From an uncultured bacterium (GTDB taxonomy: Bacteria; Myxococcota_A; Polyangia; Polyangiales; Houyiibacteriaceae), in NCBI GenBank assembly GCA_938024995.1, contig CALJDU010000013.1, positions 62,001 to 126,000 of the forward strand: 64,000 nt of DNA, in the 5' to 3' direction. Position 1 is the stretch's first letter, and each line of letters opens with the position of its first letter. The position numbers were made by a program, and so were the translations under genes. The notes beneath the pieces are model-generated. The model was not told where the DNA came from. It did not search any database and saw only the letters and a program-made list of their open reading frames with translations. Shown one piece after another: positions 1-64,000 of the stretch.

Positions 1-456
1 CACGCCAGTATCGCCTTCGCTTCCGCCCGAAACAACCGCGTAGAAGCTCGCGTTGGTCGCCGCGCTCGCGGCGAAGCTGCCCGCGTTGAAGCGCCAGTCG
101 TAAGAGTAGACGCGACCGCCCGCGTCGACCGCGTTCGCCACCGTGACGCCCCACGCGGTACCGACCGACTGGTTGGCCTGCGGAGAGACCTTGTAGCTGC
201 CGTTTGCCGTCGGCGTGATGACGTCGCCCGAAGCGAAGGTGCCGACCGCGGAGCCGTCCGGCGCCTCCACGACGACGGAGCCGAGGCCGGACCAGGTGAA
301 GGTCTCGACGCTGCTGTCGAGGATGTCGACGTAGAGCGTCGTAGCGGCTTGGAGAGCTTGTGAGGTGCCCAGCTCAGCGGTGCCTTCCGCGTAAGCCGTC
401 GAGGTCACCAAGAAGCTGAGAATCGATGTGAGTACGAGCGCGTGGGTTCTGACCAT
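1..456 (-). CDS. Secreted protein of unknown function, N-terminal part
   Basis: The frame is open from an ATG at 454-456 on the minus strand to the first base of the window, giving 152 residues with no stop, so the C-terminus lies outside. Residues 1-23 form a clean signal peptide (MVRTHALVL..., cleavage after AYA). The mature part is rich in Ala, Gly, Ser, Thr and Val and looks like an exported beta-rich protein; it has no Cys in the visible part and no lipobox. I do not recognise a family. No strong ribosome binding site precedes the ATG; the nearest upstream ATG on this strand is out of frame. The gene could belong to the polysaccharide locus or be the edge of an unrelated neighbour. Confidence 0.7.
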   Translation of the reverse strand, partial: MVRTHALVLTSILSFLVTSTAYAEGTAELGTSQALQAATTLYVDILDSSVETFTWSGLGSVVVEAPDGSAVGTFASGDVITPTANGSYKVSPQANQSVGTAWGVTVANAVDAGGRVYSYDWRFNAGSFAASAATNASFYAVVSGGSEGDTGV

Positions 457-607
457 GCGGGGTACATGAGCAACTCTCGTGCCGCGTCTGTTTTCCGAAC
501 GTTCGCGCCGACGTCCGCAAGGACCCGTTTCAACGTGGAACAGTCAAGCCCGCCGCTCGGGTCATCCGCGAACACTCCGAAGCACACCGAAGCACTCCGA
601 AGCCAGG

Positions 608-2065
608 TCAGCGGCTTGAACTCACCGCAGCGCGCGTCGCGGCCGGCGCTTCGTCCAAACCCGTGATGTGAGCCACCGCGTTGGCCACGTTGCGCACGTT
701 CGCGGGCTCGAGCGCTTTCGGGAACGTGGTCGCGTTCTTCACGAACCCGGGGAACGTGGTCTGCTCGATCGCAGAATAGAACGCGAGGAGCAGCTCTTCG
801 TCATGTTCGTGCTCAAAGAGCGCTTTGCGGAAGAGCGCGTGCCATTGATCCTTCGGCGCTTCGCCCGCGCGATACACGAGCGGACACTGGTTGTAGTAAA
901 TGTCGCCAAACGAGATCACCGGCTTCTTCTTGAGCAGCCCTTCCCAGCCCATCGACCCCGTGATGACCGCGATCGCCGCGGCGTTGTCGATGAGCGCCCA
1001 GCTGTCCTCGTCCGGGCCGAGCAAGCGCACGCCGAAGGTCGAGCGGATGCGGTCATAGAACGCGAGCGAGCGACGCCCGCGGTTCGTGAAGTGCTCCTTC
1101 ACGTAGAGCTGCGTCCCGACGGGCAAGCTCTTCGCGATGTCTTCGATCAACGCGGCTTGGTCGAGGTAGTACGGCGCCTGTACCAGCGTCGTCGCCTCCG
1201 GCTGGAAGTGAATCGGGAACAGCACATACCGCTCCCCCTCGACAGGTCGCTCGAATACACCCTTAGCGAGCGCGGCGCGGGATCGCGCGAGACGTTTCGC
1301 GCGCGAGGAGAGCGAGAACACCGGGTTCTTGAGCGTGGGGTTCCCGCGGTCCGTGACGTAACGCGAACCGAAAGTGTAGAGGAGCTCCAGATCGCGCTTC
1401 TCGATCACCGGCAGGCGCGCGCGCGTCACGGTGTGGGTCAGCCGGGTCGGTCGCTCGCGAAAACCTTCGACGAAGGCGGTCGCGGTGCGGCGCTCATCGT
1501 CGCGGAGACCGCGCACCCGGAGCTCCGCGAACTTCGCGTAGGTCAGGTTCCAGTGGTTCAACCCGTTCTTGGAAACCGCCATTCGGTTCTCGAGCTTGGA
1601 CGCGCCCATCGCCCAGTACGGGATGTTCATTCCGCGCGCGACCGCCCAGTGGATGTAGCTGGTCAAGCCGCCGACGTTCTCACTGTAGACGAAGTCCGGT
1701 CGGTCCTCCTCGAACGTCCGCTCGACCAAGCGGAAGAGCACCTCGGCGTAACGAAGCATCTCGTCATAGGTGTGCCCGTCGAGGAAGTTGCGCTCCGAGA
1801 AGATCATCCGGTGGAGCGAAACGTCGTAGCGGGCCTCGCAACGCTCAAGGTATTCGATGTCCGGCGCGTTCCCCGCCAAGGGCGCGACGTCGCGCGAGAA
1901 CATGTTGAGCCGCGAGTACGGCACGGTGCCCTTCGCCAAAAAGCGTCGCTGGTCTTCGCCCCAGATGAAGCCTGAGAAACGAGTGACGCCGAAGCGATCA
2001 CGGAGCTCGTGGTTGACCGCGTCGAAGAGCTTTTCGTGGACGGAGAAGAATGTGTGTACGTGCAT
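608..2065 (-). CDS. Capsule-polysaccharide-type glycosyltransferase
   Basis: A 485-residue protein without signal peptide or membrane helix. The C-terminal half (about 285-430) has the pattern of capsule polysaccharide biosynthesis proteins of the KpsC/KpsS type: a strand after YVLFPIHFQPEAT, a lysine-containing VKEH segment, and an acceptor/donor loop ITGSMGWEGLLKKKPVISFG, where a family-typical Gly-Ser-x-x-x-Glu precedes the buried strand. The N-terminal half is a Rossmann-like domain with little similarity I can name. It ends a three-gene minus-strand operon: 18 bases separate it from the flippase upstream, which itself follows the deacetylase. It probably transfers or caps a sugar in the surface polymer; the exact sugar cannot be read from sequence. 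Confidence 0.75.
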   Translation of the reverse strand: MHVHTFFSVHEKLFDAVNHELRDRFGVTRFSGFIWGEDQRRFLAKGTVPYSRLNMFSRDVAPLAGNAPDIEYLERCEARYDVSLHRMIFSERNFLDGHTYDEMLRYAEVLFRLVERTFEEDRPDFVYSENVGGLTSYIHWAVARGMNIPYWAMGASKLENRMAVSKNGLNHWNLTYAKFAELRVRGLRDDERRTATAFVEGFRERPTRLTHTVTRARLPVIEKRDLELLYTFGSRYVTDRGNPTLKNPVFSLSSRAKRLARSRAALAKGVFERPVEGERYVLFPIHFQPEATTLVQAPYYLDQAALIEDIAKSLPVGTQLYVKEHFTNRGRRSLAFYDRIRSTFGVRLLGPDEDSWALIDNAAAIAVITGSMGWEGLLKKKPVISFGDIYYNQCPLVYRAGEAPKDQWHALFRKALFEHEHDEELLLAFYSAIEQTTFPGFVKNATTFPKALEPANVRNVANAVAHITGLDEAPAATRAAVSSSR

Positions 2066-2083
2066 AGTTCGTGTTCGTGGAGA

Positions 2084-3451
2084 TCAGGGAGCGTGAAGCG
2101 GCGCCGCGGCCGCCTCGGGTTCATGGTCGCGCGGGACGAGGCCCTTGATGGCGCGACGAACGAAATAGGAGACAAGCGCGAGGACGTAGAAGCGATGGAC
2201 AACAAACGCGATCGCCGCGCCGACGATCGCGTAGCGCGAAGTAAAGAAGTAAAGGAGCCCCACGAGCACGACGGTGTTGGCGACGCTCAGCCCGAGGAGG
2301 GTCATGGGACGTCCGAGGGCGACGAGCGCGCGTCGGCGGATGGCGAGGAGGTTCCCCGGAACGCTCGCCAGTAAAAAGCAGCTCAGGACCGACGCTGCGG
2401 AAACGAAGTCCGGCCCAGACACAACGCGGAGGATGTCCTCGGAGAAGAACCAGCCGATCGCGGTGAAGGTCAGCGTCCCGAGCAGCGACACGGCGGAGAC
2501 GCGTAAGAGGAGCCGCGCGAAGGCCGCGCGGTCCCGCTTCGCGGCGAGCTTGGACAGCTCCGAGTAGATGACGACCGTGAAGGCGTTGAAGACGTTGCGC
2601 GGGATCACGCCGAGCTGGCGCGCCGCTTTGTAGAGCCCGACCGCCGCGGGGCTCGTGAGCGCGCCGACGACCATCATGTCGAGCTCGCCCTGCCCCTTCT
2701 TGAGCGAGCTCTGTAGGTTGGTGGCGATGACGAAACGCTTGATCCCGGGAAAGCGCTCGGTCATGCCCGTCAGATCGGCGCGGAGAAAACTCCCGTAGCC
2801 GCGCTTGTCGATCTCGCGCAGCGCCAAGATCAAGATCGCGAGATTGCCGGCGACCTCCACGACGAGATAGGTGACCAAGAACTCGGTCAGCCCGAAGCCC
2901 AAGAACGCGCCGAGCGCGACGCTTCCCGCGAGCACCGCGCCGGTGACGTTCTGAATGAACGCGGGGACCTTGTAGAGATCAAACAGCCGAAAGACACCGT
3001 CCGGGACGCCGCTCAGGTGGCTCAAGATAACGAGCCCGTAGAGCGCGCAGAGCTTGGACTCGAGAGGGCCCCAGCCGAAGAGCTGCGCCGCGACGAAGCC
3101 GACCGCGGCGGCGACACCGGCCCCGAGGACCGCGGTCGCGCTGTCCAAGGTGAGCGCGAGCTTGAGCAGACGCCGCACGTCCGCGGGGCGCTCCTCTTCG
3201 ATCGCCTCGGCGCCAAACTTGATGACGGCCTGCCAGGACTGGAAGTTCACCAAGTGGTCGCAGAGCGACACCGTGGCGCGCACCAACGCGAATACCCCGA
3301 ACGCTTCCGCGCCAAGCGTGCGCGTAAGAATCGCGAGCGCGACCAACCCGGACAGCTTTGAACCGAACTTGCCCGCGAGCACGACGAGCCCTTGCGTCAG
3401 GACCGTCACCAAACCGCGGTCTCGCTGCAGACGCTTCAACCGCTTCAGCAC
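2084..3451 (-). CDS. Wzx-like polysaccharide flippase
   Basis: A 455-residue integral membrane protein with about 12 hydrophobic segments spread over its whole length. The start LVVLAGKFGSKLSGLVALAIL and the following ILTRTLGAEAFGVFAL match the opening of the oligosaccharide flippase (Wzx/MATE-like, PF01943/PF13440) family: helix 1, then the GxxxFGxFAL turn. Family members flip undecaprenyl-linked repeat units across the inner membrane. The neighbouring Wzc-like kinase and Wzy/ligase gene of the window complete a Wzx/Wzy assembly line. It lies between the deacetylase (2 bases away) and the glycosyltransferase (18 bases away), so the three are almost certainly co-transcribed. Lipid-II-type flippase activity is less likely given this context. 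Confidence 0.85.
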   Translation of the reverse strand: MLKRLKRLQRDRGLVTVLTQGLVVLAGKFGSKLSGLVALAILTRTLGAEAFGVFALVRATVSLCDHLVNFQSWQAVIKFGAEAIEEERPADVRRLLKLALTLDSATAVLGAGVAAAVGFVAAQLFGWGPLESKLCALYGLVILSHLSGVPDGVFRLFDLYKVPAFIQNVTGAVLAGSVALGAFLGFGLTEFLVTYLVVEVAGNLAILILALREIDKRGYGSFLRADLTGMTERFPGIKRFVIATNLQSSLKKGQGELDMMVVGALTSPAAVGLYKAARQLGVIPRNVFNAFTVVIYSELSKLAAKRDRAAFARLLLRVSAVSLLGTLTFTAIGWFFSEDILRVVSGPDFVSAASVLSCFLLASVPGNLLAIRRRALVALGRPMTLLGLSVANTVVLVGLLYFFTSRYAIVGAAIAFVVHRFYVLALVSYFVRRAIKGLVPRDHEPEAAAAPLHAP

Positions 3452-3453
3452 GG

Positions 3454-4359
3454 CTACACGTCCTTGGGGTCGACTCGCTGAATCGCGAACCGAGAGGTGC
3501 CCGGGACGTTGTCTCCGACGAGCGTGCAGAAGCCGCAGTCAAACCCAGCGGCGCGAAGCGAGGCGACCGTTTCGTCGTTGTAGGTGTGCGGCTTGCCGAA
3601 GGGGTACGTAAACGGCCAGCGCTCCTGCTCCGCGCAGTTCGTCTTCAGGAGGGTCGCGCAGCGCGACAGCTCTTCGCGTTGATCGGCGAGCGACGAGAGC
3701 GGCTCGTGTCGATGACTGTGCCCCGCGAGCACCATGCCGCTCGACTGCATCGCGCGCGCGTCGTCCCACGAGAGATAGAGCTCGCGGCCGAACGTTTCCT
3801 CATCGCCGAAGGTGTCCTCGAAGATCGCGTCGAGGATCCTCTCTTTGACGTCGGCGGGGGAACGGAAGTTGAGGACGAACTTGAACGCCGCGACCTCGGG
3901 CGTGTCCCAGCGGTACGTTTTGCTGACCTCATCGGGATCCACATCCACGTTCACATGTGGCGCGAGCTCCCGGAGGCGTTCAAGGTAGGCGTCTCGGTAG
4001 GTCGCGAGCGGAAGATGAGCGAGCAAGAAGTGGTTCTTGTGGGTCGGCGTGACCCAGCCCTCGTCGGTCGAGCGGGTGATGATCGCGAAGACGCCGCTCA
4101 GGCCGCGATCCGCCAGCACTTCGGTGCACAGGCCCGCGTGCTCTTCCAAGCCGTCATCGAAGGTGAGAAGGCAAAGATCGCGCGCGGGAACGTAGTCGCC
4201 ATCGAGGTAGGCGTACGCGCTCTCCACCGAGGCCATCTCGTACTGCGCCTGGAGCGCCTCCACCTGCGTGACGAACGCGTCCGCCAGCATCCCCTTGATC
4301 CGCGGGAAGCGGCTGTTCGGGAGGTCCCGAACGTAGTGGTACATGACGACGCGAAGCAT
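3454..4359 (-). CDS. Polysaccharide deacetylase (NodB-type)
   Basis: Starting at the ATG at 4357-4359 gives a 301-residue protein beginning MLRVVMYHYVRD, the usual opening of this family; the longer reading back to 4431 adds 24 unlikely residues. NodB-homology motifs are visible: LLTFDDG (Asp68, Asp69), GHSHRHEPLSS with both metal-binding histidines, and TYPFGKPHTYN late in the chain. There is no signal peptide, so it is likely cytoplasmic and may act on a lipid-linked or nucleotide-linked N-acetylsugar rather than on extracellular polymer. It is first in an operon with the Wzx-like flippase and a glycosyltransferase, and divergent from the GT4 gene across about 130 bases that should hold both promoters. 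Confidence 0.85.
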   Translation of the reverse strand: MLRVVMYHYVRDLPNSRFPRIKGMLADAFVTQVEALQAQYEMASVESAYAYLDGDYVPARDLCLLTFDDGLEEHAGLCTEVLADRGLSGVFAIITRSTDEGWVTPTHKNHFLLAHLPLATYRDAYLERLRELAPHVNVDVDPDEVSKTYRWDTPEVAAFKFVLNFRSPADVKERILDAIFEDTFGDEETFGRELYLSWDDARAMQSSGMVLAGHSHRHEPLSSLADQREELSRCATLLKTNCAEQERWPFTYPFGKPHTYNDETVASLRAAGFDCGFCTLVGDNVPGTSRFAIQRVDPKDV

Positions 4360-4489
4360 AAGCGGGATTGGCGAACCGGCTGAGGATCGGCTACTTGGGG
4401 CGGTATGGCACAGCGGGGATGCGGGGCGCAAACCGCGGACCTTTCCCTGAACACCTCAGGGATGCTGCGCAACGGATGAGACAAAACAG

Positions 4490-5665
4490 ATGCGTATCGT
4501 TCAATTGGTTCACTCTCGCTGGCCCGCCACAATCGCTGTGGGAGGCGGTCAGCTTCGCGGATGGCAAGAACTAGCGTCGCTGGTCGAGCTTGGGCACGAG
4601 GTTCACGTCGTCGGCGTTGGCCTTGGAGGCGTCCCGGAGCCCGGGGTGCGCGCCCTCGCCGCGAGCGTCACCGCCATCCCCTGGCGTCGCCTCTCGCGCC
4701 TCGACGCCCGTCGCTGGGTCGCTCGTGCGCTCAACCCGACCACGTGTCGTCTCCGGTTCCCGAACCTCGACGGGATGGGCGACGCGATCCGTGACGTGGT
4801 CGACGGCATCGACCCGGACGTCGTCTGGGCGGGCGGTATCTTCAACGCGGTGATGGTCCCGCGCGGGCGCCGCATGGTGTTCTCGCAGCGCGACTTCGTT
4901 CACAAGGTCCGCCAGGTCCGCAAGGACGTCATCAAGCTTAAGTTCACACGTCCAGACCCCATGACGACAGATCAGATCGAGCAGCTCGAGCTCGACGTCT
5001 GCCGACGCGCGGACGGCCTCATCTGCGCGTCCATGACGGACGCGGACTACCTCAAGAGCCACGGCATCACTGGCCACTACGCGCCGGTCGTTGGGCCCAC
5101 CCTGCCGCGTCCGAACTTCGACGACGTGACGAAGAACCGCGTCTTCTTTTTTGGAAACGCCAACACCGCGATGCGCGCGTGCCGCGTCCACCTCAAAGAC
5201 GAGCTGTGGCCTGTGTTCGAGCGGAGCGGCGTCGACTTCGAGTGGCACCAGGTCGGCGCACCTCCCGGCGCCCAGCGCGACGATCCGGCCTGGGACTGGA
5301 TGACCGAGCACTTCCGCGTGCACGGCTTCGTCGATGACCTGGGCGATGTGTTTCAGCCCGGCGACGTCTCGCTGGTGCCCTACAAACACCAGACCGGCTT
5401 CCGTACGAAGTTCACCGTCGCGGCCGGCTACGGCGTGGTCAACGTGGGTTACGACGAGAGCTTCGGCTGCGCGCCGGAGTTCACCCCCGGCGAGGATTGC
5501 ATCGCGGCGCGGGATCCAAAGGAGCTGGTCGAGAAGATGGAGGAGTTCACGCAGGACGCCTCGATGCGACGCAAGCTCGCTGAGGGCTCACGTCAGGTGT
5601 ACGAGCAGAACTACTCGTTCGAGGCTCACCTGCCCGCGATCAAGGCCTCGCTGGCGTTCGCGTGA
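4490..5665 (+). CDS. Glycosyltransferase, GT4-like
   Basis: A 391-residue cytoplasmic protein opening MRIVQLVHSRWPATIAVGGGQ, the classic N-terminal Rossmann strand and Gly-rich loop of GT-B family 4 enzymes. The C-terminal domain has the donor-side pattern GDVSLVPYKHQTGFRTKF...GYG followed by a conserved-looking acidic region and the usual terminal helix with ...EGSRQVYEQNYSFE. The strict E-x7-E donor motif is not clear, so donor and linkage cannot be predicted. Its stop codon overlaps the GTG of the following sulfotransferase by four bases, so the two are translationally coupled: probably one enzyme adds a sugar and the next sulfates it or a neighbour. Confidence 0.85.
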   Translation: MRIVQLVHSRWPATIAVGGGQLRGWQELASLVELGHEVHVVGVGLGGVPEPGVRALAASVTAIPWRRLSRLDARRWVARALNPTTCRLRFPNLDGMGDAIRDVVDGIDPDVVWAGGIFNAVMVPRGRRMVFSQRDFVHKVRQVRKDVIKLKFTRPDPMTTDQIEQLELDVCRRADGLICASMTDADYLKSHGITGHYAPVVGPTLPRPNFDDVTKNRVFFFGNANTAMRACRVHLKDELWPVFERSGVDFEWHQVGAPPGAQRDDPAWDWMTEHFRVHGFVDDLGDVFQPGDVSLVPYKHQTGFRTKFTVAAGYGVVNVGYDESFGCAPEFTPGEDCIAARDPKELVEKMEEFTQDASMRRKLAEGSRQVYEQNYSFEAHLPAIKASLAFA

Positions 5666-6525
5666 CGCGGCTCCCCGACTTCCTGGTCGGCGGCGCGCCG
5701 AAGTGCGGTACCTCGTCGCTCGCGAAGACGCTCGGCGCGCACCCTGAGGTGTTCGTGCCGGCGGCCCAAGAGGTCCCGTACTTCCACTGCGCGAACTACG
5801 AGGAAAAGGGCGCGAGCTGGTACGCGAGTCACTTCAAGAAGGCGGGCCACGCCCAGCGCTGCGGCGAGACGACACCGGACTACCTCGCGGATGTCGCGTC
5901 CGCGGATCGCATCGCGCGGGACCTCCCCGCGGTCAAGCTGATCTTCATGGTGCGCGATCCTATCGCGCGCGCGCACTCGCACTACTGGCATCGTCAGCGG
6001 AGCCAACGCGAGCCGCGGAGTTTCCCGCAAGCGGTGCGCGACGAGATGCGCTCGGCGAGCAACGAAGAGCGCGGCTATCTCCTGAAGCACGGCCGGTTCA
6101 CGGCCAACCTGGCGCGTTATCGCGAGCGCTTTCCTGAAGAGCGCTTGATGGTGATCGCGCTCGAGGATCTGAAGACGCATGGCGACGCGATCATGAACGA
6201 CGTCGCCCGCTTCCTCTCGATCACGAGCGCGCCTACCCTCCTCCGCGACAACTCCGCCTCGGTCCCCAAGAGCGCCGGCGTCGCGAACGCGATGCGCGCC
6301 TACATCAAGCACCAGGGGGTCGCGAAGACCGCCGTCCGCGCTCTCGTTCCGGATGGGCTGCGGCGCGGCGTTCGGCGTCGACTGTTGCGCGCGAACGCGA
6401 AGCCGGCGGACAAGCCAGCGTTTGACGAAGAAGCGCGCGCGTTGCTCCGCGAGGCGTTCGCCGGAGAACGCGAAACCTTGAGCGCGCTGCTCGGCCGCGA
6501 CTTCACGTGGCCGAGCTTTCGTTAG
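5662..6525 (+). CDS. Sulfotransferase domain protein
   Basis: A 287-residue protein starting at a GTG that overlaps the preceding stop (GTGA). The 5'-phosphosulfate loop is FLVGGAPKCGTSSL (residues 7-20; Lys14 is the expected PAPS-binding lysine), and the 3'-phosphate motif is MVRDPIARAHSHYW near residue 100, with the RDP..R...S order of the PF00685 family. No signal peptide is seen, so it probably uses PAPS in the cytoplasm. Translational coupling to the GT4 gene suggests that its substrate is a sugar of the surface polymer or its lipid-linked precursor. It is distinct from the second sulfotransferase at 7053-8063 and shows only the shared motifs. Confidence 0.85.
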   Translation: MTRLPDFLVGGAPKCGTSSLAKTLGAHPEVFVPAAQEVPYFHCANYEEKGASWYASHFKKAGHAQRCGETTPDYLADVASADRIARDLPAVKLIFMVRDPIARAHSHYWHRQRSQREPRSFPQAVRDEMRSASNEERGYLLKHGRFTANLARYRERFPEERLMVIALEDLKTHGDAIMNDVARFLSITSAPTLLRDNSASVPKSAGVANAMRAYIKHQGVAKTAVRALVPDGLRRGVRRRLLRANAKPADKPAFDEEARALLREAFAGERETLSALLGRDFTWPSFR

Positions 6526-6566
6526 GTCGCTCGCGCCGCGGTCGCTGTTCGGCGCTTGAGCGAACC

Positions 6567-6986
6567 TCAGCTGCCAGCGAGACGCGGGCTGCGGGTGCGG
6601 ACGAAGTGAGCGAAACCTTGCGCGACCGATGAAGACGCGAACGTGAAGGTGTTCTCTTCGTACTTGCCCGAGCCGTCTGCGTTGACGGCGGCGCGGATGG
6701 AGACCGCGCGCGCTCCCGCGGGCTCCAGCACGTGGACCTGCTCGAAGTGGATCTCTTGGTAGGTCGGAAAGTTTTTGAGCAAGACCTTCGTCGAGTAGAC
6801 CGCGATCAAGCGAGAGGCGGTCGCGACCAAGACGCCCATCTGGCCTTTGACCTGGACGACCTCCGCCGCCACCACCGCGTCCGAAGGCGCGAGCTGCCTC
6901 GCGAGGATCTCAAGATTCGTTTTTGTGAGCGTCCCGATCGCCGGGAACGACTGAGCGAGGAGCTGGAGCTTCTGGAGCGCGATCAT
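6567..6986 (-). CDS. Small PH-domain-like protein
   Basis: A 139-residue soluble protein. After an N-terminal helical stretch (about 1-38), residues 39-135 read like a bacterial PH domain (bPH family): VLVATASRLIAVYSTKVLLKNF followed by IHFEQVHVLEP and a closing FTFASSSVAQGFAHFVRTR helix. In this family the domain generally binds lipid or protein partners and has no catalytic role. It is the last gene of the minus-strand neuB-neuC-lipoprotein-sulfotransferase run, 66 bases downstream of the sulfotransferase, and converges with the GT4-sulfotransferase pair. A link to polysaccharide synthesis is only positional. Confidence 0.65.
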   Translation of the reverse strand: MIALQKLQLLAQSFPAIGTLTKTNLEILARQLAPSDAVVAAEVVQVKGQMGVLVATASRLIAVYSTKVLLKNFPTYQEIHFEQVHVLEPAGARAVSIRAAVNADGSGKYEENTFTFASSSVAQGFAHFVRTRSPRLAGS

Positions 6987-7052
6987 GAGGCAGGTTTGTA
7001 GGAGACCCCGCGCTCAATGAAAAGGCGAGGCTCTTTCCTAGACGCCGACCGG

Positions 7053-8063
7053 TCAGTACGGCTGGAGGTCGCGGTGAATGTAGACGCCGCGATCGTGGAG
7101 GCGTCGCTGGAGCTCTTTGCTGACGCGCCGCACGCCCTCTTTGCGGCTCGCCTTCGCGTGATGTCTCATCTTCTCGAACATCAACTTACCGCTGCTCACG
7201 TCCGGCGCTTCACGGTCGTATCCGTAGCGCGCCATGCCGGAGGCGCAGAGGGTCTCGACCAGCGAGACGTCGTCGCTCGCGAGCTTCTTCTTCCACTTGG
7301 TCAGCGCGTCGGTGTTGATCGGCTTGAGCGTGGCCTCCATGTGCTCCCGCATAAAGCCACTGTAGGCGTCGACCGGGATGTTCCCGCGGTCGCGACGGTG
7401 CACCATCGCGTCGTCGTAGCGCTCGCCGACGTGGTCGCAGATCTTCGGGAGCCAGCCGTTCGCGTCGAGCACCAGGTCCTCGTAGCGAACCCGGAACACG
7501 CGCTCGTCGTGTTCGTGCTTTTCGTAGATGCGCAACGCGTCGCACCAGCCATCGGCGAACTCGTAAACGTCGCGCGGGCGCTCAGTCATGCGGATCCAGG
7601 AAGCGACCGAAGCGCGCGGGTCACGCATCATGTAGATGATCCGCGCGTCGGGGTACCAGTCGAGAAGCGTCTGCACGTGGTGGCGATGCTCGGGGGTCTT
7701 CTCGCCCCAGCGCGGCTTCCCGCGAAGCTCCGCGAACGCCTTCATGATGGCCGTGAAGACCCCTCGGTAGCTGCGGTCGGCGCCCTCTTCCTCGAACCCC
7801 GCGCGAAGCGTTGGGAAGTCGAGCTCCATCGGCGCGAAGCGTTTGTTCGCCGCGATCGCCATCCAGAAGAAGTCGAAGTCAGCGGGTCGACTCAGGTCAA
7901 GCCACGGGTAGCGGCGGCACCATCGGTTGAGAAAGTGCGTCTCAGGCGCGAGCGTGATGTTGGGGTGCGAGGTCAGGAGCGACTGCAGCAGCGTCGTCCC
8001 GGATCGCCCAAAGCCCACGATAAAAATGGGGGCTTGGGAAGCGTGATTGTCGAGGTGGCTCAT
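7053..8063 (-). CDS. Sulfotransferase family protein
   Basis: A 336-residue protein with the sulfotransferase (PF13469 type) phosphosulfate-binding loop IFIVGFGRSGTTLLQSLL at residues 13-30, followed by HPNITLAPETHFLNRW, and the 3'-phosphate motif YMMRDPRASVASWIR around residue 150. No signal peptide or membrane segment is visible. It lies 37 bases downstream of the Gly-rich lipoprotein gene and in line with neuC and neuB, so a sulfated sialic-acid-like glycan or glycolipid is a reasonable guess. Tyrosyl-protein sulfation is an alternative, because this family also contains such enzymes. Confidence 0.85.
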   Translation of the reverse strand: MSHLDNHASQAPIFIVGFGRSGTTLLQSLLTSHPNITLAPETHFLNRWCRRYPWLDLSRPADFDFFWMAIAANKRFAPMELDFPTLRAGFEEEGADRSYRGVFTAIMKAFAELRGKPRWGEKTPEHRHHVQTLLDWYPDARIIYMMRDPRASVASWIRMTERPRDVYEFADGWCDALRIYEKHEHDERVFRVRYEDLVLDANGWLPKICDHVGERYDDAMVHRRDRGNIPVDAYSGFMREHMEATLKPINTDALTKWKKKLASDDVSLVETLCASGMARYGYDREAPDVSSGKLMFEKMRHHAKASRKEGVRRVSKELQRRLHDRGVYIHRDLQPY

Positions 8064-8100
8064 CGTGATCTCTTCGGACAGGTCCGGGTGGGTTTCCTGC

Positions 8101-9480
8101 TTAGCCTGAATCCTTCAAACCGAGTAGCCGCGGGGTGCTCCCGGTCACCGTGAGCTCAGGATCGACGCCGTCTCCCGTGCGGATGACCAGGCAGCCGCCG
8201 CCGCCCCCCCCGCCCCCCGCGTTGTAGCGAACGGCCGAAGGTGCGCTCTCACCTGGAGCCCCCTGCGCGCTGGAGAGGCCAGCTCCCCGACCTCCAGCTC
8301 CGCCGCCGACGGTCGACTCGCCGCCGGCCGGGTCGCGATTGAAGCGCCCGTCCGCGCCGGCGTCGCCATCCATCGTTCCAGCGCCTCCGCCACCGCCGCC
8401 GCCCTGGACGAAGACGAACCCGGTTCCGCGGATCGCCCCGGCCTCAAGAAGAACGTTTCCGCCCGACCCACCGCCGCCGCCCGAGCCGTTGTCGAGCCCG
8501 GCGCTGCGCCGGCCGCCGCCCCCGCCTCCGCCCGCCGCGACAACGCGACCGTCGATCGTGAGGGTCCCCGTCACGCTGAGCTGCACCGCCCCTCCTCCCG
8601 GGCCGCCGCTTCCCGCGAGCGTCGTGTCGCCAGCCCCGCTCCCGCCGCCGCTCCCCGCGAAGAGCGGCTCGAGCGTCACGCCGTCATCGGGTCTCGCCGG
8701 AGCGCCTCCCGCGGAGTCGGAAACGCTGCCGCCCGCTCCGCCCATCGAACACGCGGAACCTCCCGCGCCTCCGGAGTCACCTCTCCCTGTGGCGCCGCCG
8801 GTCACGCCGCCGCCGCCGCCGAGGGGGCCGTCTCCCGCGCCGCGACGGGCGCCCGCGCCGCCGCCGCTGCCCAGCTGATTGCGCACGGACGAGAGGTCGA
8901 GACGTCCCTCTTCGCCGATGGTTGCGTCGCCGCGCACCAGGAGGATGAGAGGGCGCTCGCCGAGGACGCGAACCTGGTCGTCGATGGTGAGCGAGGTGCC
9001 GCTCATCACGCAGTACTCCCGGTCGCCGACGGTAACGACGGAGGCCGAGGCGACGTCACAGCGCGTCGTGTTGATCCGGTTCGGTAACACGAGAGCGTCC
9101 GCGGCGCGCTCGATCAGGCTCGCGTCTACGTTGCTCGGGACGAACGCGCGACAGGCATCACCGGCGCAACCAAAGGCACACGGCAGAACGCGCGCGTCGC
9201 CGTCTTCGCAGACGACCGAGACGTCGTCATCACACGTCGGAACGCACACATCTCCGTCGCTTGCGTCGTCGTTCGCATCGCCCGCATCGCCCGCATCGCC
9301 CGCGTCCATACCGACGTCGGGGTTCGTGTCGACATCGGGGGCGTCCGCCGCGTCGCCACTGTCGATCGGGTCGGCGTCGCGCGCGGTGTCTGGCGCGACG
9401 ATCCCCCCGTCACTGTTGAGCGGCGACAGGTCGACGTAACACCCCGTGCACAGCAGCAGGAGTAGCGAGACCCGCGCCAC
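8101..9480 (-). CDS. Gly-rich, Asp/Ala-rich lipoprotein
   Basis: A 459-residue predicted lipoprotein. A short hydrophobic signal (residues 4-10) ends in the lipobox CTGC with Cys14 as the modified residue. Then follow an Asp/Ala/Gly tract (about 20-75) of the DAGDAGDA kind that is common in myxobacterial surface lipoproteins, a small Cys-rich module (about 75-110; CVPTCDDD, CAFGCAGDACR), a beta-like segment (110-200), and a long very Gly-rich region (200-440) with runs such as SGGGGGSGG. The Gly-rich part resembles the GGGG-type beta-helix or adhesin-like repeats of exported proteins. It starts two bases after neuC ends, so it is co-transcribed with sugar genes. Function unknown; a surface anchor is plausible. 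Confidence 0.8.
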   Translation of the reverse strand: MARVSLLLLLCTGCYVDLSPLNSDGGIVAPDTARDADPIDSGDAADAPDVDTNPDVGMDAGDAGDAGDANDDASDGDVCVPTCDDDVSVVCEDGDARVLPCAFGCAGDACRAFVPSNVDASLIERAADALVLPNRINTTRCDVASASVVTVGDREYCVMSGTSLTIDDQVRVLGERPLILLVRGDATIGEEGRLDLSSVRNQLGSGGGAGARRGAGDGPLGGGGGVTGGATGRGDSGGAGGSACSMGGAGGSVSDSAGGAPARPDDGVTLEPLFAGSGGGSGAGDTTLAGSGGPGGGAVQLSVTGTLTIDGRVVAAGGGGGGGRRSAGLDNGSGGGGGSGGNVLLEAGAIRGTGFVFVQGGGGGGGAGTMDGDAGADGRFNRDPAGGESTVGGGAGGRGAGLSSAQGAPGESAPSAVRYNAGGGGGGGGCLVIRTGDGVDPELTVTGSTPRLLGLKDSG

Positions 9481-9482
9481 GC

Positions 9483-10646
9483 CTAATAGGCCAACCGCTT
9501 GGTCGTGGTCGGCGCGATCTCAGCGAGCAGCTTCGCGATGCGAGGCCCGGCCAAGCCGTCTCCGTAGATGGTGTCGCGTGGAGGACGCTCGCCCTTCAGC
9601 TGCTTCTCGACCGCGGCGCGAATCGCGCCCCGCTCGTAGTCGACGTCGATGACGTTCGCGCCACGGTCACGGCCGCTCTGACGGGAGCCCACGTTGACCA
9701 CGGGGACCTTCAAAAACGAGCACTCGCGAATGCCCACGCTTGAGTTCCCGACGAGGCACGAGGCGTTGCACAGGAGCTTCAAGAAATCCGTCGGTGACAT
9801 GTTCTTGAAGAAATGGAGCGAGCCCGAGATGTCGCGGTTCTTCTCTCGGAAAGAGCGGATCCCGCGAGAGGTTCCGTCAGAGCCAGCGTCAGGGTTGGGC
9901 CAGAACCAAAGCGCCGGGAGCCCGAGCCCGGTGACCGCGTGAAGCGTCTCCTTCACGTGGCGCTTCGCGAGCGCGTGCTCCGTCGTGACGGGGTGCTGCA
10001 TGACGACCACGTAGCCATCCTTCAGGTCCATCTCGCCGCCGACGCCGCCGTACTTCTCGAAGGGATCGAAGTCCAAGCGGGAGTCCTTGTCGACCTCGGC
10101 CGCGATGTCGATCGAGGGGCAACCCGTGACGTGCACGCGGTCTTTGTACTCGCCCATCTTCTCGACGCGTTCTCCCGCCTGCGTCGATGAGACAAAGTGA
10201 AAGTCGCTCAGCTTGGTGATCGCGTGGCGCACCTTTTCGTCGATCGAGCCGGTGACCTCGCCGCCCTGAATGTGGACGAGCGGGATGTTCATGTACGAGG
10301 CCGCGACCGCGGTCGCCAACGTCTCGAAACGGTCCGCGATGGTCAGCACGAAGTCGGGCGCGAGGTTGTCGAACACCGTCGCGAGCTCGACCAGGCCGAG
10401 GCCCGTGGTCTTCGCCATCGTCACCGGGTTCTCGCCTTCGAGGATCATGTAGACCGAGCGCGCGGGTGTGAAGCCGTCCTCTTTCATCTGATCGATGACG
10501 GATCCATAGCGGTCGAGGAGCGCCGAGGCGGCGACCACCAGCTGAAGCTCGAGGTCGGGGTGATCGTCGATCGCGCGGAGCGCGGTGCGGATGCGGCTGT
10601 AGCTCGGTCGCGCGGTGACGACGACGCAGATCTTTCGTTTGGCCAT
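9483..10646 (-). CDS. neuC: UDP-GlcNAc 2-epimerase, hydrolysing (NeuC family)
   Basis: A 387-residue cytosolic enzyme of the UDP-N-acetylglucosamine 2-epimerase family. The opening KRKICVVVTARPSYSRIR, the segment DRFETLATAVAASYMNIPLVHIQGGEVTGSIDEKVRHAITKLS and the C-terminal loop LVGNSSVGIRECSFLKVPVVNVGSRQSGRDR match NeuC-type enzymes rather than non-hydrolysing WecB, because of the TARPSYSR opening and the GEVTGS.DEKVRHA..K block. It should release ManNAc (or a di-N-acetyl hexose in the legionaminate branch) for NeuB. Its ATG shares one base with the neuB stop codon, so the two are tightly coupled. Which nonulosonic acid is made cannot be decided from these two genes. Confidence 0.9.
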   Translation of the reverse strand: MAKRKICVVVTARPSYSRIRTALRAIDDHPDLELQLVVAASALLDRYGSVIDQMKEDGFTPARSVYMILEGENPVTMAKTTGLGLVELATVFDNLAPDFVLTIADRFETLATAVAASYMNIPLVHIQGGEVTGSIDEKVRHAITKLSDFHFVSSTQAGERVEKMGEYKDRVHVTGCPSIDIAAEVDKDSRLDFDPFEKYGGVGGEMDLKDGYVVVMQHPVTTEHALAKRHVKETLHAVTGLGLPALWFWPNPDAGSDGTSRGIRSFREKNRDISGSLHFFKNMSPTDFLKLLCNASCLVGNSSVGIRECSFLKVPVVNVGSRQSGRDRGANVIDVDYERGAIRAAVEKQLKGERPPRDTIYGDGLAGPRIAKLLAEIAPTTTKRLAY

Positions 10647-11686
10647 CAGGCGAGATCCTCCATTGCGAGGCGGGTGTTCTCAGGGACCGCTCGCGCGGTC
10701 GTTCGCCCAACGATCTCAGCGAGACGGGTCGCCGGGATCCCGATGCCGGGCTTCTTCGTGGTGAGGTGTTCGATGGCGAGCGTGGTGCCCGCCGGGATCG
10801 CGTCTCGGGTGACGATGCTCTTCGTGAAGAGCCCTCGCATCCGCGCCATCTCGTTCGCGACCGCGTCTTTGTCGACCGGGTTCGCGCGCATCTGCTCATT
10901 GAAGCGGATACCCGCCGTCAGCTGCGCCAGCTCCTCGAAGGTCACGGAGGCGGGGACGTCCGGGCCGAATTGCTCACGGCTGAACGTCACGTGGACCTCG
11001 AGCATCGAAGCCCCCAACGTGGCGGCGGCAAGTCCAGGAAAGATGGTCCCGGAATGATCAGACAGGCCGACCGGGCAGCTGAAGCGCGACGCGAGATCTT
11101 GCATCACGTTGAGGCCGATCTTCTCCGGCGTGCATGGGTAGCTCGAGGTGCACTGAAAGAGCCCCACGTCGAGGTCGCTGTTGCGCGCCCAGCTGACCAC
11201 GTCCGCGATCTCCGCGAAGGGGCTCATGCCGGTCGAGAAGAGGACCTGTGCCCCCGTCTCCTGGGCGCTTCGCTTGACCGCCTCGAGCATGAGCGTGTCG
11301 GTGATCTGTCCCGACGCGATTTTCCAGGCGGGCATGCCGACGCGATGCAGCAGCTCGACCGACTCAACCGAGAACGGGGAGCTCAGGAACGCGATGCCAG
11401 CGTCGTCGGCGTGCTTCTTCAGCCCGACCCAGTGCTCCTCGGCGAACTCCATCCGCTGCCAGTAGTCGTAGCGGCGGTCGTCCTGGAGGCTGAACTTGAC
11501 GCGCCAGGGTTCGTCCTCGCAAGACTCGGCGGCCGCGATGTGTGTCTGAAACTTAATCGCGTCGGCGCCCGCTCGCGCAGCCGCGTCAATGTAGGCGTGC
11601 GCCATGCCCAGGCTGCCGTCGTGGGCCTGAGCGACCTCTGCGATGACGCGACAGCGCCCTTGCTGGATGAACTTTTCTTCGGCCAT
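10646..11686 (-). CDS. neuB: Nonulosonic (sialic-type) acid synthase, NeuB family
   Basis: A 346-residue enzyme that condenses phosphoenolpyruvate with an N-acetylmannosamine-type sugar. The TIM-barrel NeuB domain spans about 12-270: IAEVAQAHDGSLGMAHAYIDAA, ADAIKFQTH, the FSSPFSVESVELL segment, MPAWKIASGQITD, LFSTGMS, CTSSYPCTPEKIGLN and VGLSDHSGTIFPGLAA, all in family order. The C-terminal SAF (antifreeze-like) domain spans about 280-346, with TKSIVTRDAIPAGTTL and GIGIPATRLAEIVGRT. It is the first gene of the minus-strand operon; the region from 11687 to 11973 separates it from the divergent dehydrogenase gene. No CMP-sugar synthetase (NeuA) lies in the window. Confidence 0.9.
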   Translation of the reverse strand: MAEEKFIQQGRCRVIAEVAQAHDGSLGMAHAYIDAAARAGADAIKFQTHIAAAESCEDEPWRVKFSLQDDRRYDYWQRMEFAEEHWVGLKKHADDAGIAFLSSPFSVESVELLHRVGMPAWKIASGQITDTLMLEAVKRSAQETGAQVLFSTGMSPFAEIADVVSWARNSDLDVGLFQCTSSYPCTPEKIGLNVMQDLASRFSCPVGLSDHSGTIFPGLAAATLGASMLEVHVTFSREQFGPDVPASVTFEELAQLTAGIRFNEQMRANPVDKDAVANEMARMRGLFTKSIVTRDAIPAGTTLAIEHLTTKKPGIGIPATRLAEIVGRTTARAVPENTRLAMEDLA

Positions 11687-11973
11687 TTTGGTTCTCGCTC
11701 TTCGTCATGCGCCGCGCACGCGTCACGCGGCGTTTACCAGCTGGATGGGTGTTTGGCGAGGCGAGGAGATTCATCCTCCAGCCCAAAAAGTCCCATCATC
11801 ACGGGAATCAAAGGGCCTTTGCAAACGCCGAGAAACGGGCCAGCCGGCTCGGCGGACCAAGATTCTGCGGCGCCCCGCCGCGACAGGGATCGCGCCCGTA
11901 CGGGTCACGTCCCGCGTTTGACGATCACGGATCGGGATGGCATCCCGCCGTGCACAGTGAGGAGCCCGGACGA
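11687..11973. promoter_or_regulatory. Divergent control region, neuB and UDP-sugar dehydrogenase
   Basis: The 287 bases between the neuB ATG and the dehydrogenase ATG contain no gene I can support and must hold the promoters of both polysaccharide operons. A frame is open through it ahead of the dehydrogenase, but its translation is unlike the family. I found no convincing -35/-10 pair. The only clear element is the ribosome binding site GAGGAG at 11959-11964. Confidence 0.5.
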
Positions 11974-13266
11974 ATGAACACAGGCAACGGCAAGCGCGAC
12001 GAGGTCATCGCGGTGATAGGGCTCGGCTACGTCGGGCTCCCGGTCGCGGTGGAGCTCGCCAAGAAGTGGGACCACGTCATCGGGTTCGACATCAACGAGC
12101 TCCGCATCAAGGAGCTCCGCGAAGGGCACGACCGCACGGACGAGGTGGAGGACGACAAGCTCGCGGCGTCCACGCTGGAGTTCTCCGCGGACCGAGAAGA
12201 TCTCCGTCGCGCAAATGTGTTCCTCGTCACGGTCCCAACACCGATTGATGGCAACCGGCAGCCCGACCTCACGCCGCTCAAGAAGGCGAGCGAGATGGTC
12301 GGCAAGTACATGCCGAAGGGCTCGCTCGTGGTCTACGAGTCGACCGTCTACCCCGGCGTAACCGAAGACTTCTGCGGTCCGATCCTCGCGCAGGTCTCGG
12401 GCTTTACCCAAGGGGTCGACTTCAAGCTCGGCTACTCGCCTGAGCGCATCAACCCCGGCGACAAAGAGCACACGCTCACCCGCATCGTGAAGGTGGTCTC
12501 GGGTGAAGACGCAGACACCTTGGAGCGGGTCGCGCGTATTTACGGTTCCATCATCGACGCGGGCGTTCACCGCGCGCCGACCATCAAGACGGCCGAGGCG
12601 GCGAAGGTCATCGAGAACACCCAGCGCGACCTGAACATCGCCCTGATGAACGAGCTCGCGATCATTTTCGATCTGCTCGACCTGCGTACCCAAGACGTGC
12701 TCGACGCCGCCTCGACCAAGTGGAACTTCCTCCGCTTCACCCCAGGTCTCGTTGGGGGTCACTGCATCGGCGTTGACCCGTACTACCTGACGGCGAAAGC
12801 GGAGTCGCTTGGCTACCACCCGCAGGTCATCCTCGCTGGCCGCCGCATCAACGACGGCATGGGCGCGTTTGTGGCGCAGCGTTTGATCAAACTGTTGGTG
12901 AAGAGCGGTCGCAAAGTGAGCGATGCGCGCGTCGGGATTCTGGGGCTGACCTTCAAGGAGAATGTCCCGGACCTGCGGAACAGTCGGGTCCCCGACATCA
13001 TCGAAGAGCTGACCGAGTTCGGCATCAAGCCCCAGGTCCACGACCCCCTCGCAGATGTGAGCGAAGCGCTTCACGAATACGGCGTGACCCTCGCCCCGTT
13101 CTCTGAATTGCAGGATCTTGATGCGGTCGTGATGGCGGTCTCGCACCGCGAGTACGATCTCGAGACAGTGCTCAGCCGGCTCTCGAACGACGGAATTCTC
13201 ATCGACGTCAAGTCCGCCTTCGACCCCAACCAGGTGCCCGAGTCAGTCCACTACTGGTCGCTCTGA
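11974..13266 (+). CDS. UDP-N-acetylhexosamine 6-dehydrogenase (TviB/WbpO type)
   Basis: The ATG at 11974 has a GAGGAG ribosome binding site nine bases upstream and gives a 430-residue protein; the 89 extra residues of the longer frame do not match the family. The N-terminal NAD site is IAVIGLGYVGLPVAVELAK (about 9-27). The middle carries TVPTPIDGNRQPDLTPL and VYESTVYPGVTED. The catalytic cysteine lies in GGHCIGVDPYYLTAKAE, and LGLTFKENVPDLRNSR marks the C-terminal domain. The HCIGVDPYYLTAKAE form is typical of TviB/WbpO (UDP-GlcNAc or UDP-GalNAc to the uronic acid) rather than of UDP-glucose dehydrogenase. It should supply an N-acetylhexosaminuronic acid for the polymer and heads the plus-strand operon. 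Confidence 0.88.
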   Translation: MNTGNGKRDEVIAVIGLGYVGLPVAVELAKKWDHVIGFDINELRIKELREGHDRTDEVEDDKLAASTLEFSADREDLRRANVFLVTVPTPIDGNRQPDLTPLKKASEMVGKYMPKGSLVVYESTVYPGVTEDFCGPILAQVSGFTQGVDFKLGYSPERINPGDKEHTLTRIVKVVSGEDADTLERVARIYGSIIDAGVHRAPTIKTAEAAKVIENTQRDLNIALMNELAIIFDLLDLRTQDVLDAASTKWNFLRFTPGLVGGHCIGVDPYYLTAKAESLGYHPQVILAGRRINDGMGAFVAQRLIKLLVKSGRKVSDARVGILGLTFKENVPDLRNSRVPDIIEELTEFGIKPQVHDPLADVSEALHEYGVTLAPFSELQDLDAVVMAVSHREYDLETVLSRLSNDGILIDVKSAFDPNQVPESVHYWSL

Positions 13267-13446
13267 GCTCTCAAAGCCTTCGATTGCGCCCCACGTGCTC
13301 CTCGTCGACGTCGCGGTAAAGCGCGTTTGTCGGCTCGCGACCTACGGTTTTCGCAGTGATTCTCTCAGGCTTTGGGGGGAGCGGACACGCACGAGAAATC
13401 CACGTTTGGGCAGCATCGTCGTTTCTTGCTAAAGGACCGCTGAACG

Positions 13447-15438
<1,992 letters not shown>

Positions 15439-15455
15439 GCCGCACAGAGCCCCCG

Positions 15456-18071
15456 ATGAGCGACAGCGACTCGACCGCGGGCGAACGAACGTCTCGTCCT
15501 CCAGCGAGAGAACGACGGAGACGCCGTCGGCGCGCCTCCCGAACCTCCAGTGGGTCGACGCGTAGTCCGCGCGATCCGCGGATCATGCGGACCGCGATCT
15601 CCCTCATCTGTTTGACGCTGGTCATCGCCCCGCAGTTGCTCGGTGGCGCAGTAGGCTGGTCGGTCGTCGTCATCACCATCTTGTCGATCGCGTCTGCGTT
15701 GAGCACGAGCTTCGTGGCGAGCGGCCGCACCGCGGCGTCGTCGGTGGTCCTCATCGCGTCCGCCGCGTTCGTCCTGACCTTCCTTCAGTCGATCCCGCTT
15801 CCGCGCGCCGTCGTTTCGTTCTTCTCGGCGAGCGCGGTGACCTCGACCGATGGCGCCCGCGCGGCACTTGGTCTCGGTGACGCGAGCTGGCTCCCGCTCT
15901 CGTACGATCCCGGCGCCACGCGCATGGAGGTGCTCAAGGGAGTCGCCCTGCTCTGCGTCTTCATCACCTGCTCGTCGCTCGTTCGTCTGCAGCACCGCAG
16001 AACGCTCGCCCGCGCGATCAGCATCTCGGCGCTCTGCATCGCGGTGGTCACCCTGGCGCACGTCATCAGTGGGCTCAGCGCGGTCTTCGGCGTGATCGAG
16101 CCTTCCTTCGCCCCGATCCTGGTCTCGCCGATCCTGAACTCGAACCACCTCGCGGGCTTCTTGGTGATGGGCGCCATCGTCACGCTTGGGCTCGCGCTGG
16201 ACGACCGAGAGAAGGAGTCGCGGCTCTTGTGGATGGGGGCGGCCCTGCTCATCGCGGCGGTCTCGGTATCCGCGCTCTCTCGCGGCGGCATCATCGCGCT
16301 CGTGGTGGGCGTCTGCCTCTTTGGCCTGCTCACGCTTTTGCAAAAGCGTGAGCGGCTCAGCCTCAAGACCTCTGGTCCGCTCGTTATGATCCTCGGCTTC
16401 CTCGGCTTGCTCGGCTACTTCAGCCTGCAGCCGATCATGGTCGCGTTCGAGGACCAAGACCTCAGCAAGATCGAGATGGCCAAGGCCGGTCTGAGCCTCG
16501 CGCAAGGCCACCCCTTCCTGGGCGTCGGACGCGGCGCCTTCTCCGCGACGTTCGCGAGCGTCATGGGGACGCGAGCGCGATTCGAGTATCCGGAGAACAT
16601 CGTCGTTCAGTGGCTCGTCGAGTGGGGCATCCCATTTGGCCTCGCGATGATCGCGATCGTCAGCGCGGCCGTGATCCGCGCGACGGAGCGTTTGGGGTCT
16701 TCGGTGCAGAGCGCGGCGCTCTCTTCGGTCGTCGCGTTGGGTATTCACAACCTGGTCGACTTCAGCCTTGAGATGTTGGGGATCGCCGTGGTCGCGGCCG
16801 CGACGCTCGCGGTCGGGCTGCCGACGCCACGCCGGAAGCGAAGCGACAGCGGACGACGCCCCGCGCTCGTGACCATCGCGCGGGGCGTCTCAATCGCGGG
16901 CATCATCGTCACCGCGCTTTACGGCTACTCCGTGGTTCGCGGGACGGTGTTCGAGCGACGCGCCAGGCTCGCCGAGCGCTTGGCCGCCGGAGACGTGACC
17001 GAGAACTTCGAGGAGGAGCTTCGGGAAGGCGTCATGCTCCATCCCGCGGAGCCGGCCTTCAGTGTATACGCGGCGAGCGCGGCGACGCAGCGACGTGATC
17101 CGGTCGCGCTTCGCTGGGCCTCTCGTGCCATGGCGCAGGCGCCCGGTTGGTCCGCGCCGCACGTGAACGCGGCGCACGCCTTGTTGCTCTTGGGTCGACT
17201 GGACCAGGCGCTGCTCGAGATCCGCCAAGCGGAAACGCGTGAGCCGCGGATCGCAGAAGAGCTGATGTGCCGCATCCTCACGCAGCGCCCGGAGGTCGAG
17301 CTCGCGCTCCGCGCCGCGCCGGAAGATGAAGAAGCGAGCGCGAAGTTCTTGGACCGAGCTTCTGGCTGTCGCGACCTCCCGGCCGACCTGGTCAGCGCGC
17401 TCGACGATCATCTTCTGTCCGCCGGCGCGAACGTGCTCGGCGTCGTGATCAGGCAAGGCAACCGACTGATCGTCGCGCGCGAGCTCAACGAAGCGATCGC
17501 CCTGCTCCGTCCCGTCGTCGCAGACCATCCAGAGAGCGCGCGAGCAGCCGAGTCCCTGGCGCGCGCGCTTCACGCTTCTGGAGACTCGACCGGCGCGCTC
17601 GCGGTTCTTCAGCAGGCCAGCCACACCGTCTCCGATCGTCGGGTCTTGATCCGTCTGCGCGCCCGGATCGCGGCAGACGCCGATGACGCAGAGACAATGC
17701 GCGAAGCGGTTGCCGAGCTTCGAGGGCTGTCGTCCGGATCGGCCCGGGGTCTCGCCCGATCCATGATCTACCTCGGCCAGCTGGAAGCCGAGATGGGCAA
17801 CGATGGGCACGCTTTTCGCGCGTTCGAAGAAGCACACGCCTTTGATGACAGCTCCCCTGCGTTGGTCCGCGTCGCCCGTTTGGCCGAGCGCCGCGGGCAA
17901 TTTCGCCGCGCCCTGAACGCATTTACAAGGCTCTGCCATCGGGATGGGGAGAGCAGCGCCCATTGCGAGTCCCGCGAACGGATTCGTGCTCGCGTCGAAC
18001 GATCGACGCCCCTCGGGCAACCCTCAAAGGCCAGGAACATCGACACCGGCTTGACGCTCCCGCTACCCTGA
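15456..18071 (+). CDS. O-antigen ligase/polymerase (Wzy-like) fused to TPR-type domain
   Basis: An 871-residue protein. The first 43 residues are Arg/Ser-rich and cytoplasmic. About ten to twelve membrane segments follow (45-480), with the Wzy_C/WaaL signature region: HPFLGVGRGAFSATFASVMG and then ENIVVQWLVEWGIPFGLAMIA, the family's G.G..F followed by Q.L.E.G. From about 500 to 850 the protein is soluble and built of helical repeats of TPR type (VALRWASRAMAQAPGWSAPHVNAAHALLLLG and later copies). The TPR tail probably contacts other assembly proteins in the periplasm. The gene sits between the dehydratase and the Wzc-like kinase (gaps 17 and 31 bases), so polymerase is more likely than ligase, but sequence alone does not separate them. 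Confidence 0.8.
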   Translation: MSDSDSTAGERTSRPPARERRRRRRRASRTSSGSTRSPRDPRIMRTAISLICLTLVIAPQLLGGAVGWSVVVITILSIASALSTSFVASGRTAASSVVLIASAAFVLTFLQSIPLPRAVVSFFSASAVTSTDGARAALGLGDASWLPLSYDPGATRMEVLKGVALLCVFITCSSLVRLQHRRTLARAISISALCIAVVTLAHVISGLSAVFGVIEPSFAPILVSPILNSNHLAGFLVMGAIVTLGLALDDREKESRLLWMGAALLIAAVSVSALSRGGIIALVVGVCLFGLLTLLQKRERLSLKTSGPLVMILGFLGLLGYFSLQPIMVAFEDQDLSKIEMAKAGLSLAQGHPFLGVGRGAFSATFASVMGTRARFEYPENIVVQWLVEWGIPFGLAMIAIVSAAVIRATERLGSSVQSAALSSVVALGIHNLVDFSLEMLGIAVVAAATLAVGLPTPRRKRSDSGRRPALVTIARGVSIAGIIVTALYGYSVVRGTVFERRARLAERLAAGDVTENFEEELREGVMLHPAEPAFSVYAASAATQRRDPVALRWASRAMAQAPGWSAPHVNAAHALLLLGRLDQALLEIRQAETREPRIAEELMCRILTQRPEVELALRAAPEDEEASAKFLDRASGCRDLPADLVSALDDHLLSAGANVLGVVIRQGNRLIVARELNEAIALLRPVVADHPESARAAESLARALHASGDSTGALAVLQQASHTVSDRRVLIRLRARIAADADDAETMREAVAELRGLSSGSARGLARSMIYLGQLEAEMGNDGHAFRAFEEAHAFDDSSPALVRVARLAERRGQFRRALNAFTRLCHRDGESSAHCESRERIRARVERSTPLGQPSKARNIDTGLTLPLP

Positions 18072-18102
18072 CGAAAGCTCCGGTCGTTCCCCCCACCGCC
18101 TC

Positions 18103-20346
18103 ATGTCTGAAGACGAAACCCCTGAATTTTCTGCCTCCGAGTTTGACCCTCGGAAATACCTACGCCTCGTCTTTGGCTACAAGTGGGTGATCCTGAGCGT
18201 CGCGACGCTGATCGCGATCGCGGTTACATTTTGGACGCTTCGGCAGCGTAAGATCTACGAAGCCGACACCACGATCCAGTACGACCCGAATCCCCCGCGC
18301 CCGCTCGGGAGCGAGGTCGAGGACGTGGCCGATGGCGCGAGCAGCTACTGGTCGTCGCGGGAGTTCTTCGAGACGCAAAACCGCATTCTCGCGAGCCGCG
18401 CGATCGCCGAGCGCGTCGTCACGCGTCTTGGGCTCGCCGCCGACCCTGACTTCCTTCGCGTTCCCGAAAAGAACCAAGCGAGCTTTGAACCGGTCGCCGT
18501 CGAAGTGGCCGCTGGCGCGCTTCAAGGACGAATCCGTATCGAGCCCGTGGAGAGCACGCGCCTCGTGCAGATCATCGCGCGGGACACCTCGCCCGAACGT
18601 GCCCAACTAATCGCGAACGCGGTCGCGGACGTCTACATCGAGAAGACCCTCGAGGACAGACTTGGCTCGACCGTCACCGCGCTTGAGTGGCTTGGTCAGC
18701 AGCTGGATTCGCTCCGTGATGAGCTCAATCGTTCCGAGCTCGCGCTTCACGAATTCAAGCAAGAGCACAACGTGCTGAGCGTCTCGATGGAGGATCGCCA
18801 GAACCTCGTCGCGAGCGATATCCAGTCGTTCAACGAAGCGCTGACGCAGACACGAACCAAGCGCATCGAGCTCGCCGCGCGTGTCGCCCGTGTCCGGGCC
18901 GCGAACCAAAACGACCCCATGACGGTCGACCCTTCGATCTTCGCGTCGGACACCACCATCAACTCCCTTCGCCAGCAGATCCGCGAGAAGACCGCCGAGC
19001 GCGAAGCCCTCGCCCTGCGGTACGGCGCGAACTGGCCGTCGATGAACGCCTTGGTCACCGAGATTGAGACGCTCAAGTCCCAGCTCCGGGTTGAGATCGA
19101 GTCCATCATCAATGGCGCGGAAGGCGACCTTCGCGAGGTTCGTCAGATCGAAGCGGGCATCCGCGGAGCCCTCGACACGGCGCAGAACGCTGGCCTCGAC
19201 CTGAACCTGCGCGAGATCGAGTACCAGCGGCTCAACCGCGAACGCGAGAACAAGGCGAAGCTCTACGCGCTCGTTCTTCAGCGCACCACCGAGACCGACC
19301 TCACCCGTATGCTCCGCACGACGCACGTTCGCGTGGTCGACCGCGCGCTTCGCCCGACCTCTCCGGTCAGCCCCCGTATGGTCACCAACGTGGCCGGCGG
19401 CGCGCTCGCGGGCTTGCTCTTTGGCCTCCTCGCGGCCTTCGCGCTCAGCCAGCTGGACCGTCGCCTCAAGGGCGTCGACGATGTCGAAGGCGCCGGCGTC
19501 ACGGTGCTCGGCATCATGCCGTCCATTAGCGAAGGCTCTCCGGGAGTGGAGGACGGCAACTACAAGCGGCGGCGAAAGAAGAAAGACGCGGGGGAGGACC
19601 TCGTTCCCAACGTGCTCGATAACCGTGACTTGATCGTCCACACGCACCCGATGTCGGCCGCCGCGGAGTGCTGCCGGACCATCCGCACCAACCTCATGTT
19701 CATGGGCGCCTCGGAGCCGCTCCGGACGTTGGTCGTGACCAGCAGCAACCCGCGCGAGGGCAAGACGACGGTCGCCACGAGCTTGGCGATTACCCTCGCC
19801 CACAGCGGCAAGTCGGTGCTCCTCATTGACACCGACCTTCGCCGCCCGCGGGTCCACCGCGCGTTCGACAAGACCACCGTCAAGCGCGGCACCTCGTCTG
19901 TGTTGGTCGGCGCGTGCGAGCTTGAAGACGCAGTCATCCCAACGCCGGTCGATGGCCTCTTCATCTGCCCGTGTGGCCCTGTGCCGCCCAACCCGTCTGA
20001 GCTCCTTCACGGCGCGGGCTTCCGTCGCCTCAAGGACGCAGCCGAAGCGCAGTACGACATGGTGGTCTTCGACAGCCCGCCGCTCGCCGTGACCGACGCC
20101 GCCGTGTTGGCGCCTCAGCTTGATGGTGTGTTGATCGTCGTCGAGGCGCAGCGCACGACCCGCGACGCGCTTCGCTCAGCGCTCCGCCAGCTCAACGACG
20201 TCAGCGCGAACATCGTCGGCGCCGTCGTGAACGGCATCGATTTGACGCGGCGCGGATACGGCGGCGAGTACTACCAGTACTACCGCCGCGACGGGTACTA
20301 CTACTCCGAAGCCGGCAACGACGACGAAGAGCTCGCGGCCGAGTAG
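18103..20346 (+). CDS. Polysaccharide co-polymerase with BY-kinase domain (Wzc-like)
   Basis: A 747-residue bacterial tyrosine kinase and chain-length regulator. It has a Wzz domain between membrane helices at about 27-45 and 429-449, with a long coiled coil (190-395), then a cytoplasmic P-loop kinase: Walker A SSNPREGKTT (547-556), Walker A' VLLIDTDLRRPR (572-583) and Walker B YDMVVFDSPP (651-660). The C-terminus is a Tyr cluster (eight Tyr between 719 and 734), the autophosphorylation tail of Wzc-type kinases. It works with the Wzy-like polymerase immediately upstream and needs an outer-membrane Wza partner, which is not in the window. The gene ends 15 bases before the stop of the convergent hydrolase. 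Confidence 0.92.
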   Translation: MSEDETPEFSASEFDPRKYLRLVFGYKWVILSVATLIAIAVTFWTLRQRKIYEADTTIQYDPNPPRPLGSEVEDVADGASSYWSSREFFETQNRILASRAIAERVVTRLGLAADPDFLRVPEKNQASFEPVAVEVAAGALQGRIRIEPVESTRLVQIIARDTSPERAQLIANAVADVYIEKTLEDRLGSTVTALEWLGQQLDSLRDELNRSELALHEFKQEHNVLSVSMEDRQNLVASDIQSFNEALTQTRTKRIELAARVARVRAANQNDPMTVDPSIFASDTTINSLRQQIREKTAEREALALRYGANWPSMNALVTEIETLKSQLRVEIESIINGAEGDLREVRQIEAGIRGALDTAQNAGLDLNLREIEYQRLNRERENKAKLYALVLQRTTETDLTRMLRTTHVRVVDRALRPTSPVSPRMVTNVAGGALAGLLFGLLAAFALSQLDRRLKGVDDVEGAGVTVLGIMPSISEGSPGVEDGNYKRRRKKKDAGEDLVPNVLDNRDLIVHTHPMSAAAECCRTIRTNLMFMGASEPLRTLVVTSSNPREGKTTVATSLAITLAHSGKSVLLIDTDLRRPRVHRAFDKTTVKRGTSSVLVGACELEDAVIPTPVDGLFICPCGPVPPNPSELLHGAGFRRLKDAAEAQYDMVVFDSPPLAVTDAAVLAPQLDGVLIVVEAQRTTRDALRSALRQLNDVSANIVGAVVNGIDLTRRGYGGEYYQYYRRDGYYYSEAGNDDEELAAE

Positions 20347-20354
20347 CCGACGCC

Positions 20355-20375
20355 CTCCTCCTCAGGGAGGAGGAG
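20355..20375. terminator. Hairpin between convergent genes
   Basis: A perfect 9-bp stem, CTCCTCCTC at 20355-20363 and GAGGAGGAG at 20367-20375, with a three-base loop. It lies just after the Wzc-like gene and overlaps the last codons of the convergent hydrolase. No U-run follows on either strand, so a role in ending transcription is only likely. Confidence 0.4.
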
Positions 20376-21519
20376 TCACGCTCGCCGAAGCGAGCGAAAG
20401 GAAGCGCCCCTCGGCGTCGCGCGAGGCCACGCCGTCTCGTACGAGCTTTTTGAGATGTGCTTCGACCGAGAGCGCGGCCAGTGGCCAGACGCTCTTGGGA
20501 GCATCAGCATAGGCATCGGGAACGAGCTGGTCCGCCCGCGCTGGACCCGGGAAAGCGTGGAGCGCGCGGATGACCTTTCGCTCGCGCGCCAAGCGGTGAT
20601 CGTGGGTCTTCTGAAGATGCGCGACCGGGTGCGTGATCAAGCCGCCATGGGCAGGGACCAAACCACGTGGCGCCTCACCGACCAAGCGACGAAGCGACGC
20701 GAGGTACTCAAACATGTCGCCGCTCGAGGGCTCGACGAGGATGGTCCCGACGCCCGCGACCATGTCGCCCGCGATCAACACTTGGTCCCGCTCCTCAAGG
20801 AAGCAGAGGTGTCCGGGGGCGTGTCCTGGCGTAAAGAGCGCGCGTAAAGAGGTCTCCCCCAGCGCGATCACATCGCCGTCGCCGACAGGCGCCCCGCGGA
20901 CGGCTTCTGGGAGCCCCGCGAGCGCGCGTTCGTGACCTCGTATCGGAAGCCCGAGAGCGTCGCTCAGCAGCTCGGCGCCGCCGGTGTGGTCCGGGTGGTG
21001 GTGCGTCGCCAGGATCCCCACCAAGGTACCGCCGCGGGCCTCGTGCGCGCGGACCCACGCGACCATTCGCTCGAGCTCTTCGGCATACGGAGTCGCGGGC
21101 TCGATCAAGACGAACGGACCACCCAGGTCGCCAACCACAAACGTGTTGGTGTGAGTCGCGGGCGGCAGCGTCGGGGTTCGGACCGGCGCGACGGACACGC
21201 CTCGCGAGAAGCGCCACCCGATGGTGTCGCGATGAAGAAACGTGGAGAGCGCGGGTCCCACAAAGAGCGAGCCGTCGGAGGCCTTGATCTCGCTGGCCGC
21301 CGCGCACGCGAAGACCTCGACTTCCGATGTCTCCACGTCACCGCGCGGTGTGCGCCGGGCAACCGAGCTTGGCTCCCCCTCGCATCCGGTATCCCGCGCG
21401 AGCGCAGCGAGGTCGTCCCCCATCGGCAGCTCCACACAGAGCCCCCCGTGCGCCATCGCGAGCGCGGTGGGGACCACCTCGAGCGCGCCCGAGCAGCCGC
21501 AAGCGAGCGCGACGGGCAT
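20362..21519 (-). CDS. MBL-fold metallo-hydrolase
   Basis: A 385-residue protein. The metallo-beta-lactamase core spans about 115-310 and carries the metal motif ATHHHPDHTGG, the FTPGHAPGHLCF histidine strand and LIAGDMVAG with the bridging Asp. A C-terminal helical part with HLKKLVRDGVASRDAEG (about 355-372) looks like the small winged-helix found in LACTB2-type relatives. The N-terminal 110 residues are poorly conserved. Substrate is unknown. The ATG shares one base with the stop codon of the MglA-like GTPase (coordinate 21519), so the two are translationally coupled; whether they act together is not shown. Confidence 0.85.
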   Translation of the reverse strand: MPVALACGCSGALEVVPTALAMAHGGLCVELPMGDDLAALARDTGCEGEPSSVARRTPRGDVETSEVEVFACAAASEIKASDGSLFVGPALSTFLHRDTIGWRFSRGVSVAPVRTPTLPPATHTNTFVVGDLGGPFVLIEPATPYAEELERMVAWVRAHEARGGTLVGILATHHHPDHTGGAELLSDALGLPIRGHERALAGLPEAVRGAPVGDGDVIALGETSLRALFTPGHAPGHLCFLEERDQVLIAGDMVAGVGTILVEPSSGDMFEYLASLRRLVGEAPRGLVPAHGGLITHPVAHLQKTHDHRLARERKVIRALHAFPGPARADQLVPDAYADAPKSVWPLAALSVEAHLKKLVRDGVASRDAEGRFLSLASASVTPPP

Positions 21520-22190
21520 TACTCTTCGGAGGCAGAGAGCGCGGCGAACATCGACGCGCGCTTCCCTGGAAGGATCGACGCCGTCCGCCCTTCAGGCATC
21601 AGTGAGGGATCCCCGATCGACTTGAGCGCTTCCGTCGTGATCGACTTGAAGGTCTCAAAGACACCCCGTCCTTCGACCGCGCAGGCTTCAAACTGTGGCG
21701 TCGTCGGGTCGATCTTGAGCGCGTCGCGAAGCTCATCGAGCGGAAGCACGTTCACCAGGTCACGCTTGTTGTATTGGACCACCATCGGCATGGCGTCGGG
21801 GTCATCGCCTTGAAGGCGTAGGTTCTCGTCGAGATTGAGGAAGCTCTGGAGGTTCGCCTCCAACCGCTCACGTTGGGAGTCGACCACGAACACAACGCCG
21901 TCGACGTGCCGAAGCACGAGTCGACGCGTGCTATCGAGCGCGATCTGTCCAGGCACCGTGCACAGGTGCATTCGGATGGAGTACCCGCGGAATTTCCCCA
22001 GATGGATCGGCAGGAGGTCGAAGAAGAGCGTCCGCTCCGTCTCCGTCATGAGTGAGATCAGCTTGCCGCGGTTCTCTGGGCGACTCCGCTGGTGGATGTG
22101 CTCCAGGTTTGTCGTTTTCCCACCAAGACCAGGACCGTAGTAGACGATCTTGAGGTGCAGTTCGCGTTGAGTGTGGTTGATGCCGGGCAC
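21519..22190 (-). CDS. MglA-like small GTPase
   Basis: A 223-residue Ras-like protein of the bacterial MglA/Rup family, which sets polarity and drives gliding in Myxococcus. P-loop GPGLGGKTT is at 19-27, Arg53 in TETERTLFFD, TVPGQ with Gln82, and NKRDL at 141-145. From memory of M. xanthus MglA, the catalytic Arg53 and Gln82 and the NKRD at 141 fall at the same residue numbers, so the GTPase core is aligned without gaps to there. The C-terminus (about 196-223) is an extension absent from MglA (195 residues). No mglB is adjacent. It may be the true polarity GTPase or one of the MglA paralogues of this phylum; it is divergent from the small lipoprotein gene at 22330. Confidence 0.88.
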   Translation of the reverse strand: MPGINHTQRELHLKIVYYGPGLGGKTTNLEHIHQRSRPENRGKLISLMTETERTLFFDLLPIHLGKFRGYSIRMHLCTVPGQIALDSTRRLVLRHVDGVVFVVDSQRERLEANLQSFLNLDENLRLQGDDPDAMPMVVQYNKRDLVNVLPLDELRDALKIDPTTPQFEACAVEGRGVFETFKSITTEALKSIGDPSLMPEGRTASILPGKRASMFAALSASEE

Positions 22191-22329
22191 AGGTCGGGAA
22201 ACTCAGAGAGAGCTCTGGAAAGCGCAGTGGGAAGAGCAGCGGTCTTGGATCTATCCGTTCCCGGCAATCTAGCCGCAAATCTCTTGATCGGCCGCTTGAT
22301 GTAGACAAACAAGTGCAATAGCTCCTTCC
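22191..22329. promoter_or_regulatory. Divergent intergenic region
   Basis: 139 bases between the MglA-like GTPase and the small lipoprotein gene. It is AT-richer than its surroundings and must contain promoters for both directions, but I could not pick out a convincing -35/-10 pair. Confidence 0.35.
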
Positions 22330-22647
22330 ATGATGAATCGCTCCATCTCGATTTTCACGTTCTTCATCCTCGTCGGCTGTGGTGGCGCGCAGGCTCCGGG
22401 GGCTGTAACCCACGGTCACTTCTCACGAATTCAGGTTGAAGAGGCGCGAATCGAGGAAGCACGAGTGGCTTCGCGTGATGGGGATTGCGAGGACCACTGT
22501 CGCGCGCTCGACGAGGCCAGCGACGCTGAGCGTTCGATCTGCGCGATCGCCGAACAGACGAACGATGCCGACGTCACGAGCCGCTGTGACCGCGCGTCCG
22601 AGAACACCGCGCGGCTCGCCTCGCGTGAGTGTGACTGCGACCAGTGA
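22330..22647 (+). CDS. Small Cys-rich lipoprotein
   Basis: A 105-residue predicted lipoprotein: MMNRSISIFTFFILVGC, with Cys17 as the lipidation site. The mature part has six further cysteines in a spaced pattern (CEDHC, SICAIA, SRCDRA and CDCDQ), embedded in Glu/Asp/Arg-rich helical sequence. I do not recognise a family. The pattern of paired Cys suggests disulfides in the periplasm or at the outer membrane. The stop TGA overlaps the GTG of the next gene (GTGA), so it is coupled to the membrane protein at 22644, with which it may form a pair. Confidence 0.7.
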   Translation: MMNRSISIFTFFILVGCGGAQAPGAVTHGHFSRIQVEEARIEEARVASRDGDCEDHCRALDEASDAERSICAIAEQTNDADVTSRCDRASENTARLASRECDCDQ

Positions 22648-23741
22648 ACAACGCCGCGGAAGAGGAGCCCGAGGTCCTTCAGGGGCATCGCCCTCCGCTC
22701 CTCGACGCCTCCGCGCGGCGGGGGTTCCTTGTGGTGTTCGTGACGCTCGCCCTCCTCGCGTTTGCGCTTGTGCGCGAGCACAGCGTCGGCACTCCGTTCG
22801 ATCCGCTCGCGATGCTCCTGCGGGTCCTCGCGGTCATCGGGATGATCCGTTCGCTCTTCTTCGCGGTGGAGTACGTCGCGCGGCTTCGGCTCATGAGCGC
22901 GTCGCGGAAGCAGCGCGTGGTGCTCTCCGCAGACGCGCTCACGTGGGATCGCGGGAGCGAAACCGTGGAGGTCACGCGAGACCGCGTCCGTGACGTGGTG
23001 ACCTGCGGCCACTGGGCGCGTAAAGGCGACCGCTATGTCGACACCTTCCTCCTGCTCGAACCCAAGGCGGGTCAGGTGCTGCTCCAGCTCCCTCCGATTT
23101 TTGATGAGAGCGCGGCGCACTTCGCGGAGCGCCTGATGCGATGGCGCGGAGTGCGTGCACCGGCGGAGCCGATCGCGGGAACGACGAGCGTGCTCGCGAG
23201 CAAGCTCTACGACCGCGCGAGCCGCGGCGACTTTGATGACGGTGTCGCGGCCATTCCGCATGGACACGGCTGGCTACGTCGCGGTCCCTACGCCGCGCTC
23301 GTGCTCGCTCTGGTGGTCCTCGACGCGCTCGTCCGGATGCCGAATGAATGGGAGTTCGGCGGGTTAGGCGTCGTCCTGATCGTGGTCTCGCTCGGGGTCC
23401 CGATCGGTTGGTACGTCCTCTCGCGGCGGCACGTCGCGCCGCGCAAAGGTCTCGCGATGGTCCTCACGCCCACCGAGCTGCTTATTCGAATCCGCGCGGG
23501 CACCATTCGTGCACAGTGGGAGAACGTGGAGCGCGTCGCGCTCGAGTCCCGCGCCGCGTGGTCTGTGCTCTCCGGCTACTCCACGGCTCAGGTTGTCCGG
23601 ATCGATCGCGACGGTGCGCCACCCATTCGCTACGACGAAGCGTTCTTGGGCTTCCCCGCAGAGGTCGCCGCGGCGCTCGTTCGCGGGTACCGGGCGCTCG
23701 GGCAAGCGTCGGCTTCAGCGCGTGACGACGAAAGTGAGTAG
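22644..23741 (+). CDS. Membrane protein of unknown function
   Basis: A 365-residue protein starting at a GTG that overlaps the preceding lipoprotein stop. Hydrophobic pairs lie at about 28-45 and 58-78 and again at 213-230 and 240-260. Between the pairs and at the C-terminus are two similar soluble modules, VVLSADALTWDRGSETVEVTRDRVRDV and MVLTPTELLIRIRAGTIRAQWENVERV, that read like PH-like beta-sandwich domains facing the cytoplasm. This suggests a tandem duplication of two helices plus one domain. No family is recognised. The last 27 bases overlap the convergent sulfatase-fold gene. Confidence 0.65.
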   Translation: MNNAAEEEPEVLQGHRPPLLDASARRGFLVVFVTLALLAFALVREHSVGTPFDPLAMLLRVLAVIGMIRSLFFAVEYVARLRLMSASRKQRVVLSADALTWDRGSETVEVTRDRVRDVVTCGHWARKGDRYVDTFLLLEPKAGQVLLQLPPIFDESAAHFAERLMRWRGVRAPAEPIAGTTSVLASKLYDRASRGDFDDGVAAIPHGHGWLRRGPYAALVLALVVLDALVRMPNEWEFGGLGVVLIVVSLGVPIGWYVLSRRHVAPRKGLAMVLTPTELLIRIRAGTIRAQWENVERVALESRAAWSVLSGYSTAQVVRIDRDGAPPIRYDEAFLGFPAEVAAALVRGYRALGQASASARDDESE

Positions 23742-26447
23742 ACGGACGTCCTCGCTCGCCACGTCGACGCGACGTGCGCCCTCGAACACCAACTGCTGCG
23801 TCTCGCGTTCAAGCGTGAAGCGCTCCTCGCCGATCTGAACGATCGCGCCGACCGGCCCGTTCACCAACAGCGCGACGCGCGCGGGTTCCGTCTCGGGGCC
23901 AAGCCAGAGCGCGGCCGCGTCTCCAGGAAGACACCCGTTGTCGCCGCAGGTAAACGAGCCGCGTCGATGACGGCGCGCCGAGACAGGCAGCAGGAGTTGC
24001 CTCGGACCGATTTTCCAGAGCGCCTCAAGGCTACCGGGGACGGGTGGGACCTCCTCGAGCGCCAAGCGAAGCGCACGAATCGCAGGCCGATACTGAAGCG
24101 CACCGAGGGCCGCCACCTCTGCTTCGCGCGCCGCAGGGTACACCTCGCGCGAGAGCGCCTGAAGAACCGCCGCGCCGGCCTCAACATCCCCTAGCGCGCC
24201 GAGCGCCTCGGCAGCCGCGACGCGATGGGTCGGATCGCGCAGCAGGTCTTGGAGCGGCTCGCGGGCCGCGCTCACCTTGGCGGTGCCGAGCGCGAGAATC
24301 CCGACGTGTCGGTCGACGTCGGGCGCAGAGTCGTTTTCCGCGAGCGCGATGAGCGCGCCCGGGTTGGGGACCCGCCCTGCTCTCGCGGCCGCGAGGACCG
24401 CGCGCAGGTCGCCCGCGCGCGCGAAACGGTCGACGACACCGTCGCTGACGTGCTCGCCCAACGAAGCCAGCGCGAGCGCCACCTCCAAGCGAACCTCCTC
24501 GGACGCGTCGTCGAGGAGCCCGCGCAGGATCGGCGCGCTTCGCGTCAGGCCGAGCTCCCCGCAGCCCCGCGCGGCCTCTGCGCGTGTTCGCGAACGCGGA
24601 CTGCTGAGAAGCCGAACGACCTCCGCCGCGACCGCGCGATCTCCGAGGCGCGCTCGCGCGAACACCGACTCTTCCGCGCCATCGCTCGGGTTCTCACGTG
24701 CCGCGACACGCGCGAGATGATTCGAGACATCCTGAAGCGCCTCCCGCTCCCGCGGACGATTTCGCGCGCCGCTCACCTCGCGGGGGTCACGGCTCAGATC
24801 GAACACCCGGCAAGCGCCCGATGCCCGACAGATGACTTTGTCCCCTGCGCGGACCGTCGCCCGCTCACCTTCCCGCTCGATGATCGCGACCTCTGGACCT
24901 TCGCCGCCGAGGAGCGCGAGCCCGAGGTCGTCCCCCGTCATCCGCATCGGGATCGCGACACCGGCTGCCGCCAAAAGCGTCGGCGCGATGTCCGCGAGGT
25001 CAACCGGCGCCTCCACCGCGCGCGGTTCGAGGTCGGGGGACGTGATGACGAGCGGAACGCGGACCTGCTCATCGTAGAGCGTGGTCCCGTGATACGCGCC
25101 GCCGTGTTCGCCGAACTCTTCGCCGTGGTCGGAGGTCACGACGAGGGTCGGGGCGACGCCGCGCCGCGTCTCAAACGCGGCCGCCATCCGCTCGATCGCG
25201 CGGTCCGCGGCGCCGACCTCAAGCCCGTAGCGCGCCTCATCGCTCAGGTCCGGATCCCCGTCATACGGCTCATGCGGCTCGAGGAGGTGGACCCACGCGA
25301 ACACCGGCCGATCGGAGCTCGCGCGCGCGAGGAACCGTTCTAGTTGCTCGGCGCGACCTTCCGCGCTCGCGTAGTCGATCTCGCGCTCCGCGAAACCAAA
25401 GCTCCGCTCCGCGAGTGACGCGAAGCGCGCACCATCGACCGAGAAGACCGCGGGAGGAAAGAAGGCCGCGCTCTGGTACATCGCGGAGAGAGAATCCGTG
25501 AGGGTCTCGCGGTCCCCTTCCCGCGCGTCCATCGCGCTGAGCAGGTGCGTCCCGCAAAAGAGCGAACCCAGGGCGTACGAGGTGCTCGGCGTGGTGGTGT
25601 AGGCGCGCTTGAAGTTGACCCCGGTGCCAGCGAGTCGCGCCACGAAGGGAGCGGTCGGCGTGTCACCATTCACCGCGTCGTAGCGAAGCGCGTCCACCGT
25701 GATGAGCAAGATGTCGCCGCGAAGCTCAAATCCAGGTCGCGAGAGATCCGGCGCGACCACCTCGGCTGGCCCACGGGGCGCTTGGGACACGCGTTCGCGA
25801 GGCTCAACCCAGCGCGCGACCTTGCCGCTGATCGGGAGCGCGTCGACGTCGTGCCCGCGCCGCGCGACCTGGCCGTGAAGCGCTCCCATGACGAGGATCG
25901 GGACCACCACCCATAGCGCGGTCCAGCGCGGCGAACGTGCGCTCGACAAGAACGCGGCGGCGAGCGCGGCGGAGGCCAACGAGCTCGCCGCGAGCCAGAG
26001 GTGGAACACGGGATAGAGACGCACCAAGACGAAAGCGTCAGCGAAGAGCGCCACAACCGATATCACCGCGAACGACACCCCGAGCGCGCGAGATGGCGCG
26101 GCTCGCCTCGAGAACGCTCGGATGAGCAGGAAGACGCCGGCGCCGAGCACAAGCGCCCCGGTGATCACCGCCGCGGTACGAAACGGAAACGCGCTGGCAC
26201 GACGCCCGCTCGTGAGGACGTGAAGCGAAGGCACCGCGAGCGCGAACGCCACGACGCCTGCGACGAGGTCGCTACGCTTGAACCGCAGGAGCGCGCCGCC
26301 GACGATGACGAAGAGAAGCACGAGCGAGGCACCCGTGCTGACCGCGAGCGCGGCGCGCAAACCGTCACGTTGCGGGTCGAGCGCGAACTCAAGCGCGCCG
26401 AGACAGCCCCCCGCGAGCGCGGCCGCGTGTCGCCGCGACAAGACCAT
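23715..26447 (-). CDS. Membrane sulfatase-fold protein with HEAT repeats
   Basis: A 910-residue protein. About six membrane helices occupy residues 5-195. An alkaline-phosphatase/sulfatase-fold domain follows (245-540): ILLITVDALRYDAV with metal-binding Asp252, then TTTPSTS (284-290) where sulfatases have C-x-P-S-R, and VVTSDHGEEFGEHG with the second metal site. The nucleophile position is Thr285, so formylglycine-dependent sulfatase activity is not expected; LtaS/EptA-type phosphotransferases also use Thr. The part from 600 to 830 is a series of HEAT-like helical repeats (DRAVAAEVVRLLSS, RSAPILRGLLDD and others), and a small beta domain ends it. It lies 34 bases downstream of greA, so carB-greA-this gene may be one operon. 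Confidence 0.75.
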   Translation of the reverse strand: MVLSRRHAAALAGGCLGALEFALDPQRDGLRAALAVSTGASLVLLFVIVGGALLRFKRSDLVAGVVAFALAVPSLHVLTSGRRASAFPFRTAAVITGALVLGAGVFLLIRAFSRRAAPSRALGVSFAVISVVALFADAFVLVRLYPVFHLWLAASSLASAALAAAFLSSARSPRWTALWVVVPILVMGALHGQVARRGHDVDALPISGKVARWVEPRERVSQAPRGPAEVVAPDLSRPGFELRGDILLITVDALRYDAVNGDTPTAPFVARLAGTGVNFKRAYTTTPSTSYALGSLFCGTHLLSAMDAREGDRETLTDSLSAMYQSAAFFPPAVFSVDGARFASLAERSFGFAEREIDYASAEGRAEQLERFLARASSDRPVFAWVHLLEPHEPYDGDPDLSDEARYGLEVGAADRAIERMAAAFETRRGVAPTLVVTSDHGEEFGEHGGAYHGTTLYDEQVRVPLVITSPDLEPRAVEAPVDLADIAPTLLAAAGVAIPMRMTGDDLGLALLGGEGPEVAIIEREGERATVRAGDKVICRASGACRVFDLSRDPREVSGARNRPREREALQDVSNHLARVAARENPSDGAEESVFARARLGDRAVAAEVVRLLSSPRSRTRAEAARGCGELGLTRSAPILRGLLDDASEEVRLEVALALASLGEHVSDGVVDRFARAGDLRAVLAAARAGRVPNPGALIALAENDSAPDVDRHVGILALGTAKVSAAREPLQDLLRDPTHRVAAAEALGALGDVEAGAAVLQALSREVYPAAREAEVAALGALQYRPAIRALRLALEEVPPVPGSLEALWKIGPRQLLLPVSARRHRRGSFTCGDNGCLPGDAAALWLGPETEPARVALLVNGPVGAIVQIGEERFTLERETQQLVFEGARRVDVASEDVRLLTFVVTR

Positions 26448-26481
26448 CGGCTACGCGGCCGTCACAGTGGTCGAGCGCCGC

Positions 26482-26952
26482 TCAGAGCCACTTCACGTCG
26501 GCGATCTCGTAGTTCTTGAGGCCCCCCGGCGTCTTCACTTTGACCTCGTCACCGATCTCGCGATTGATCAGGGCCTTCGCGACCGGCGACGTAATCGAGA
26601 TCGTGCCGTCTTTGATGTCGGCTTCTTCCGACCCGACGATGCGGTAGGTGACCTCTTTGCCCGAGTCGATGTCCTCGAGGTCGACCGTGGCGCCGAACTT
26701 CACGCGGTCCCCAGAGAGCGTCGTCGGATCGATGACCTGCGCGCGCGCGATTTGGTCCTCCACGATTCCCATCCGCGCGACGACCATCCCCTGCTTCTCA
26801 CGCGCAGCGTGGTACTCGGCGTTCTCTTTCAGGTCGCCGTGGTCGGCGGCGATGCCGATCTCTTGAGAGATCTTGGGCATCTCCGCTTTGAGGTGCTCAA
26901 GCTCGGCCTTCAGCGCGGCATAGCTCTTCGGTGTCATCGGGACGCGTTGCAT
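26482..26952 (-). CDS. greA: Transcription elongation factor GreA
   Basis: A 156-residue GreA. The N-terminal coiled coil (about 8-78) contains AADHGDLKENAEYHAAREKQG, whose acidic tip residues stimulate RNA polymerase transcript cleavage. The C-terminal FKBP-like domain (80-156) has VKFGATVDLED, SYRIVGSEEAD-like EVTYRIVGSEEADI and ISITSPVAKALINREIGDEVKVKTPGG. Length is normal. It is 56 bases downstream of carB; the carB-greA neighbourhood also occurs in other proteobacteria. A second start choice at residue 6 (MTPKSYAAL) is possible, since many GreA proteins begin at that point. Confidence 0.95.
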   Translation of the reverse strand: MQRVPMTPKSYAALKAELEHLKAEMPKISQEIGIAADHGDLKENAEYHAAREKQGMVVARMGIVEDQIARAQVIDPTTLSGDRVKFGATVDLEDIDSGKEVTYRIVGSEEADIKDGTISITSPVAKALINREIGDEVKVKTPGGLKNYEIADVKWL

Positions 26953-27008
26953 TCGATGTTCTTAAAACGAATCCCGCGTCGAGCGCAAGCGGCTGACCAC
27001 CGGCGAGA

Positions 27009-30000
27009 TCAAGCGAGCGCCTGGTGGTACTCCTGGAGCGACCGGACGGTCACCTTCCCATCGCGGGCGATGGTCTCCTCAATCGCGGCGGTGGCCGCGG
27101 TGGCCGCGGCGATCGTCGTAAAGTACGGCAGCCCGCTGAGGAGCGTCTGACGGCGGAGCGAACGGCTGTCGCGGATGGCCTTCTGCCCCTCGGTCGTGTT
27201 GAAGACCATCGCGATCTCGCCGCTCCGGAGCCGATCGACCACATCCGGACGGCCTTCTCCAGCCTTGTTCGCGATCGTCACGTTCACGCCGTTGCGCTCG
27301 ATGGCGCTCGCCGTGCCACGCGTGGCCACGATCGTGAAGCCAAGCCCGGAGAGCCTCCGGGCGAGCTCGCTCGCGACGGGCTTGTCGTCGTCCCGCACGC
27401 TGATGAAGATGCTGCCGGCGGTCGGGAGCGAGACGCTCGCGGAGAGCAGCGCCTTGTGGAACGCCTCCGGAAACGTCGCGCCGATTCCCATGACCTCACC
27501 CGTGGAGCGCATCTCCGGCCCGAGGATGGTGTCGACCCCTTGGAACTTCGTAAAAGGGAAGACCGACTCCTTGACCGCGACGTGAGGCGTCGTGACTTCT
27601 TGGGTGAGGCCGACCTCTTCCAGCGTCGCTCCCGCCATCACCTTCGCGGCGATCTGCGCCAAGGGAACGCCGGTCGACTTGCTGATGAACGGGACCGTGC
27701 GTGACGCGCGCGGGTTGACCTCGATCACGTATACCGCGCTGCCGCGGACCGCGAACTGAACGTTCATCAAGCCGACCACGCCGAGCTCAAGCGCGAGGGC
27801 GCGGGTGCTGCTCCGGATGTTGGCTTGCACGTCTGGAGGGAGCGCGTGGGCCGGGAGCACCATCGAGGAGTCGCCCGAGTGCACCCCAGCTTCTTCGATG
27901 TGCTGCATGACGCCGCCGATGACGACCCGTGTCCCATCACTGACCGCGTCGACGTCGACCTCGATCGCGTCCTTGAGGAACTCATCGACCAGGATGGTCT
28001 GCGTCTCGGCGCCTTCGATCGCTTCCAGCGCGACGCGCATGTAGCGCTTGAGGTCTGCGCGGCTGTGCACGATCTCCATCGCGCGGCCACCGAGGACGTA
28101 GCTCGGTCGCACGACGACGGGGAAACCGATGTCCTCCGCGACCGCGAAGGCGTCGTCGACTCCGTTCGCGATGCCGCCGCGCGGCCGCTTGAGCCCGAGC
28201 TTGTTGAGAATCTCGTCGAAGCGCTCCCGGTCCTCCGCGCGGTCGATCGCGTCCGCCGTCGTGCCGAGGATGTTCACGCCCGCCCGCGCGAGCCCGACCG
28301 CGAGCGAGAGCGGGGTCTGGCCTCCGAGCTGAACGATCACGCCGTATGGGTTCTCTTCTTCGACGATGCTCATCACGTCCTCGAACGTGAGCGGCTCGAA
28401 ATAGAGCCGGTCGCTGGTGTCGTAGTCGGTCGAGACGGTCTCCGGGTTGCAGTTGACCATGATGGTCTCGAAACCCATTTCGCGAAGCGCGAAGGCGGCG
28501 TGGACGCAGCAGTAGTCGAACTCGATCCCTTGGCCGATCCGGTTCGGCCCACCGCCGAGGATCATGATCTTCTTGCGGTCGGTCGCTTCGCTCTCCGAGT
28601 TCCGTCCCCACGTCGAGTAGAGGTACGGCGTCTCGGCGACAAACTCGGCGGCGCAGGTGTCGACGCGCGCGTAGATCGGACGCACCCCCGCGCGCAGCCG
28701 CTCTTCCCGAATCGGCGTCCCGGTCAGCGTCTCGATGCGCGCGTCGCTGAAGCCCAGCGTTTTCACCCAGGCGAGCTCCGCGTTCCCCGCGGCGATCTCG
28801 TGCTCGGCTTCGATGAGCTCCGCGAGCTGCGTCAGGAACCAGCGGTCGATCCGAGTGGCCTCATACAGGTCCTCGACCGTGAGGCCGACGCGCAAGGCAT
28901 CCGCGACGTAGAAGAGTCGATCCGCGACCGGCGTCTTGACGACCTCGCGGAGCGCTTCGCGAAGCTCTTCGTCGGAGTACGCTGGGATGTCGAGCCCCTG
29001 CTCACCAGGCGTGATTTCGCCGCTCTCGCGCCACTTGATATAGCGGGCCGCGAGCGCCGGGTAGTCGACCTTGTCGCGCAACGAGACCAGACCGTCGCGC
29101 CCCGTCTCCAGGCTACGCGTCGCCTTCTGGAGCGCCTCTTTGAACGAGCGGCCGATCGCCATCGCTTCGCCAACGGACTTCATCTGCGTGGTCAGCCGTG
29201 GATCGGCGCCGCGGAACTTCTCAAACGCAAAGCGCGGCATCTTCACGACGACGTAGTCGATGGTCGGCTCAAACGCTGCGCTCGTACCCGTGATGTCGTT
29301 CTTGAGCTCGTCCAGCGTGTAGCCGACCGCGAGCTTGGCGGCGATCTTCGCGATGGGGTAGCCGGTTGCCTTGGACGCGAGCGCGCTTGAGCGGGACACG
29401 CGCGGGTTCATCTCGATGACGATCAAGCGGCCATCGTCGGGGTTGATCGCGAACTGGATGTTGCTGCCGCCCGTGTCGACGCCGATCTCCGTGATGATCG
29501 CCCGACCGGCGTCGCGCATCCGCTGGTACTCCCTATCGGTCAGCGTCATCGCGGGCGCGACCGTCAAGGAGTCGCCGGTGTGGACGCCCATCGGATCGAA
29601 GTTCTCGATGGTGCAGATGACCGCGAAGTTGTCCGCGCGGTCCCGGATGACCTCAAGCTCAAACTCTTTCCAGCCGAGGATGCTCTCCTCCACCAGGCAC
29701 TCGTGATTCGGGCTCTGCGAGAACGCCCAGCGGATCGCGCGGTCGAACTCTTCGCGGTTGTAGGCGATCCCGCCTCCGGTACCGCCGAGGGTGAGCGAGG
29801 GACGCAAGATGATCGGGAACCCAATGTCGGTCGCCGCTTCGTGGGCGTCTTCAACCGTGCGCACCGTTTTCGCGCGGGCGCTCTCGAGCCCGATTTTCGT
29901 CATCGCTTCTTTGAAGAGCTCGCGCTCCTCTGCTTTTCGGATCGCCCCGACCTGCGCACCGATGAGCTCGACATCAAACTCGTCCAGCGTTCCATCATCG

Positions 30001-30308
30001 TGAAGCGCCAGCGCGATGTTGAGCGCGGTCTGGCCACCCAAGGTCGGCAGGAGCGCGTCCGGCCGCTCGCGCTCGATGATCGCGCGGACGACCGCAGGGG
30101 TCAGCGGCTCGACGTAAGTGCGGTCCGCAAATTCCGGGTCGGTCATGATGGTCGCGGGGTTGGAGTTGACCAACACGACCTCGTAGCCTTCTTGCTTGAG
30201 CGCCTTCGCGCCCTGGGTGCCCGAGTAGTCGAACTCGCAGCCTTGCCCGATCACGATCGGGCCGGAGCCCACGAGGAGGATCTTCTTGAGGTCGGTCCGC
30301 TTCGGCAT
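27009..30308 (-). CDS. carB: Carbamoyl-phosphate synthase large subunit
   Basis: The ATG at 30306-30308 gives 1099 residues beginning [20 protein letters not shown], the family's start; the frame open further upstream is antisense to the divergent FHA gene. Both synthase halves are present: N-terminal [17 protein letters not shown] and ATP-grasp with [19 protein letters not shown]-terminal half with [17 protein letters not shown] and [15 protein letters not shown]; then the MGS-like allosteric domain at about 960-1099. It makes carbamoyl phosphate for pyrimidines and arginine. CarA, the glutaminase subunit, is not next to it. It is 117 bases from the divergent FHA gene and precedes greA. Confidence 0.96.
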
Positions 30309-30425
30309 GGCTCCGAGGTACCCCTCAGAACAGGCGTCCGCAAGCGTCACGAGAGCCCTAGAAACCAGGAGCCCGTGAGCGCTCATGATCGCCGCGAAAC
30401 TGCCGCGGCTGATAAGGTTCAGCCG

Positions 30426-31604
30426 ATGCTCAGCGAGTACTGGATCGAGGTCCGTCGCGATCGCGATGACGAGGCACTCTTGGGAGAGCTGCCTGTTGGC
30501 GAAGGTCTGCTGGTAGGTCGCAGCGAGGCGGCCCAGCTCCGCTTGGACGACCCCTCGGTGCTGCGGTACCACCTCGTGATCAACCCGGCCACGGAGGGCG
30601 TCGAGGTAAGCGCGCAACCCGGCGCTCGCTTCCTCCTCAACGGCACTGCCTACCAAGGCGTCCGCGCGGTCCGTCACAGCGACGAGCTGACCGTGGGCGC
30701 CTACCGCCTCCGCGTCCGCGCGAGCCGGCGGGTCACGATGGGCCTCGAGTTCGAGAACCTGGTTCCGTCGTTCGCCGCGGGCGCCACCAGCCCCATTGAT
30801 GTACGCCGCTTCTTCCGCGTGACCGATCTCCGTGATGAGGAGCCCGTACGCATCGAGAAACGCGCCGCGCTTCGGCTCGACGCGCACGTGCTTCACCGCG
30901 AGGTCCGGCGCGACCGACTCGAGCTCCCGGTCGCGGTCGCGCGATCGAAGGTTCAGGAGCCGCCAAAGACGCCCACCGATGTCCACGCGCCGCTGCTCAA
31001 GGGCACGGTACTGACACGGGTCCTGTCTGCTCCGCACGCTTGCACGTCCTGCTCCGTGAGACGCGGCTACCAGAGCTGCTCCATCTGCGGTGGCGAAGGC
31101 CGGATCTTGGTGAGCGTCGACGGCAACAACCAGGGCGTCTATCGTTCGTGCACCTGCTCTGGCGGCTTGTTGAAGTGCACCTCGTGCGAAGGAACAGGAA
31201 CCGCGCAATGGGCAGAGGCGCTCTTCATCGAGGACCAACGCCATCACATCGCGCGCTTGCTCTGCGGGGACGTTGAGGGGCCGACGTTCATGATGGGAGA
31301 CGCGATCATGAAGACGCCTCCCCCTGAGTCCCTCACGTTCTCCCTTGAGAACGTCGGCCGAGCGCTCTACCGCGGACAAGCGGACCCGAAGCGCGGCGCG
31401 TTTCATGGCTACGACCTCAGCGCGGTGTTGGCGGAAGGCCGCCGAACCGTCGAGGCGATTCAACGTCGCGGGACCGTGAGCGATGCGCGCGTCTTCGCGT
31501 GGCCGTATGAGGCGCGAACGTATCGACTGGGCAACAAGGACTTCCACGTCTTCGCGTTCGTCGACGGGCTCGGCAGACAGCGCGTGGTGAGCGACTTTGG
31601 CTGA
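30426..31604 (+). CDS. FHA protein with DnaJ-like cysteine motifs (paralogue 1)
   Basis: Starting at ATG 30426 gives 392 residues. An FHA-like domain at about 22-100 has [17 protein letters not shown] and NGTAYQGV, but His replaces the second-position pattern of canonical FHA (RYHL). A cysteine module at 206-258 has [18 protein letters not shown] and CTSCEGTG, resembling the CxxCxGxG repeats of DnaJ and zinc ribbons, so it probably binds two zinc ions. The C-terminal 130 residues ([11 protein letters not shown] to VSDFG) are shared with the next gene. I do not know a named family with this architecture. The gene overlaps the start of its paralogue by eight bases. Confidence 0.75.
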
Positions 31605-32670
31605 AGAAGACGCAAGGCCGGGGCTCGCGATTTATCGCGGCGAAGACCATCTCGGAACGGTCCGCACCCTCCCGCGGCGGTTCACGATTGGTCGCGGCGA
31701 GCACTGCGCGATCGATCTCGACGACGGCGCCGTCAGCCGGTCCGCGCTTACCGGCGCGTTCGCCGAAAACGGCACCCTCTCGTTCACGCGCGTCGCGGGG
31801 TCCTTCACCCAAGTGATGTTCAATGGGGTGCCTGCGGACTATGGCGTCGCGAGCGTTGGCGACCGCCTTCAGCTCGGCGGTCACGTCTTGGAAGTGGTGA
31901 CGGCGGTCTCGGCGGAGCTCGAAGCGAAAGCGTTTCTTCCGGACTTCGAGCGCGCCCAAGCGCGACACGGGCCGCTCGTACGCGGTGGTTGGCTCCGAAA
32001 GCAAGACCTCCTCTCGCTCCAGCCCGCGCTCACTCGAAGGCTCGCCGTGATCCGCCTCGACATCGACGCGACCTGGCGTCAGGTCGACCGTGACGAAGAG
32101 GTGGGTTCCGCGAACACCACGCTCGGGAAAGGTCCGGGACGTCCCAAGCGCGTCGGCGAAGACCAAGAGCTGTCGTTTCTCTCGCGCTTCCTCGGTGAGG
32201 CAACGAAGTGCTACTGCGCACCCAAGGGCTGTCAGTCCTGTGACTACACGTCGACCCTGCGGCGGGTGGAGCGGACGTACATCAAAGACGAGACGACCTG
32301 CCGCCGCCACGTGGAGATGGGGGAGCTAAAGGGCCCGCGCTACCTGCTCAAGTCCGCGATCATGATGTTCGACGCGCCGAGCGCACTCGAGATCAAGCTA
32401 CAGACAACACAGCAAGGCTACCGCGACGCTTCACTGCCACGCGGTGCGACGATGGGCTACGACCTGTCGCACGCGCTTCCCGAAGCGATTCGTCTCTCTG
32501 AGTCCTCGGTTCGCGGCGCGTTGGTATCGCGGGTGCGCGCCTACGGCATCCCGGTGGAGTGGCGACGGTACCTTATCCCGCGAAGCAACCCGCTCGGGCG
32601 CGACCGCTATGCCAACGTCTTCGTGTTCGTGGACGGCGGCGGCAGGCACCGGCTCGTTGCGGACGGCTAA
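31597..32670 (+). CDS. FHA protein with cysteine cluster (paralogue 2)
   Basis: The best start is TTG at 31597, inside the preceding gene; no ATG or GTG is near and the FHA-like domain begins at once, giving 357 residues. FHA-like residues: [23 protein letters not shown] (about 27-49) and FNGVPADYG. The middle has a compact cluster [14 protein letters not shown] (about 207-219), which may bind zinc. The C-terminus ([16 protein letters not shown] to HRLVADG) is clearly related to that of the upstream gene, so the pair arose by duplication. The overlap suggests coupled translation and fixed stoichiometry, perhaps a heteromer. No known function; FHA domains usually bind phosphothreonine. Confidence 0.7.
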
Positions 32671-32697
32671 CGTTCGCGAACGACGCGCGAAGCGCGC
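32671..32697. terminator. Two small hairpins between convergent genes
   Basis: Between the stop of the second FHA gene and tsaE lie a palindrome CGTTCGCGAACG (32671-32682) and a GCGCG/CGCGC stem (32685-32697) with an AAG loop. Neither is followed by a U-run, so they may only be weak pause or end structures. Confidence 0.3.
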
Positions 32698-32719
32698 CTG
32701 CGAGTATTGCAGCAGCCGA

Positions 32720-33211
32720 CTAGAAGGCGGACACGAGGCGCTCGTGTCCACAGAGCGCGAAGGTGCGCGCGTGCGGGTCGTCGTCATGCGTCTCGATGAA
32801 GATCCGGAGCGCCACATCCGCGAGGCCGACGTCCGGAAACGCCGATGACAGTCGCTCGCCCCACTCCAAGAACGTGACCGCGCCTTCGATGCGCCCGAGC
32901 CCGAGCTCGATCAGTTCGTCGGGGTGGCCGAGCCGATAGAGGTCCGCGTGAACCAGCGGAGGAGCGGCCTCTTCGTACTCATGCACCAACGCGAACGTCG
33001 GGCTCGTGATGGGTACGTCTTCGGGAACCCCCAGCGCATACGCAAGGCAACGGACGAACGCCGTCTTCCCCGCGCCGAGGTCGCCTGAAAGGATCACGAC
33101 GTCTCCGGGCGAGAGCGCTTTCGCGAGCCTCCTCGCCGCGCTCTCCGTTTCGCTGAGGTCCTTGATGTCGAGCCGCGCCTCGACCGCGGTGTGAATCATC
33201 GCTTTGTCCAT
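32720..33211 (-). CDS. tsaE: tRNA threonylcarbamoyladenosine synthesis ATPase TsaE
   Basis: A P-loop protein of the TsaE (YjeE) family, needed with TsaB, TsaD and TsaC for the t6A37 modification of tRNA. Key segments: LSGDLGAGKTAFVRCLAYALG (Walker A), ITSPTFALVHEYE, VHADLYRLGHPDELIELGLG and VTFLEWGERL, all diagnostic. The longest reading starts at a TTG (33226); the ATG at 33209-33211 gives MDKAMIHTAVEAR and 163 residues, and an ATG at 33199 is a further option. It converges with the FHA pair and is divergent from the peptidase gene only 29 bases away. Confidence 0.92.
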   Translation of the reverse strand: MDKAMIHTAVEARLDIKDLSETESAARRLAKALSPGDVVILSGDLGAGKTAFVRCLAYALGVPEDVPITSPTFALVHEYEEAAPPLVHADLYRLGHPDELIELGLGRIEGAVTFLEWGERLSSAFPDVGLADVALRIFIETHDDDPHARTFALCGHERLVSAF

Positions 33212-33240
33212 GAGCTGCGCGATCAAGCTATAACGCTCTG

Positions 33241-35070
33241 GTGCGCGCCGCCATCCTCACGCTCGTGCTCCTGTGCGCTGTCGCGAGTATCGTCACGACC
33301 CCCGCCGCGGCGCAGGACCACGCCTACATCTTGTCGGCGCGGCTCGACCCGGACGCGCATACGGTCAAGGGCACGGCCGCGATCACCTGGACGAACCAGA
33401 GCACCCTGCCCCAAGACCATCTCTTCCTGCACCTTTATCTCAACGCGTTTCGCGACCGTGAGTCGGTCTTCATGCGGGAGTCGGGAGGACAGCTGAGGAA
33501 CGTCGAGACCACGGGCGTTGGCGGCATTGAGATCACCTCGCTTCAGGTCGATAACCACGACGCCGAGCGAATGACCGAGGGCTTCCCCGAAGCACGCGAA
33601 GACGACGCGACGCAGATGCGGGTCGCGCTCTCTCCCACGGTCGCCCCCGGTGCGCGCGTCACGATCGATGTCGAGTGGGTCGCGACGCTCCCGCCGGTGT
33701 TCGCGCGCTCCGGCTACCACGGCGACTTTTACATGGTCGGTCAGTGGTTCCCGAAGGTCGCGCGTCTCGAGCCCAACGGCGAATGGGCGACGTTCCCGTA
33801 TCACGGACACGGCGAGTTCTACGCCGACTTCGCGACATACGATCTGACGATCGACGTCCCCGAGGACTACGTGGTCGGGGCGACCGGAGAACGCGTGGAG
33901 CACGCGGTCTCCGGCGGACGCGCCGTCTCTCGGTACGTCGCCGAACGTGTTCACGACACTGCCTTCGCCGCCGCGCCTTGGTTCGAGGAGCAGACCGCGC
34001 GCTTTGCGCAACTTGGCGCGGAACACGCGGTCGAGGTGCGCTGCTTGTATCCGCCCGGGTACGACGCCGCGGCCGAAGTGCACGTGCGCACGGCCCTCGC
34101 CGGCCTCGCCCACTTTGGGAACCTCTATGGTCCCTATCCGCACCCAACGCTCACGATCATCGCGCCGCCGCGCGGGGCAGACGGCGCCGCGGGAATGGAG
34201 TACCCGACGCTCTTTACCACCGCGGGAGAGTGGTTCCCGGTGCCCTGGCTCCACAACGCCTGGCACGAAGAGGTCACCGCGCACGAGCTCGCCCACCAGT
34301 GGTTCCAGGGTCTGCTCGCGAGCAATGAGGTCGCGTGGCCGATGCTCGACGAGGGCCTGACCAGCTGGGCGACGCAGGACCTCCTTCGCGCGCTCTACGG
34401 TGAACGCGCCAACGGCGGCTCGCTCGTCGGCATCACCATCGATGGCTTTGAGTTCTCGCGCTTGTTCGCGCTTCGCGGTCGACGGACCCTTCCGCCAGGG
34501 CGCCCCGCGAACGCGTTTCATCGCGGCTATGGGCGATCGGTGTACGCGCGGACCACCGCGATCCTCGAGACCGTCTCGCGCACCTGGGGCCGAGCGCGCT
34601 TCGTTCGCGCGCTCGGTGAGTACGCGCGGCGCCATCGCTTCTCGCACCCGGTCCCCGACGACCTCTTCGCGAGCTTCGATGCGGCCTACTGGCCCGGGTT
34701 CTCAAGCGCGGTGCTCCGCCCCGCGATGCTCGACGGCGCGATCGCCGCGGTGCGCGTTCAACGGCTGGACGAAGAAGCGGTGGTGGTCGAGCGGCTCGGC
34801 GGGCTCCCGATCCCGACCGCGATCGAGCTCCACCACGACGGCGGCGAGATCTCGCGCGTCTCGTTCCCGCAGCGGGACGTCCGCTACTCACGCCCCGTCG
34901 CTGATCCCGCTGGCACCATCACGGGCGTCGAAGTGGACCCCGACCACCACGGCTTGCTCGACCCGGACCGCGCCGACGATTTCGCGCGCGTCGGCCCCGC
35001 GCCAGCCGACCCATGGTTCGCGCGCTTGCTCACCTTCGCGCAGTTCGTCCTCAGCGTGGCCGGGCCATGA
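33241..35070 (+). CDS. M1-family metallopeptidase, secreted
   Basis: A 609-residue protein starting at GTG; residues 1-24 form a signal peptide (MRAAILTLVLLCAVASIV... AAA). An N-terminal beta-sandwich domain (25-200) precedes the thermolysin-like domain with HELAHQ (His348, Glu349, His352) and Glu371 in LDEGLTSW, the HExxH-18-E set of M1 enzymes. GAAGMEYP stands for the GAMEN-like exopeptidase loop. Substrate unknown. No ribosome binding site precedes the GTG, but TATAAC sits at 33229-33234, so a leaderless transcript is possible. The stop overlaps the ATG of the following membrane protein (ATGA). Confidence 0.9.
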   Translation: MRAAILTLVLLCAVASIVTTPAAAQDHAYILSARLDPDAHTVKGTAAITWTNQSTLPQDHLFLHLYLNAFRDRESVFMRESGGQLRNVETTGVGGIEITSLQVDNHDAERMTEGFPEAREDDATQMRVALSPTVAPGARVTIDVEWVATLPPVFARSGYHGDFYMVGQWFPKVARLEPNGEWATFPYHGHGEFYADFATYDLTIDVPEDYVVGATGERVEHAVSGGRAVSRYVAERVHDTAFAAAPWFEEQTARFAQLGAEHAVEVRCLYPPGYDAAAEVHVRTALAGLAHFGNLYGPYPHPTLTIIAPPRGADGAAGMEYPTLFTTAGEWFPVPWLHNAWHEEVTAHELAHQWFQGLLASNEVAWPMLDEGLTSWATQDLLRALYGERANGGSLVGITIDGFEFSRLFALRGRRTLPPGRPANAFHRGYGRSVYARTTAILETVSRTWGRARFVRALGEYARRHRFSHPVPDDLFASFDAAYWPGFSSAVLRPAMLDGAIAAVRVQRLDEEAVVVERLGGLPIPTAIELHHDGGEISRVSFPQRDVRYSRPVADPAGTITGVEVDPDHHGLLDPDRADDFARVGPAPADPWFARLLTFAQFVLSVAGP

Positions 35071-35843
35071 AGCGCGCCCTCCCCGCGACGTTCACGCTCT
35101 ACGCCCTCACGACGCTCTTGAGCGCCACGCCGACCGCGCTCGCGACAAATGCGTGGGCATCCACGTTCGGCCATCCTCGGGGCGCCGAGGGACTGGTGGC
35201 GGGCAGCGCACCCTGGCTGGACGTTTTCCTCACCGTGCTTCGTGGTCACGGCGCGGGGCTGCTGATCTTCGCGGCGCTCGTGACCGCTTTCCTGGTCGCG
35301 GTGACGCCGACGCTCTCCCTCTACTGGATGCGGAGCGTTCGCGACGGCGCCTCGCTCGCGGCGCTCAGCTTCGCGGCTTCTCGAACGCTCGCCGCGCTCG
35401 CGGTCTACATCGTCCACGCCGCCGTCGTCTTCGTCATCGCGGTGGTGGGAGCGTGCGCCGTGGGCCTCTTTCGCTTCGGGCTCAGCGGTCCGGACACGCG
35501 GCTTCACGACCTGGTCGTGCTCGCCGTCATCGGCTTCTTCGCGCTCCTCGCGTTCGGGTCGGGCGCGCTCCGCGACGCGTGGCTGTCTTCGGTGGCGCGT
35601 GGCGAGTCCACCGCGCAAGCGGTCCGGCGAGGCACGCGGGCGACCGGTCGCGGGACCTACTTCGTCTACGTTGGCTACGCGTTACTGGGGCTGGTGATGC
35701 TTGCGTGCGCGAGCCGCGTCGCCCTCGCGATCGACTCCCCACTCGGCGCGCTGCTGGCGAGTCAGGTCTTCGTCTTCCTCCGCTTTGTTGTTCGTTCCCG
35801 CTGGCTGGAGACGACGAAACGGCGCGTGGACGCCGTTTCGTAA
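35067..35843 (+). CDS. Membrane protein of unknown function
   Basis: Starting at the ATG at 35067, which overlaps the peptidase stop by four bases, gives 258 residues. Six hydrophobic segments are visible at about 8-27 (possibly a signal anchor), 65-85, 108-133, 148-168, 200-220 and 228-245. The middle loop has GTRATGRGTYFVYVGY. I do not recognise a family; the pattern is like DUF-type inner-membrane proteins coupled to regulatory or exported enzymes. Coupling to the peptidase gene suggests a common role. The 3' end forms a strong hairpin. Confidence 0.7.
   Translation: MKRALPATFTLYALTTLLSATPTALATNAWASTFGHPRGAEGLVAGSAPWLDVFLTVLRGHGAGLLIFAALVTAFLVAVTPTLSLYWMRSVRDGASLAALSFAASRTLAALAVYIVHAAVVFVIAVVGACAVGLFRFGLSGPDTRLHDLVVLAVIGFFALLAFGSGALRDAWLSSVARGESTAQAVRRGTRATGRGTYFVYVGYALLGLVMLACASRVALAIDSPLGALLASQVFVFLRFVVRSRWLETTKRRVDAVS
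35814..35841 (+). terminator. Strong hairpin at the stop codon
   Basis: An 11-bp perfect stem, 35814-35824 with 35831-35841, six-base loop CGTGGA. It overlaps the last codons and the first base of the TAA stop of the membrane protein gene. It lies between two convergent genes, so it probably limits read-through into the giant TPR gene from either side. A U-run is missing on the plus strand. Confidence 0.5.
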
Positions 35844-35883
35844 AACGAGTCGCACGCGCCGATCGGTTGGAGTGAGCCTCGGG

Positions 35884-38800
35884 TCAGACCCGGATGGTGA
35901 TCCCGAGCAGCTCGCGAAGCCGGAAGTACTCCTCCGACACACTGAAGAGGACAAGCTCCTTGAGCTTCTCTTGCACCGGGAGGTCCGCCGGGAAGTCGGG
36001 CGGGAGGGCCTGAACCATCCGCACCGCCGTCTCCAGCTCGTTGCACATCAAAAAGCCCGCGCGCATGCCCGAGAGCTCGACGGCCTGCATCCAGGCCTTG
36101 ATGTCGGTACTGCCGCCCGACTCGACGAACTTGCGGCACACGCTCCGCAGACCGTCCAGCGCCGCAGGCGCGAGGTGCGGCTGAAGCTGAGCCGCCCACT
36201 GGTCGATGCTCGGGTCAGCCGGGCCGACGCCCGCGATGCGCATCGCGGCGAGCAAGACCATCCGGAGCTCGGAGTGCGACGTCATCATCGTGCGGATGAA
36301 GTGCTCCGCCTTGTAGTACGTCAGGAAGCGCCCGATCACGTAGGTGAGATCCTGCGGTTGGTACCCGGAGAGCAAGGTGCTCCCGACGATGGCCGCGGGC
36401 GGGTTGCTGCCGACGATGTGCGTGAGGCTGCCAGCGGTCTGCTGCTGCAGGAAGAGCCGCGGCGCGATCGGGATGTTCAGCACCTGCACGACGAACCCAA
36501 AGGTCCGCGCGAAGGTCGGCGCGCTGGTGTCTGACGGGTCCGTGCTCACCGGCTTGATGCGGTGAATGTTGAGGGCCTTGTCCGACGCCTGCTTCGCGGC
36601 GTGCACCGCCGGCGCCATCAGCTCCATGATCTTGGAGACGTAGCGGTCTTCCTTCGGGTGGAAGAGGTCCTTGAACCACGCGTTACGGTCGACGCGCGAC
36701 GCGGGGCGAATGGTGCCGGCTTGCTTGTACTGCGAGTAGAACTGCTGCTGCTCCGCGTTCGCCTTCTTGAGATAAGTGAGCGTCGCGGCCAAGCACCACG
36801 CCTTGTCGTAAGCGCGCGCGTCGAAGTAGAGCTTGTAGAGCGCGTGGTACGAGTCGACGCGGTACGGGTCGCGTCGAAGCAACCACTGGTGCTCCCGAAT
36901 CGCGTCCTCCACCTTCGACGGCATGATGGAGTAGAGCTCCGCCAAGATCTGGTGCTGCTGCGGCTCGTCCGGCTTGACGTTGACCGACATCTGGAACGCC
37001 TCGGCCGCGGAGTCGAGGTTCCGCTGACGGTCGCGATAGATGATGCCGAGCGTGTGCCACAAGTTGAACTCGAGGTCCTTCTTGTCGCCGACCTTAATGA
37101 CGCGCTGAAGCATCTTTCGGTAGGCGCGCTCGAGACCCTTCCAGTCCTTTTTGGCCGTGAAGATCTTGTTGATCGCCTCGAAGGCCTTGAGCTCGTCGAT
37201 GTTGTAGTTGAGGGCCTCGTCGAACTTCGCGATCGCGGCGTCCGGGTCCTTCATCTCGTCACGAATGATGACGCCGACCGTGTAGGCGTACTTCGCCTTG
37301 AGCTTGTCGCGACCGTCGAGCGCGGCGACCTGCTCAATGATCTCGATGGCGGGCTCCCACTGCTTCGTCTCCTGGTACGCGCCCAGGAGCTTGTGAAGCA
37401 TGACGTGGTCATCCGGCTTGATGTTGCTCGCGTCCTGCCAGGCCTGCACCGCGCGCTGCGTGTTGCCGACCTTGCCCTTCCAGAGCTCACCGATCTGATC
37501 GAGCAGCTCGAAGCGCTCGTCCTCTTCATTCGCGACCTCAAGGATCTGCTTCTTGAAGTGGATGACCTGTTCCCACTGGTTCTGCGTCTCGTAGAGACCG
37601 ACCACCGCTTCCAGCGTGGGCTTATGATGAGCATCTTCCTCAAGCGCCTTGTCGAACATGTTGAGCGCCTTGCGTCGCTCGTTTTGCTCGCGCTTGATGA
37701 CGCCGAGTCGGTAGAAGATGTCGACCGTGTCGTCGCGCCCCAAGGAGTCGCGGTGGTGCACGAGGAGCATCTGGTAGAACTTGAACGCGCGGTCCCAGGT
37801 CTTGGCGCGGTAGTACGAACCCGCGAGCGCCATGAGCGACGGCAAGTGCGTGGAGTCGATCTGGTACGCGCGGTTGAGCGCCTTGATCGCGGCGTCGTCG
37901 TCACCGACCTCGGAGGCCGCGTTGCCGAGCATGAACGCCAAGCGGTGCTGCTCTTCCGGCTCGCGCTTGGTGGAGCGCTTCACGAGCATCTCGAGGAGCG
38001 GGAAGGCGTCCCCGAAGCGCTCCTGCGCCATGTACGTGTCCGCGAGCGGAAGCGCTGCGTCCTCGTTGTCCGGGTCCTGCTTGCTCGCGGCCTCGAAGAC
38101 CTGCACGGACTTGTCCGCTTCATCGAGCCGGTCGCGGTAGATGGTCCCGAGCTCCACGAGGAGCTCGGACACCTTGCGTGGGTTGTCCGTGTAGGAGGCC
38201 TCTTGCTCGATCAGGCGGGCGGCGGCGTGCCAGTCGCCGGAGTCGATCTGGATCTTCCTCATCGCCTCGAGAGACGCGAGGTGGCTCGGGTCGAGGTCGA
38301 CCGCCATCTGGTAGTTGTCGAGCGCCGAGACCCGATCACCGAGCTCCTCGTCGAGGATGCGACCGATGCGGTACTTGAGGTCGACCTGCTGCTCCGGTTC
38401 CGACACCAAGGTCGCGAGCTGCTCCATCATCTCGAGGGCCGAGACGTGGTCGCCGCGCTTGTCGTAGAGGCGGGTGAGCGAGTCGAGCGCGCCGATGTCC
38501 TGCTCGTTGATGCTGAGGACGTTGAGGTAGGCGTCGACGGCGCGATCCGGCTCATCGAGCTCCGCGGCGTAGACCCCGCCGAGCTCCTTGTAGATACGGA
38601 TCTTGTCGCCGCGATCCGGCGTCGCCATCACGTGGCGCTCATACGTGTCGATGAGCTTGTCCCACTGCTGCGTGTTCCGATAGATGCGCGCGAGCGAGTT
38701 CAGCGAACCGTCGTGGGTCGGGTCGATCTCGAGCACCTGCTCGAGACGGTCCGCGGCCTTGTCGGGCTTGATGAACTGCACCTCCCACATCTCCGCGAGG

Positions 38801-41800
38801 CGCGTGAGGATGTTGATGCGGTCGCGCTCGGTCTCGACGACCTCGTACTCGGCCTCAAGGACCTCGACCAGTGGCTGCCACCGCTCGGTCTTCGCGTAGA
38901 GCCGCTCCAAGCCGCGAAGCGCGGGCAAGTGCTGCGGGTCTTCCGCGAGGACCTTCTGGTAGGCGTTGATGGCCGCGTCCGGATCATCGATGCGCGTCTC
39001 GTAGGTTTCCGCGACCTGCATCTGCGCGTCGATCCCGGCGTCCGGGTTCTCCTCCAGCGCCTGGACCTTCCGAGACAAGATCTCGAGCTGCTTGTCCCAG
39101 TTGCCCTGCTCACCGTAGATGCGCTCAAGTGCCTCGAGCGCGGCGATGTTCTTCGGCGCGACGTCGATGGCCTTTTGGTAGTACTGCGGCGCCTGCTGCG
39201 GGATGCCGAGGTGCTGGACCGAGAGGTCGCCCATCTGCACGTAGGTCTCCGCCTTGACGTCGCGGTCATCGGTCATCTCGACCAAGCGACCGAGCACCTG
39301 CGCGAGGGTCTGCCACTGCTGGGTGGTCCGATAGAGCTCCGCCATCTGGCGCATCGCCGCGACGTTGCTCGGATCGAGCGCGAGGATCTGCTCGTAGTAC
39401 GGGATCGCGTACTCGGGGTGACCGAGGTGCTGTCCGTACCAACGCGCGCAGTGGAGACAGATCGCGATCTTGGTCTCCTTGTCTTCCGGGGGCACCTCTT
39501 GGAGCGCCTGGTTCGCGGCGGTGAGCAGCTCGTTCCACTTGTTCGTGGCGCCGGCGACCCGCTCGAGCTCGGTGGCGGTCTCCTTGTCCGAGAAGTCTTC
39601 CATCCACGCGATCTGGAGCGCTTCGAATGCGTCGACCGGCTCGCCGAGCTGGTCCTCGTAGACCTTCGCGACCTTGCCCAAGAGCCGCACGCGGGTCTCG
39701 GTGTCTTCCGCCTCTTCGACGCGGGTGACGTACATGTCGATGAGGTCTTCCCATCGCATCGCGTCGGTGTGGAGAGACTCCAGCTGCGCGAAGGCGTTCG
39801 CGTTCTGTGGGTCGATCTCGAGGATGCTCTGGAACGACTTGGTCCCCGCGTCCTTGTTGTCGACCTGGCTCTCCCAGATCTGCGCGATGGTCTCGAGCTG
39901 CTGAATGCGCTGCGCCGGATCGGGAAGCGCGGCGGCGCGTTTCTCCATGACCTCGATCGCGCTCTCCCACATTCCTTCTTCGCGGTGGATCGTCTCGAGG
40001 GCGTCCATCGCCTGGAAGTTGGCGGGGTTGTAGCGGAGCGCGTTGTTGTACGCGTCGACCGAGTCCATCGGCTGCTTCAGCTCTTCGTTGTAGAGCCAGC
40101 CGAGCTGCATGTACGTGTTCTCAAGCGTCGGGTGGTCGAGGGTCTCGCCGCCCACGTCGATGACGCGGTGCAGCGTGTCGACGAGCTCGTGATGCTGGTT
40201 TCCGTTCCGGTAGATCTCCGCGATCTGAAAGAGCGCGTTCGTGTTCATCGGGTCGATGTCGAGGACGCGCTCCCAGTTCTCGAGCGCGTTGCGATCACGA
40301 CCGAGCTTGCCGTACCAAATCGAACCGAGGTCAGAGTACACCGCGACGCGCATGTGCTCGTCGTCGACGATCGACACCTCGCGCTCAAGGACATCGACCA
40401 GGTCGGCCCAGTTCTCTTGGCTCGCGTAGATGTTGCCGAGCGCGTTGAGCGCCTCCGGGTCTTCGCCGCGAAGATCGAGGACGCGTCGCCAAAGCTCGAT
40501 CGCCTTGGCCGGATCGCCGAGCTGCTCCGACGCGAGACGCGCCATCTTCGACAGGATGTCTCCCTGCTGGAAGTCACCGCCGACGACCTCGAGCTCCTGG
40601 TTGAGCGAGGTGTAGAGCTCGGCCCAGTTCTCCTGGCGGGTGTAGATGTTTTGCAGCGCGCGGATCGAAGGCGCGTGCTCCGGATCGAGATGCCCGAGCA
40701 CCTGCTGGAAGGTCTGAATCGCCGCGTCGGTCTCGCCGAGCTCGTCTTCCAACACGACGCCAAGGCGGTGGTGCAGGTCGACCTGGTCAACGGGATCATC
40801 GGTCGCGCCGATGCGGCGGCGAAGGATGTCAGCGAGGGCGTTGTGGCTGCCGTGCTGTTCGTAGATCCGATCGAGGGCGCCGAGGGACTCTTCATCCGGC
40901 GACAAGCCAATGACATAGCGGAACGTGTGCTCCGCGCCCTGCACGTCGTCGAGCTCCTCTTCGAAGACCCGCGCGAGCTTGCGACCCACGAAGACCTTGT
41001 CTTCGACCGAAGCCCCGTTCTCGAGAACGTCCGCGTAGGTGTTGGCGAGCTGCGGCCACCCGTTGAGCAGGTTGCTCAAGCGCTCAACCTCCATCGCGGT
41101 GTGGTCGTGGCTCGGCTCCTCGAGGAGCGCGCGCTGCATCCACTCGAAGGCGCGCTCGTGCTCGTTCGCGCGCTCCTCCGCGATCTCCGCGATGCGATGC
41201 ATCATCGAGACGCGCTCGATGGGATCGGGCTGATGCTGAAGCTGAACCTCGTGAACGTTGAGGAGCTGACCCCATGACTCGTTCAAGCGGTAGAGCGGCT
41301 CAAGAACCTCGCCGATTTGGAGCGGCTTCACGCCTTGCGCGAAGAGCATCTCGAGCGCGGTGAGCGCACGCGTGTGCTCAGGCGCCGCGGCCAGGATCTC
41401 GCGGTACTGATCAATCGCGCCGTCGACGTTGCCGAGGTGCTCTTGATAGACCTGACCCGCGCGGAACTGCAGGTCGAGGATGTCATCCGGGCTCGCGGCG
41501 ACGCGGATCTCGTGCTGAAGAACCTCGGCCAGGTCTTCCCAGCGACCGGCCGACTCGTAGAGACGGTCGAGGGACTCAATGGCTTGAACATGACCCGGGT
41601 CGGCCTGGGTAACGAGCTGGTAGCGACGAATCGCGCCGTCCACGTCGCCCACGTGAACCTCGGAGATCATCGCGGCGCGGAGCGCCAAGTCGACGACGTC
41701 GTCCGGTGACTCCTCGGACATACGCTGAATCTCAACATCGTAGAGCTGCGTCACGCGCGGCCAGGAGTTGGTCTGCTCCGCGAGACGCTCGAGCGACTCA

Positions 41801-44800
41801 AGCGTGTGGCTGTGGCGGTTGTCGAGCGGCAGTGAGCGCGCGTACGCGTCGAACGCCTGCGGTCCTTGCTCCAGCTGGAACTCGTAGAGCTCGGCGACCT
41901 GGTGCAAGATCTCGGTCTGACGGATCGGGTCGGCCTCATGCGCAACCTGAACCTCAAGAACGGAGATGAGCTTGCCCCACTCTCCAGACTGTCGGTAGAC
42001 CGGCTCGAGCACGCCAGCTGACGCGACCGGCTCGACCCCTCCCGAGACCATCGTCTCGAGCGCGTCGAGCGTCGGCTGATGCTCCGGGACGACGTCCAGG
42101 ATGTCGCGGAAGATGTCGACCGCGCGCTCCGGATCGTCGTGGCTCCGGTGGAGCTCCGCGATGCGGTAGCGGTAGCTGATGACCTCGTTCGGATCGCTGG
42201 CCAGATCCGCCTGGCGCTCAAGAACGCTGAGGAGCTCGTCGGCGTTGGTCGTGCCCTGGTAGAGGACGTCAAGACGACCGAGCGCGGTCAGGTCCGTCGG
42301 GTCGATCTCGAGGATCCGCTGATACGTGTCGATCGCCTTCGCGTTGTCCTTGAGCTCCTGCTCGTAGACCGCGCCCACCTCGAGGAAGATGCGCTTCTTC
42401 TCGTCGGGGTCGACACAGATGTCGGCCTTCCGCTCGTAGGTCGAGAGCAGCGACTCCCAATCACCGGCGCGCAGGTGCAGCTCGATCAGTTTGCTCAGCG
42501 CGGGGTCGTCTTCTTCGTCGATCTCGAGGATCTGGTGGTAGACGCCGACCGCGTCCGCGGGACGCTCGAGGACCTCTTCGTAGATCGTTGCCGCGCGGAA
42601 CAGGTGCTGCTTCTGTTCGTCGGGGTCGTGAAGCATCGCCGACTTCTTGATGCAGATGCTGGCGAGGTCGTCGTAGCGCTCGTCGAGCTGGTAGAGGCGC
42701 TCCAGCGCGCTCGCCGCTTCGAGGTTTTCTGCGTCCATCGTGAGGACGTGCCCGTAGTGCTCGATGGCTCCGGCGTGGTCGCCGATCGACTCGCGGATCG
42801 CCGCCGCCTTCACGTGAAGGTTCGCTGCGAGGTGCGGATCCTCGACGGTCGCGGCTTGCTGCTCGTAGACCTCGGCGAGCGACTCGGCGCCGCCAATCGC
42901 GCGCTTCAAACGCTCGAGCTGCTCCTGCGTGGACTCGCTGCCCGGGTCCTCGGCGAGCGCGCGCGCGTACGTCTGGAACGCGGAGCCCGGATCGTCGAGG
43001 GCCACCTCGTGAAGGTCCGCGATTCGGTGAAAGAGCTCGACCTTGCGATCGACGGAGTCCGCCGCGGCCGCCTGGACCTCGTGGACACCGATGAGCTTTT
43101 TGATCTCGCCGTTGCCTTGATAGATCGGCTCGAGCACCTCGGCGATGGCGAGCTGATATGCGGGGTTCTGCGACAGACGCTCAAGCGCGTCGAGGCCTTC
43201 TTTGTTCTCCGGATCCTCAGCGAGGACCTCTCGGTAGATCTCGATCGCGGACTCGGTCGCGTCCATCTTGCTCTCGCGAAGCGACGCGAGACGAAGCATG
43301 AGCGCGATCCGTTCGTCCGGATCGGCAGAGAGCTCGAGCTGCCGATCCACGTTGTCCGCGAGGTCGCTCCAACGCTCCTGGCGCATCAGGAGGTCGTCGA
43401 GCCCACGGAGCGCGCGAACGCTTGTTGGGTCGAGCTCCAGGATCTCGCGATGAATCGTGATCGCGTCGTCGGGCGACTCCAAGTACTCGTCGGTGATCAG
43501 CGCCATCTGAGAGAGGAGCTCTTCTTGCTCGACCGGATCGACGCTCTGCTCGGCGCGGCGACGCAAGACGCCCACCAGGTCAGACCAGCGCTCGGTGCGC
43601 CGGAAGAGCATCTCGAGGCTGCTGAGCACCTCGACGTCGCCCGCGTCCTGATCGAGGACCTTGCGGTAGGCACCGACCGCACCGTCGACGTCGTCGAGCT
43701 GCGTGTCGGAGATCATCGCGGACTTCATCCACAGCCCGCGCGCGAGGTCGGGGTTATCCGCCGCTGCGCCGAGCTCACCGAGGAGCGTGACGAGCTGCGG
43801 GAACTTCTCTTGCTCGCTGGCGATCAACTCGAGGCGCGCGAGGGTGTCCTCGCTATCCGGCATCGAGCGAAGCGCTTCGGCGTAAGCGTTGAAGGCGGCA
43901 TCAGGATCGTCGCTCTGCTCGCCGTGGACGCGACCGATTTTGGTGAGCAAGCGGAGGCGCTGCTCATCGTCCGCCGCGTTGTCGTGAAGGACGCGAAGCG
44001 CGCGAACGAGCTTCTCCCACTCGCCGCGACCCTCGTAAATCGGCTCGAGGATCTCGGCCGCCGAGCTCCCAACGGTCGGGTTCGCGAGCAAGCCTTCGAG
44101 CGCTTCACGCGCTCCATCGTGCTCGGGAAGAATCGTGAGGACCTCACGGTAGAGCTCGATCGACTCGACCGGATCGGCGAGGTGCTGCTCCTTGGCGCGT
44201 CCCAAGCGAAACTTGTGCGCGGCCATCTCTTCGGGAGAGTCGGAGAGCTCGATCCGGCGCTCGAGAACGCCGGCGAAATCTTCCCAACGCGACTCAGACT
44301 CGTAGAGCGCGTCGAGCGCGCGGAAAGCGTCGCCCTCCCCGTGACCGTACTCGCCGAGGATCTCTTGGTAGGCGGTGATCGCCTTGTTCGCGTCCTTGAT
44401 GTCGTTCTGAAAGAGCGCGGCGCGCTGGTACGCGATGACCCGACGCGAATCGGGATCGGTGTCGAGCTCGAGCCGGCGATCGTAGATCACCATGAGCTCG
44501 TCATAGCGCTCGGTCCGGCGGTAAAGCTCGCCGAGCGCCGCGATGGCCGCGGGGTTGTCGTCTTGGATCTCGTAGACCTCTTGGAACTGCGCGATCGCCT
44601 CGTCGACGCGTCCCACGCGCGCGAGGACCTTGCCGAATGAGATCTGCAGATCGATCGAGTCTTCGATGTCATCGGTCGCCTCGATGGCGGCGGAGTGCGC
44701 ATCGACGACCTGGCTCCAACCCTCGACCTGCTCGGCGAGCCGATCGACGTCTTCTCGGATGACCTCAGTCGTTGGCATGAGCTTGAAGGCATCGAGGTAC

Positions 44801-45909
44801 TTCTCGAACGCCGTCTCGGGTGCGCGGAGGCTCTCTTCGTAAAGGATGCCGGTCTCTCGGAGGAGCGCGACCTTCTCGGACGGCTCGAGATCGTGCGTGA
44901 GGCGAACCTCGTACACCCGCGCGAGCTTTCGAGCGTCACCTGCCGCTTCGTAGATCGGGGAGAGCGCCTCGGCAGCGCGGAGGTTGGTCTCGTCGGACTC
45001 GAGGATCTTCTCGAACGCGCGCGCCGCGCGGTCGGGCTTCTCTTTCTTCTCCACCCAGAGCGTGGCGACCTGGAACAAGAGATCGACGCGGTCTTCGGGC
45101 GAGGTCTCTTTGTTGTCGGCCTCGCGCTCGAGCACGCGGATCAGCTCGTCCCACTTACCAGACGCGGCGTAGAACTCTTCGAGCTCGTCCCATGCCTTGA
45201 GCGCGACGTAGCGTCGCTTGAGCTGCTCGGACGCGCGCCGGTCTCCAGGCTCGAGCTCAAGCAACCGCTTGAAGGCGCGCACCGCGCCGGCGTCATCACC
45301 GATCTTGTCGGCGTAGATCATACCGAGCTTCTGGAGCTGCTTGGTGTCCGGCGACTGCGCCGTGAGCTTCTCGAGAACGGCGGCGAGAGGCTCCCAGTTG
45401 CGCGCGCGCTCGTAGAGGTTGGCGAGGTTGCTGAGCGCGTCGGCGTTGTCTTCGTCGGCCTCGAGCACCTTGGCCCAAAGCGAGATGCAGATGTCTGGCT
45501 TGCGGAGACGCTCGGTCGCGAGCTCGGCCATCTCAACGTAGCGGAGAGGTTGGTCCGCCGGATCGAGGAGGACCGCTTCGCGCTCCATGGTGCGGATGAG
45601 CTTTTCCCAATCGCGGCGCTTCTCGTACATCTCCTTGAGGCGCGTGATGGCCTCGATGTCGCCGGGCTCGATCTCGAGCAACTTCTCGAAGCACTTGATC
45701 GCCTCGGCTTGGTTGCTCGATCGCTCGATGTACATCGTCCCGGCTTCGCGGAAGAGCTGAACCTTCTGCTCCGGGTCAACAACGATGTCTGCCTTCGCCA
45801 ACATCGTTCGGATCACGTCTGACCACCGCTTCTGGGATTCGAACTTCGCGAGCGCTGTATCCAGCTCTGCCAGCTTCGCCGTCTGTTCGTCCGTCAGTTC
45901 TTCCGACAT
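35884..45909 (-). CDS. gltI: Giant cytoplasmic TPR protein, GltI/AgmK-like
   Basis: The ATG at 45907-45909 has AGGAAGAG about nine bases upstream and gives 3341 residues; a GTG at 45936 would add nine. There is no signal peptide or membrane helix, so the protein is predicted cytoplasmic. Nearly its whole length is helical TPR-type repeats of about 34-36 residues (L.RLY.....W..L), often as larger blocks of about 100 residues. The last 230 residues differ: FARTFGFVVQVLNIPIAPRLF and YQPQDLTYVIGRFLTYYKAEH start a non-TPR domain of unknown function. M. xanthus GltI (AgmK), as I recall, is a cytoplasmic TPR protein of about 3,800 residues beside gltG; size, location and context agree, but repeat similarity alone proves little. 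Confidence 0.75.
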   Translation of the reverse strand: MSEELTDEQTAKLAELDTALAKFESQKRWSDVIRTMLAKADIVVDPEQKVQLFREAGTMYIERSSNQAEAIKCFEKLLEIEPGDIEAITRLKEMYEKRRDWEKLIRTMEREAVLLDPADQPLRYVEMAELATERLRKPDICISLWAKVLEADEDNADALSNLANLYERARNWEPLAAVLEKLTAQSPDTKQLQKLGMIYADKIGDDAGAVRAFKRLLELEPGDRRASEQLKRRYVALKAWDELEEFYAASGKWDELIRVLEREADNKETSPEDRVDLLFQVATLWVEKKEKPDRAARAFEKILESDETNLRAAEALSPIYEAAGDARKLARVYEVRLTHDLEPSEKVALLRETGILYEESLRAPETAFEKYLDAFKLMPTTEVIREDVDRLAEQVEGWSQVVDAHSAAIEATDDIEDSIDLQISFGKVLARVGRVDEAIAQFQEVYEIQDDNPAAIAALGELYRRTERYDELMVIYDRRLELDTDPDSRRVIAYQRAALFQNDIKDANKAITAYQEILGEYGHGEGDAFRALDALYESESRWEDFAGVLERRIELSDSPEEMAAHKFRLGRAKEQHLADPVESIELYREVLTILPEHDGAREALEGLLANPTVGSSAAEILEPIYEGRGEWEKLVRALRVLHDNAADDEQRLRLLTKIGRVHGEQSDDPDAAFNAYAEALRSMPDSEDTLARLELIASEQEKFPQLVTLLGELGAAADNPDLARGLWMKSAMISDTQLDDVDGAVGAYRKVLDQDAGDVEVLSSLEMLFRRTERWSDLVGVLRRRAEQSVDPVEQEELLSQMALITDEYLESPDDAITIHREILELDPTSVRALRGLDDLLMRQERWSDLADNVDRQLELSADPDERIALMLRLASLRESKMDATESAIEIYREVLAEDPENKEGLDALERLSQNPAYQLAIAEVLEPIYQGNGEIKKLIGVHEVQAAAADSVDRKVELFHRIADLHEVALDDPGSAFQTYARALAEDPGSESTQEQLERLKRAIGGAESLAEVYEQQAATVEDPHLAANLHVKAAAIRESIGDHAGAIEHYGHVLTMDAENLEAASALERLYQLDERYDDLASICIKKSAMLHDPDEQKQHLFRAATIYEEVLERPADAVGVYHQILEIDEEDDPALSKLIELHLRAGDWESLLSTYERKADICVDPDEKKRIFLEVGAVYEQELKDNAKAIDTYQRILEIDPTDLTALGRLDVLYQGTTNADELLSVLERQADLASDPNEVISYRYRIAELHRSHDDPERAVDIFRDILDVVPEHQPTLDALETMVSGGVEPVASAGVLEPVYRQSGEWGKLISVLEVQVAHEADPIRQTEILHQVAELYEFQLEQGPQAFDAYARSLPLDNRHSHTLESLERLAEQTNSWPRVTQLYDVEIQRMSEESPDDVVDLALRAAMISEVHVGDVDGAIRRYQLVTQADPGHVQAIESLDRLYESAGRWEDLAEVLQHEIRVAASPDDILDLQFRAGQVYQEHLGNVDGAIDQYREILAAAPEHTRALTALEMLFAQGVKPLQIGEVLEPLYRLNESWGQLLNVHEVQLQHQPDPIERVSMMHRIAEIAEERANEHERAFEWMQRALLEEPSHDHTAMEVERLSNLLNGWPQLANTYADVLENGASVEDKVFVGRKLARVFEEELDDVQGAEHTFRYVIGLSPDEESLGALDRIYEQHGSHNALADILRRRIGATDDPVDQVDLHHRLGVVLEDELGETDAAIQTFQQVLGHLDPEHAPSIRALQNIYTRQENWAELYTSLNQELEVVGGDFQQGDILSKMARLASEQLGDPAKAIELWRRVLDLRGEDPEALNALGNIYASQENWADLVDVLEREVSIVDDEHMRVAVYSDLGSIWYGKLGRDRNALENWERVLDIDPMNTNALFQIAEIYRNGNQHHELVDTLHRVIDVGGETLDHPTLENTYMQLGWLYNEELKQPMDSVDAYNNALRYNPANFQAMDALETIHREEGMWESAIEVMEKRAAALPDPAQRIQQLETIAQIWESQVDNKDAGTKSFQSILEIDPQNANAFAQLESLHTDAMRWEDLIDMYVTRVEEAEDTETRVRLLGKVAKVYEDQLGEPVDAFEALQIAWMEDFSDKETATELERVAGATNKWNELLTAANQALQEVPPEDKETKIAICLHCARWYGQHLGHPEYAIPYYEQILALDPSNVAAMRQMAELYRTTQQWQTLAQVLGRLVEMTDDRDVKAETYVQMGDLSVQHLGIPQQAPQYYQKAIDVAPKNIAALEALERIYGEQGNWDKQLEILSRKVQALEENPDAGIDAQMQVAETYETRIDDPDAAINAYQKVLAEDPQHLPALRGLERLYAKTERWQPLVEVLEAEYEVVETERDRINILTRLAEMWEVQFIKPDKAADRLEQVLEIDPTHDGSLNSLARIYRNTQQWDKLIDTYERHVMATPDRGDKIRIYKELGGVYAAELDEPDRAVDAYLNVLSINEQDIGALDSLTRLYDKRGDHVSALEMMEQLATLVSEPEQQVDLKYRIGRILDEELGDRVSALDNYQMAVDLDPSHLASLEAMRKIQIDSGDWHAAARLIEQEASYTDNPRKVSELLVELGTIYRDRLDEADKSVQVFEAASKQDPDNEDAALPLADTYMAQERFGDAFPLLEMLVKRSTKREPEEQHRLAFMLGNAASEVGDDDAAIKALNRAYQIDSTHLPSLMALAGSYYRAKTWDRAFKFYQMLLVHHRDSLGRDDTVDIFYRLGVIKREQNERRKALNMFDKALEEDAHHKPTLEAVVGLYETQNQWEQVIHFKKQILEVANEEDERFELLDQIGELWKGKVGNTQRAVQAWQDASNIKPDDHVMLHKLLGAYQETKQWEPAIEIIEQVAALDGRDKLKAKYAYTVGVIIRDEMKDPDAAIAKFDEALNYNIDELKAFEAINKIFTAKKDWKGLERAYRKMLQRVIKVGDKKDLEFNLWHTLGIIYRDRQRNLDSAAEAFQMSVNVKPDEPQQHQILAELYSIMPSKVEDAIREHQWLLRRDPYRVDSYHALYKLYFDARAYDKAWCLAATLTYLKKANAEQQQFYSQYKQAGTIRPASRVDRNAWFKDLFHPKEDRYVSKIMELMAPAVHAAKQASDKALNIHRIKPVSTDPSDTSAPTFARTFGFVVQVLNIPIAPRLFLQQQTAGSLTHIVGSNPPAAIVGSTLLSGYQPQDLTYVIGRFLTYYKAEHFIRTMMTSHSELRMVLLAAMRIAGVGPADPSIDQWAAQLQPHLAPAALDGLRSVCRKFVESGGSTDIKAWMQAVELSGMRAGFLMCNELETAVRMVQALPPDFPADLPVQEKLKELVLFSVSEEYFRLRELLGITIRV

Positions 45910-46048
45910 ACCGTCAATCTCTTCCTGTCCGTCCACACAGACGAACGCGGACCCGTACGCTTTCGCGTCGAGTCCGCCACCTCACACTACCGATTGCCGA
46001 GCCAAGTGGCCCAACGTGTCTTTTGATTTGCTTCGTTGAAGCAGCAGC

Positions 46049-46918
46049 TCACGGGCCTCCGAGCTCGCCGAGACGATCCTGAGCCGCCTTGATGTAGTGC
46101 GGGGGCGCCTCGCCGCCCGCGACATCGATGAACTTCTTGAGGTAACGCCGCGCCTCTTCTCGGTTGTCCTGACGCGCGTACGTCCAGCCGAGAGAGAAGA
46201 GCGCGTCACGCATGCCCGGAACGATCTCGAGCGCGGAGCGGAACTCCGCGATGGCCTGGGCGTCGTTGCCTTGACCCTCGTAGACCGTGCCCAGGAGATG
46301 GTGAAGGCTCGCGACCTCTTCAGTGCCGGGGATGGCGACCTGAAGTCCGCTCTGCAAGACCTGCGACGCCTGGTCGAGGTAGCCAAGGTCGGCGTAGAGA
46401 CGACCGAGTGACGAGTACGCCTCCAAGAAACGCGGGCCGTGCTGACACGCCTCGGTGTAACGCTGGAGCGCCTCTTGCGGCTGGTCCAGCTTCTCGTGCA
46501 CCTGCGCGAGCTTGTAGTAGGCCTTGAAGAGATCAGGGTCACGCGAGATGGAACCCTCGAACGCTTCCTTCGCCGCGGGCCAGTCCTCGAGCTCGATCAA
46601 AACGGTGCCGAGCTTCTCGTGATAGCCGGCGATGTCGCCGTTGGCCGAGATGGCGCGGTTGAGATCTTCCTTCGCGCGCTCGAAGGAGCGCAGCTCCATG
46701 TGAACCAACGCCAAGTTGTAGAACGCTTGGTCGTTCGTTCCGTCGATCGCACCAGCACGGTCGAGCGCCTTCTCGGCTTCGACGAAACGCTTTTGCTGCG
46801 CGAGGAGCACGCCCTCATTCATTTGGTTCAACGATTCGACGCGTGCGCGCGAACAATCTCCACCCGTTACCGAGAGGAACATCGCGAGGCCGACGAGCGT
46901 CGTTAACAGTCGCTTCAT
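46049..46918 (-). CDS. TPR protein with signal anchor
   Basis: Starting at ATG 46916-46918, preceded by GGAG four bases away, gives 289 residues; 25 upstream residues of the longer frame are unlikely. MKRLLTTLVGLAMFLSVTGGDC is a signal peptide. The residue before Cys22 is Asp, so it is not a normal lipobox; anchoring or release is uncertain. From 30 to 285 run about seven TPR units (AFYNLALVHMELRSFERAKEDLNRAI, AYYKLAQVHEKLDQPQEALQRY and others). The protein should sit in the periplasm. It lies 112 bases upstream of the giant TPR gene and probably shares its transcript. In the region where I recall gltH (a beta-barrel) in M. xanthus, this locus has a TPR protein instead. Confidence 0.8.
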   Translation of the reverse strand: MKRLLTTLVGLAMFLSVTGGDCSRARVESLNQMNEGVLLAQQKRFVEAEKALDRAGAIDGTNDQAFYNLALVHMELRSFERAKEDLNRAISANGDIAGYHEKLGTVLIELEDWPAAKEAFEGSISRDPDLFKAYYKLAQVHEKLDQPQEALQRYTEACQHGPRFLEAYSSLGRLYADLGYLDQASQVLQSGLQVAIPGTEEVASLHHLLGTVYEGQGNDAQAIAEFRSALEIVPGMRDALFSLGWTYARQDNREEARRYLKKFIDVAGGEAPPHYIKAAQDRLGELGGP

Positions 46919-46960
46919 GGGTTCTCCAAGGGGGCGAAGAAGGGATGCCCCGCGGGCCGG

Positions 46961-46990
46961 ATAGTAATGGACAAGCCATCGATTTCTCAA
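46961..46990 (-). promoter_or_regulatory. Sigma70-type promoter for the TPR and GltI-like genes
   Basis: On the minus strand, TTGAGA (46985-46990; 5 of 6 bases of the -35 consensus) and TACTAT (46961-46966; 4 of 6 of the -10) are 18 bases apart. The start site would be near 46954, leaving a leader of about 35 bases before the ATG at 46918. Confidence 0.5.
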
Positions 46991-47248
46991 CACGTTCTCG
47001 CGATCGAGACCGGTTCGTAGGAGATTCGCCCGCTGGGCCGAAAAGCGTTGCCTGGAGGCATCGGTCCTCAGGTCGCGCTCCTCGCCGGTGATCGACAGCT
47101 CGTGACCTCGCTCAAGCGGAGCGGTGGGACGAAGCCGTCATCAACCTGGGATGCGATCGAGCCGCGATCGATCCCCAAGGTCATCACGAAAAGGTGTCGA
47201 CGAATGACGGGCGAGCATGACCATCTTTCGCCGCGGATGGGTTAAACG

Positions 47249-47280
47249 AAAAAGAGCCGGCGCGAACGCCAGCCCTTTTT
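47249..47280 (-). terminator. UUCG-loop terminator after the GltG-like gene
   Basis: In the minus-strand RNA a 14-pair stem (two G-U pairs) with a UUCG tetraloop at 47263-47266 ends in five U; the A-run on the other arm makes it work in both directions. It lies 28 bases beyond the stop of the GltG-like gene, separating it from the TPR-GltI unit. Confidence 0.8.
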
Positions 47281-47307
47281 CTGATTGAGTCTGATTCAGC
47301 CAGCTCG

Positions 47308-49287
47308 CTAGCCGCCGGCTGCGGTCAGCATGAACGGGTAGTTGACGATAACGATGCCGCCGCCGTCCGGAGACGGGAACGTCCATCGACGCACGGCACC
47401 CGCGATGCACCGCTCGACGCGCTGGTTTCGTAGCGTCGAACTCGCGACCATGGAGGTCTGAACCGAGCCCGTTGGCGAGATGATGAAGCGCACCGTCACA
47501 CGACCCTCAAGGTCGGGACGTGAGTTTAGCTCCTGCTCATAGCAGAACCGGACCTCGTTGATGTGACGCCGGATGACGCGGCGGATGACCTCCTTGGAGA
47601 GCGACCCGCGAACATCGGCGCGGCCCGAACGGATTCGGGGAACACGCGCTGAGCGACCTCGAAAGCCACCGGCACCACGACCGTAGCCGTTTCCGTTACC
47701 GCCGCCTCCACCGTGACCGATGGTGCCGAGGTTGCCGAGACCAATGGTGCCCTCGCCTGTGCCTCCGCCACCACGACCGGTGCCGCGGAGACCGAGACCG
47801 CCGAAGCCGAAGTTCTCTCCGATTTGGTCACCCATCAACGCGCCGAGCGCGCTCATCGGATCGCTACCGAGAGCCGTTGCCTGACCGAATGGTGACGTCG
47901 GTGAGTTGAACGAGCCCGTCATCGACTGAAGGGTTCCAAGAATACCTGCGGTCCGTGCTTGGTCGCGGGCCTCTTCACGAGCCATGTGCTGGTCTTGGTT
48001 GTCCTCGGGACCCTGAATCGCGTAGCGATTGTTGGTCTTCTTGGACTCCTTCTTACCCATCTGGCCTTCTTCGCCCTTGTGGCGCTTGCCCTTGCCCCCC
48101 TCGGTGTCCTGGGACTCGTCGTCCTGGAGCCACTCCGGAGTCTCTTCTTCCTCAGTCGCCGGAGGCTCCATGAGGTACTTCACGAGACGTGAGTCTTGGT
48201 TGAGGAGATCGAGCGAGAGCGACGCAGGACGCGGCGGCAAGAAGTAGAACGTCAGCAGCAAGATGCTGTGAAGCAGAAGCGAGCCGCCGATGTAGACGAA
48301 GGGCTTCCAGTCCATGGAGAAGCCGCCGCCGACCTTCTTGCCGGCGTTGACCGGCTTCACGATGAACGTAAAGCCGCGGTACTGGACCTTGGCCGACGCG
48401 CCGTGCGGAAGCGGGTATTGCTGGGCACCTGACATCGCGGACGACGCCTGAAGCTGAAGCCCCTCAAGCTGGGTCGAGTGACCATCTTGTGTGGTGACGA
48501 CGCCCGTCGCTCCGTTTGGAACGGTGACCGCGACACCACCACCGGTGTCCACACAGACCGGGTAGCGATCGGTTCCGATGACGTCGGAGCCCATCAGGTA
48601 GTCAACGTCGTTGCCCTTCCCGCCACCTTCGCCGCAGAAGAAGCTACGCGGGGGAGACATGTGCTCGACGTGCAGGACCGACTTATCGCCCCACATGATC
48701 GTCACCTCGACCGCGGAGTCGGTGCTCTCGACCTCGTGCGCGGAGACCGGAGGACCGTTGGCGGCGAAGCTGTAAGCGACCGACTCGGGATCGATGTCCG
48801 CGCCGTGACCGTGTCCACCATGGTGCGCCACCGGAGCGGGCGCAGGCGCAGCGAACGGGTTCGGCATTGCGGCGGGCGCGGCGAACGGGTTCGGCGCAGC
48901 AACGGCAGCCGCGACGGGAGCCGCCACCGGTGAGCGCTGGTCGGCGATCATGGTGGGGTCTTCGTCGCTCACGCCGGCGCTCCCGATCTCGACCACCACG
49001 CGGGTGTCACCGAGAAGGATCTCGTCGCCGTTCTGAAGGCGACACTTGTTCACCTTCTTCCCGTTGACGATGGTGCCCGACGCAGAGCCGAGATCGATGA
49101 TGTCGATCTCGTCCGCATCCGTCACCTCAATGACGGCGTGCATCCGCGAGACCTTGTCATCATCGATGCGCAAGTGGCTGGACCCCAGCTTGCCGACCTT
49201 GATGATGTCCTGGGTCAGCTGCTCAGTGCGGACGAGCTCGTCGCCTGAGTAGACCTTGAACGTTATCGGAATGTTTACGTTGCTCAC
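47308..49287 (-). CDS. gltG: GltG-like protein: FHA, membrane helix, TonB-like C-terminus
   Basis: A 659-residue protein starting at GTG with GGAGG five bases upstream. An FHA domain covers 28-102 (VGKLGSSHLRIDDDKVSRMHAVIE, Asn75 in GTIVNGKKV). An Ala/Pro/His linker and a beta-rich region (190-305) lead to one membrane helix at about 330-350. The periplasmic part has a charged stretch, a Gly-rich stretch (490-555), and an AgmX/PglI-type TonB-like domain (565-655): VIRRVIRRHINEVRFCYEQEL, GRVTVRFIISPTGSVQ and CIAGAVRRWTFP. This matches GltG of M. xanthus, an inner-membrane component of the motility machine that links cytoplasm and periplasm. It follows the CglF-like gene by 36 bases. AgmX/GltJ itself has a zinc-ribbon/GYF start, which is missing here. 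Confidence 0.85.
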   Translation of the reverse strand: MSNVNIPITFKVYSGDELVRTEQLTQDIIKVGKLGSSHLRIDDDKVSRMHAVIEVTDADEIDIIDLGSASGTIVNGKKVNKCRLQNGDEILLGDTRVVVEIGSAGVSDEDPTMIADQRSPVAAPVAAAVAAPNPFAAPAAMPNPFAAPAPAPVAHHGGHGHGADIDPESVAYSFAANGPPVSAHEVESTDSAVEVTIMWGDKSVLHVEHMSPPRSFFCGEGGGKGNDVDYLMGSDVIGTDRYPVCVDTGGGVAVTVPNGATGVVTTQDGHSTQLEGLQLQASSAMSGAQQYPLPHGASAKVQYRGFTFIVKPVNAGKKVGGGFSMDWKPFVYIGGSLLLHSILLLTFYFLPPRPASLSLDLLNQDSRLVKYLMEPPATEEEETPEWLQDDESQDTEGGKGKRHKGEEGQMGKKESKKTNNRYAIQGPEDNQDQHMAREEARDQARTAGILGTLQSMTGSFNSPTSPFGQATALGSDPMSALGALMGDQIGENFGFGGLGLRGTGRGGGGTGEGTIGLGNLGTIGHGGGGGNGNGYGRGAGGFRGRSARVPRIRSGRADVRGSLSKEVIRRVIRRHINEVRFCYEQELNSRPDLEGRVTVRFIISPTGSVQTSMVASSTLRNQRVERCIAGAVRRWTFPSPDGGGIVIVNYPFMLTAAGG

Positions 49288-49323
49288 ATTGCCTCCGCGC
49301 TCGCGCGCAGTCTCACTCGAGAC

Positions 49324-49572
49324 CTAGAGATCCTCGACCGACTTCAGCATCTCAGGAATGAAGTGCTCCCGGATACGAATCAAAGACGTCCGCGCACCAC
49401 GGCGACGAACATTCAAGAGCTCACCATCGGGGCGGACGAGGTCACCCGAGACGAGATCATCTTCGAAGTCATAGGTCGTTGCGTCGTCATCTTGCGCCAT
49501 GACCTCTCCGCCCACGAAGAGCGTGGAGAGAGCGATGGCAAACGCGATTCCGTATTTCTTAAACAGCATCAT
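49324..49572 (-). CDS. cglF: Small secreted protein, CglF/GltF-like
   Basis: An 82-residue protein. Residues 1-27 are a signal peptide (MMLFKKYGIAFAIALSTL..., cleavage after VMA or nearby). The mature 55 residues include LVSGDLVRPDGELLNVRRRGART and a closing helix IREHFIPEMLKSVEDL. Location between the GltE-like and GltG-like genes, size and this motif pattern fit the adventurous-gliding protein CglF (GltF). I base this on memory of the family and context, so it should be treated as probable. The start has no good ribosome binding site of its own; a strong one serves an upstream 10-codon frame that overlaps it. Co-transcription with gltG is likely (36-base gap). Confidence 0.65.
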   Translation of the reverse strand: MMLFKKYGIAFAIALSTLFVGGEVMAQDDDATTYDFEDDLVSGDLVRPDGELLNVRRRGARTSLIRIREHFIPEMLKSVEDL

Positions 49573-49591
49573 GATTCTTGAACCGATTCAT
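49559..49591 (-). CDS. Upstream mini-ORF overlapping the cglF start
   Basis: ATG at 49591 is preceded by a perfect GGAGGT (49599-49604, seven bases away). It encodes ten residues (MNRFKNHDAV) and its TAA lies inside cglF codons 4-5. The cglF ATG at 49572 has only weak purines before it, so ribosomes may reach it by termination and re-initiation. The peptide itself may have no role. Confidence 0.5.
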   Translation of the reverse strand: MNRFKNHDAV

Positions 49592-50060
49592 GCGGATGAC
49601 CTCCGCTCGGGTTTCGCGACCTCCCGCCACGGGAGAACGCACCGAATACACATGTCTTTTCGGCGAGCGGAGATTACCTCCCCTCCTTATCGAATTCAAT
49701 CACTGACTCGAACCCGATGGACGCGGAGAAACCCCCGTGCCCACAACGTATGCACCGTCACCTTTGCGGTTTTCTGACTTCTAAGGCTCCGACACCCGAG
49801 GTCTGGGGAAGTTCCCACGGGAAAAGAAAGTAGGTGCCTGGGTTAGGCGAGCCGGGCGGGTACCGGACGATCCCGCTCGGAGCGCTCACGTGCGAGGAGC
49901 ACGTCATCTAACGCCAGCGATCTCCCCACACGTCAGGATCCGCGAATCGCGTTCACAACGGTCCGCCGCCAGCATGAGCATCGGGTGGTCTTTCCGATAC
50001 AAGACGGAAATGAAAAACGGCGACCATCGGTCGCCGTTTTTCTGTGAGCTCAGTAGCCAA
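49573..50060. other. Gene-free region between the CglF-like and GltE-like genes
   Basis: 488 bases. It holds the mini-ORF just before cglF, a promoter region for the cglF-gltG unit that I could not pin down, and the bidirectional hairpin at 50013-50041. It is less GC-rich than the genes around it. Confidence 0.6.
50013..50041 (-). terminator. Bidirectional intrinsic terminator after the GltE-like gene
   Basis: A perfect 13-bp inverted repeat (50013-50025 and 50029-50041) with a three-base loop, flanked by A-runs and U-runs on both strands. It is 19 bases beyond the stop of the GltE-like gene and ends the first glt transcript. Confidence 0.85.
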
Positions 50061-51485
50061 TCACTCCGGCGCGGGCGCCGGCTGCTCTTGTTGTTGTTGC
50101 TGCTGTTGCTGCGCTTCCTGGCGCTCCATCTCGGCCTGCATGCGCTCGGCTTCCGCCTGCATCGCTTCACCCTCGCGAACCGCGGCGATGGTCTGCTCAA
50201 TGAGCTGAATCCGACCGGGGCGGCACGTGTTGCTGCGACGACGACGACGCTGACGCTCGGTCAGCTCGCGGCACCGCGCGGACACGGCTTCGCGTGCTTC
50301 CGCGTAGCGAGGCTCCGCGGACGCGCGCTGCATGAACTGCTCGTAGAAACCCTTCGCCCGCTCGAGCTCCGGAATCGAACCACTCATGTAGTCGTGGAAG
50401 AGAAGACCAAGGTTGAAGTACGCCTCCGGACGCTGACCGTTCAACTGGACCGCGCGCTCGTACTGCGCTTGCGCCTGATCGAACTGCTCAAGGCCTCGAT
50501 GCGCCGCGCCGAGCCCGACGATAGCCTCGTAGCTGTCTGCGCGAAGCGCCGACGCACGAGTGAATGCGCGCTGCGCATCGGCGTAGCCGCGGAACGAGAG
50601 CGTGATCTGCCCAAAGTTCATCTGCGCCTCGAACATCGAGTCGTCGAGCGTGATCGCCTTCTCGAAGTACTTGAGCGCTTCGATAACGTCGCCCTTGCGG
50701 ATCTTGATGAGGCCCCAGGTGTTGTAGATGGGCGCGTACTCACGGTCGATGAGCTGCGCCTGTCGGCACACGACCTCGGCGAGGTCGAACGACGCCGCGT
50801 TACCGCGCACTCCGCGACCATAGTAGAGGAGCGCCATCTGGTTGAACGCCGGCAGGTAGCTGGAGTCGATGGCGAGCGCACGACGCAAGTTGCTGAGCGC
50901 TTCCGCTTCCTGCGCACCGCCCGCGCGACGCTGAAGAATCGCGAGGTTGGTGTAGCCAGTGGTGCACTGGGGATCGTCACGAATCGACCGTGTGAACTCG
51001 GAGCGCGCCTGCTGCGCGTTGCCCGACTCCATCGCCATCATTCCGAGCGCGACGCGTGCTTCGCAAAGCTTGTCGTTCGCTTGAAGCGCCTGGTTGTAGT
51101 AGCGGCGCGCCTTGTCTTGATCTTCACATCGCTCGGCGGTCAGACCGGCCATGTAGTGCGCCTCGGCGAACGAACGCTGCGCGTCGATCGCTTCATCGAA
51201 CTTCTCGATGACCTCTTCGCAGCGCGCCGGGTTCCAGCCCTGCTCTTCGTACGAGTTGAAGGAGGTGAGCCCGTCTTCCCAGTGGTTGTGCGCGGCCGCG
51301 GAAACGGCGGCGCCCGAACCGGTGACGATGGCTTCGCCGCCGGCACCGGTCGCGACTTCGCCGCCACCTTCACCGCCGCCGCCACCGCTGCTCGAGCTGC
51401 TGCCACCACAACCGATCGCGGAGAGCGAGGTCAGGCTGACCACGAGGGACAGGCAAAGGAGTTCAAACGTGTTGATGCGGATCAC
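50061..51485 (-). CDS. gltE: TPR lipoprotein, GltE/AglT-like
   Basis: A 474-residue predicted lipoprotein starting at GTG, which overlaps the GltD-like stop (GTGA). The signal ends in the lipobox AIGC with Cys26. After a Ser/Gly-rich linker (27-60), residues 65-405 carry about nine TPR units (AHYMAGLTAERCEDQDKARRYYNQAL, AYFNLGLLFHDYMSG and others). The C-terminus is coiled and ends in a tract of eight Gln (DNA 50088-50111) before PAPAPE. GltE (AglT) of M. xanthus is an outer-membrane TPR lipoprotein of the gliding machine encoded directly after gltD, as here. The cluster order raises confidence in the assignment beyond the TPR similarity. Confidence 0.82.
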   Translation of the reverse strand: MIRINTFELLCLSLVVSLTSLSAIGCGGSSSSSGGGGGEGGGEVATGAGGEAIVTGSGAAVSAAAHNHWEDGLTSFNSYEEQGWNPARCEEVIEKFDEAIDAQRSFAEAHYMAGLTAERCEDQDKARRYYNQALQANDKLCEARVALGMMAMESGNAQQARSEFTRSIRDDPQCTTGYTNLAILQRRAGGAQEAEALSNLRRALAIDSSYLPAFNQMALLYYGRGVRGNAASFDLAEVVCRQAQLIDREYAPIYNTWGLIKIRKGDVIEALKYFEKAITLDDSMFEAQMNFGQITLSFRGYADAQRAFTRASALRADSYEAIVGLGAAHRGLEQFDQAQAQYERAVQLNGQRPEAYFNLGLLFHDYMSGSIPELERAKGFYEQFMQRASAEPRYAEAREAVSARCRELTERQRRRRRSNTCRPGRIQLIEQTIAAVREGEAMQAEAERMQAEMERQEAQQQQQQQQEQPAPAPE

Positions 51486-54400
51486 TGCGCACCTCCCTCT
51501 TCTTCTTCATCGCCTTCAGTGGTGAGCTCCACTGCGCCGGGTCGACCCCAGGTGCCGCGAACGAACGTCGCGGAACCGCGGAGCTCAGCTGCCAGCGGGT
51601 ACTGACGCGGGTTGAGTCGGTTGAGCTCAGACTCGCAGGTGCGCGACCACTCGTTGAACCAACGAACGTTCGTCGCGGTCGTCAGGCAGAACTCGAACTT
51701 GTCGATGGCCTGGCGCTGAAGCGGCTCGGACTGCTCGTCGAGCGCGCCGACGTAGATGTCGAAGAGCTCCGGGTCGTTTTCGATCTCTTCCGGCACCGGC
51801 GCGTCGCGGAAGTCATCCACGAACTGACGGTACATCTGACCCACGCGGGCCGCCGAAGCGATCATCCACGCCGGCGACTGCAGCGGCGGAACGCCTTCGC
51901 GCACCGTCACCGAGAGCTCGGCGATCTTGTTGTACTCGGCCTCCGCAGCGCGGAGCGCGGTCATCTTCTCACCGATCCACTCGCGGAACTCGTTCTGCGC
52001 CCAGCGGTTGACCCGGTCCATGCTTCGGCCGCCGCGGTAGCGCGGGAAGCGCACCTGGCGGAACTCCGCGAACTTGTACTCAGCCAAGTAGAAGAGCGCC
52101 TCTGCGGTCGAGTCGAGACCCTCCTTGATGTAGAGGATCTTCTCGACCTCGCTGGTGTCGCTGAGACCGTTGATGGCGTTCGGCGTGCGCGCCCAGGCTG
52201 ACACGGCGGTGCGGAACGGTCGCTTCGCGTCGTCCTTGCGATCCGTCTCCCAGTAGCCTCGTCCCATCAGGACGTTCGCCCGGATGATCTGATGCGGAAG
52301 CGCGGTGCGGCGGAAGTCGCGGAGGTAGCGGCGGTAGTGAAGAATCACGCGCTGCCAGTTTTCCTCGCGCTCGTAGATGGTTCCAATCGAGTAGACGACC
52401 TGAGACGTCTGCCGCGGGAGCTTGCGCTTGTAGTTCCGCGTGAACAGCTCTGCGTCTGACTCTGCCTCAGCGGTATTGCCGAGACCGATTCGGAAAAACA
52501 CCGCGTTTTGAAGCGCGTCATGCGCGATGGCGCATGTGCCCGCGGTCCGCTCGGCTTCAGAGCAGCTCTCGCCGTCCTCGCCCGGATAGTCTCTCGCGAA
52601 CTGCTCGTAGTACGTCGCGGCCTGTTCGTAGAACGCGAGCGCGTGATAGTTCGCGCCCACGAGGTACACCGCTCGCTTTGCCCACTCGCTGTCGCTGAAG
52701 CGCTCGATGAGCACCTTACGAACCTGAATCGCGCGACCGAGAAGTCGGGCCGCCTCGAAGTTAATCGCGGCGTTGTAGAGGACCTCGTCCAAGCGCCCAC
52801 ACTCACGGTAGCGCCGGAAGATCCGAACGTAGGTCGCCGCGGCTTCCTTGTGCTGATCCGTGTTCTCGTAGGCCTCGGCCTTCTTTCGAAGGACGTCGCA
52901 ACGAAGCTGAGAAAGCACGCCGCACAAGTCGGGGTGCGCGTCCTGTGCTTGCTGTGTTGCGCAGTAGTTGCTCGAGAGCGGCTCAATCGCGTCCTCGATG
53001 TCGTCGAGACACTCCGGACGGTTGGGCTCGCGCCTTGTGCCGATGGTGTTGAGTGAGTCGAGGTAAAGGTTGGCCGCGAACTCGGCCATCTCGCTGTCGC
53101 GGTGGTTCCACGCGATGTCCTTGAAGATCAGCGCCGCTTCCTCGTAGTGATGCGCTTCGTAGTAGATGCGCGCGCGGCGGTACTTGATCTGTGGGATGTC
53201 GTCGCTGTCCGGGACGTAGCAAACAAAGCGCGTGAACGCGTTGAGCATGCCGGTCTCCAGCTCCGTCAGGTCCCGTCGGCCGTACTGCTCTTCCGGCGTC
53301 GGCTCCGGCTCTGCGCGACCGCGTCGACCACGTCGGCGACCTTGGCGCTCTTCATCGCGGGCGACCTCTCGCTCACGACCTGCGTACTGCTGTTGGTACA
53401 GGTTGTTGTAGCAAAGCACCGCCGCGTAGGCCGCGTCGTTGGTGAACTCGCCTTGTGGGTTGATCTCGACGACCTTGTCGAACGCCGGACCACACTGTGC
53501 CCAGTCCTCCATCTTCCAGAGGAGCTCGGCGTAGTAGTAGGCGACCTTGTACTGCGTCGGCCAGTCCTCCCGCGCGATGTCGGGGAACTCGAGGTCTTCC
53601 ATGTCAGGGAACTTCGCGATGAGAATGCGGTACAGACGCGCCGCGAGATCCATCGTGCTCTGATCGTTGGTGCCCGGCTGGGACTCCGTACCAATGGCCT
53701 CTCGGTGCCACGCGGTCGCGAGCCACACCAAGACCTGGGCGGAAGCCGCCTTGCACTCGTTCGCCGCTTCCGCCGGACGGTTCTGACCGATGAAGGTCTC
53801 GTAAACGTCGATCATGCGGCGCAGCTCGACGAGCTGTTCACGCTTGGGCGATGACGAGATGACGGCGTTCGTGACACGGCTCTGCCAGTAGCAAAGCTTG
53901 TCCGAGCTCGGCTGTTCCGACATCAGCTTGTGGTAGACGGTGATCGTGTTTTCCCACTGACCGGTGTCGAAGTAGAGCTCTCCGAGGTTCTCGAGCATGC
54001 CGAGCGCCTGGTCGTTGTCTTGCGCAAAGCGTCTGAAGAAGTCCAAGGCGCGTGCAGGTGTTCCGACCTGCGAGTACGGCAGCACCAGCTCCTTACGTGA
54101 CTGACGCGCGAGGTTACCCGCGTCCGTGGCGTCGGGATGCGCGACCGCGAACTCGATCGTCGCGACAAACGACTCCAGCGCTCCGCGATAATCTTCGACG
54201 TTGTAGTGGGCCCACGCGGACTTGTAGAGCGCGTAACCGTAGACCGGGTTTCTCTCTGGCGGGAACTCCACGACCTTGTCGTAGAACTGGAGCGACGCCG
54301 ACATATCGCCCTCGGCGAAGTAGAACTCCGCGAACGAGAGGTAGGCGTGCGGGATGAAGCGCGACTGCGGGAAGCCCTTGATCAGTCGGCGGTACACCTG

Positions 54401-55159
54401 GCGCGCGCGGTCATGCTGACGGAGCTCTTCGAGCCCGAACGCGAGCGAGAAGAGAACCTCGTCCATGCGGTCGAAGTCCGGGTGATCTTGAACGAGCGTC
54501 GCGTACGTCCGGATGGACTCCTGACGCGCGTTGTTCAGGCCCTCTTGCGCCTGACGCTGCGCCTGACGCGCCTGCTGACAGCGGCTGCGGTTCTTCTGCT
54601 GCTCGCACGCCTCAAAGATCGGCTCGTCCTGACCGCGGACCTCCGCGTTGAGCGACTGCTGAAGCTCGAAGTAGGTCTCGGCGAGACGAAGGAGAACCTC
54701 GGGACGACGCGGGTTGTTGCGTCGCGTGTTTCCGACGAGACGGTTGAGGAGCTGCACCTCGCGCTCAAGGAGCGTACGGGCACGGGCCTGACGACGCTCA
54801 CGACCACGCGCGGTTGACGCATCAATCTGAACGGAGGGGCCGGTCGGTCCCTGCTTGGTCTCCTGCTTGACGGGAGCCGCGGTGCGTAGCCGTGAGGTCG
54901 GTCGCGTGGACTGACCTTGCTGTGCAGCCGCGCGCTTGGTCGCTGCGGGCGAGGAACCAGGACAACGGTTGACGTTGTCCTGGGCCGACTGCGGAATGCA
55001 CGCGCCGCCCGAGGACGCGTTGGAACTCGCGGCGGTCGTGGTCTCTTGCGCGGACGCAGAGCCAACCACCAACATCGCAGCGAGTAGCGAAACGGAGAGA
55101 ACCGCCCCGCCACAAAGGGCGACGCGGGTTCCGTCGATCATGTTTTTGCTCAAACGCAT
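51482..55159 (-). CDS. gltD: Periplasmic TPR protein, GltD/AgmU-like
   Basis: The ATG at 55157-55159 has GGAAGG eight bases upstream and gives 1225 residues; a GTG six codons earlier would overlap the upstream gene. The signal peptide ends near residue 38 (GSASA). A Gln-rich and Arg-rich region (40-115) is followed by TPR-type helical repeats over most of the length, for example LLRLAETYFELQQSLNAE, FSLAFGLEELRQHDRARQVYRRLIKG and VRIFRRYRECGRLDEVLYNAAINFEAA. A highly charged insert with QGRRRGRRGRAEPEP lies at about 625-640. AgmU/GltD of M. xanthus, as I recall, has about the same length, is a periplasmic TPR protein and precedes gltE. It should join inner-membrane and outer-membrane parts of the machine. 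Confidence 0.82.
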   Translation of the reverse strand: MRLSKNMIDGTRVALCGGAVLSVSLLAAMLVVGSASAQETTTAASSNASSGGACIPQSAQDNVNRCPGSSPAATKRAAAQQGQSTRPTSRLRTAAPVKQETKQGPTGPSVQIDASTARGRERRQARARTLLEREVQLLNRLVGNTRRNNPRRPEVLLRLAETYFELQQSLNAEVRGQDEPIFEACEQQKNRSRCQQARQAQRQAQEGLNNARQESIRTYATLVQDHPDFDRMDEVLFSLAFGLEELRQHDRARQVYRRLIKGFPQSRFIPHAYLSFAEFYFAEGDMSASLQFYDKVVEFPPERNPVYGYALYKSAWAHYNVEDYRGALESFVATIEFAVAHPDATDAGNLARQSRKELVLPYSQVGTPARALDFFRRFAQDNDQALGMLENLGELYFDTGQWENTITVYHKLMSEQPSSDKLCYWQSRVTNAVISSSPKREQLVELRRMIDVYETFIGQNRPAEAANECKAASAQVLVWLATAWHREAIGTESQPGTNDQSTMDLAARLYRILIAKFPDMEDLEFPDIAREDWPTQYKVAYYYAELLWKMEDWAQCGPAFDKVVEINPQGEFTNDAAYAAVLCYNNLYQQQYAGREREVARDEERQGRRRGRRGRAEPEPTPEEQYGRRDLTELETGMLNAFTRFVCYVPDSDDIPQIKYRRARIYYEAHHYEEAALIFKDIAWNHRDSEMAEFAANLYLDSLNTIGTRREPNRPECLDDIEDAIEPLSSNYCATQQAQDAHPDLCGVLSQLRCDVLRKKAEAYENTDQHKEAAATYVRIFRRYRECGRLDEVLYNAAINFEAARLLGRAIQVRKVLIERFSDSEWAKRAVYLVGANYHALAFYEQAATYYEQFARDYPGEDGESCSEAERTAGTCAIAHDALQNAVFFRIGLGNTAEAESDAELFTRNYKRKLPRQTSQVVYSIGTIYEREENWQRVILHYRRYLRDFRRTALPHQIIRANVLMGRGYWETDRKDDAKRPFRTAVSAWARTPNAINGLSDTSEVEKILYIKEGLDSTAEALFYLAEYKFAEFRQVRFPRYRGGRSMDRVNRWAQNEFREWIGEKMTALRAAEAEYNKIAELSVTVREGVPPLQSPAWMIASAARVGQMYRQFVDDFRDAPVPEEIENDPELFDIYVGALDEQSEPLQRQAIDKFEFCLTTATNVRWFNEWSRTCESELNRLNPRQYPLAAELRGSATFVRGTWGRPGAVELTTEGDEEEEGGAQ

Positions 55160-55164
55160 GGGAA

Positions 55165-56829
55165 CTACCTTCCGCACTGGTTGGTGACCTGCTGGCGGTA
55201 GAAGCCAAGCTCATCACGCCAGTACTCACCTTGGAACGGCCAAAGCTGATGCTCTTCGTCGACCTCGACGTCACCACGACCGGCGCGCTGGGCGTCGGTC
55301 ATCTGGCGCTGCGTGTCCGCGTCGAGCTGTCCGCGGGTGTAGGTCACGATCTCGAGCTCGATGGTGTCGACCTGGTTGGACAGGTCCTGGAGCTCTTCGA
55401 TGAGTCGGTTGTAACGACCGCGCGCGAGGTCACCCGCCTGGTCAATGGCGAAGGACTTCGCGACCGCGACGTCCTGCAGGATGCGCGCGCCAATCGACGA
55501 GTTACGGAACTCGGCGGGGGCCTGCGCGAGACGGGTCTCTTCGGCTTCGAGGACACTCACGTACTCAAGGTGACGAAGGAGCGTGCGGTCGGAGAGCGCG
55601 ACGCTGACGATGCCCTTGATGTTCTCGGAGAGGTTGGCCTCACCCGAGCGAACGCGCTTGAGGAACTCGAAGAACTGCGTGTTGTCCTCGAACTGACCCA
55701 GGGTGGTCTCCAGCTCGTCGCGGACGGGGTCGTACTTCTCGTGGAAGAGACCGATCATCGCCTGCGAGTTCTCGATCTGGCAGTTGACGAAGAAGGTCAC
55801 CGCCTTGAGCACCAGCGCTTCCGGGTAGTAGGCGTTGTCGAAGTACGGCGAGTAGATCGTGTGGATGTTACCGAGGGCGCGGGAGTACTCGTCGGCGAGG
55901 AAGAACGCCCAGCTCGACTCGAAGAGCGCGGGGAGCCAGTACTCGCTGCTGACATCGACCTGGTTCCACGCTTCGACGGCCTGACCGAGAAGACGACCGT
56001 CGATGGTGCGCTCCCCGTTCTCGTCCGTGCGGTTGGACGCGGTGTAGTAGACGCGGGCGAGCGAGAGCCAGCCAAGGTTCTTCATGCGGGTCTCGTCTTC
56101 GATGTCGACGTTTCCGGCATCGATGGCGTCGATGATGCTTCGGAACGCGCCAATCGCGGGACGCGCACGACGCATCCGGACGTAGGAGATGCCCGTGAAG
56201 AACCGACCCTCGACGTAGTACTCGGAGGACTCCGAGACGCGCGCGAAGAGGTCGATCGCCTGCTGGAACTCGCGCTGCTGGTACTTGAAGCGCCCCATCA
56301 CGTAGAGAAGCTGGTTGTAGAGATCAGCGCTCTCGGTGGTGTTGAACTGCTCGAGCTGATCCACGCCGTAGCGTCCGACCTTCTCGATGATGCCCGCGGG
56401 CTCCGGGAGCTGCGAGGCGAGCTGCGCTAGCCACTGAAGCGTCTGGTTGAAGTAAATGTGGCCCTGCCCCTGCTGGCCGATCTCATCAAAGATCGCGAGC
56501 GCGGACTGGTAGAAGCGGAGGTGGTAGAGGCACTTCCCGAGGAAGAACTGCGCCTTCTGCACGTTCGCCGGCGCGTCCTGGGTCTCGCCCTCGACGACAC
56601 GCTGGAACTGCACACCCGCTTCTTGGTAGCGCTCCTGCTGGTAGAGCCGCAGCGCGTTCGCCAACGCCTCAGAGGGAGGACCCTCTGCCGGAGGTGCCGG
56701 GGGCTGACCCGTCTCATCGACGTTGAAGGTCATGTCCTGAGCAGATGCTGCCGTCGGGGACAACCACGACGACACAACGGACGTCGAAATCATCGCCGCC
56801 GCCATCAAGATCACACTGCTTCGCCTCAT
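55165..56829 (-). CDS. Periplasmic TPR protein (possibly GltC-like)
   Basis: A 554-residue protein. Signal peptide 1-30 (MRRSSVILMAAAMISTSVV... AASA); ribosome binding site GGGAG about nine bases before the ATG. The region 55-400 has tetratricopeptide-like repeats (ALRLYQQERYQEAGVQFQRVV, YNQLLYVMGRFKYQQREFQQAIDLFARV), and a coiled-coil part (450-510) precedes a Trp/Tyr-rich end EEHQLWPFQGEYWRDELGFY. It is first in the operon with gltD (5-base gap). Another periplasmic TPR protein of the Glt machine, GltC, is encoded elsewhere in M. xanthus; this may be its counterpart, but I cannot prove that from sequence alone. Confidence 0.75.
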   Translation of the reverse strand: MRRSSVILMAAAMISTSVVSSWLSPTAASAQDMTFNVDETGQPPAPPAEGPPSEALANALRLYQQERYQEAGVQFQRVVEGETQDAPANVQKAQFFLGKCLYHLRFYQSALAIFDEIGQQGQGHIYFNQTLQWLAQLASQLPEPAGIIEKVGRYGVDQLEQFNTTESADLYNQLLYVMGRFKYQQREFQQAIDLFARVSESSEYYVEGRFFTGISYVRMRRARPAIGAFRSIIDAIDAGNVDIEDETRMKNLGWLSLARVYYTASNRTDENGERTIDGRLLGQAVEAWNQVDVSSEYWLPALFESSWAFFLADEYSRALGNIHTIYSPYFDNAYYPEALVLKAVTFFVNCQIENSQAMIGLFHEKYDPVRDELETTLGQFEDNTQFFEFLKRVRSGEANLSENIKGIVSVALSDRTLLRHLEYVSVLEAEETRLAQAPAEFRNSSIGARILQDVAVAKSFAIDQAGDLARGRYNRLIEELQDLSNQVDTIELEIVTYTRGQLDADTQRQMTDAQRAGRGDVEVDEEHQLWPFQGEYWRDELGFYRQQVTNQCGR

Positions 56830-57380
56830 CTCATTCGCTCCCTTTGGTGCAATCCACGACTTCTTTTACTGGGTCTCACCGAGACGCTCCGGACTGAAGA
56901 CGACCGGGTCTCACACAGCCCAATCGCCTCGTTGCAGCTCGAGTCGAGCCCCAAGGCCGGAATAACCTCAATAAAATCAGTCGTTTGCGCCCAATTTCGT
57001 GTCGGATGATAGGGAGCGGGCGAGATTGTTGTCAAGAGGATCATGCGCAGAGGGTCGTCCAGATGAGGTGAAACGCGGATCTCCTCTGTCAAAAACAGGC
57101 CTTCACACGGTGGGACACTCGACTGCGGGTGGAATTGGGCGATTCCATCTCATCACGCAGATTGCGTCTTCGGACGAGATCGCGAGCGCGGTTCCAGCCT
57201 TTGGCGAATCTGGGTGTGATCGGATTGGAAAGCGTCAGATGAGGGACGACTTACATTTGGAGGTCTCCGATGCCGCGTTCCCGTTCTATTCCCCTCAATC
57301 CCTACGCTCCTGCAGGATTTCAGGTTCTGGATGGTCGAAGTGCTTGTCATGCGCGCCGAGTTGAGCGAAAACTCGCCGTG
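56830..57380. other. Intergenic region upstream of the glt operon
   Basis: 551 bases between two divergent genes. It contains the sigma70-type promoter at 57006-57035, a leader of about 170 bases for the glt transcript, and an upstream start option (57270) for the lipoprotein gene. No other feature is seen. Confidence 0.55.
57006..57035 (-). promoter_or_regulatory. Strong sigma70-type promoter of the glt operon
   Basis: On the minus strand a consensus -35, TTGACA (57030-57035), and TATCAT (57006-57011; 5 of 6 bases of the -10) are 18 bases apart. The transcript would start near 56999, giving a leader of about 170 bases before the first TPR gene. It is the best promoter match I found in the window. 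Confidence 0.7.
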
Positions 57381-57803
57381 ATGAAACTTCGACCGCTTTT
57401 CCTTGCCCTGGGACTTTCCTTGCTCGCCTCGGTTGGCTGCGAAGCCAGCGGCGTAGGTGATCCGTGCGTTCCGGAAGCGATTCCTGGAACCGGGTTTGAT
57501 CCGTCCGAGGCCTATCTTGAGACAAGCTCGGTGCAGTGCCGGACGCGTGTCTGTATGGTCTATCAGTTGGCGGGTGATCCCTCGACGACCATTGAGGACG
57601 ATCCCAGCTGCGTGGATTGCCCCACCCAACAAGAGGTGGATGACCGTGTGTACTGCACCTGCCGTTGCCGCGCGCCAGAAGGTGTCGACACGCCGACCTG
57701 CGAATGCGCCGAAGGCTTTACCTGCACAGACATCCTTGAGCTGGGTGGAGACGGAATCCGAGGCGGCTACTGCGTCGTCAGCTCCACCGTCGACGAAGGC
57801 TAA
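57381..57803 (+). CDS. Cys-rich lipoprotein of unknown function
   Basis: From ATG 57381 the product is 140 residues: signal peptide with lipobox ASVGC (Cys20), then a Cys-rich domain with CVDCPT, YCTCRCRAPEG and TCECAEGFTCTD, a knot-like pattern of some 12 further Cys. A second start, ATG 57270, has a near-perfect GGAGGT five bases upstream and is in frame; it would add 37 residues before the signal peptide, which would be unusual. I prefer 57381 because lipoprotein signals have short N-terminal regions, but the ribosome binding site argues for 57270. Function unknown. A clear intrinsic terminator follows. Confidence 0.72.
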   Translation: MKLRPLFLALGLSLLASVGCEASGVGDPCVPEAIPGTGFDPSEAYLETSSVQCRTRVCMVYQLAGDPSTTIEDDPSCVDCPTQQEVDDRVYCTCRCRAPEGVDTPTCECAEGFTCTDILELGGDGIRGGYCVVSSTVDEG

Positions 57804-57837
57804 CCGTCGACGAAGCTAAGCGCCTCCCGCGCTCACA

Positions 57838-57866
57838 AAAGCCACCCTGCTTGGGTGGCTTTTTTA
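57838..57866 (+). terminator. Intrinsic terminator after the Cys-rich lipoprotein gene
   Basis: A stem AAAGCCACCC/GGGTGGCTTT (57838-57847 and 57853-57862) with loop TGCTT, followed by a T-run. It ends 34 bases past the stop codon of the lipoprotein gene. Confidence 0.85.
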
Positions 57867-57921
57867 TTGGGTCTCTCGGGCCGAAGTCGAACCAAACTCT
57901 GGCGCACGTCGACAAGGCGGC

Positions 57922-58296
57922 ATGTCTGAAAAACAACAACGTCGCTCTCCCCGCCAAGCGGCAGGTCACGTGGCCGAGATGATGATCGCGGAACGTCTTC
58001 GTGACGAGGGCTACGCGATCGTGGGGACGAACGTCATGGTCGGGAAGTACGAGCTGGATGTCGTCGCGCGTCGTGGTCGTGAGGTGGTCGTCGTGGAGGT
58101 TCGTTCACGCAGAGACGATCGCTTCGGTCCGCCAGCGGCCTCCATCGACGAAGGTAAAGCGCGTCGCGTACGGATCGCAGCGTGGCGACTTCTTCGTACG
58201 ACCCCAGCGCTTCGCCGTTGCCGATTGCGCATCGACGTCGCGGCCGTGACGTTCCACCCGACCACCCACGTCGAGTACTACCGCGACGTTCTTTAG
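57922..58296 (+). CDS. yraN: YraN family protein (UPF0102)
   Basis: A 124-residue protein with a predicted nuclease fold of the YraN family (PF02021). Key pattern: AAGHVAEMMIAERLRDEGYAI, then KYELDVVARRGREVVVVEVRSRRDDRFG, the E-x-D...E-V-x-x-R core of the restriction-endonuclease-like site; Arg stands where most members have Lys. The C-terminal half has IDEGKARRVRIAAWRLL and RLRIDVAAV. Family members are widespread and poorly understood, and are thought to act on DNA. It starts 56 bases after the lipoprotein terminator and converges with the HAMP protein. Confidence 0.88.
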   Translation: MSEKQQRRSPRQAAGHVAEMMIAERLRDEGYAIVGTNVMVGKYELDVVARRGREVVVVEVRSRRDDRFGPPAASIDEGKARRVRIAAWRLLRTTPALRRCRLRIDVAAVTFHPTTHVEYYRDVL

Positions 58297-58317
58297 ACGG
58301 CTCTACGAGTCGCGGCT

Positions 58318-58926
58318 TTACTCGAGCGCGCCCTGCATCCGATCACGAACATCGACGAAGATCGTCAGGGCGCTGGTCGCCACGCCAGCTTCGCGGGCCT
58401 TCTCAATCGCGGCGTCGAGCTCAGCCACTTCACGCGCTTGATGTTCGCGGAGCGCCTCGACCATGTGTTCGAGCGCGACGAAGACGTCTTGGAGTTCATC
58501 ACGTCGACGGATGCGTCCGTTGAGCCGGAGCTTACCGCTCGCGATGTCGCCAAAGAGCATCTTCAGTTTGTACGCCGGCCCGACCACGCGGTGGGTCACA
58601 ATGATCCCAGTGACCGCGAGCGCGAGCGCGAGCAGCGCGATGCCGGCGAGGATGAATGAGAGGACCTTGCGGTCTTCGCTCTCGGCGAACTGTGTGAGGT
58701 TGTCCGCGATGTCGGGCGCGAGGTCAGGCTGCACCGCCATCGTCACCATCATCGACTCGGTCTGGCCCTTGGAGTACCCGTACGCGAAGTAGCCCAGCAC
58801 CGCCGCGACCGCGACGGTCACAAGAACGACCATGCCGGTGTACTTGAGCTGGAACCCAGGGTTGAGAAGGAAGTTCCGCCAGCGACGCTGCGCCGGGGGG
58901 GTCACGCTCAGTCTCTCCGCGCTCAT
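58318..58926 (-). CDS. Membrane protein with HAMP-like domain
   Basis: A 202-residue protein with two membrane helices (about 30-50 and 89-110), a short periplasmic loop (52-88) and a HAMP-like linker at 110-165 with VTHRVVGPAYKLKMLFGDIASGKL and RDELQDVFVALEHMVEAL. After HAMP comes a coiled coil and nothing else: no kinase, cyclase or methyl-accepting output domain. It may dock another protein. A good ribosome binding site (GGAGAAGAG) precedes it. It is 94 bases downstream of the HEAT-repeat gene and may be co-transcribed. Confidence 0.75.
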   Translation of the reverse strand: MSAERLSVTPPAQRRWRNFLLNPGFQLKYTGMVVLVTVAVAAVLGYFAYGYSKGQTESMMVTMAVQPDLAPDIADNLTQFAESEDRKVLSFILAGIALLALALAVTGIIVTHRVVGPAYKLKMLFGDIASGKLRLNGRIRRRDELQDVFVALEHMVEALREHQAREVAELDAAIEKAREAGVATSALTIFVDVRDRMQGALE

Positions 58927-59020
58927 CTTCTCTTCTCCATCATCGGCATCATTGAATTCTGCTGGGCGAGCGTCGGGGACACAAGTTCGTGACCGTCAAA
59001 CGGGCTCTGTCCTTGGGCGG

Positions 59021-59869
59021 TCATCTTCGACTCTGCTCCATCGCCTGTTGTAGACGCCGCAGCGCGCCGCGGAAGGCGTGCTCGATCGCGCTTCGCTCCG
59101 CCTCTTCGCCCGACGCGCCTTGAACGGTCGCGGCGCCTTGAAGAATCGCGCGCATATCACGACCGGGGTATGTGTTGACGATGAGCGAGACCGACGCGCG
59201 GACCCCATCGCCGCGGTCTTCGATCGAGACGATGGAGCTGTCGATGAAGAACCCAGTCATCCGTCGACGACGCGTCGTTCGTCGCGCGGCCGAGTTGCTT
59301 TCATCGTCAGGCGCGAGCTGTACACCGTCGATGTCCCCGATTTGCTCCGCCAGGAACGAGCGCATCGCGACGAGTCGAGGACGGGCGATGGCTCGGACCT
59401 TGGTTCCTGGACGGCCAACGGCGACGTAGAAACGAGCGTTGTCGACGCGCGGGGGATCGGCTGTCGGGGATCCTCCTCCCCCTTCCCCACCACCGCTGGC
59501 TTCGATCGTGCGAACCGCCTCTTGCATGGCTCGCTTCGCCGCGCGGTTCCGTTCGCGACGAATGCGGCGCTGAAGCGCCGGCACCGCCTCGGTATCCCCA
59601 TATCGTCCAAGAGCTGACGCCACCGCGGTTCGGACGGCAGGATGGTCGTCGTTCAACGCGGCGGTCAACGCTGAGAGGATGTCGGGGTCACGGTCCAAGC
59701 CGCCCATGGAGAGCGCTGCCTGAGCACGAACACGGAACGTCGACGAGTTCTCGAGGAGGCGGACGAGATAGTCGGAGCGCGCATCCGCCGTGACGACCGC
59801 TGGATCGCTGTGAACCAACACCAACGCGACCAAACCCATCAAGACTGTAAGGAACCATCCTTTTTTCAT
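59021..59869 (-). CDS. Exported HEAT-repeat protein
   Basis: The ATG at 59867-59869 has GGAGGG eight bases upstream and gives 282 residues; 17 upstream residues are unlikely. Residues 1-30 form a signal peptide or anchor (MKKGWFLTVLMGLVALVLVHS). HEAT-like repeats cover 32-125: VRAQAALSMGGLDRDPDILSAL and VRTAVASALGRYGDTEAVPAL. A Gly-rich linker (127-140) leads to a second domain (145-282) of unknown type with FYVAVGRPGTKVRA and ASVSLIVNTYPGRDMRAILQGAATVQG, resembling a beta-sheet domain that recurs in myxobacterial exported proteins. A role in the periplasm is expected; the pairing with the HAMP gene suggests envelope sensing. Confidence 0.75.
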   Translation of the reverse strand: MKKGWFLTVLMGLVALVLVHSDPAVVTADARSDYLVRLLENSSTFRVRAQAALSMGGLDRDPDILSALTAALNDDHPAVRTAVASALGRYGDTEAVPALQRRIRRERNRAAKRAMQEAVRTIEASGGGEGGGGSPTADPPRVDNARFYVAVGRPGTKVRAIARPRLVAMRSFLAEQIGDIDGVQLAPDDESNSAARRTTRRRRMTGFFIDSSIVSIEDRGDGVRASVSLIVNTYPGRDMRAILQGAATVQGASGEEAERSAIEHAFRGALRRLQQAMEQSRR

Positions 59870-60097
59870 CGCCTGTGCCCTCCGTCGATATGACGGTGTA
59901 GACGTCCCAGTCTTCAACATGACTATAATATTACACCCTCAAAGGCAGAGTGCACCTCTTCTTCTCAGTTTGTGTGTTCGACGCACGAAAACACTGCAAT
60001 TTCGGTCACCAAACCTGCTGCTGGTGTCCCGACAAGAAGGTCGTAACTGTTAGAATCATTACATCACGCTGGGGCTCCGTCACGTATTCTCCGCGGT

Positions 60098-61771
60098 ATG
60101 CGGGGCGGTTGGATGCTGGCGGTGATCTGGATGGCGCTCGCACCGCTCAGCACTGCCGCCCAGCCGGTCGTTCGCGTTCGCGCAGAGACGCGGATCGAGC
60201 TCTCAGTAGAGCGGCAGACCCAAGGCGTCGTGGTGCAAGGGGTCCTGCGGGATGATCTCGGCGCTCCGCTCGGCGGTCAGCTTGTTCATGTGGTTGCCCA
60301 AGCCAGCGATGGCAACGCGCGCCCTACTCTACGCCCCGATCCGATCCGGACGAGCGGGCAAGGCGTCTTCATCCTGCCGCTCGCGTTGCCATTGGGTGCC
60401 TATCAGTTGATCGCCTCCTACGCGGGGAGCGCGACCCACGCGACGGTCGCGGTGGTGCAAGACGTTGACCTCGAGCGAGCGCTCTTGCGTCTCCGGATTG
60501 TCTCCGACGGACAAATCGATCTCGACGCCGAGACCTTTCGCCTGCCTGTCGAAGTGTCGTCGGTGGAGCAAGGTCGAATCACGCTGACCCTCACCGACGA
60601 GCTGGATCGCCAACTCGCGGTCGCGTCGACCGATGAAGAAACGGTTTCGTTCGAGGTCTCGACCACAGCCCTCGGCGATGTTGGCCCTGGACGCCTTCGT
60701 GTTGTCTTTGCGGGCGACGCGCGACGCGCCCCGAGCCGCGCCGAGCTCCGCGTCGTAAAGTTCCGCGACACGCAGCTCACGATGGAGCGGATCGGCACGC
60801 GGGCACCTCGGATGGGAGAGCCGGTCGAGTTCGAGCTGACCCTGACCAATGCCGACGGCCCACTTCGCAGCCAAGCGATCGGCATCTACGAGATCTCAGG
60901 AGGCACGGGAGACGGCGCGAGCGAGGACGACGTCACCAACAGCGCCACCGCGAACCCCAGCGAGATCCATCGCGCGACCGTTCTCACGGACGCGAACGGA
61001 CGCTCGACGGCATCGATCGATTGGGACACCGAAGACGCCGTTCGCTTTGTCGCGATCTTTGAGTCCGACACGCCTGGCCATCCAGCGGCGCGGTCTGAGT
61101 CGATCGTCGTCGCTCCCGCGGAGGCCTCGGGCTCATGGGGCGTGTTGGTGTCTCTCGGTGCGCTCGCGTTCGCGCTTCTCCTCGCCTTCATCGTGAGCGC
61201 TCGCGCGACGCCCGCCGTTCCCATCAAGCGACACGCTCCACCTCGTGCTCCTGCGGGGGTGTCCGTGGGGAAGAAGACGCTCCGCGCGATTCACCACGAC
61301 ATCAAGGGCACCATCATCGACCAAACATCCGGGGAACCGATTCACTTCGGCGCCGCGGTGTGGGTGGACGCAAACGGCACCGAGACCACCGCCGAGGCGG
61401 ACGCAACGGGCGGCTTCTCCATGCACATCACCCAAGATGGCCCTGGACGCCTGGTCGTCGGGGCGCGTGGTTACGCCCCCGAAGAGCTGGCCGGCGCGAT
61501 TCCACACCGGGGCGAATGGAGCGTGTGCGTCGTTCGGCTACGCGCCCACCGCGATCGCCTGCTCGTCCCGTTCCGCGAGCTGGCGGCTCCCACGTTTGGG
61601 CAGCGCGTTTTTCCGATGACGACGAACCAAGAGGTCGCGGCGAAGCTCCCGATTCTCGCCCCGCTCTCCACGGAGGTCGATCGGCTCTACTACGGGCCCG
61701 GGATCGCGACCGATCTCGACGTTGATCACGTGCAATCCGAGGTGGACAAGATCCAACGCGATCGCGGGTGA
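60098..61771 (+). CDS. Membrane protein with Ig-like and carboxypeptidase-regulatory-like domains
   Basis: A 557-residue protein. Signal peptide 1-21 (MRGGWMLAVIWMALAPLSTAA). Two or three Ig-like beta domains follow (30-340; for example GVVVQGVLRDDLGAPLGG and FELTLTNADGPLRSQAIGIYEI). A membrane helix lies at 346-368. The C-terminal 190 residues include a carboxypeptidase-regulatory-like module (IKGTIIDQTSGEPIHFGAAVWVD, GGFSMHI, GRLVVGARGY), which by simple topology would face the cytoplasm. It ends with YYGPGIATDLDVDHVQSEVDKI. The function is unknown. It lies upstream of ftsY (126-base gap) and is divergent from the HEAT gene. Confidence 0.75.
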   Translation: MRGGWMLAVIWMALAPLSTAAQPVVRVRAETRIELSVERQTQGVVVQGVLRDDLGAPLGGQLVHVVAQASDGNARPTLRPDPIRTSGQGVFILPLALPLGAYQLIASYAGSATHATVAVVQDVDLERALLRLRIVSDGQIDLDAETFRLPVEVSSVEQGRITLTLTDELDRQLAVASTDEETVSFEVSTTALGDVGPGRLRVVFAGDARRAPSRAELRVVKFRDTQLTMERIGTRAPRMGEPVEFELTLTNADGPLRSQAIGIYEISGGTGDGASEDDVTNSATANPSEIHRATVLTDANGRSTASIDWDTEDAVRFVAIFESDTPGHPAARSESIVVAPAEASGSWGVLVSLGALAFALLLAFIVSARATPAVPIKRHAPPRAPAGVSVGKKTLRAIHHDIKGTIIDQTSGEPIHFGAAVWVDANGTETTAEADATGGFSMHITQDGPGRLVVGARGYAPEELAGAIPHRGEWSVCVVRLRAHRDRLLVPFRELAAPTFGQRVFPMTTNQEVAAKLPILAPLSTEVDRLYYGPGIATDLDVDHVQSEVDKIQRDRG

Positions 61772-61897
61772 ACGAGGAGCGCGACCTCACAGCTTGAGCG
61801 CCCATGCGGACCTGCGTCGCCCTCGCCGTTGACGCCCTCGCGTCGCCGTCGATAGAGTCGCCGTCCGCCCGATGGCACATCGGCGCGAAAGGCAGGT

Positions 61898-63103
61898 ATG
61901 GATCCGAATCTGATCATCGGAGCGGTCGTCGCTCTCGTCGCGATTGTTGCGTTCGTACTTCTCGGTCGACGCTCTCCCGCGCTTCCCGATGAGGCCACCG
62001 ACACCCGCGAACCAGACGCCGAGGACAAGGTCACCGCTGAAGCGGACGACGACGTGCACGTGGACACTCCGTCCGATCGCGATGAGCCCAAGCAGGTTCA
62101 GCGTGACGCGGAGCCCGAAGAACCGGACGAGCCGGAAGAAGCCGAGCCCGCACCCCCATCCGAGCCCCCCGATCCGGAAGAGCTGGCGGAGCTACGTCGT
62201 GGCCTCAAGTCGACCCGCGGAGGCTTCGTCAGCCGGCTCGCGAAGCTCTTTGGACGCAAGAAGGAGCTCGACCCAGCGCTCCTTGATGAGATCGAAGAGG
62301 TCCTCATCAGCGCCGACCTCGGGGTCCACACCTGCGACAAGATGCTCACCACGCTGCGCGCCCAGATGAAGGGCGAGCTCTCCTCCGACGGTGCGTGGGA
62401 GGTCCTGCGGGAAGAGGCCCGCGCCATCCTGGGAGACTCCCCTGGCGGGATCACGTTCACGAACTCGCCGACGGTCGTGTTGGTGGTGGGTGTGAACGGG
62501 GTCGGCAAGACGACCACCATCGGCAAGATCGCGTCGCGGCTCAGCGAGAACGACAAGAAGGTCATCTTGGCGGCGGGCGATACCTTCCGCGCCGCGGCGG
62601 TTCAGCAGCTTCAGGTTTGGGGGCGACGCGTGGGCTGCGAAGTGGTCCGCGGGAAAGACCGCGCCGACCCCGCCTCCGTGATCTTCGACGCGGTCAAGCA
62701 AGGTGTCGAGATGGGCGCCGACGCGGTCATCGTGGACACCGCGGGACGCTTGCACACCAAGCAGCCGTTGATGGAAGAGCTCAAGAAGGTGTACCGCAGC
62801 GCGGAGAAGGCTCTTGGTCGCGCGCCCGACGAGGTCATCTTGGTCCTCGATTCGACGACGGGTCAGAACGCCATTCAGCAGACAGAGATGTTCAAGAGCG
62901 CGGTCCCGATCACCGGCATCGTCCTGACCAAGCTGGACGGCACCGCCAAGGGCGGCGTGATCCTCGGGATCGTCGATCGCCATGGTGTTCCGGTCCGATA
63001 CATCGGAATTGGCGAGCGTATGGAAGATCTCCGTGAGTTCGACGCAAAGAGCTTTGTCGCCGCGCTCTTTGCTGATCCGGACGATTCTTCCCTTGCTGCT
63101 TAG
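61898..63103 (+). CDS. ftsY: Signal recognition particle receptor FtsY
   Basis: A 401-residue SRP receptor. It differs from E. coli FtsY in starting with a real membrane helix (about 5-21, LIIGAVVALVAIVAFVLL), followed by an acidic, Pro-rich tail (25-95). The NG domain starts near 105: GLKSTRGGFVSRLAKLF, P-loop GVNGVGKTTTIGK, DTFRAAAVQQL, DTAGRLHTK and TKLDGTAKGG. It docks SRP-ribosome complexes at the inner membrane for co-translational insertion. No ffh lies in the window. The gene is well conserved and complete. Confidence 0.95.
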   Translation: MDPNLIIGAVVALVAIVAFVLLGRRSPALPDEATDTREPDAEDKVTAEADDDVHVDTPSDRDEPKQVQRDAEPEEPDEPEEAEPAPPSEPPDPEELAELRRGLKSTRGGFVSRLAKLFGRKKELDPALLDEIEEVLISADLGVHTCDKMLTTLRAQMKGELSSDGAWEVLREEARAILGDSPGGITFTNSPTVVLVVGVNGVGKTTTIGKIASRLSENDKKVILAAGDTFRAAAVQQLQVWGRRVGCEVVRGKDRADPASVIFDAVKQGVEMGADAVIVDTAGRLHTKQPLMEELKKVYRSAEKALGRAPDEVILVLDSTTGQNAIQQTEMFKSAVPITGIVLTKLDGTAKGGVILGIVDRHGVPVRYIGIGERMEDLREFDAKSFVAALFADPDDSSLAA

Positions 63104-63115
63104 GCGGTTTTTACC

Positions 63116-63135
63116 GTCTCCCACTGGGGGGAGAC
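63116..63135 (+). terminator. Hairpin after ftsY
   Basis: A 7-bp stem GTCTCCC/GGGAGAC (63116-63122, 63129-63135) with a six-base loop, 12 bases after the ftsY stop. No U-run follows, so it is only a possible terminator. Confidence 0.35.
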
Positions 63136-63166
63136 AGCAGTGAAAGCGAACGGGCGGGGATCCTGG

Positions 63167-63196
63167 TTGATTGTGCGAGATTTCGCGTGATATGCT
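63167..63196 (+). promoter_or_regulatory. Possible sigma70-type promoter of the beta-barrel gene
   Basis: TTGATT (63167-63172) and TATGCT (63191-63196), 18 bases apart, match 4 of 6 bases at each box. Transcription would start near 63203, leaving a leader of about 150 bases before the ATG at 63354. Confidence 0.35.
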
Positions 63197-63353
63197 CCGC
63201 CTCGCTTATTCCAAGAACACGATTTTCCGAGTGATTTCATGGGCTTAAGCGACGCTGTGGAACGCAAGAAGCGCAGCAACGAGAGAGTAGTTCCTGGTAC
63301 GGTTCCCGACGGTGAAGCGCCAGGCAGAGAGGACGACGCGAGGTGTGGTCTCG

Positions 63354-64000
63354 ATGAATAAGAACTTTCCTAGATTTCTGGCCATCTTGGCCCTGCTCGC
63401 GAGCGGACTTTGGTTCAGCAGCGCGGCGCAGGCACAGATGGACTTCAGCCTTGATGAAGGCGAAGAGCCCGTTGAAGACATTGGCGATGCCGCGGGTGAT
63501 GCCGCGGGCGACATGGTCGACGACATGGGGGACGCGGCCGGCGATACCGTCGACGAGGTTGTCGACGATGGCGGCGGAATGTCGTTCGGCACCGACGAAG
63601 CCGATGCGCCGGTCGAAGAAGGTGACGGCAGCGATGCCGCAGACTTCGGCGCTGGCGAAGGCGATGTGATCGGCGACCTCGTGGGCGAGCAGACCGCCGA
63701 CACCGGCCCTCGCGACGACGCGCCGCGTGGCACCGAGACCGTAGAGGAGATCTACGCGGTGCAGCAGGTTTACGCGCTTCGCTTGAACCGCGTGGAGCTC
63801 GCTCCCTCAGCGGCGTTCACGGTCAATGACCCGTTCGTCTCCCACCCGGCCATCGGCGTCGCCCTCAACTACTGGTGGACGAACGTCCTCGCGCTCGGCG
63901 TGAACTTCCTCTGGTACCAGTTCCAGGACGACCTCACGGGCACGGACCTCAACTTCTTTGTTCGTCGAAGCACCCGTCTCGCGATTCCGATCACGCAGTG
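63354..64000 (+). CDS. Outer-membrane beta-barrel protein, N-terminal part
   Basis: The frame runs off the window end after 215 complete codons. GAGGTG (63340-63345) lies eight bases before the ATG. Residues 1-28 are a signal peptide (MNKNFPRFLAILALLASG..., ending AQAQ). A strongly acidic, repetitive part follows (about 29-120; DAAGDAAGDMVDDMGDAAGD and DEADAPVEEGDG). From about 135 the sequence changes to beta-strand alternation, VEEIYAVQQVYALRLNRVEL, VALNYWWTNVLALGVNFLWY and LNFFVRR, typical of outer-membrane barrels of Myxococcota; the family also contains the gliding proteins GltA, GltB and GltH/CglE. Which one this is cannot be told from the fragment. Confidence 0.7.
   Translation, partial: MNKNFPRFLAILALLASGLWFSSAAQAQMDFSLDEGEEPVEDIGDAAGDAAGDMVDDMGDAAGDTVDEVVDDGGGMSFGTDEADAPVEEGDGSDAADFGAGEGDVIGDLVGEQTADTGPRDDAPRGTETVEEIYAVQQVYALRLNRVELAPSAAFTVNDPFVSHPAIGVALNYWWTNVLALGVNFLWYQFQDDLTGTDLNFFVRRSTRLAIPITQ

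Follow-up and report, generated by a model that had tools for sequence, protein, structure and literature searches.

We found that the window, a stretch of 64,000 nucleotides (positions 62001–126000 of contig C13 in a 6.79-Mb genome of 119 contigs), probably carries the main structural locus of the Agl/Glt gliding machine of a Polyangia-type myxobacterium, as judged from its sequence. A preliminary description of this DNA had placed seven colinear minus-strand genes at 35884–56829, and all seven open reading frames were confirmed there. They are transcribed in the order gltC, gltD, gltE, gltF/cglF, gltG, X and gltI, where X denotes an unnamed gene. These genes and the neighbouring features discussed below are as follows.

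55165–56829, minus strand: gltC, soluble periplasmic TPR protein, 554 aa (NCBIfam NF033756)
51482–55159, minus strand: gltD, large exported TPR protein, 1225 aa (assigned from place, length, signal peptide and TPRs)
50061–51485, minus strand: gltE, TPR lipoprotein with lipobox SAIGC, 474 aa (NCBIfam NF033758)
49324–49572, minus strand: gltF/cglF, small exported protein, 82 aa (NCBIfam NF033764)
47308–49287, minus strand: gltG, FHA domain, one transmembrane helix and AgmX/PglI (TonB-like) C-terminus, 659 aa (NF033760)
46049–46918, minus strand: X, unnamed TPR lipoprotein between gltG and gltI, probably 289 aa (generic TPR matches)
35884–45936, minus strand: gltI, giant cytoplasmic TPR protein, 3341–3350 aa (TPR array, homologues)
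57381–57803, plus strand: cysteine-rich lipoprotein with lipobox SVGC, divergent from gltC, 140 aa
63354–64000, plus strand: GltA/GltB-type outer-membrane barrel, 363 aa, gene cut by the window end (TIGR04565)
21519–22190, minus strand: MglA paralogue, ∼14 kb from gltI, 223 aa (PDB MglA 6hjh)

The translated reading frames were searched with NCBIfam models curated from M. xanthus gliding proteins, and four genes were matched in order. GltC scored 276 bits over residues 55–552 (500 residues; cut-off 450), GltE 122 bits (cut-off 225), CglF 68 bits (E of 6e-19; cut-off 90) and GltG 459 bits over its full length (cut-off 650). All four scores were under the equivalog cut-offs, as expected for a distant class, suggesting that these proteins are distant relatives of those of M. 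xanthus. The earlier reading of a Glt-type cluster was thus supported by GltE, CglF and GltG in order, but its first gene, taken there for a generic periplasmic TPR protein, was found to be gltC. Pfam matches showed the FHA domain of GltG at residues 30–93 and TPRs in GltC, GltD, GltE, X and GltI, and the C-terminal tail of GltG was matched by NF033768 at residues 563–654. When the window copies were compared with their paralogues, the window copy was clearly preferred for GltC (276 vs 83 bits), CglF (68 bits vs no match) and GltG (459 vs 148–160 bits), whereas GltE was nearly tied (122 vs 116 bits). GltC orthologues were 73% identical in genome G239 (10,327,335 bases) and 48–49% identical in Sorangium and Minicystis. 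The NCBIfam search of the translated gltD frame gave no match to any model of that name. The gene was assigned from its position between gltC and gltE, its length (1225 aa vs 1191 in M. xanthus), its signal peptide and its TPRs, and homologues at 22–67% identity occupied the same position throughout the loci compared. Orthology to the M. xanthus proteins rests on HMMs, PDB chains and synteny.

GltI showed no signal peptide and carried TPRs along most of its length. End-to-end alignments were obtained with the giant TPR proteins encoded after X in other genomes, at 42–43% identity within the order and 26–33% in other classes, with 967–2618 bits over the whole range. Its C-terminal domain of ∼300 residues matched no Pfam family except for weak TPR matches in some members, and was present in 78/78 genomes searched of the class. 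A profile search of this domain retrieved TPR chains, which matched mainly its first 55 residues, and an AlphaFold model from one sequence had a pLDDT of 41. The domain is conserved but uncharacterised. It was also observed in a 1,773-residue protein on contig C20 (locus L247, 7500–12821), which was 29% identical to GltI residues 1971–3348; a similar shorter paralogue (∼1,770 residues) occurs class-wide.

The sixth gene had been described as another TPR protein. The TPR matches, all of them generic in both Pfam and NCBIfam, agreed with this, but the start is probably at 46918, giving 289 aa, and a cysteine follows the signal peptide, so that the product should be regarded as a lipoprotein. X also has a conserved N-terminal stretch ending in MNxGV and was ∼27% identical in Minicystis. 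In M. xanthus, the interval between gltG and gltI holds gltH and MXAN_4864/65 (agmV), the latter found in gliding screens and set aside as not real genes (PMC3169522). The product of this agmV region, between gltH and gltI, may in M. xanthus have been, or may still be, X.

The second conserved neighbour is the cysteine-rich lipoprotein transcribed divergently from gltC. It was found beside gltC in 29 named loci, with 41 loci showing gltC and at least 1.5 kb upstream of it. Of the 10 invariant columns in its alignment, 9 were Cys. The structure model was confident, and the search with it gave no PDB fold match. In M. xanthus, cglC (gltK), whose product helps the barrels into the outer membrane, is divergent from gltBAC (PMC4488436); the cysteine-rich lipoprotein takes this place here and may, by analogy, be the counterpart of CglC. 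X and this lipoprotein are both conserved but uncharacterised, and their novelty is modest. It may be that both belong to the core of the gliding machine without having been recognised as such, and that the ancestor of the phylum already had them; to this tentative reading we give somewhat less than an even chance. Locus L010 (7606–13299) holds a series of small cysteine-containing lipoproteins that resemble one another and begin alike; they look like tandem duplicates. The gene yraN (57970–58296 in the window and its flanks) adjoins the lipoprotein and gltC in several Myxococcota classes, with rnhB or rplS nearby in some, which suggests that the yraN-lipoprotein-gltC neighbourhood is old.

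To assess conservation, 80 named loci were fetched with the GltG profile, many of which end at contig or locus ends. The order C-D-E-F-G was kept in 52 of the 80 and G-X-I in 51, the latter also in other classes. All seven genes were in order in 36, and many of the rest were incomplete at contig or locus ends. Because these 36 were among separately fetched loci, chance was excluded as the origin of the order. The seven-gene order was also kept in other classes of the phylum, and in one genome of another class (G079) a VWA protein, gltB, C, D, E, F, G, X, I and J stood in one run. GltC was found in 76/96 genomes of the phylum searched, and GltG relatives in 78/78 genomes searched of the class. 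From gltC to the end of gltI, the distance was 21–23 kb in Sorangium, Minicystis and G239, the same as here. In one lineage C-D-E-F-G was kept, X and I were absent after gltG, and GltI lay at another site; loss of GltI from this lineage was considered and rejected, since the protein was found elsewhere in those genomes.

It had been noted earlier that GltA/B, AglRQS, GltJ and CglB were missing from the window, and that they might lie elsewhere. Most of these parts were indeed located elsewhere in the genome, where an AglRQS-type triplet, GltJ-like proteins, GltA/B-type barrels and mglBA were all found, so this alternative was right; one barrel gene, however, starts inside the window at 63354. 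The two barrels matched OMP_myx_plus (TIGR04565) with 67.5 and 65.5 bits (cut-off 60; 363 aa and 289 aa) and were the only ones in the genome, the second lying outside the window. The pair is 6.5 kb beyond gltC, and its neighbourhood was kept in a member of the same family (G022) for at least the first barrel.

For the motor, an ExbB-ExbD-ExbD triplet on contig C2 (L008, 7634–9324) had the order and sizes of AglR-Q-S. These candidates gave no match to an AglR/Q/S-specific model and were assigned from their order, their size and their conservation among related myxobacteria. The AglR identity was 72–93% overall: 93% in a family member, 86% in G239, and 73% in both Minicystis rosea and Sorangium cellulosum. 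In each of these four, another AglR-like gene, read from the opposite strand, adjoined AglR. Here it belongs to a second ExbB-ExbD-ExbD triplet (L008, 9980–13535), divergent from the first, with two extra ExbD genes that are apparent duplicates (67% and 56% identical); the paired divergent triplets were seen in full here and in G239. Other ExbB/TolQ-type genes, on C45 (49 kb), C42 and C57, were rejected as the gliding motor, being only distantly similar to the AglR candidate and situated in ExbB- or Tol-type gene sets.

GltJ was sought by its layout of zinc ribbon, GYF domain, one helix and TonB-like end. Two proteins (L034 and L035) had the zinc ribbon and GYF and scored 94 and 67 with the GltJ model, whose cut-off is 450; when 284 genomes of the phylum were searched with this curated model, its cut-off was reached in none and 1e-30 was passed in only six. 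One of the two matched the solved M. xanthus AgmX domains 7zok (6e-8) and 7z3c (6e-5). The other lay ∼7 kb from a MIDAS/VWA lipoprotein (L035, 489–2186), in a neighbourhood kept in G239. This lipoprotein contains the DxSxS motif and matched the MIDAS adhesin model with 23 bits and the CglB model weakly with 16 bits; it is a candidate adhesin of the CglB kind. Three MglA-type GTPases were found in the genome. The canonical mglB-mglA pair is on C95, MglB being assigned by sequence reading and position. The MglA paralogue of the window, which matched PDB MglA 6hjh and others (214 bits), was rejected as canonical MglA in view of that pair, and is only a candidate as a machine member. No mglB neighbours it, and it adjoins a metallo-beta-lactamase-fold protein.

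Since the gene set fits a gliding machine and includes parts that the Nfs machine lacks, gliding is the best reading of the locus. The alternative that survives best, though we consider it unlikely, is a Glt-related surface transport engine without gliding, for example an Nfs-like machine moving a surface polymer. In M. xanthus, the spore-coat genes nfsA-H are the closest homologues of glt (Luciano et al., PMC3169522), and for this reason the cluster may be co-orthologous to both. Moreover, contig C45 (L197, 8012–19695, and L198, 772–2683; ∼141–156 kb) bears a second, divergent Glt-like cluster, encoding C-like, D-like and E-like proteins, a small exported protein and a G-like protein, with a Wza/EpsE-type polysaccharide export gene behind it, so that machines of the Glt kind may have more than one task in this organism. 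But the export gene follows the C45 cluster and not the window cluster, and the C45 proteins score far lower for GltC and GltG; it is the C45 cluster that is possibly an Nfs-like machine and the stronger candidate for that function. GltI, GltJ and GltK are absent from the Nfs set (PMC3169522), whereas GltI and GltF are encoded in the window cluster, and GltJ-like proteins, mglBA and the VWA lipoprotein are found in the genome. GltI and GltJ thus argue for a gliding role over an Nfs role. The presence of GltI, GltF, GltJ, MglA and MglB likewise makes less likely the ancestral, non-motile variant that had been offered earlier as the other explanation of the missing parts.

A more specific form, an ancestral core complex (GltC, D, E and G with AglRQS) as in gammaproteobacteria, before its recruitment to motility, is highly improbable. 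All core genes are here and the HMM scores fall short of the equivalog cut-offs set for the M. xanthus proteins, as such a complex would allow, but the Group A parts tied to motility by Luciano et al. (GltF, GltI, GltJ and two GltA/B-type barrels) are present, by which this explanation is largely refuted. That unrelated TPR and FHA proteins are adjacent by chance can be dismissed, for although TPRs are widespread and neither GltD nor X gave a specific family model match, the specific matches stand in order, and the same order recurs in dozens of genomes of several classes.

For the preferred reading of a gliding machine, assembly, motor coupling and motility may be transferred from M. xanthus to the genes, domains, order and conservation that were observed directly. 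The AglRQS motor, seated in the inner membrane, powered by protons and encoded on another contig, would act through GltG and GltJ. In the cytoplasm, the giant GltI would connect the motor end of the machine to the MreB track, with MglA/MglB in control. Periplasmic GltC, D, E and F, and probably X, would carry the force to the GltA/B barrels and the VWA surface adhesin, and the attached sites would then move along the cell, pushing it forward. In M. xanthus, the Agl motor is coupled to the MreB track through GltI and GltG, and the adhesin CglB is held by the Glt complex (PMC13104615), and GltB, GltA and GltC form an outer-membrane/periplasmic subcomplex (PMC4488436).

Across Polyangia and other Myxococcota classes, the genes of the gliding machine known from one model organism are kept together in an almost unbroken block. 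This adds to and partly revises the picture of 2011, which was drawn from few genomes and had gltC apart from gltD-I. As the machine itself is known, it is the two unnamed conserved neighbour proteins in the block and the one unannotated domain of GltI that stand out.

In M. xanthus, the Agl/Glt genes are in three clusters: G1 (gltD-J), G2 (cglC/gltK-gltB-gltA-gltC) and M1 (aglRQS). Shared with that organism are GltC, D, E, F, G and I, the G1 order D-E-F-G-x-I, the GltA/B-type barrel pair, a lipoprotein divergent from the gltC transcript, and, in the genome, an AglRQS triplet, GltJ-like proteins and MglA/B. The preliminary description had equated the order with the M. xanthus series gltD-gltE-gltF-gltG...gltI. 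This series is kept, but gltC heads the genes here whereas it lies apart in G2 in M. xanthus, and the order is therefore not simply that of G1. With the barrels just beyond gltC, the G1 and G2 sets, unlinked in M. xanthus, are neighbours here. If X and the cysteine-rich lipoprotein are indeed core parts, the joined G1 and G2 order would be the older state, from which the split order of M. xanthus arose. X occupies the place of gltH, gltJ is elsewhere in the genome, and neither GltH nor AglZ was among the parts identified. The Nfs spore-coat machine, also driven by AglRQS, shares homologous A, B, C, D, E and G (PMC3858216, PMC3169522), and differs from the present set in the parts named above. 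Sorangium cellulosum and Minicystis rosea both carry a Glt locus with the spacing of gltC and gltI seen here, and Minicystis shows the full order C-D-E-F-G-X-I; their sequences have diverged, with identities of 40–49% in GltC and the GltI C-terminus.
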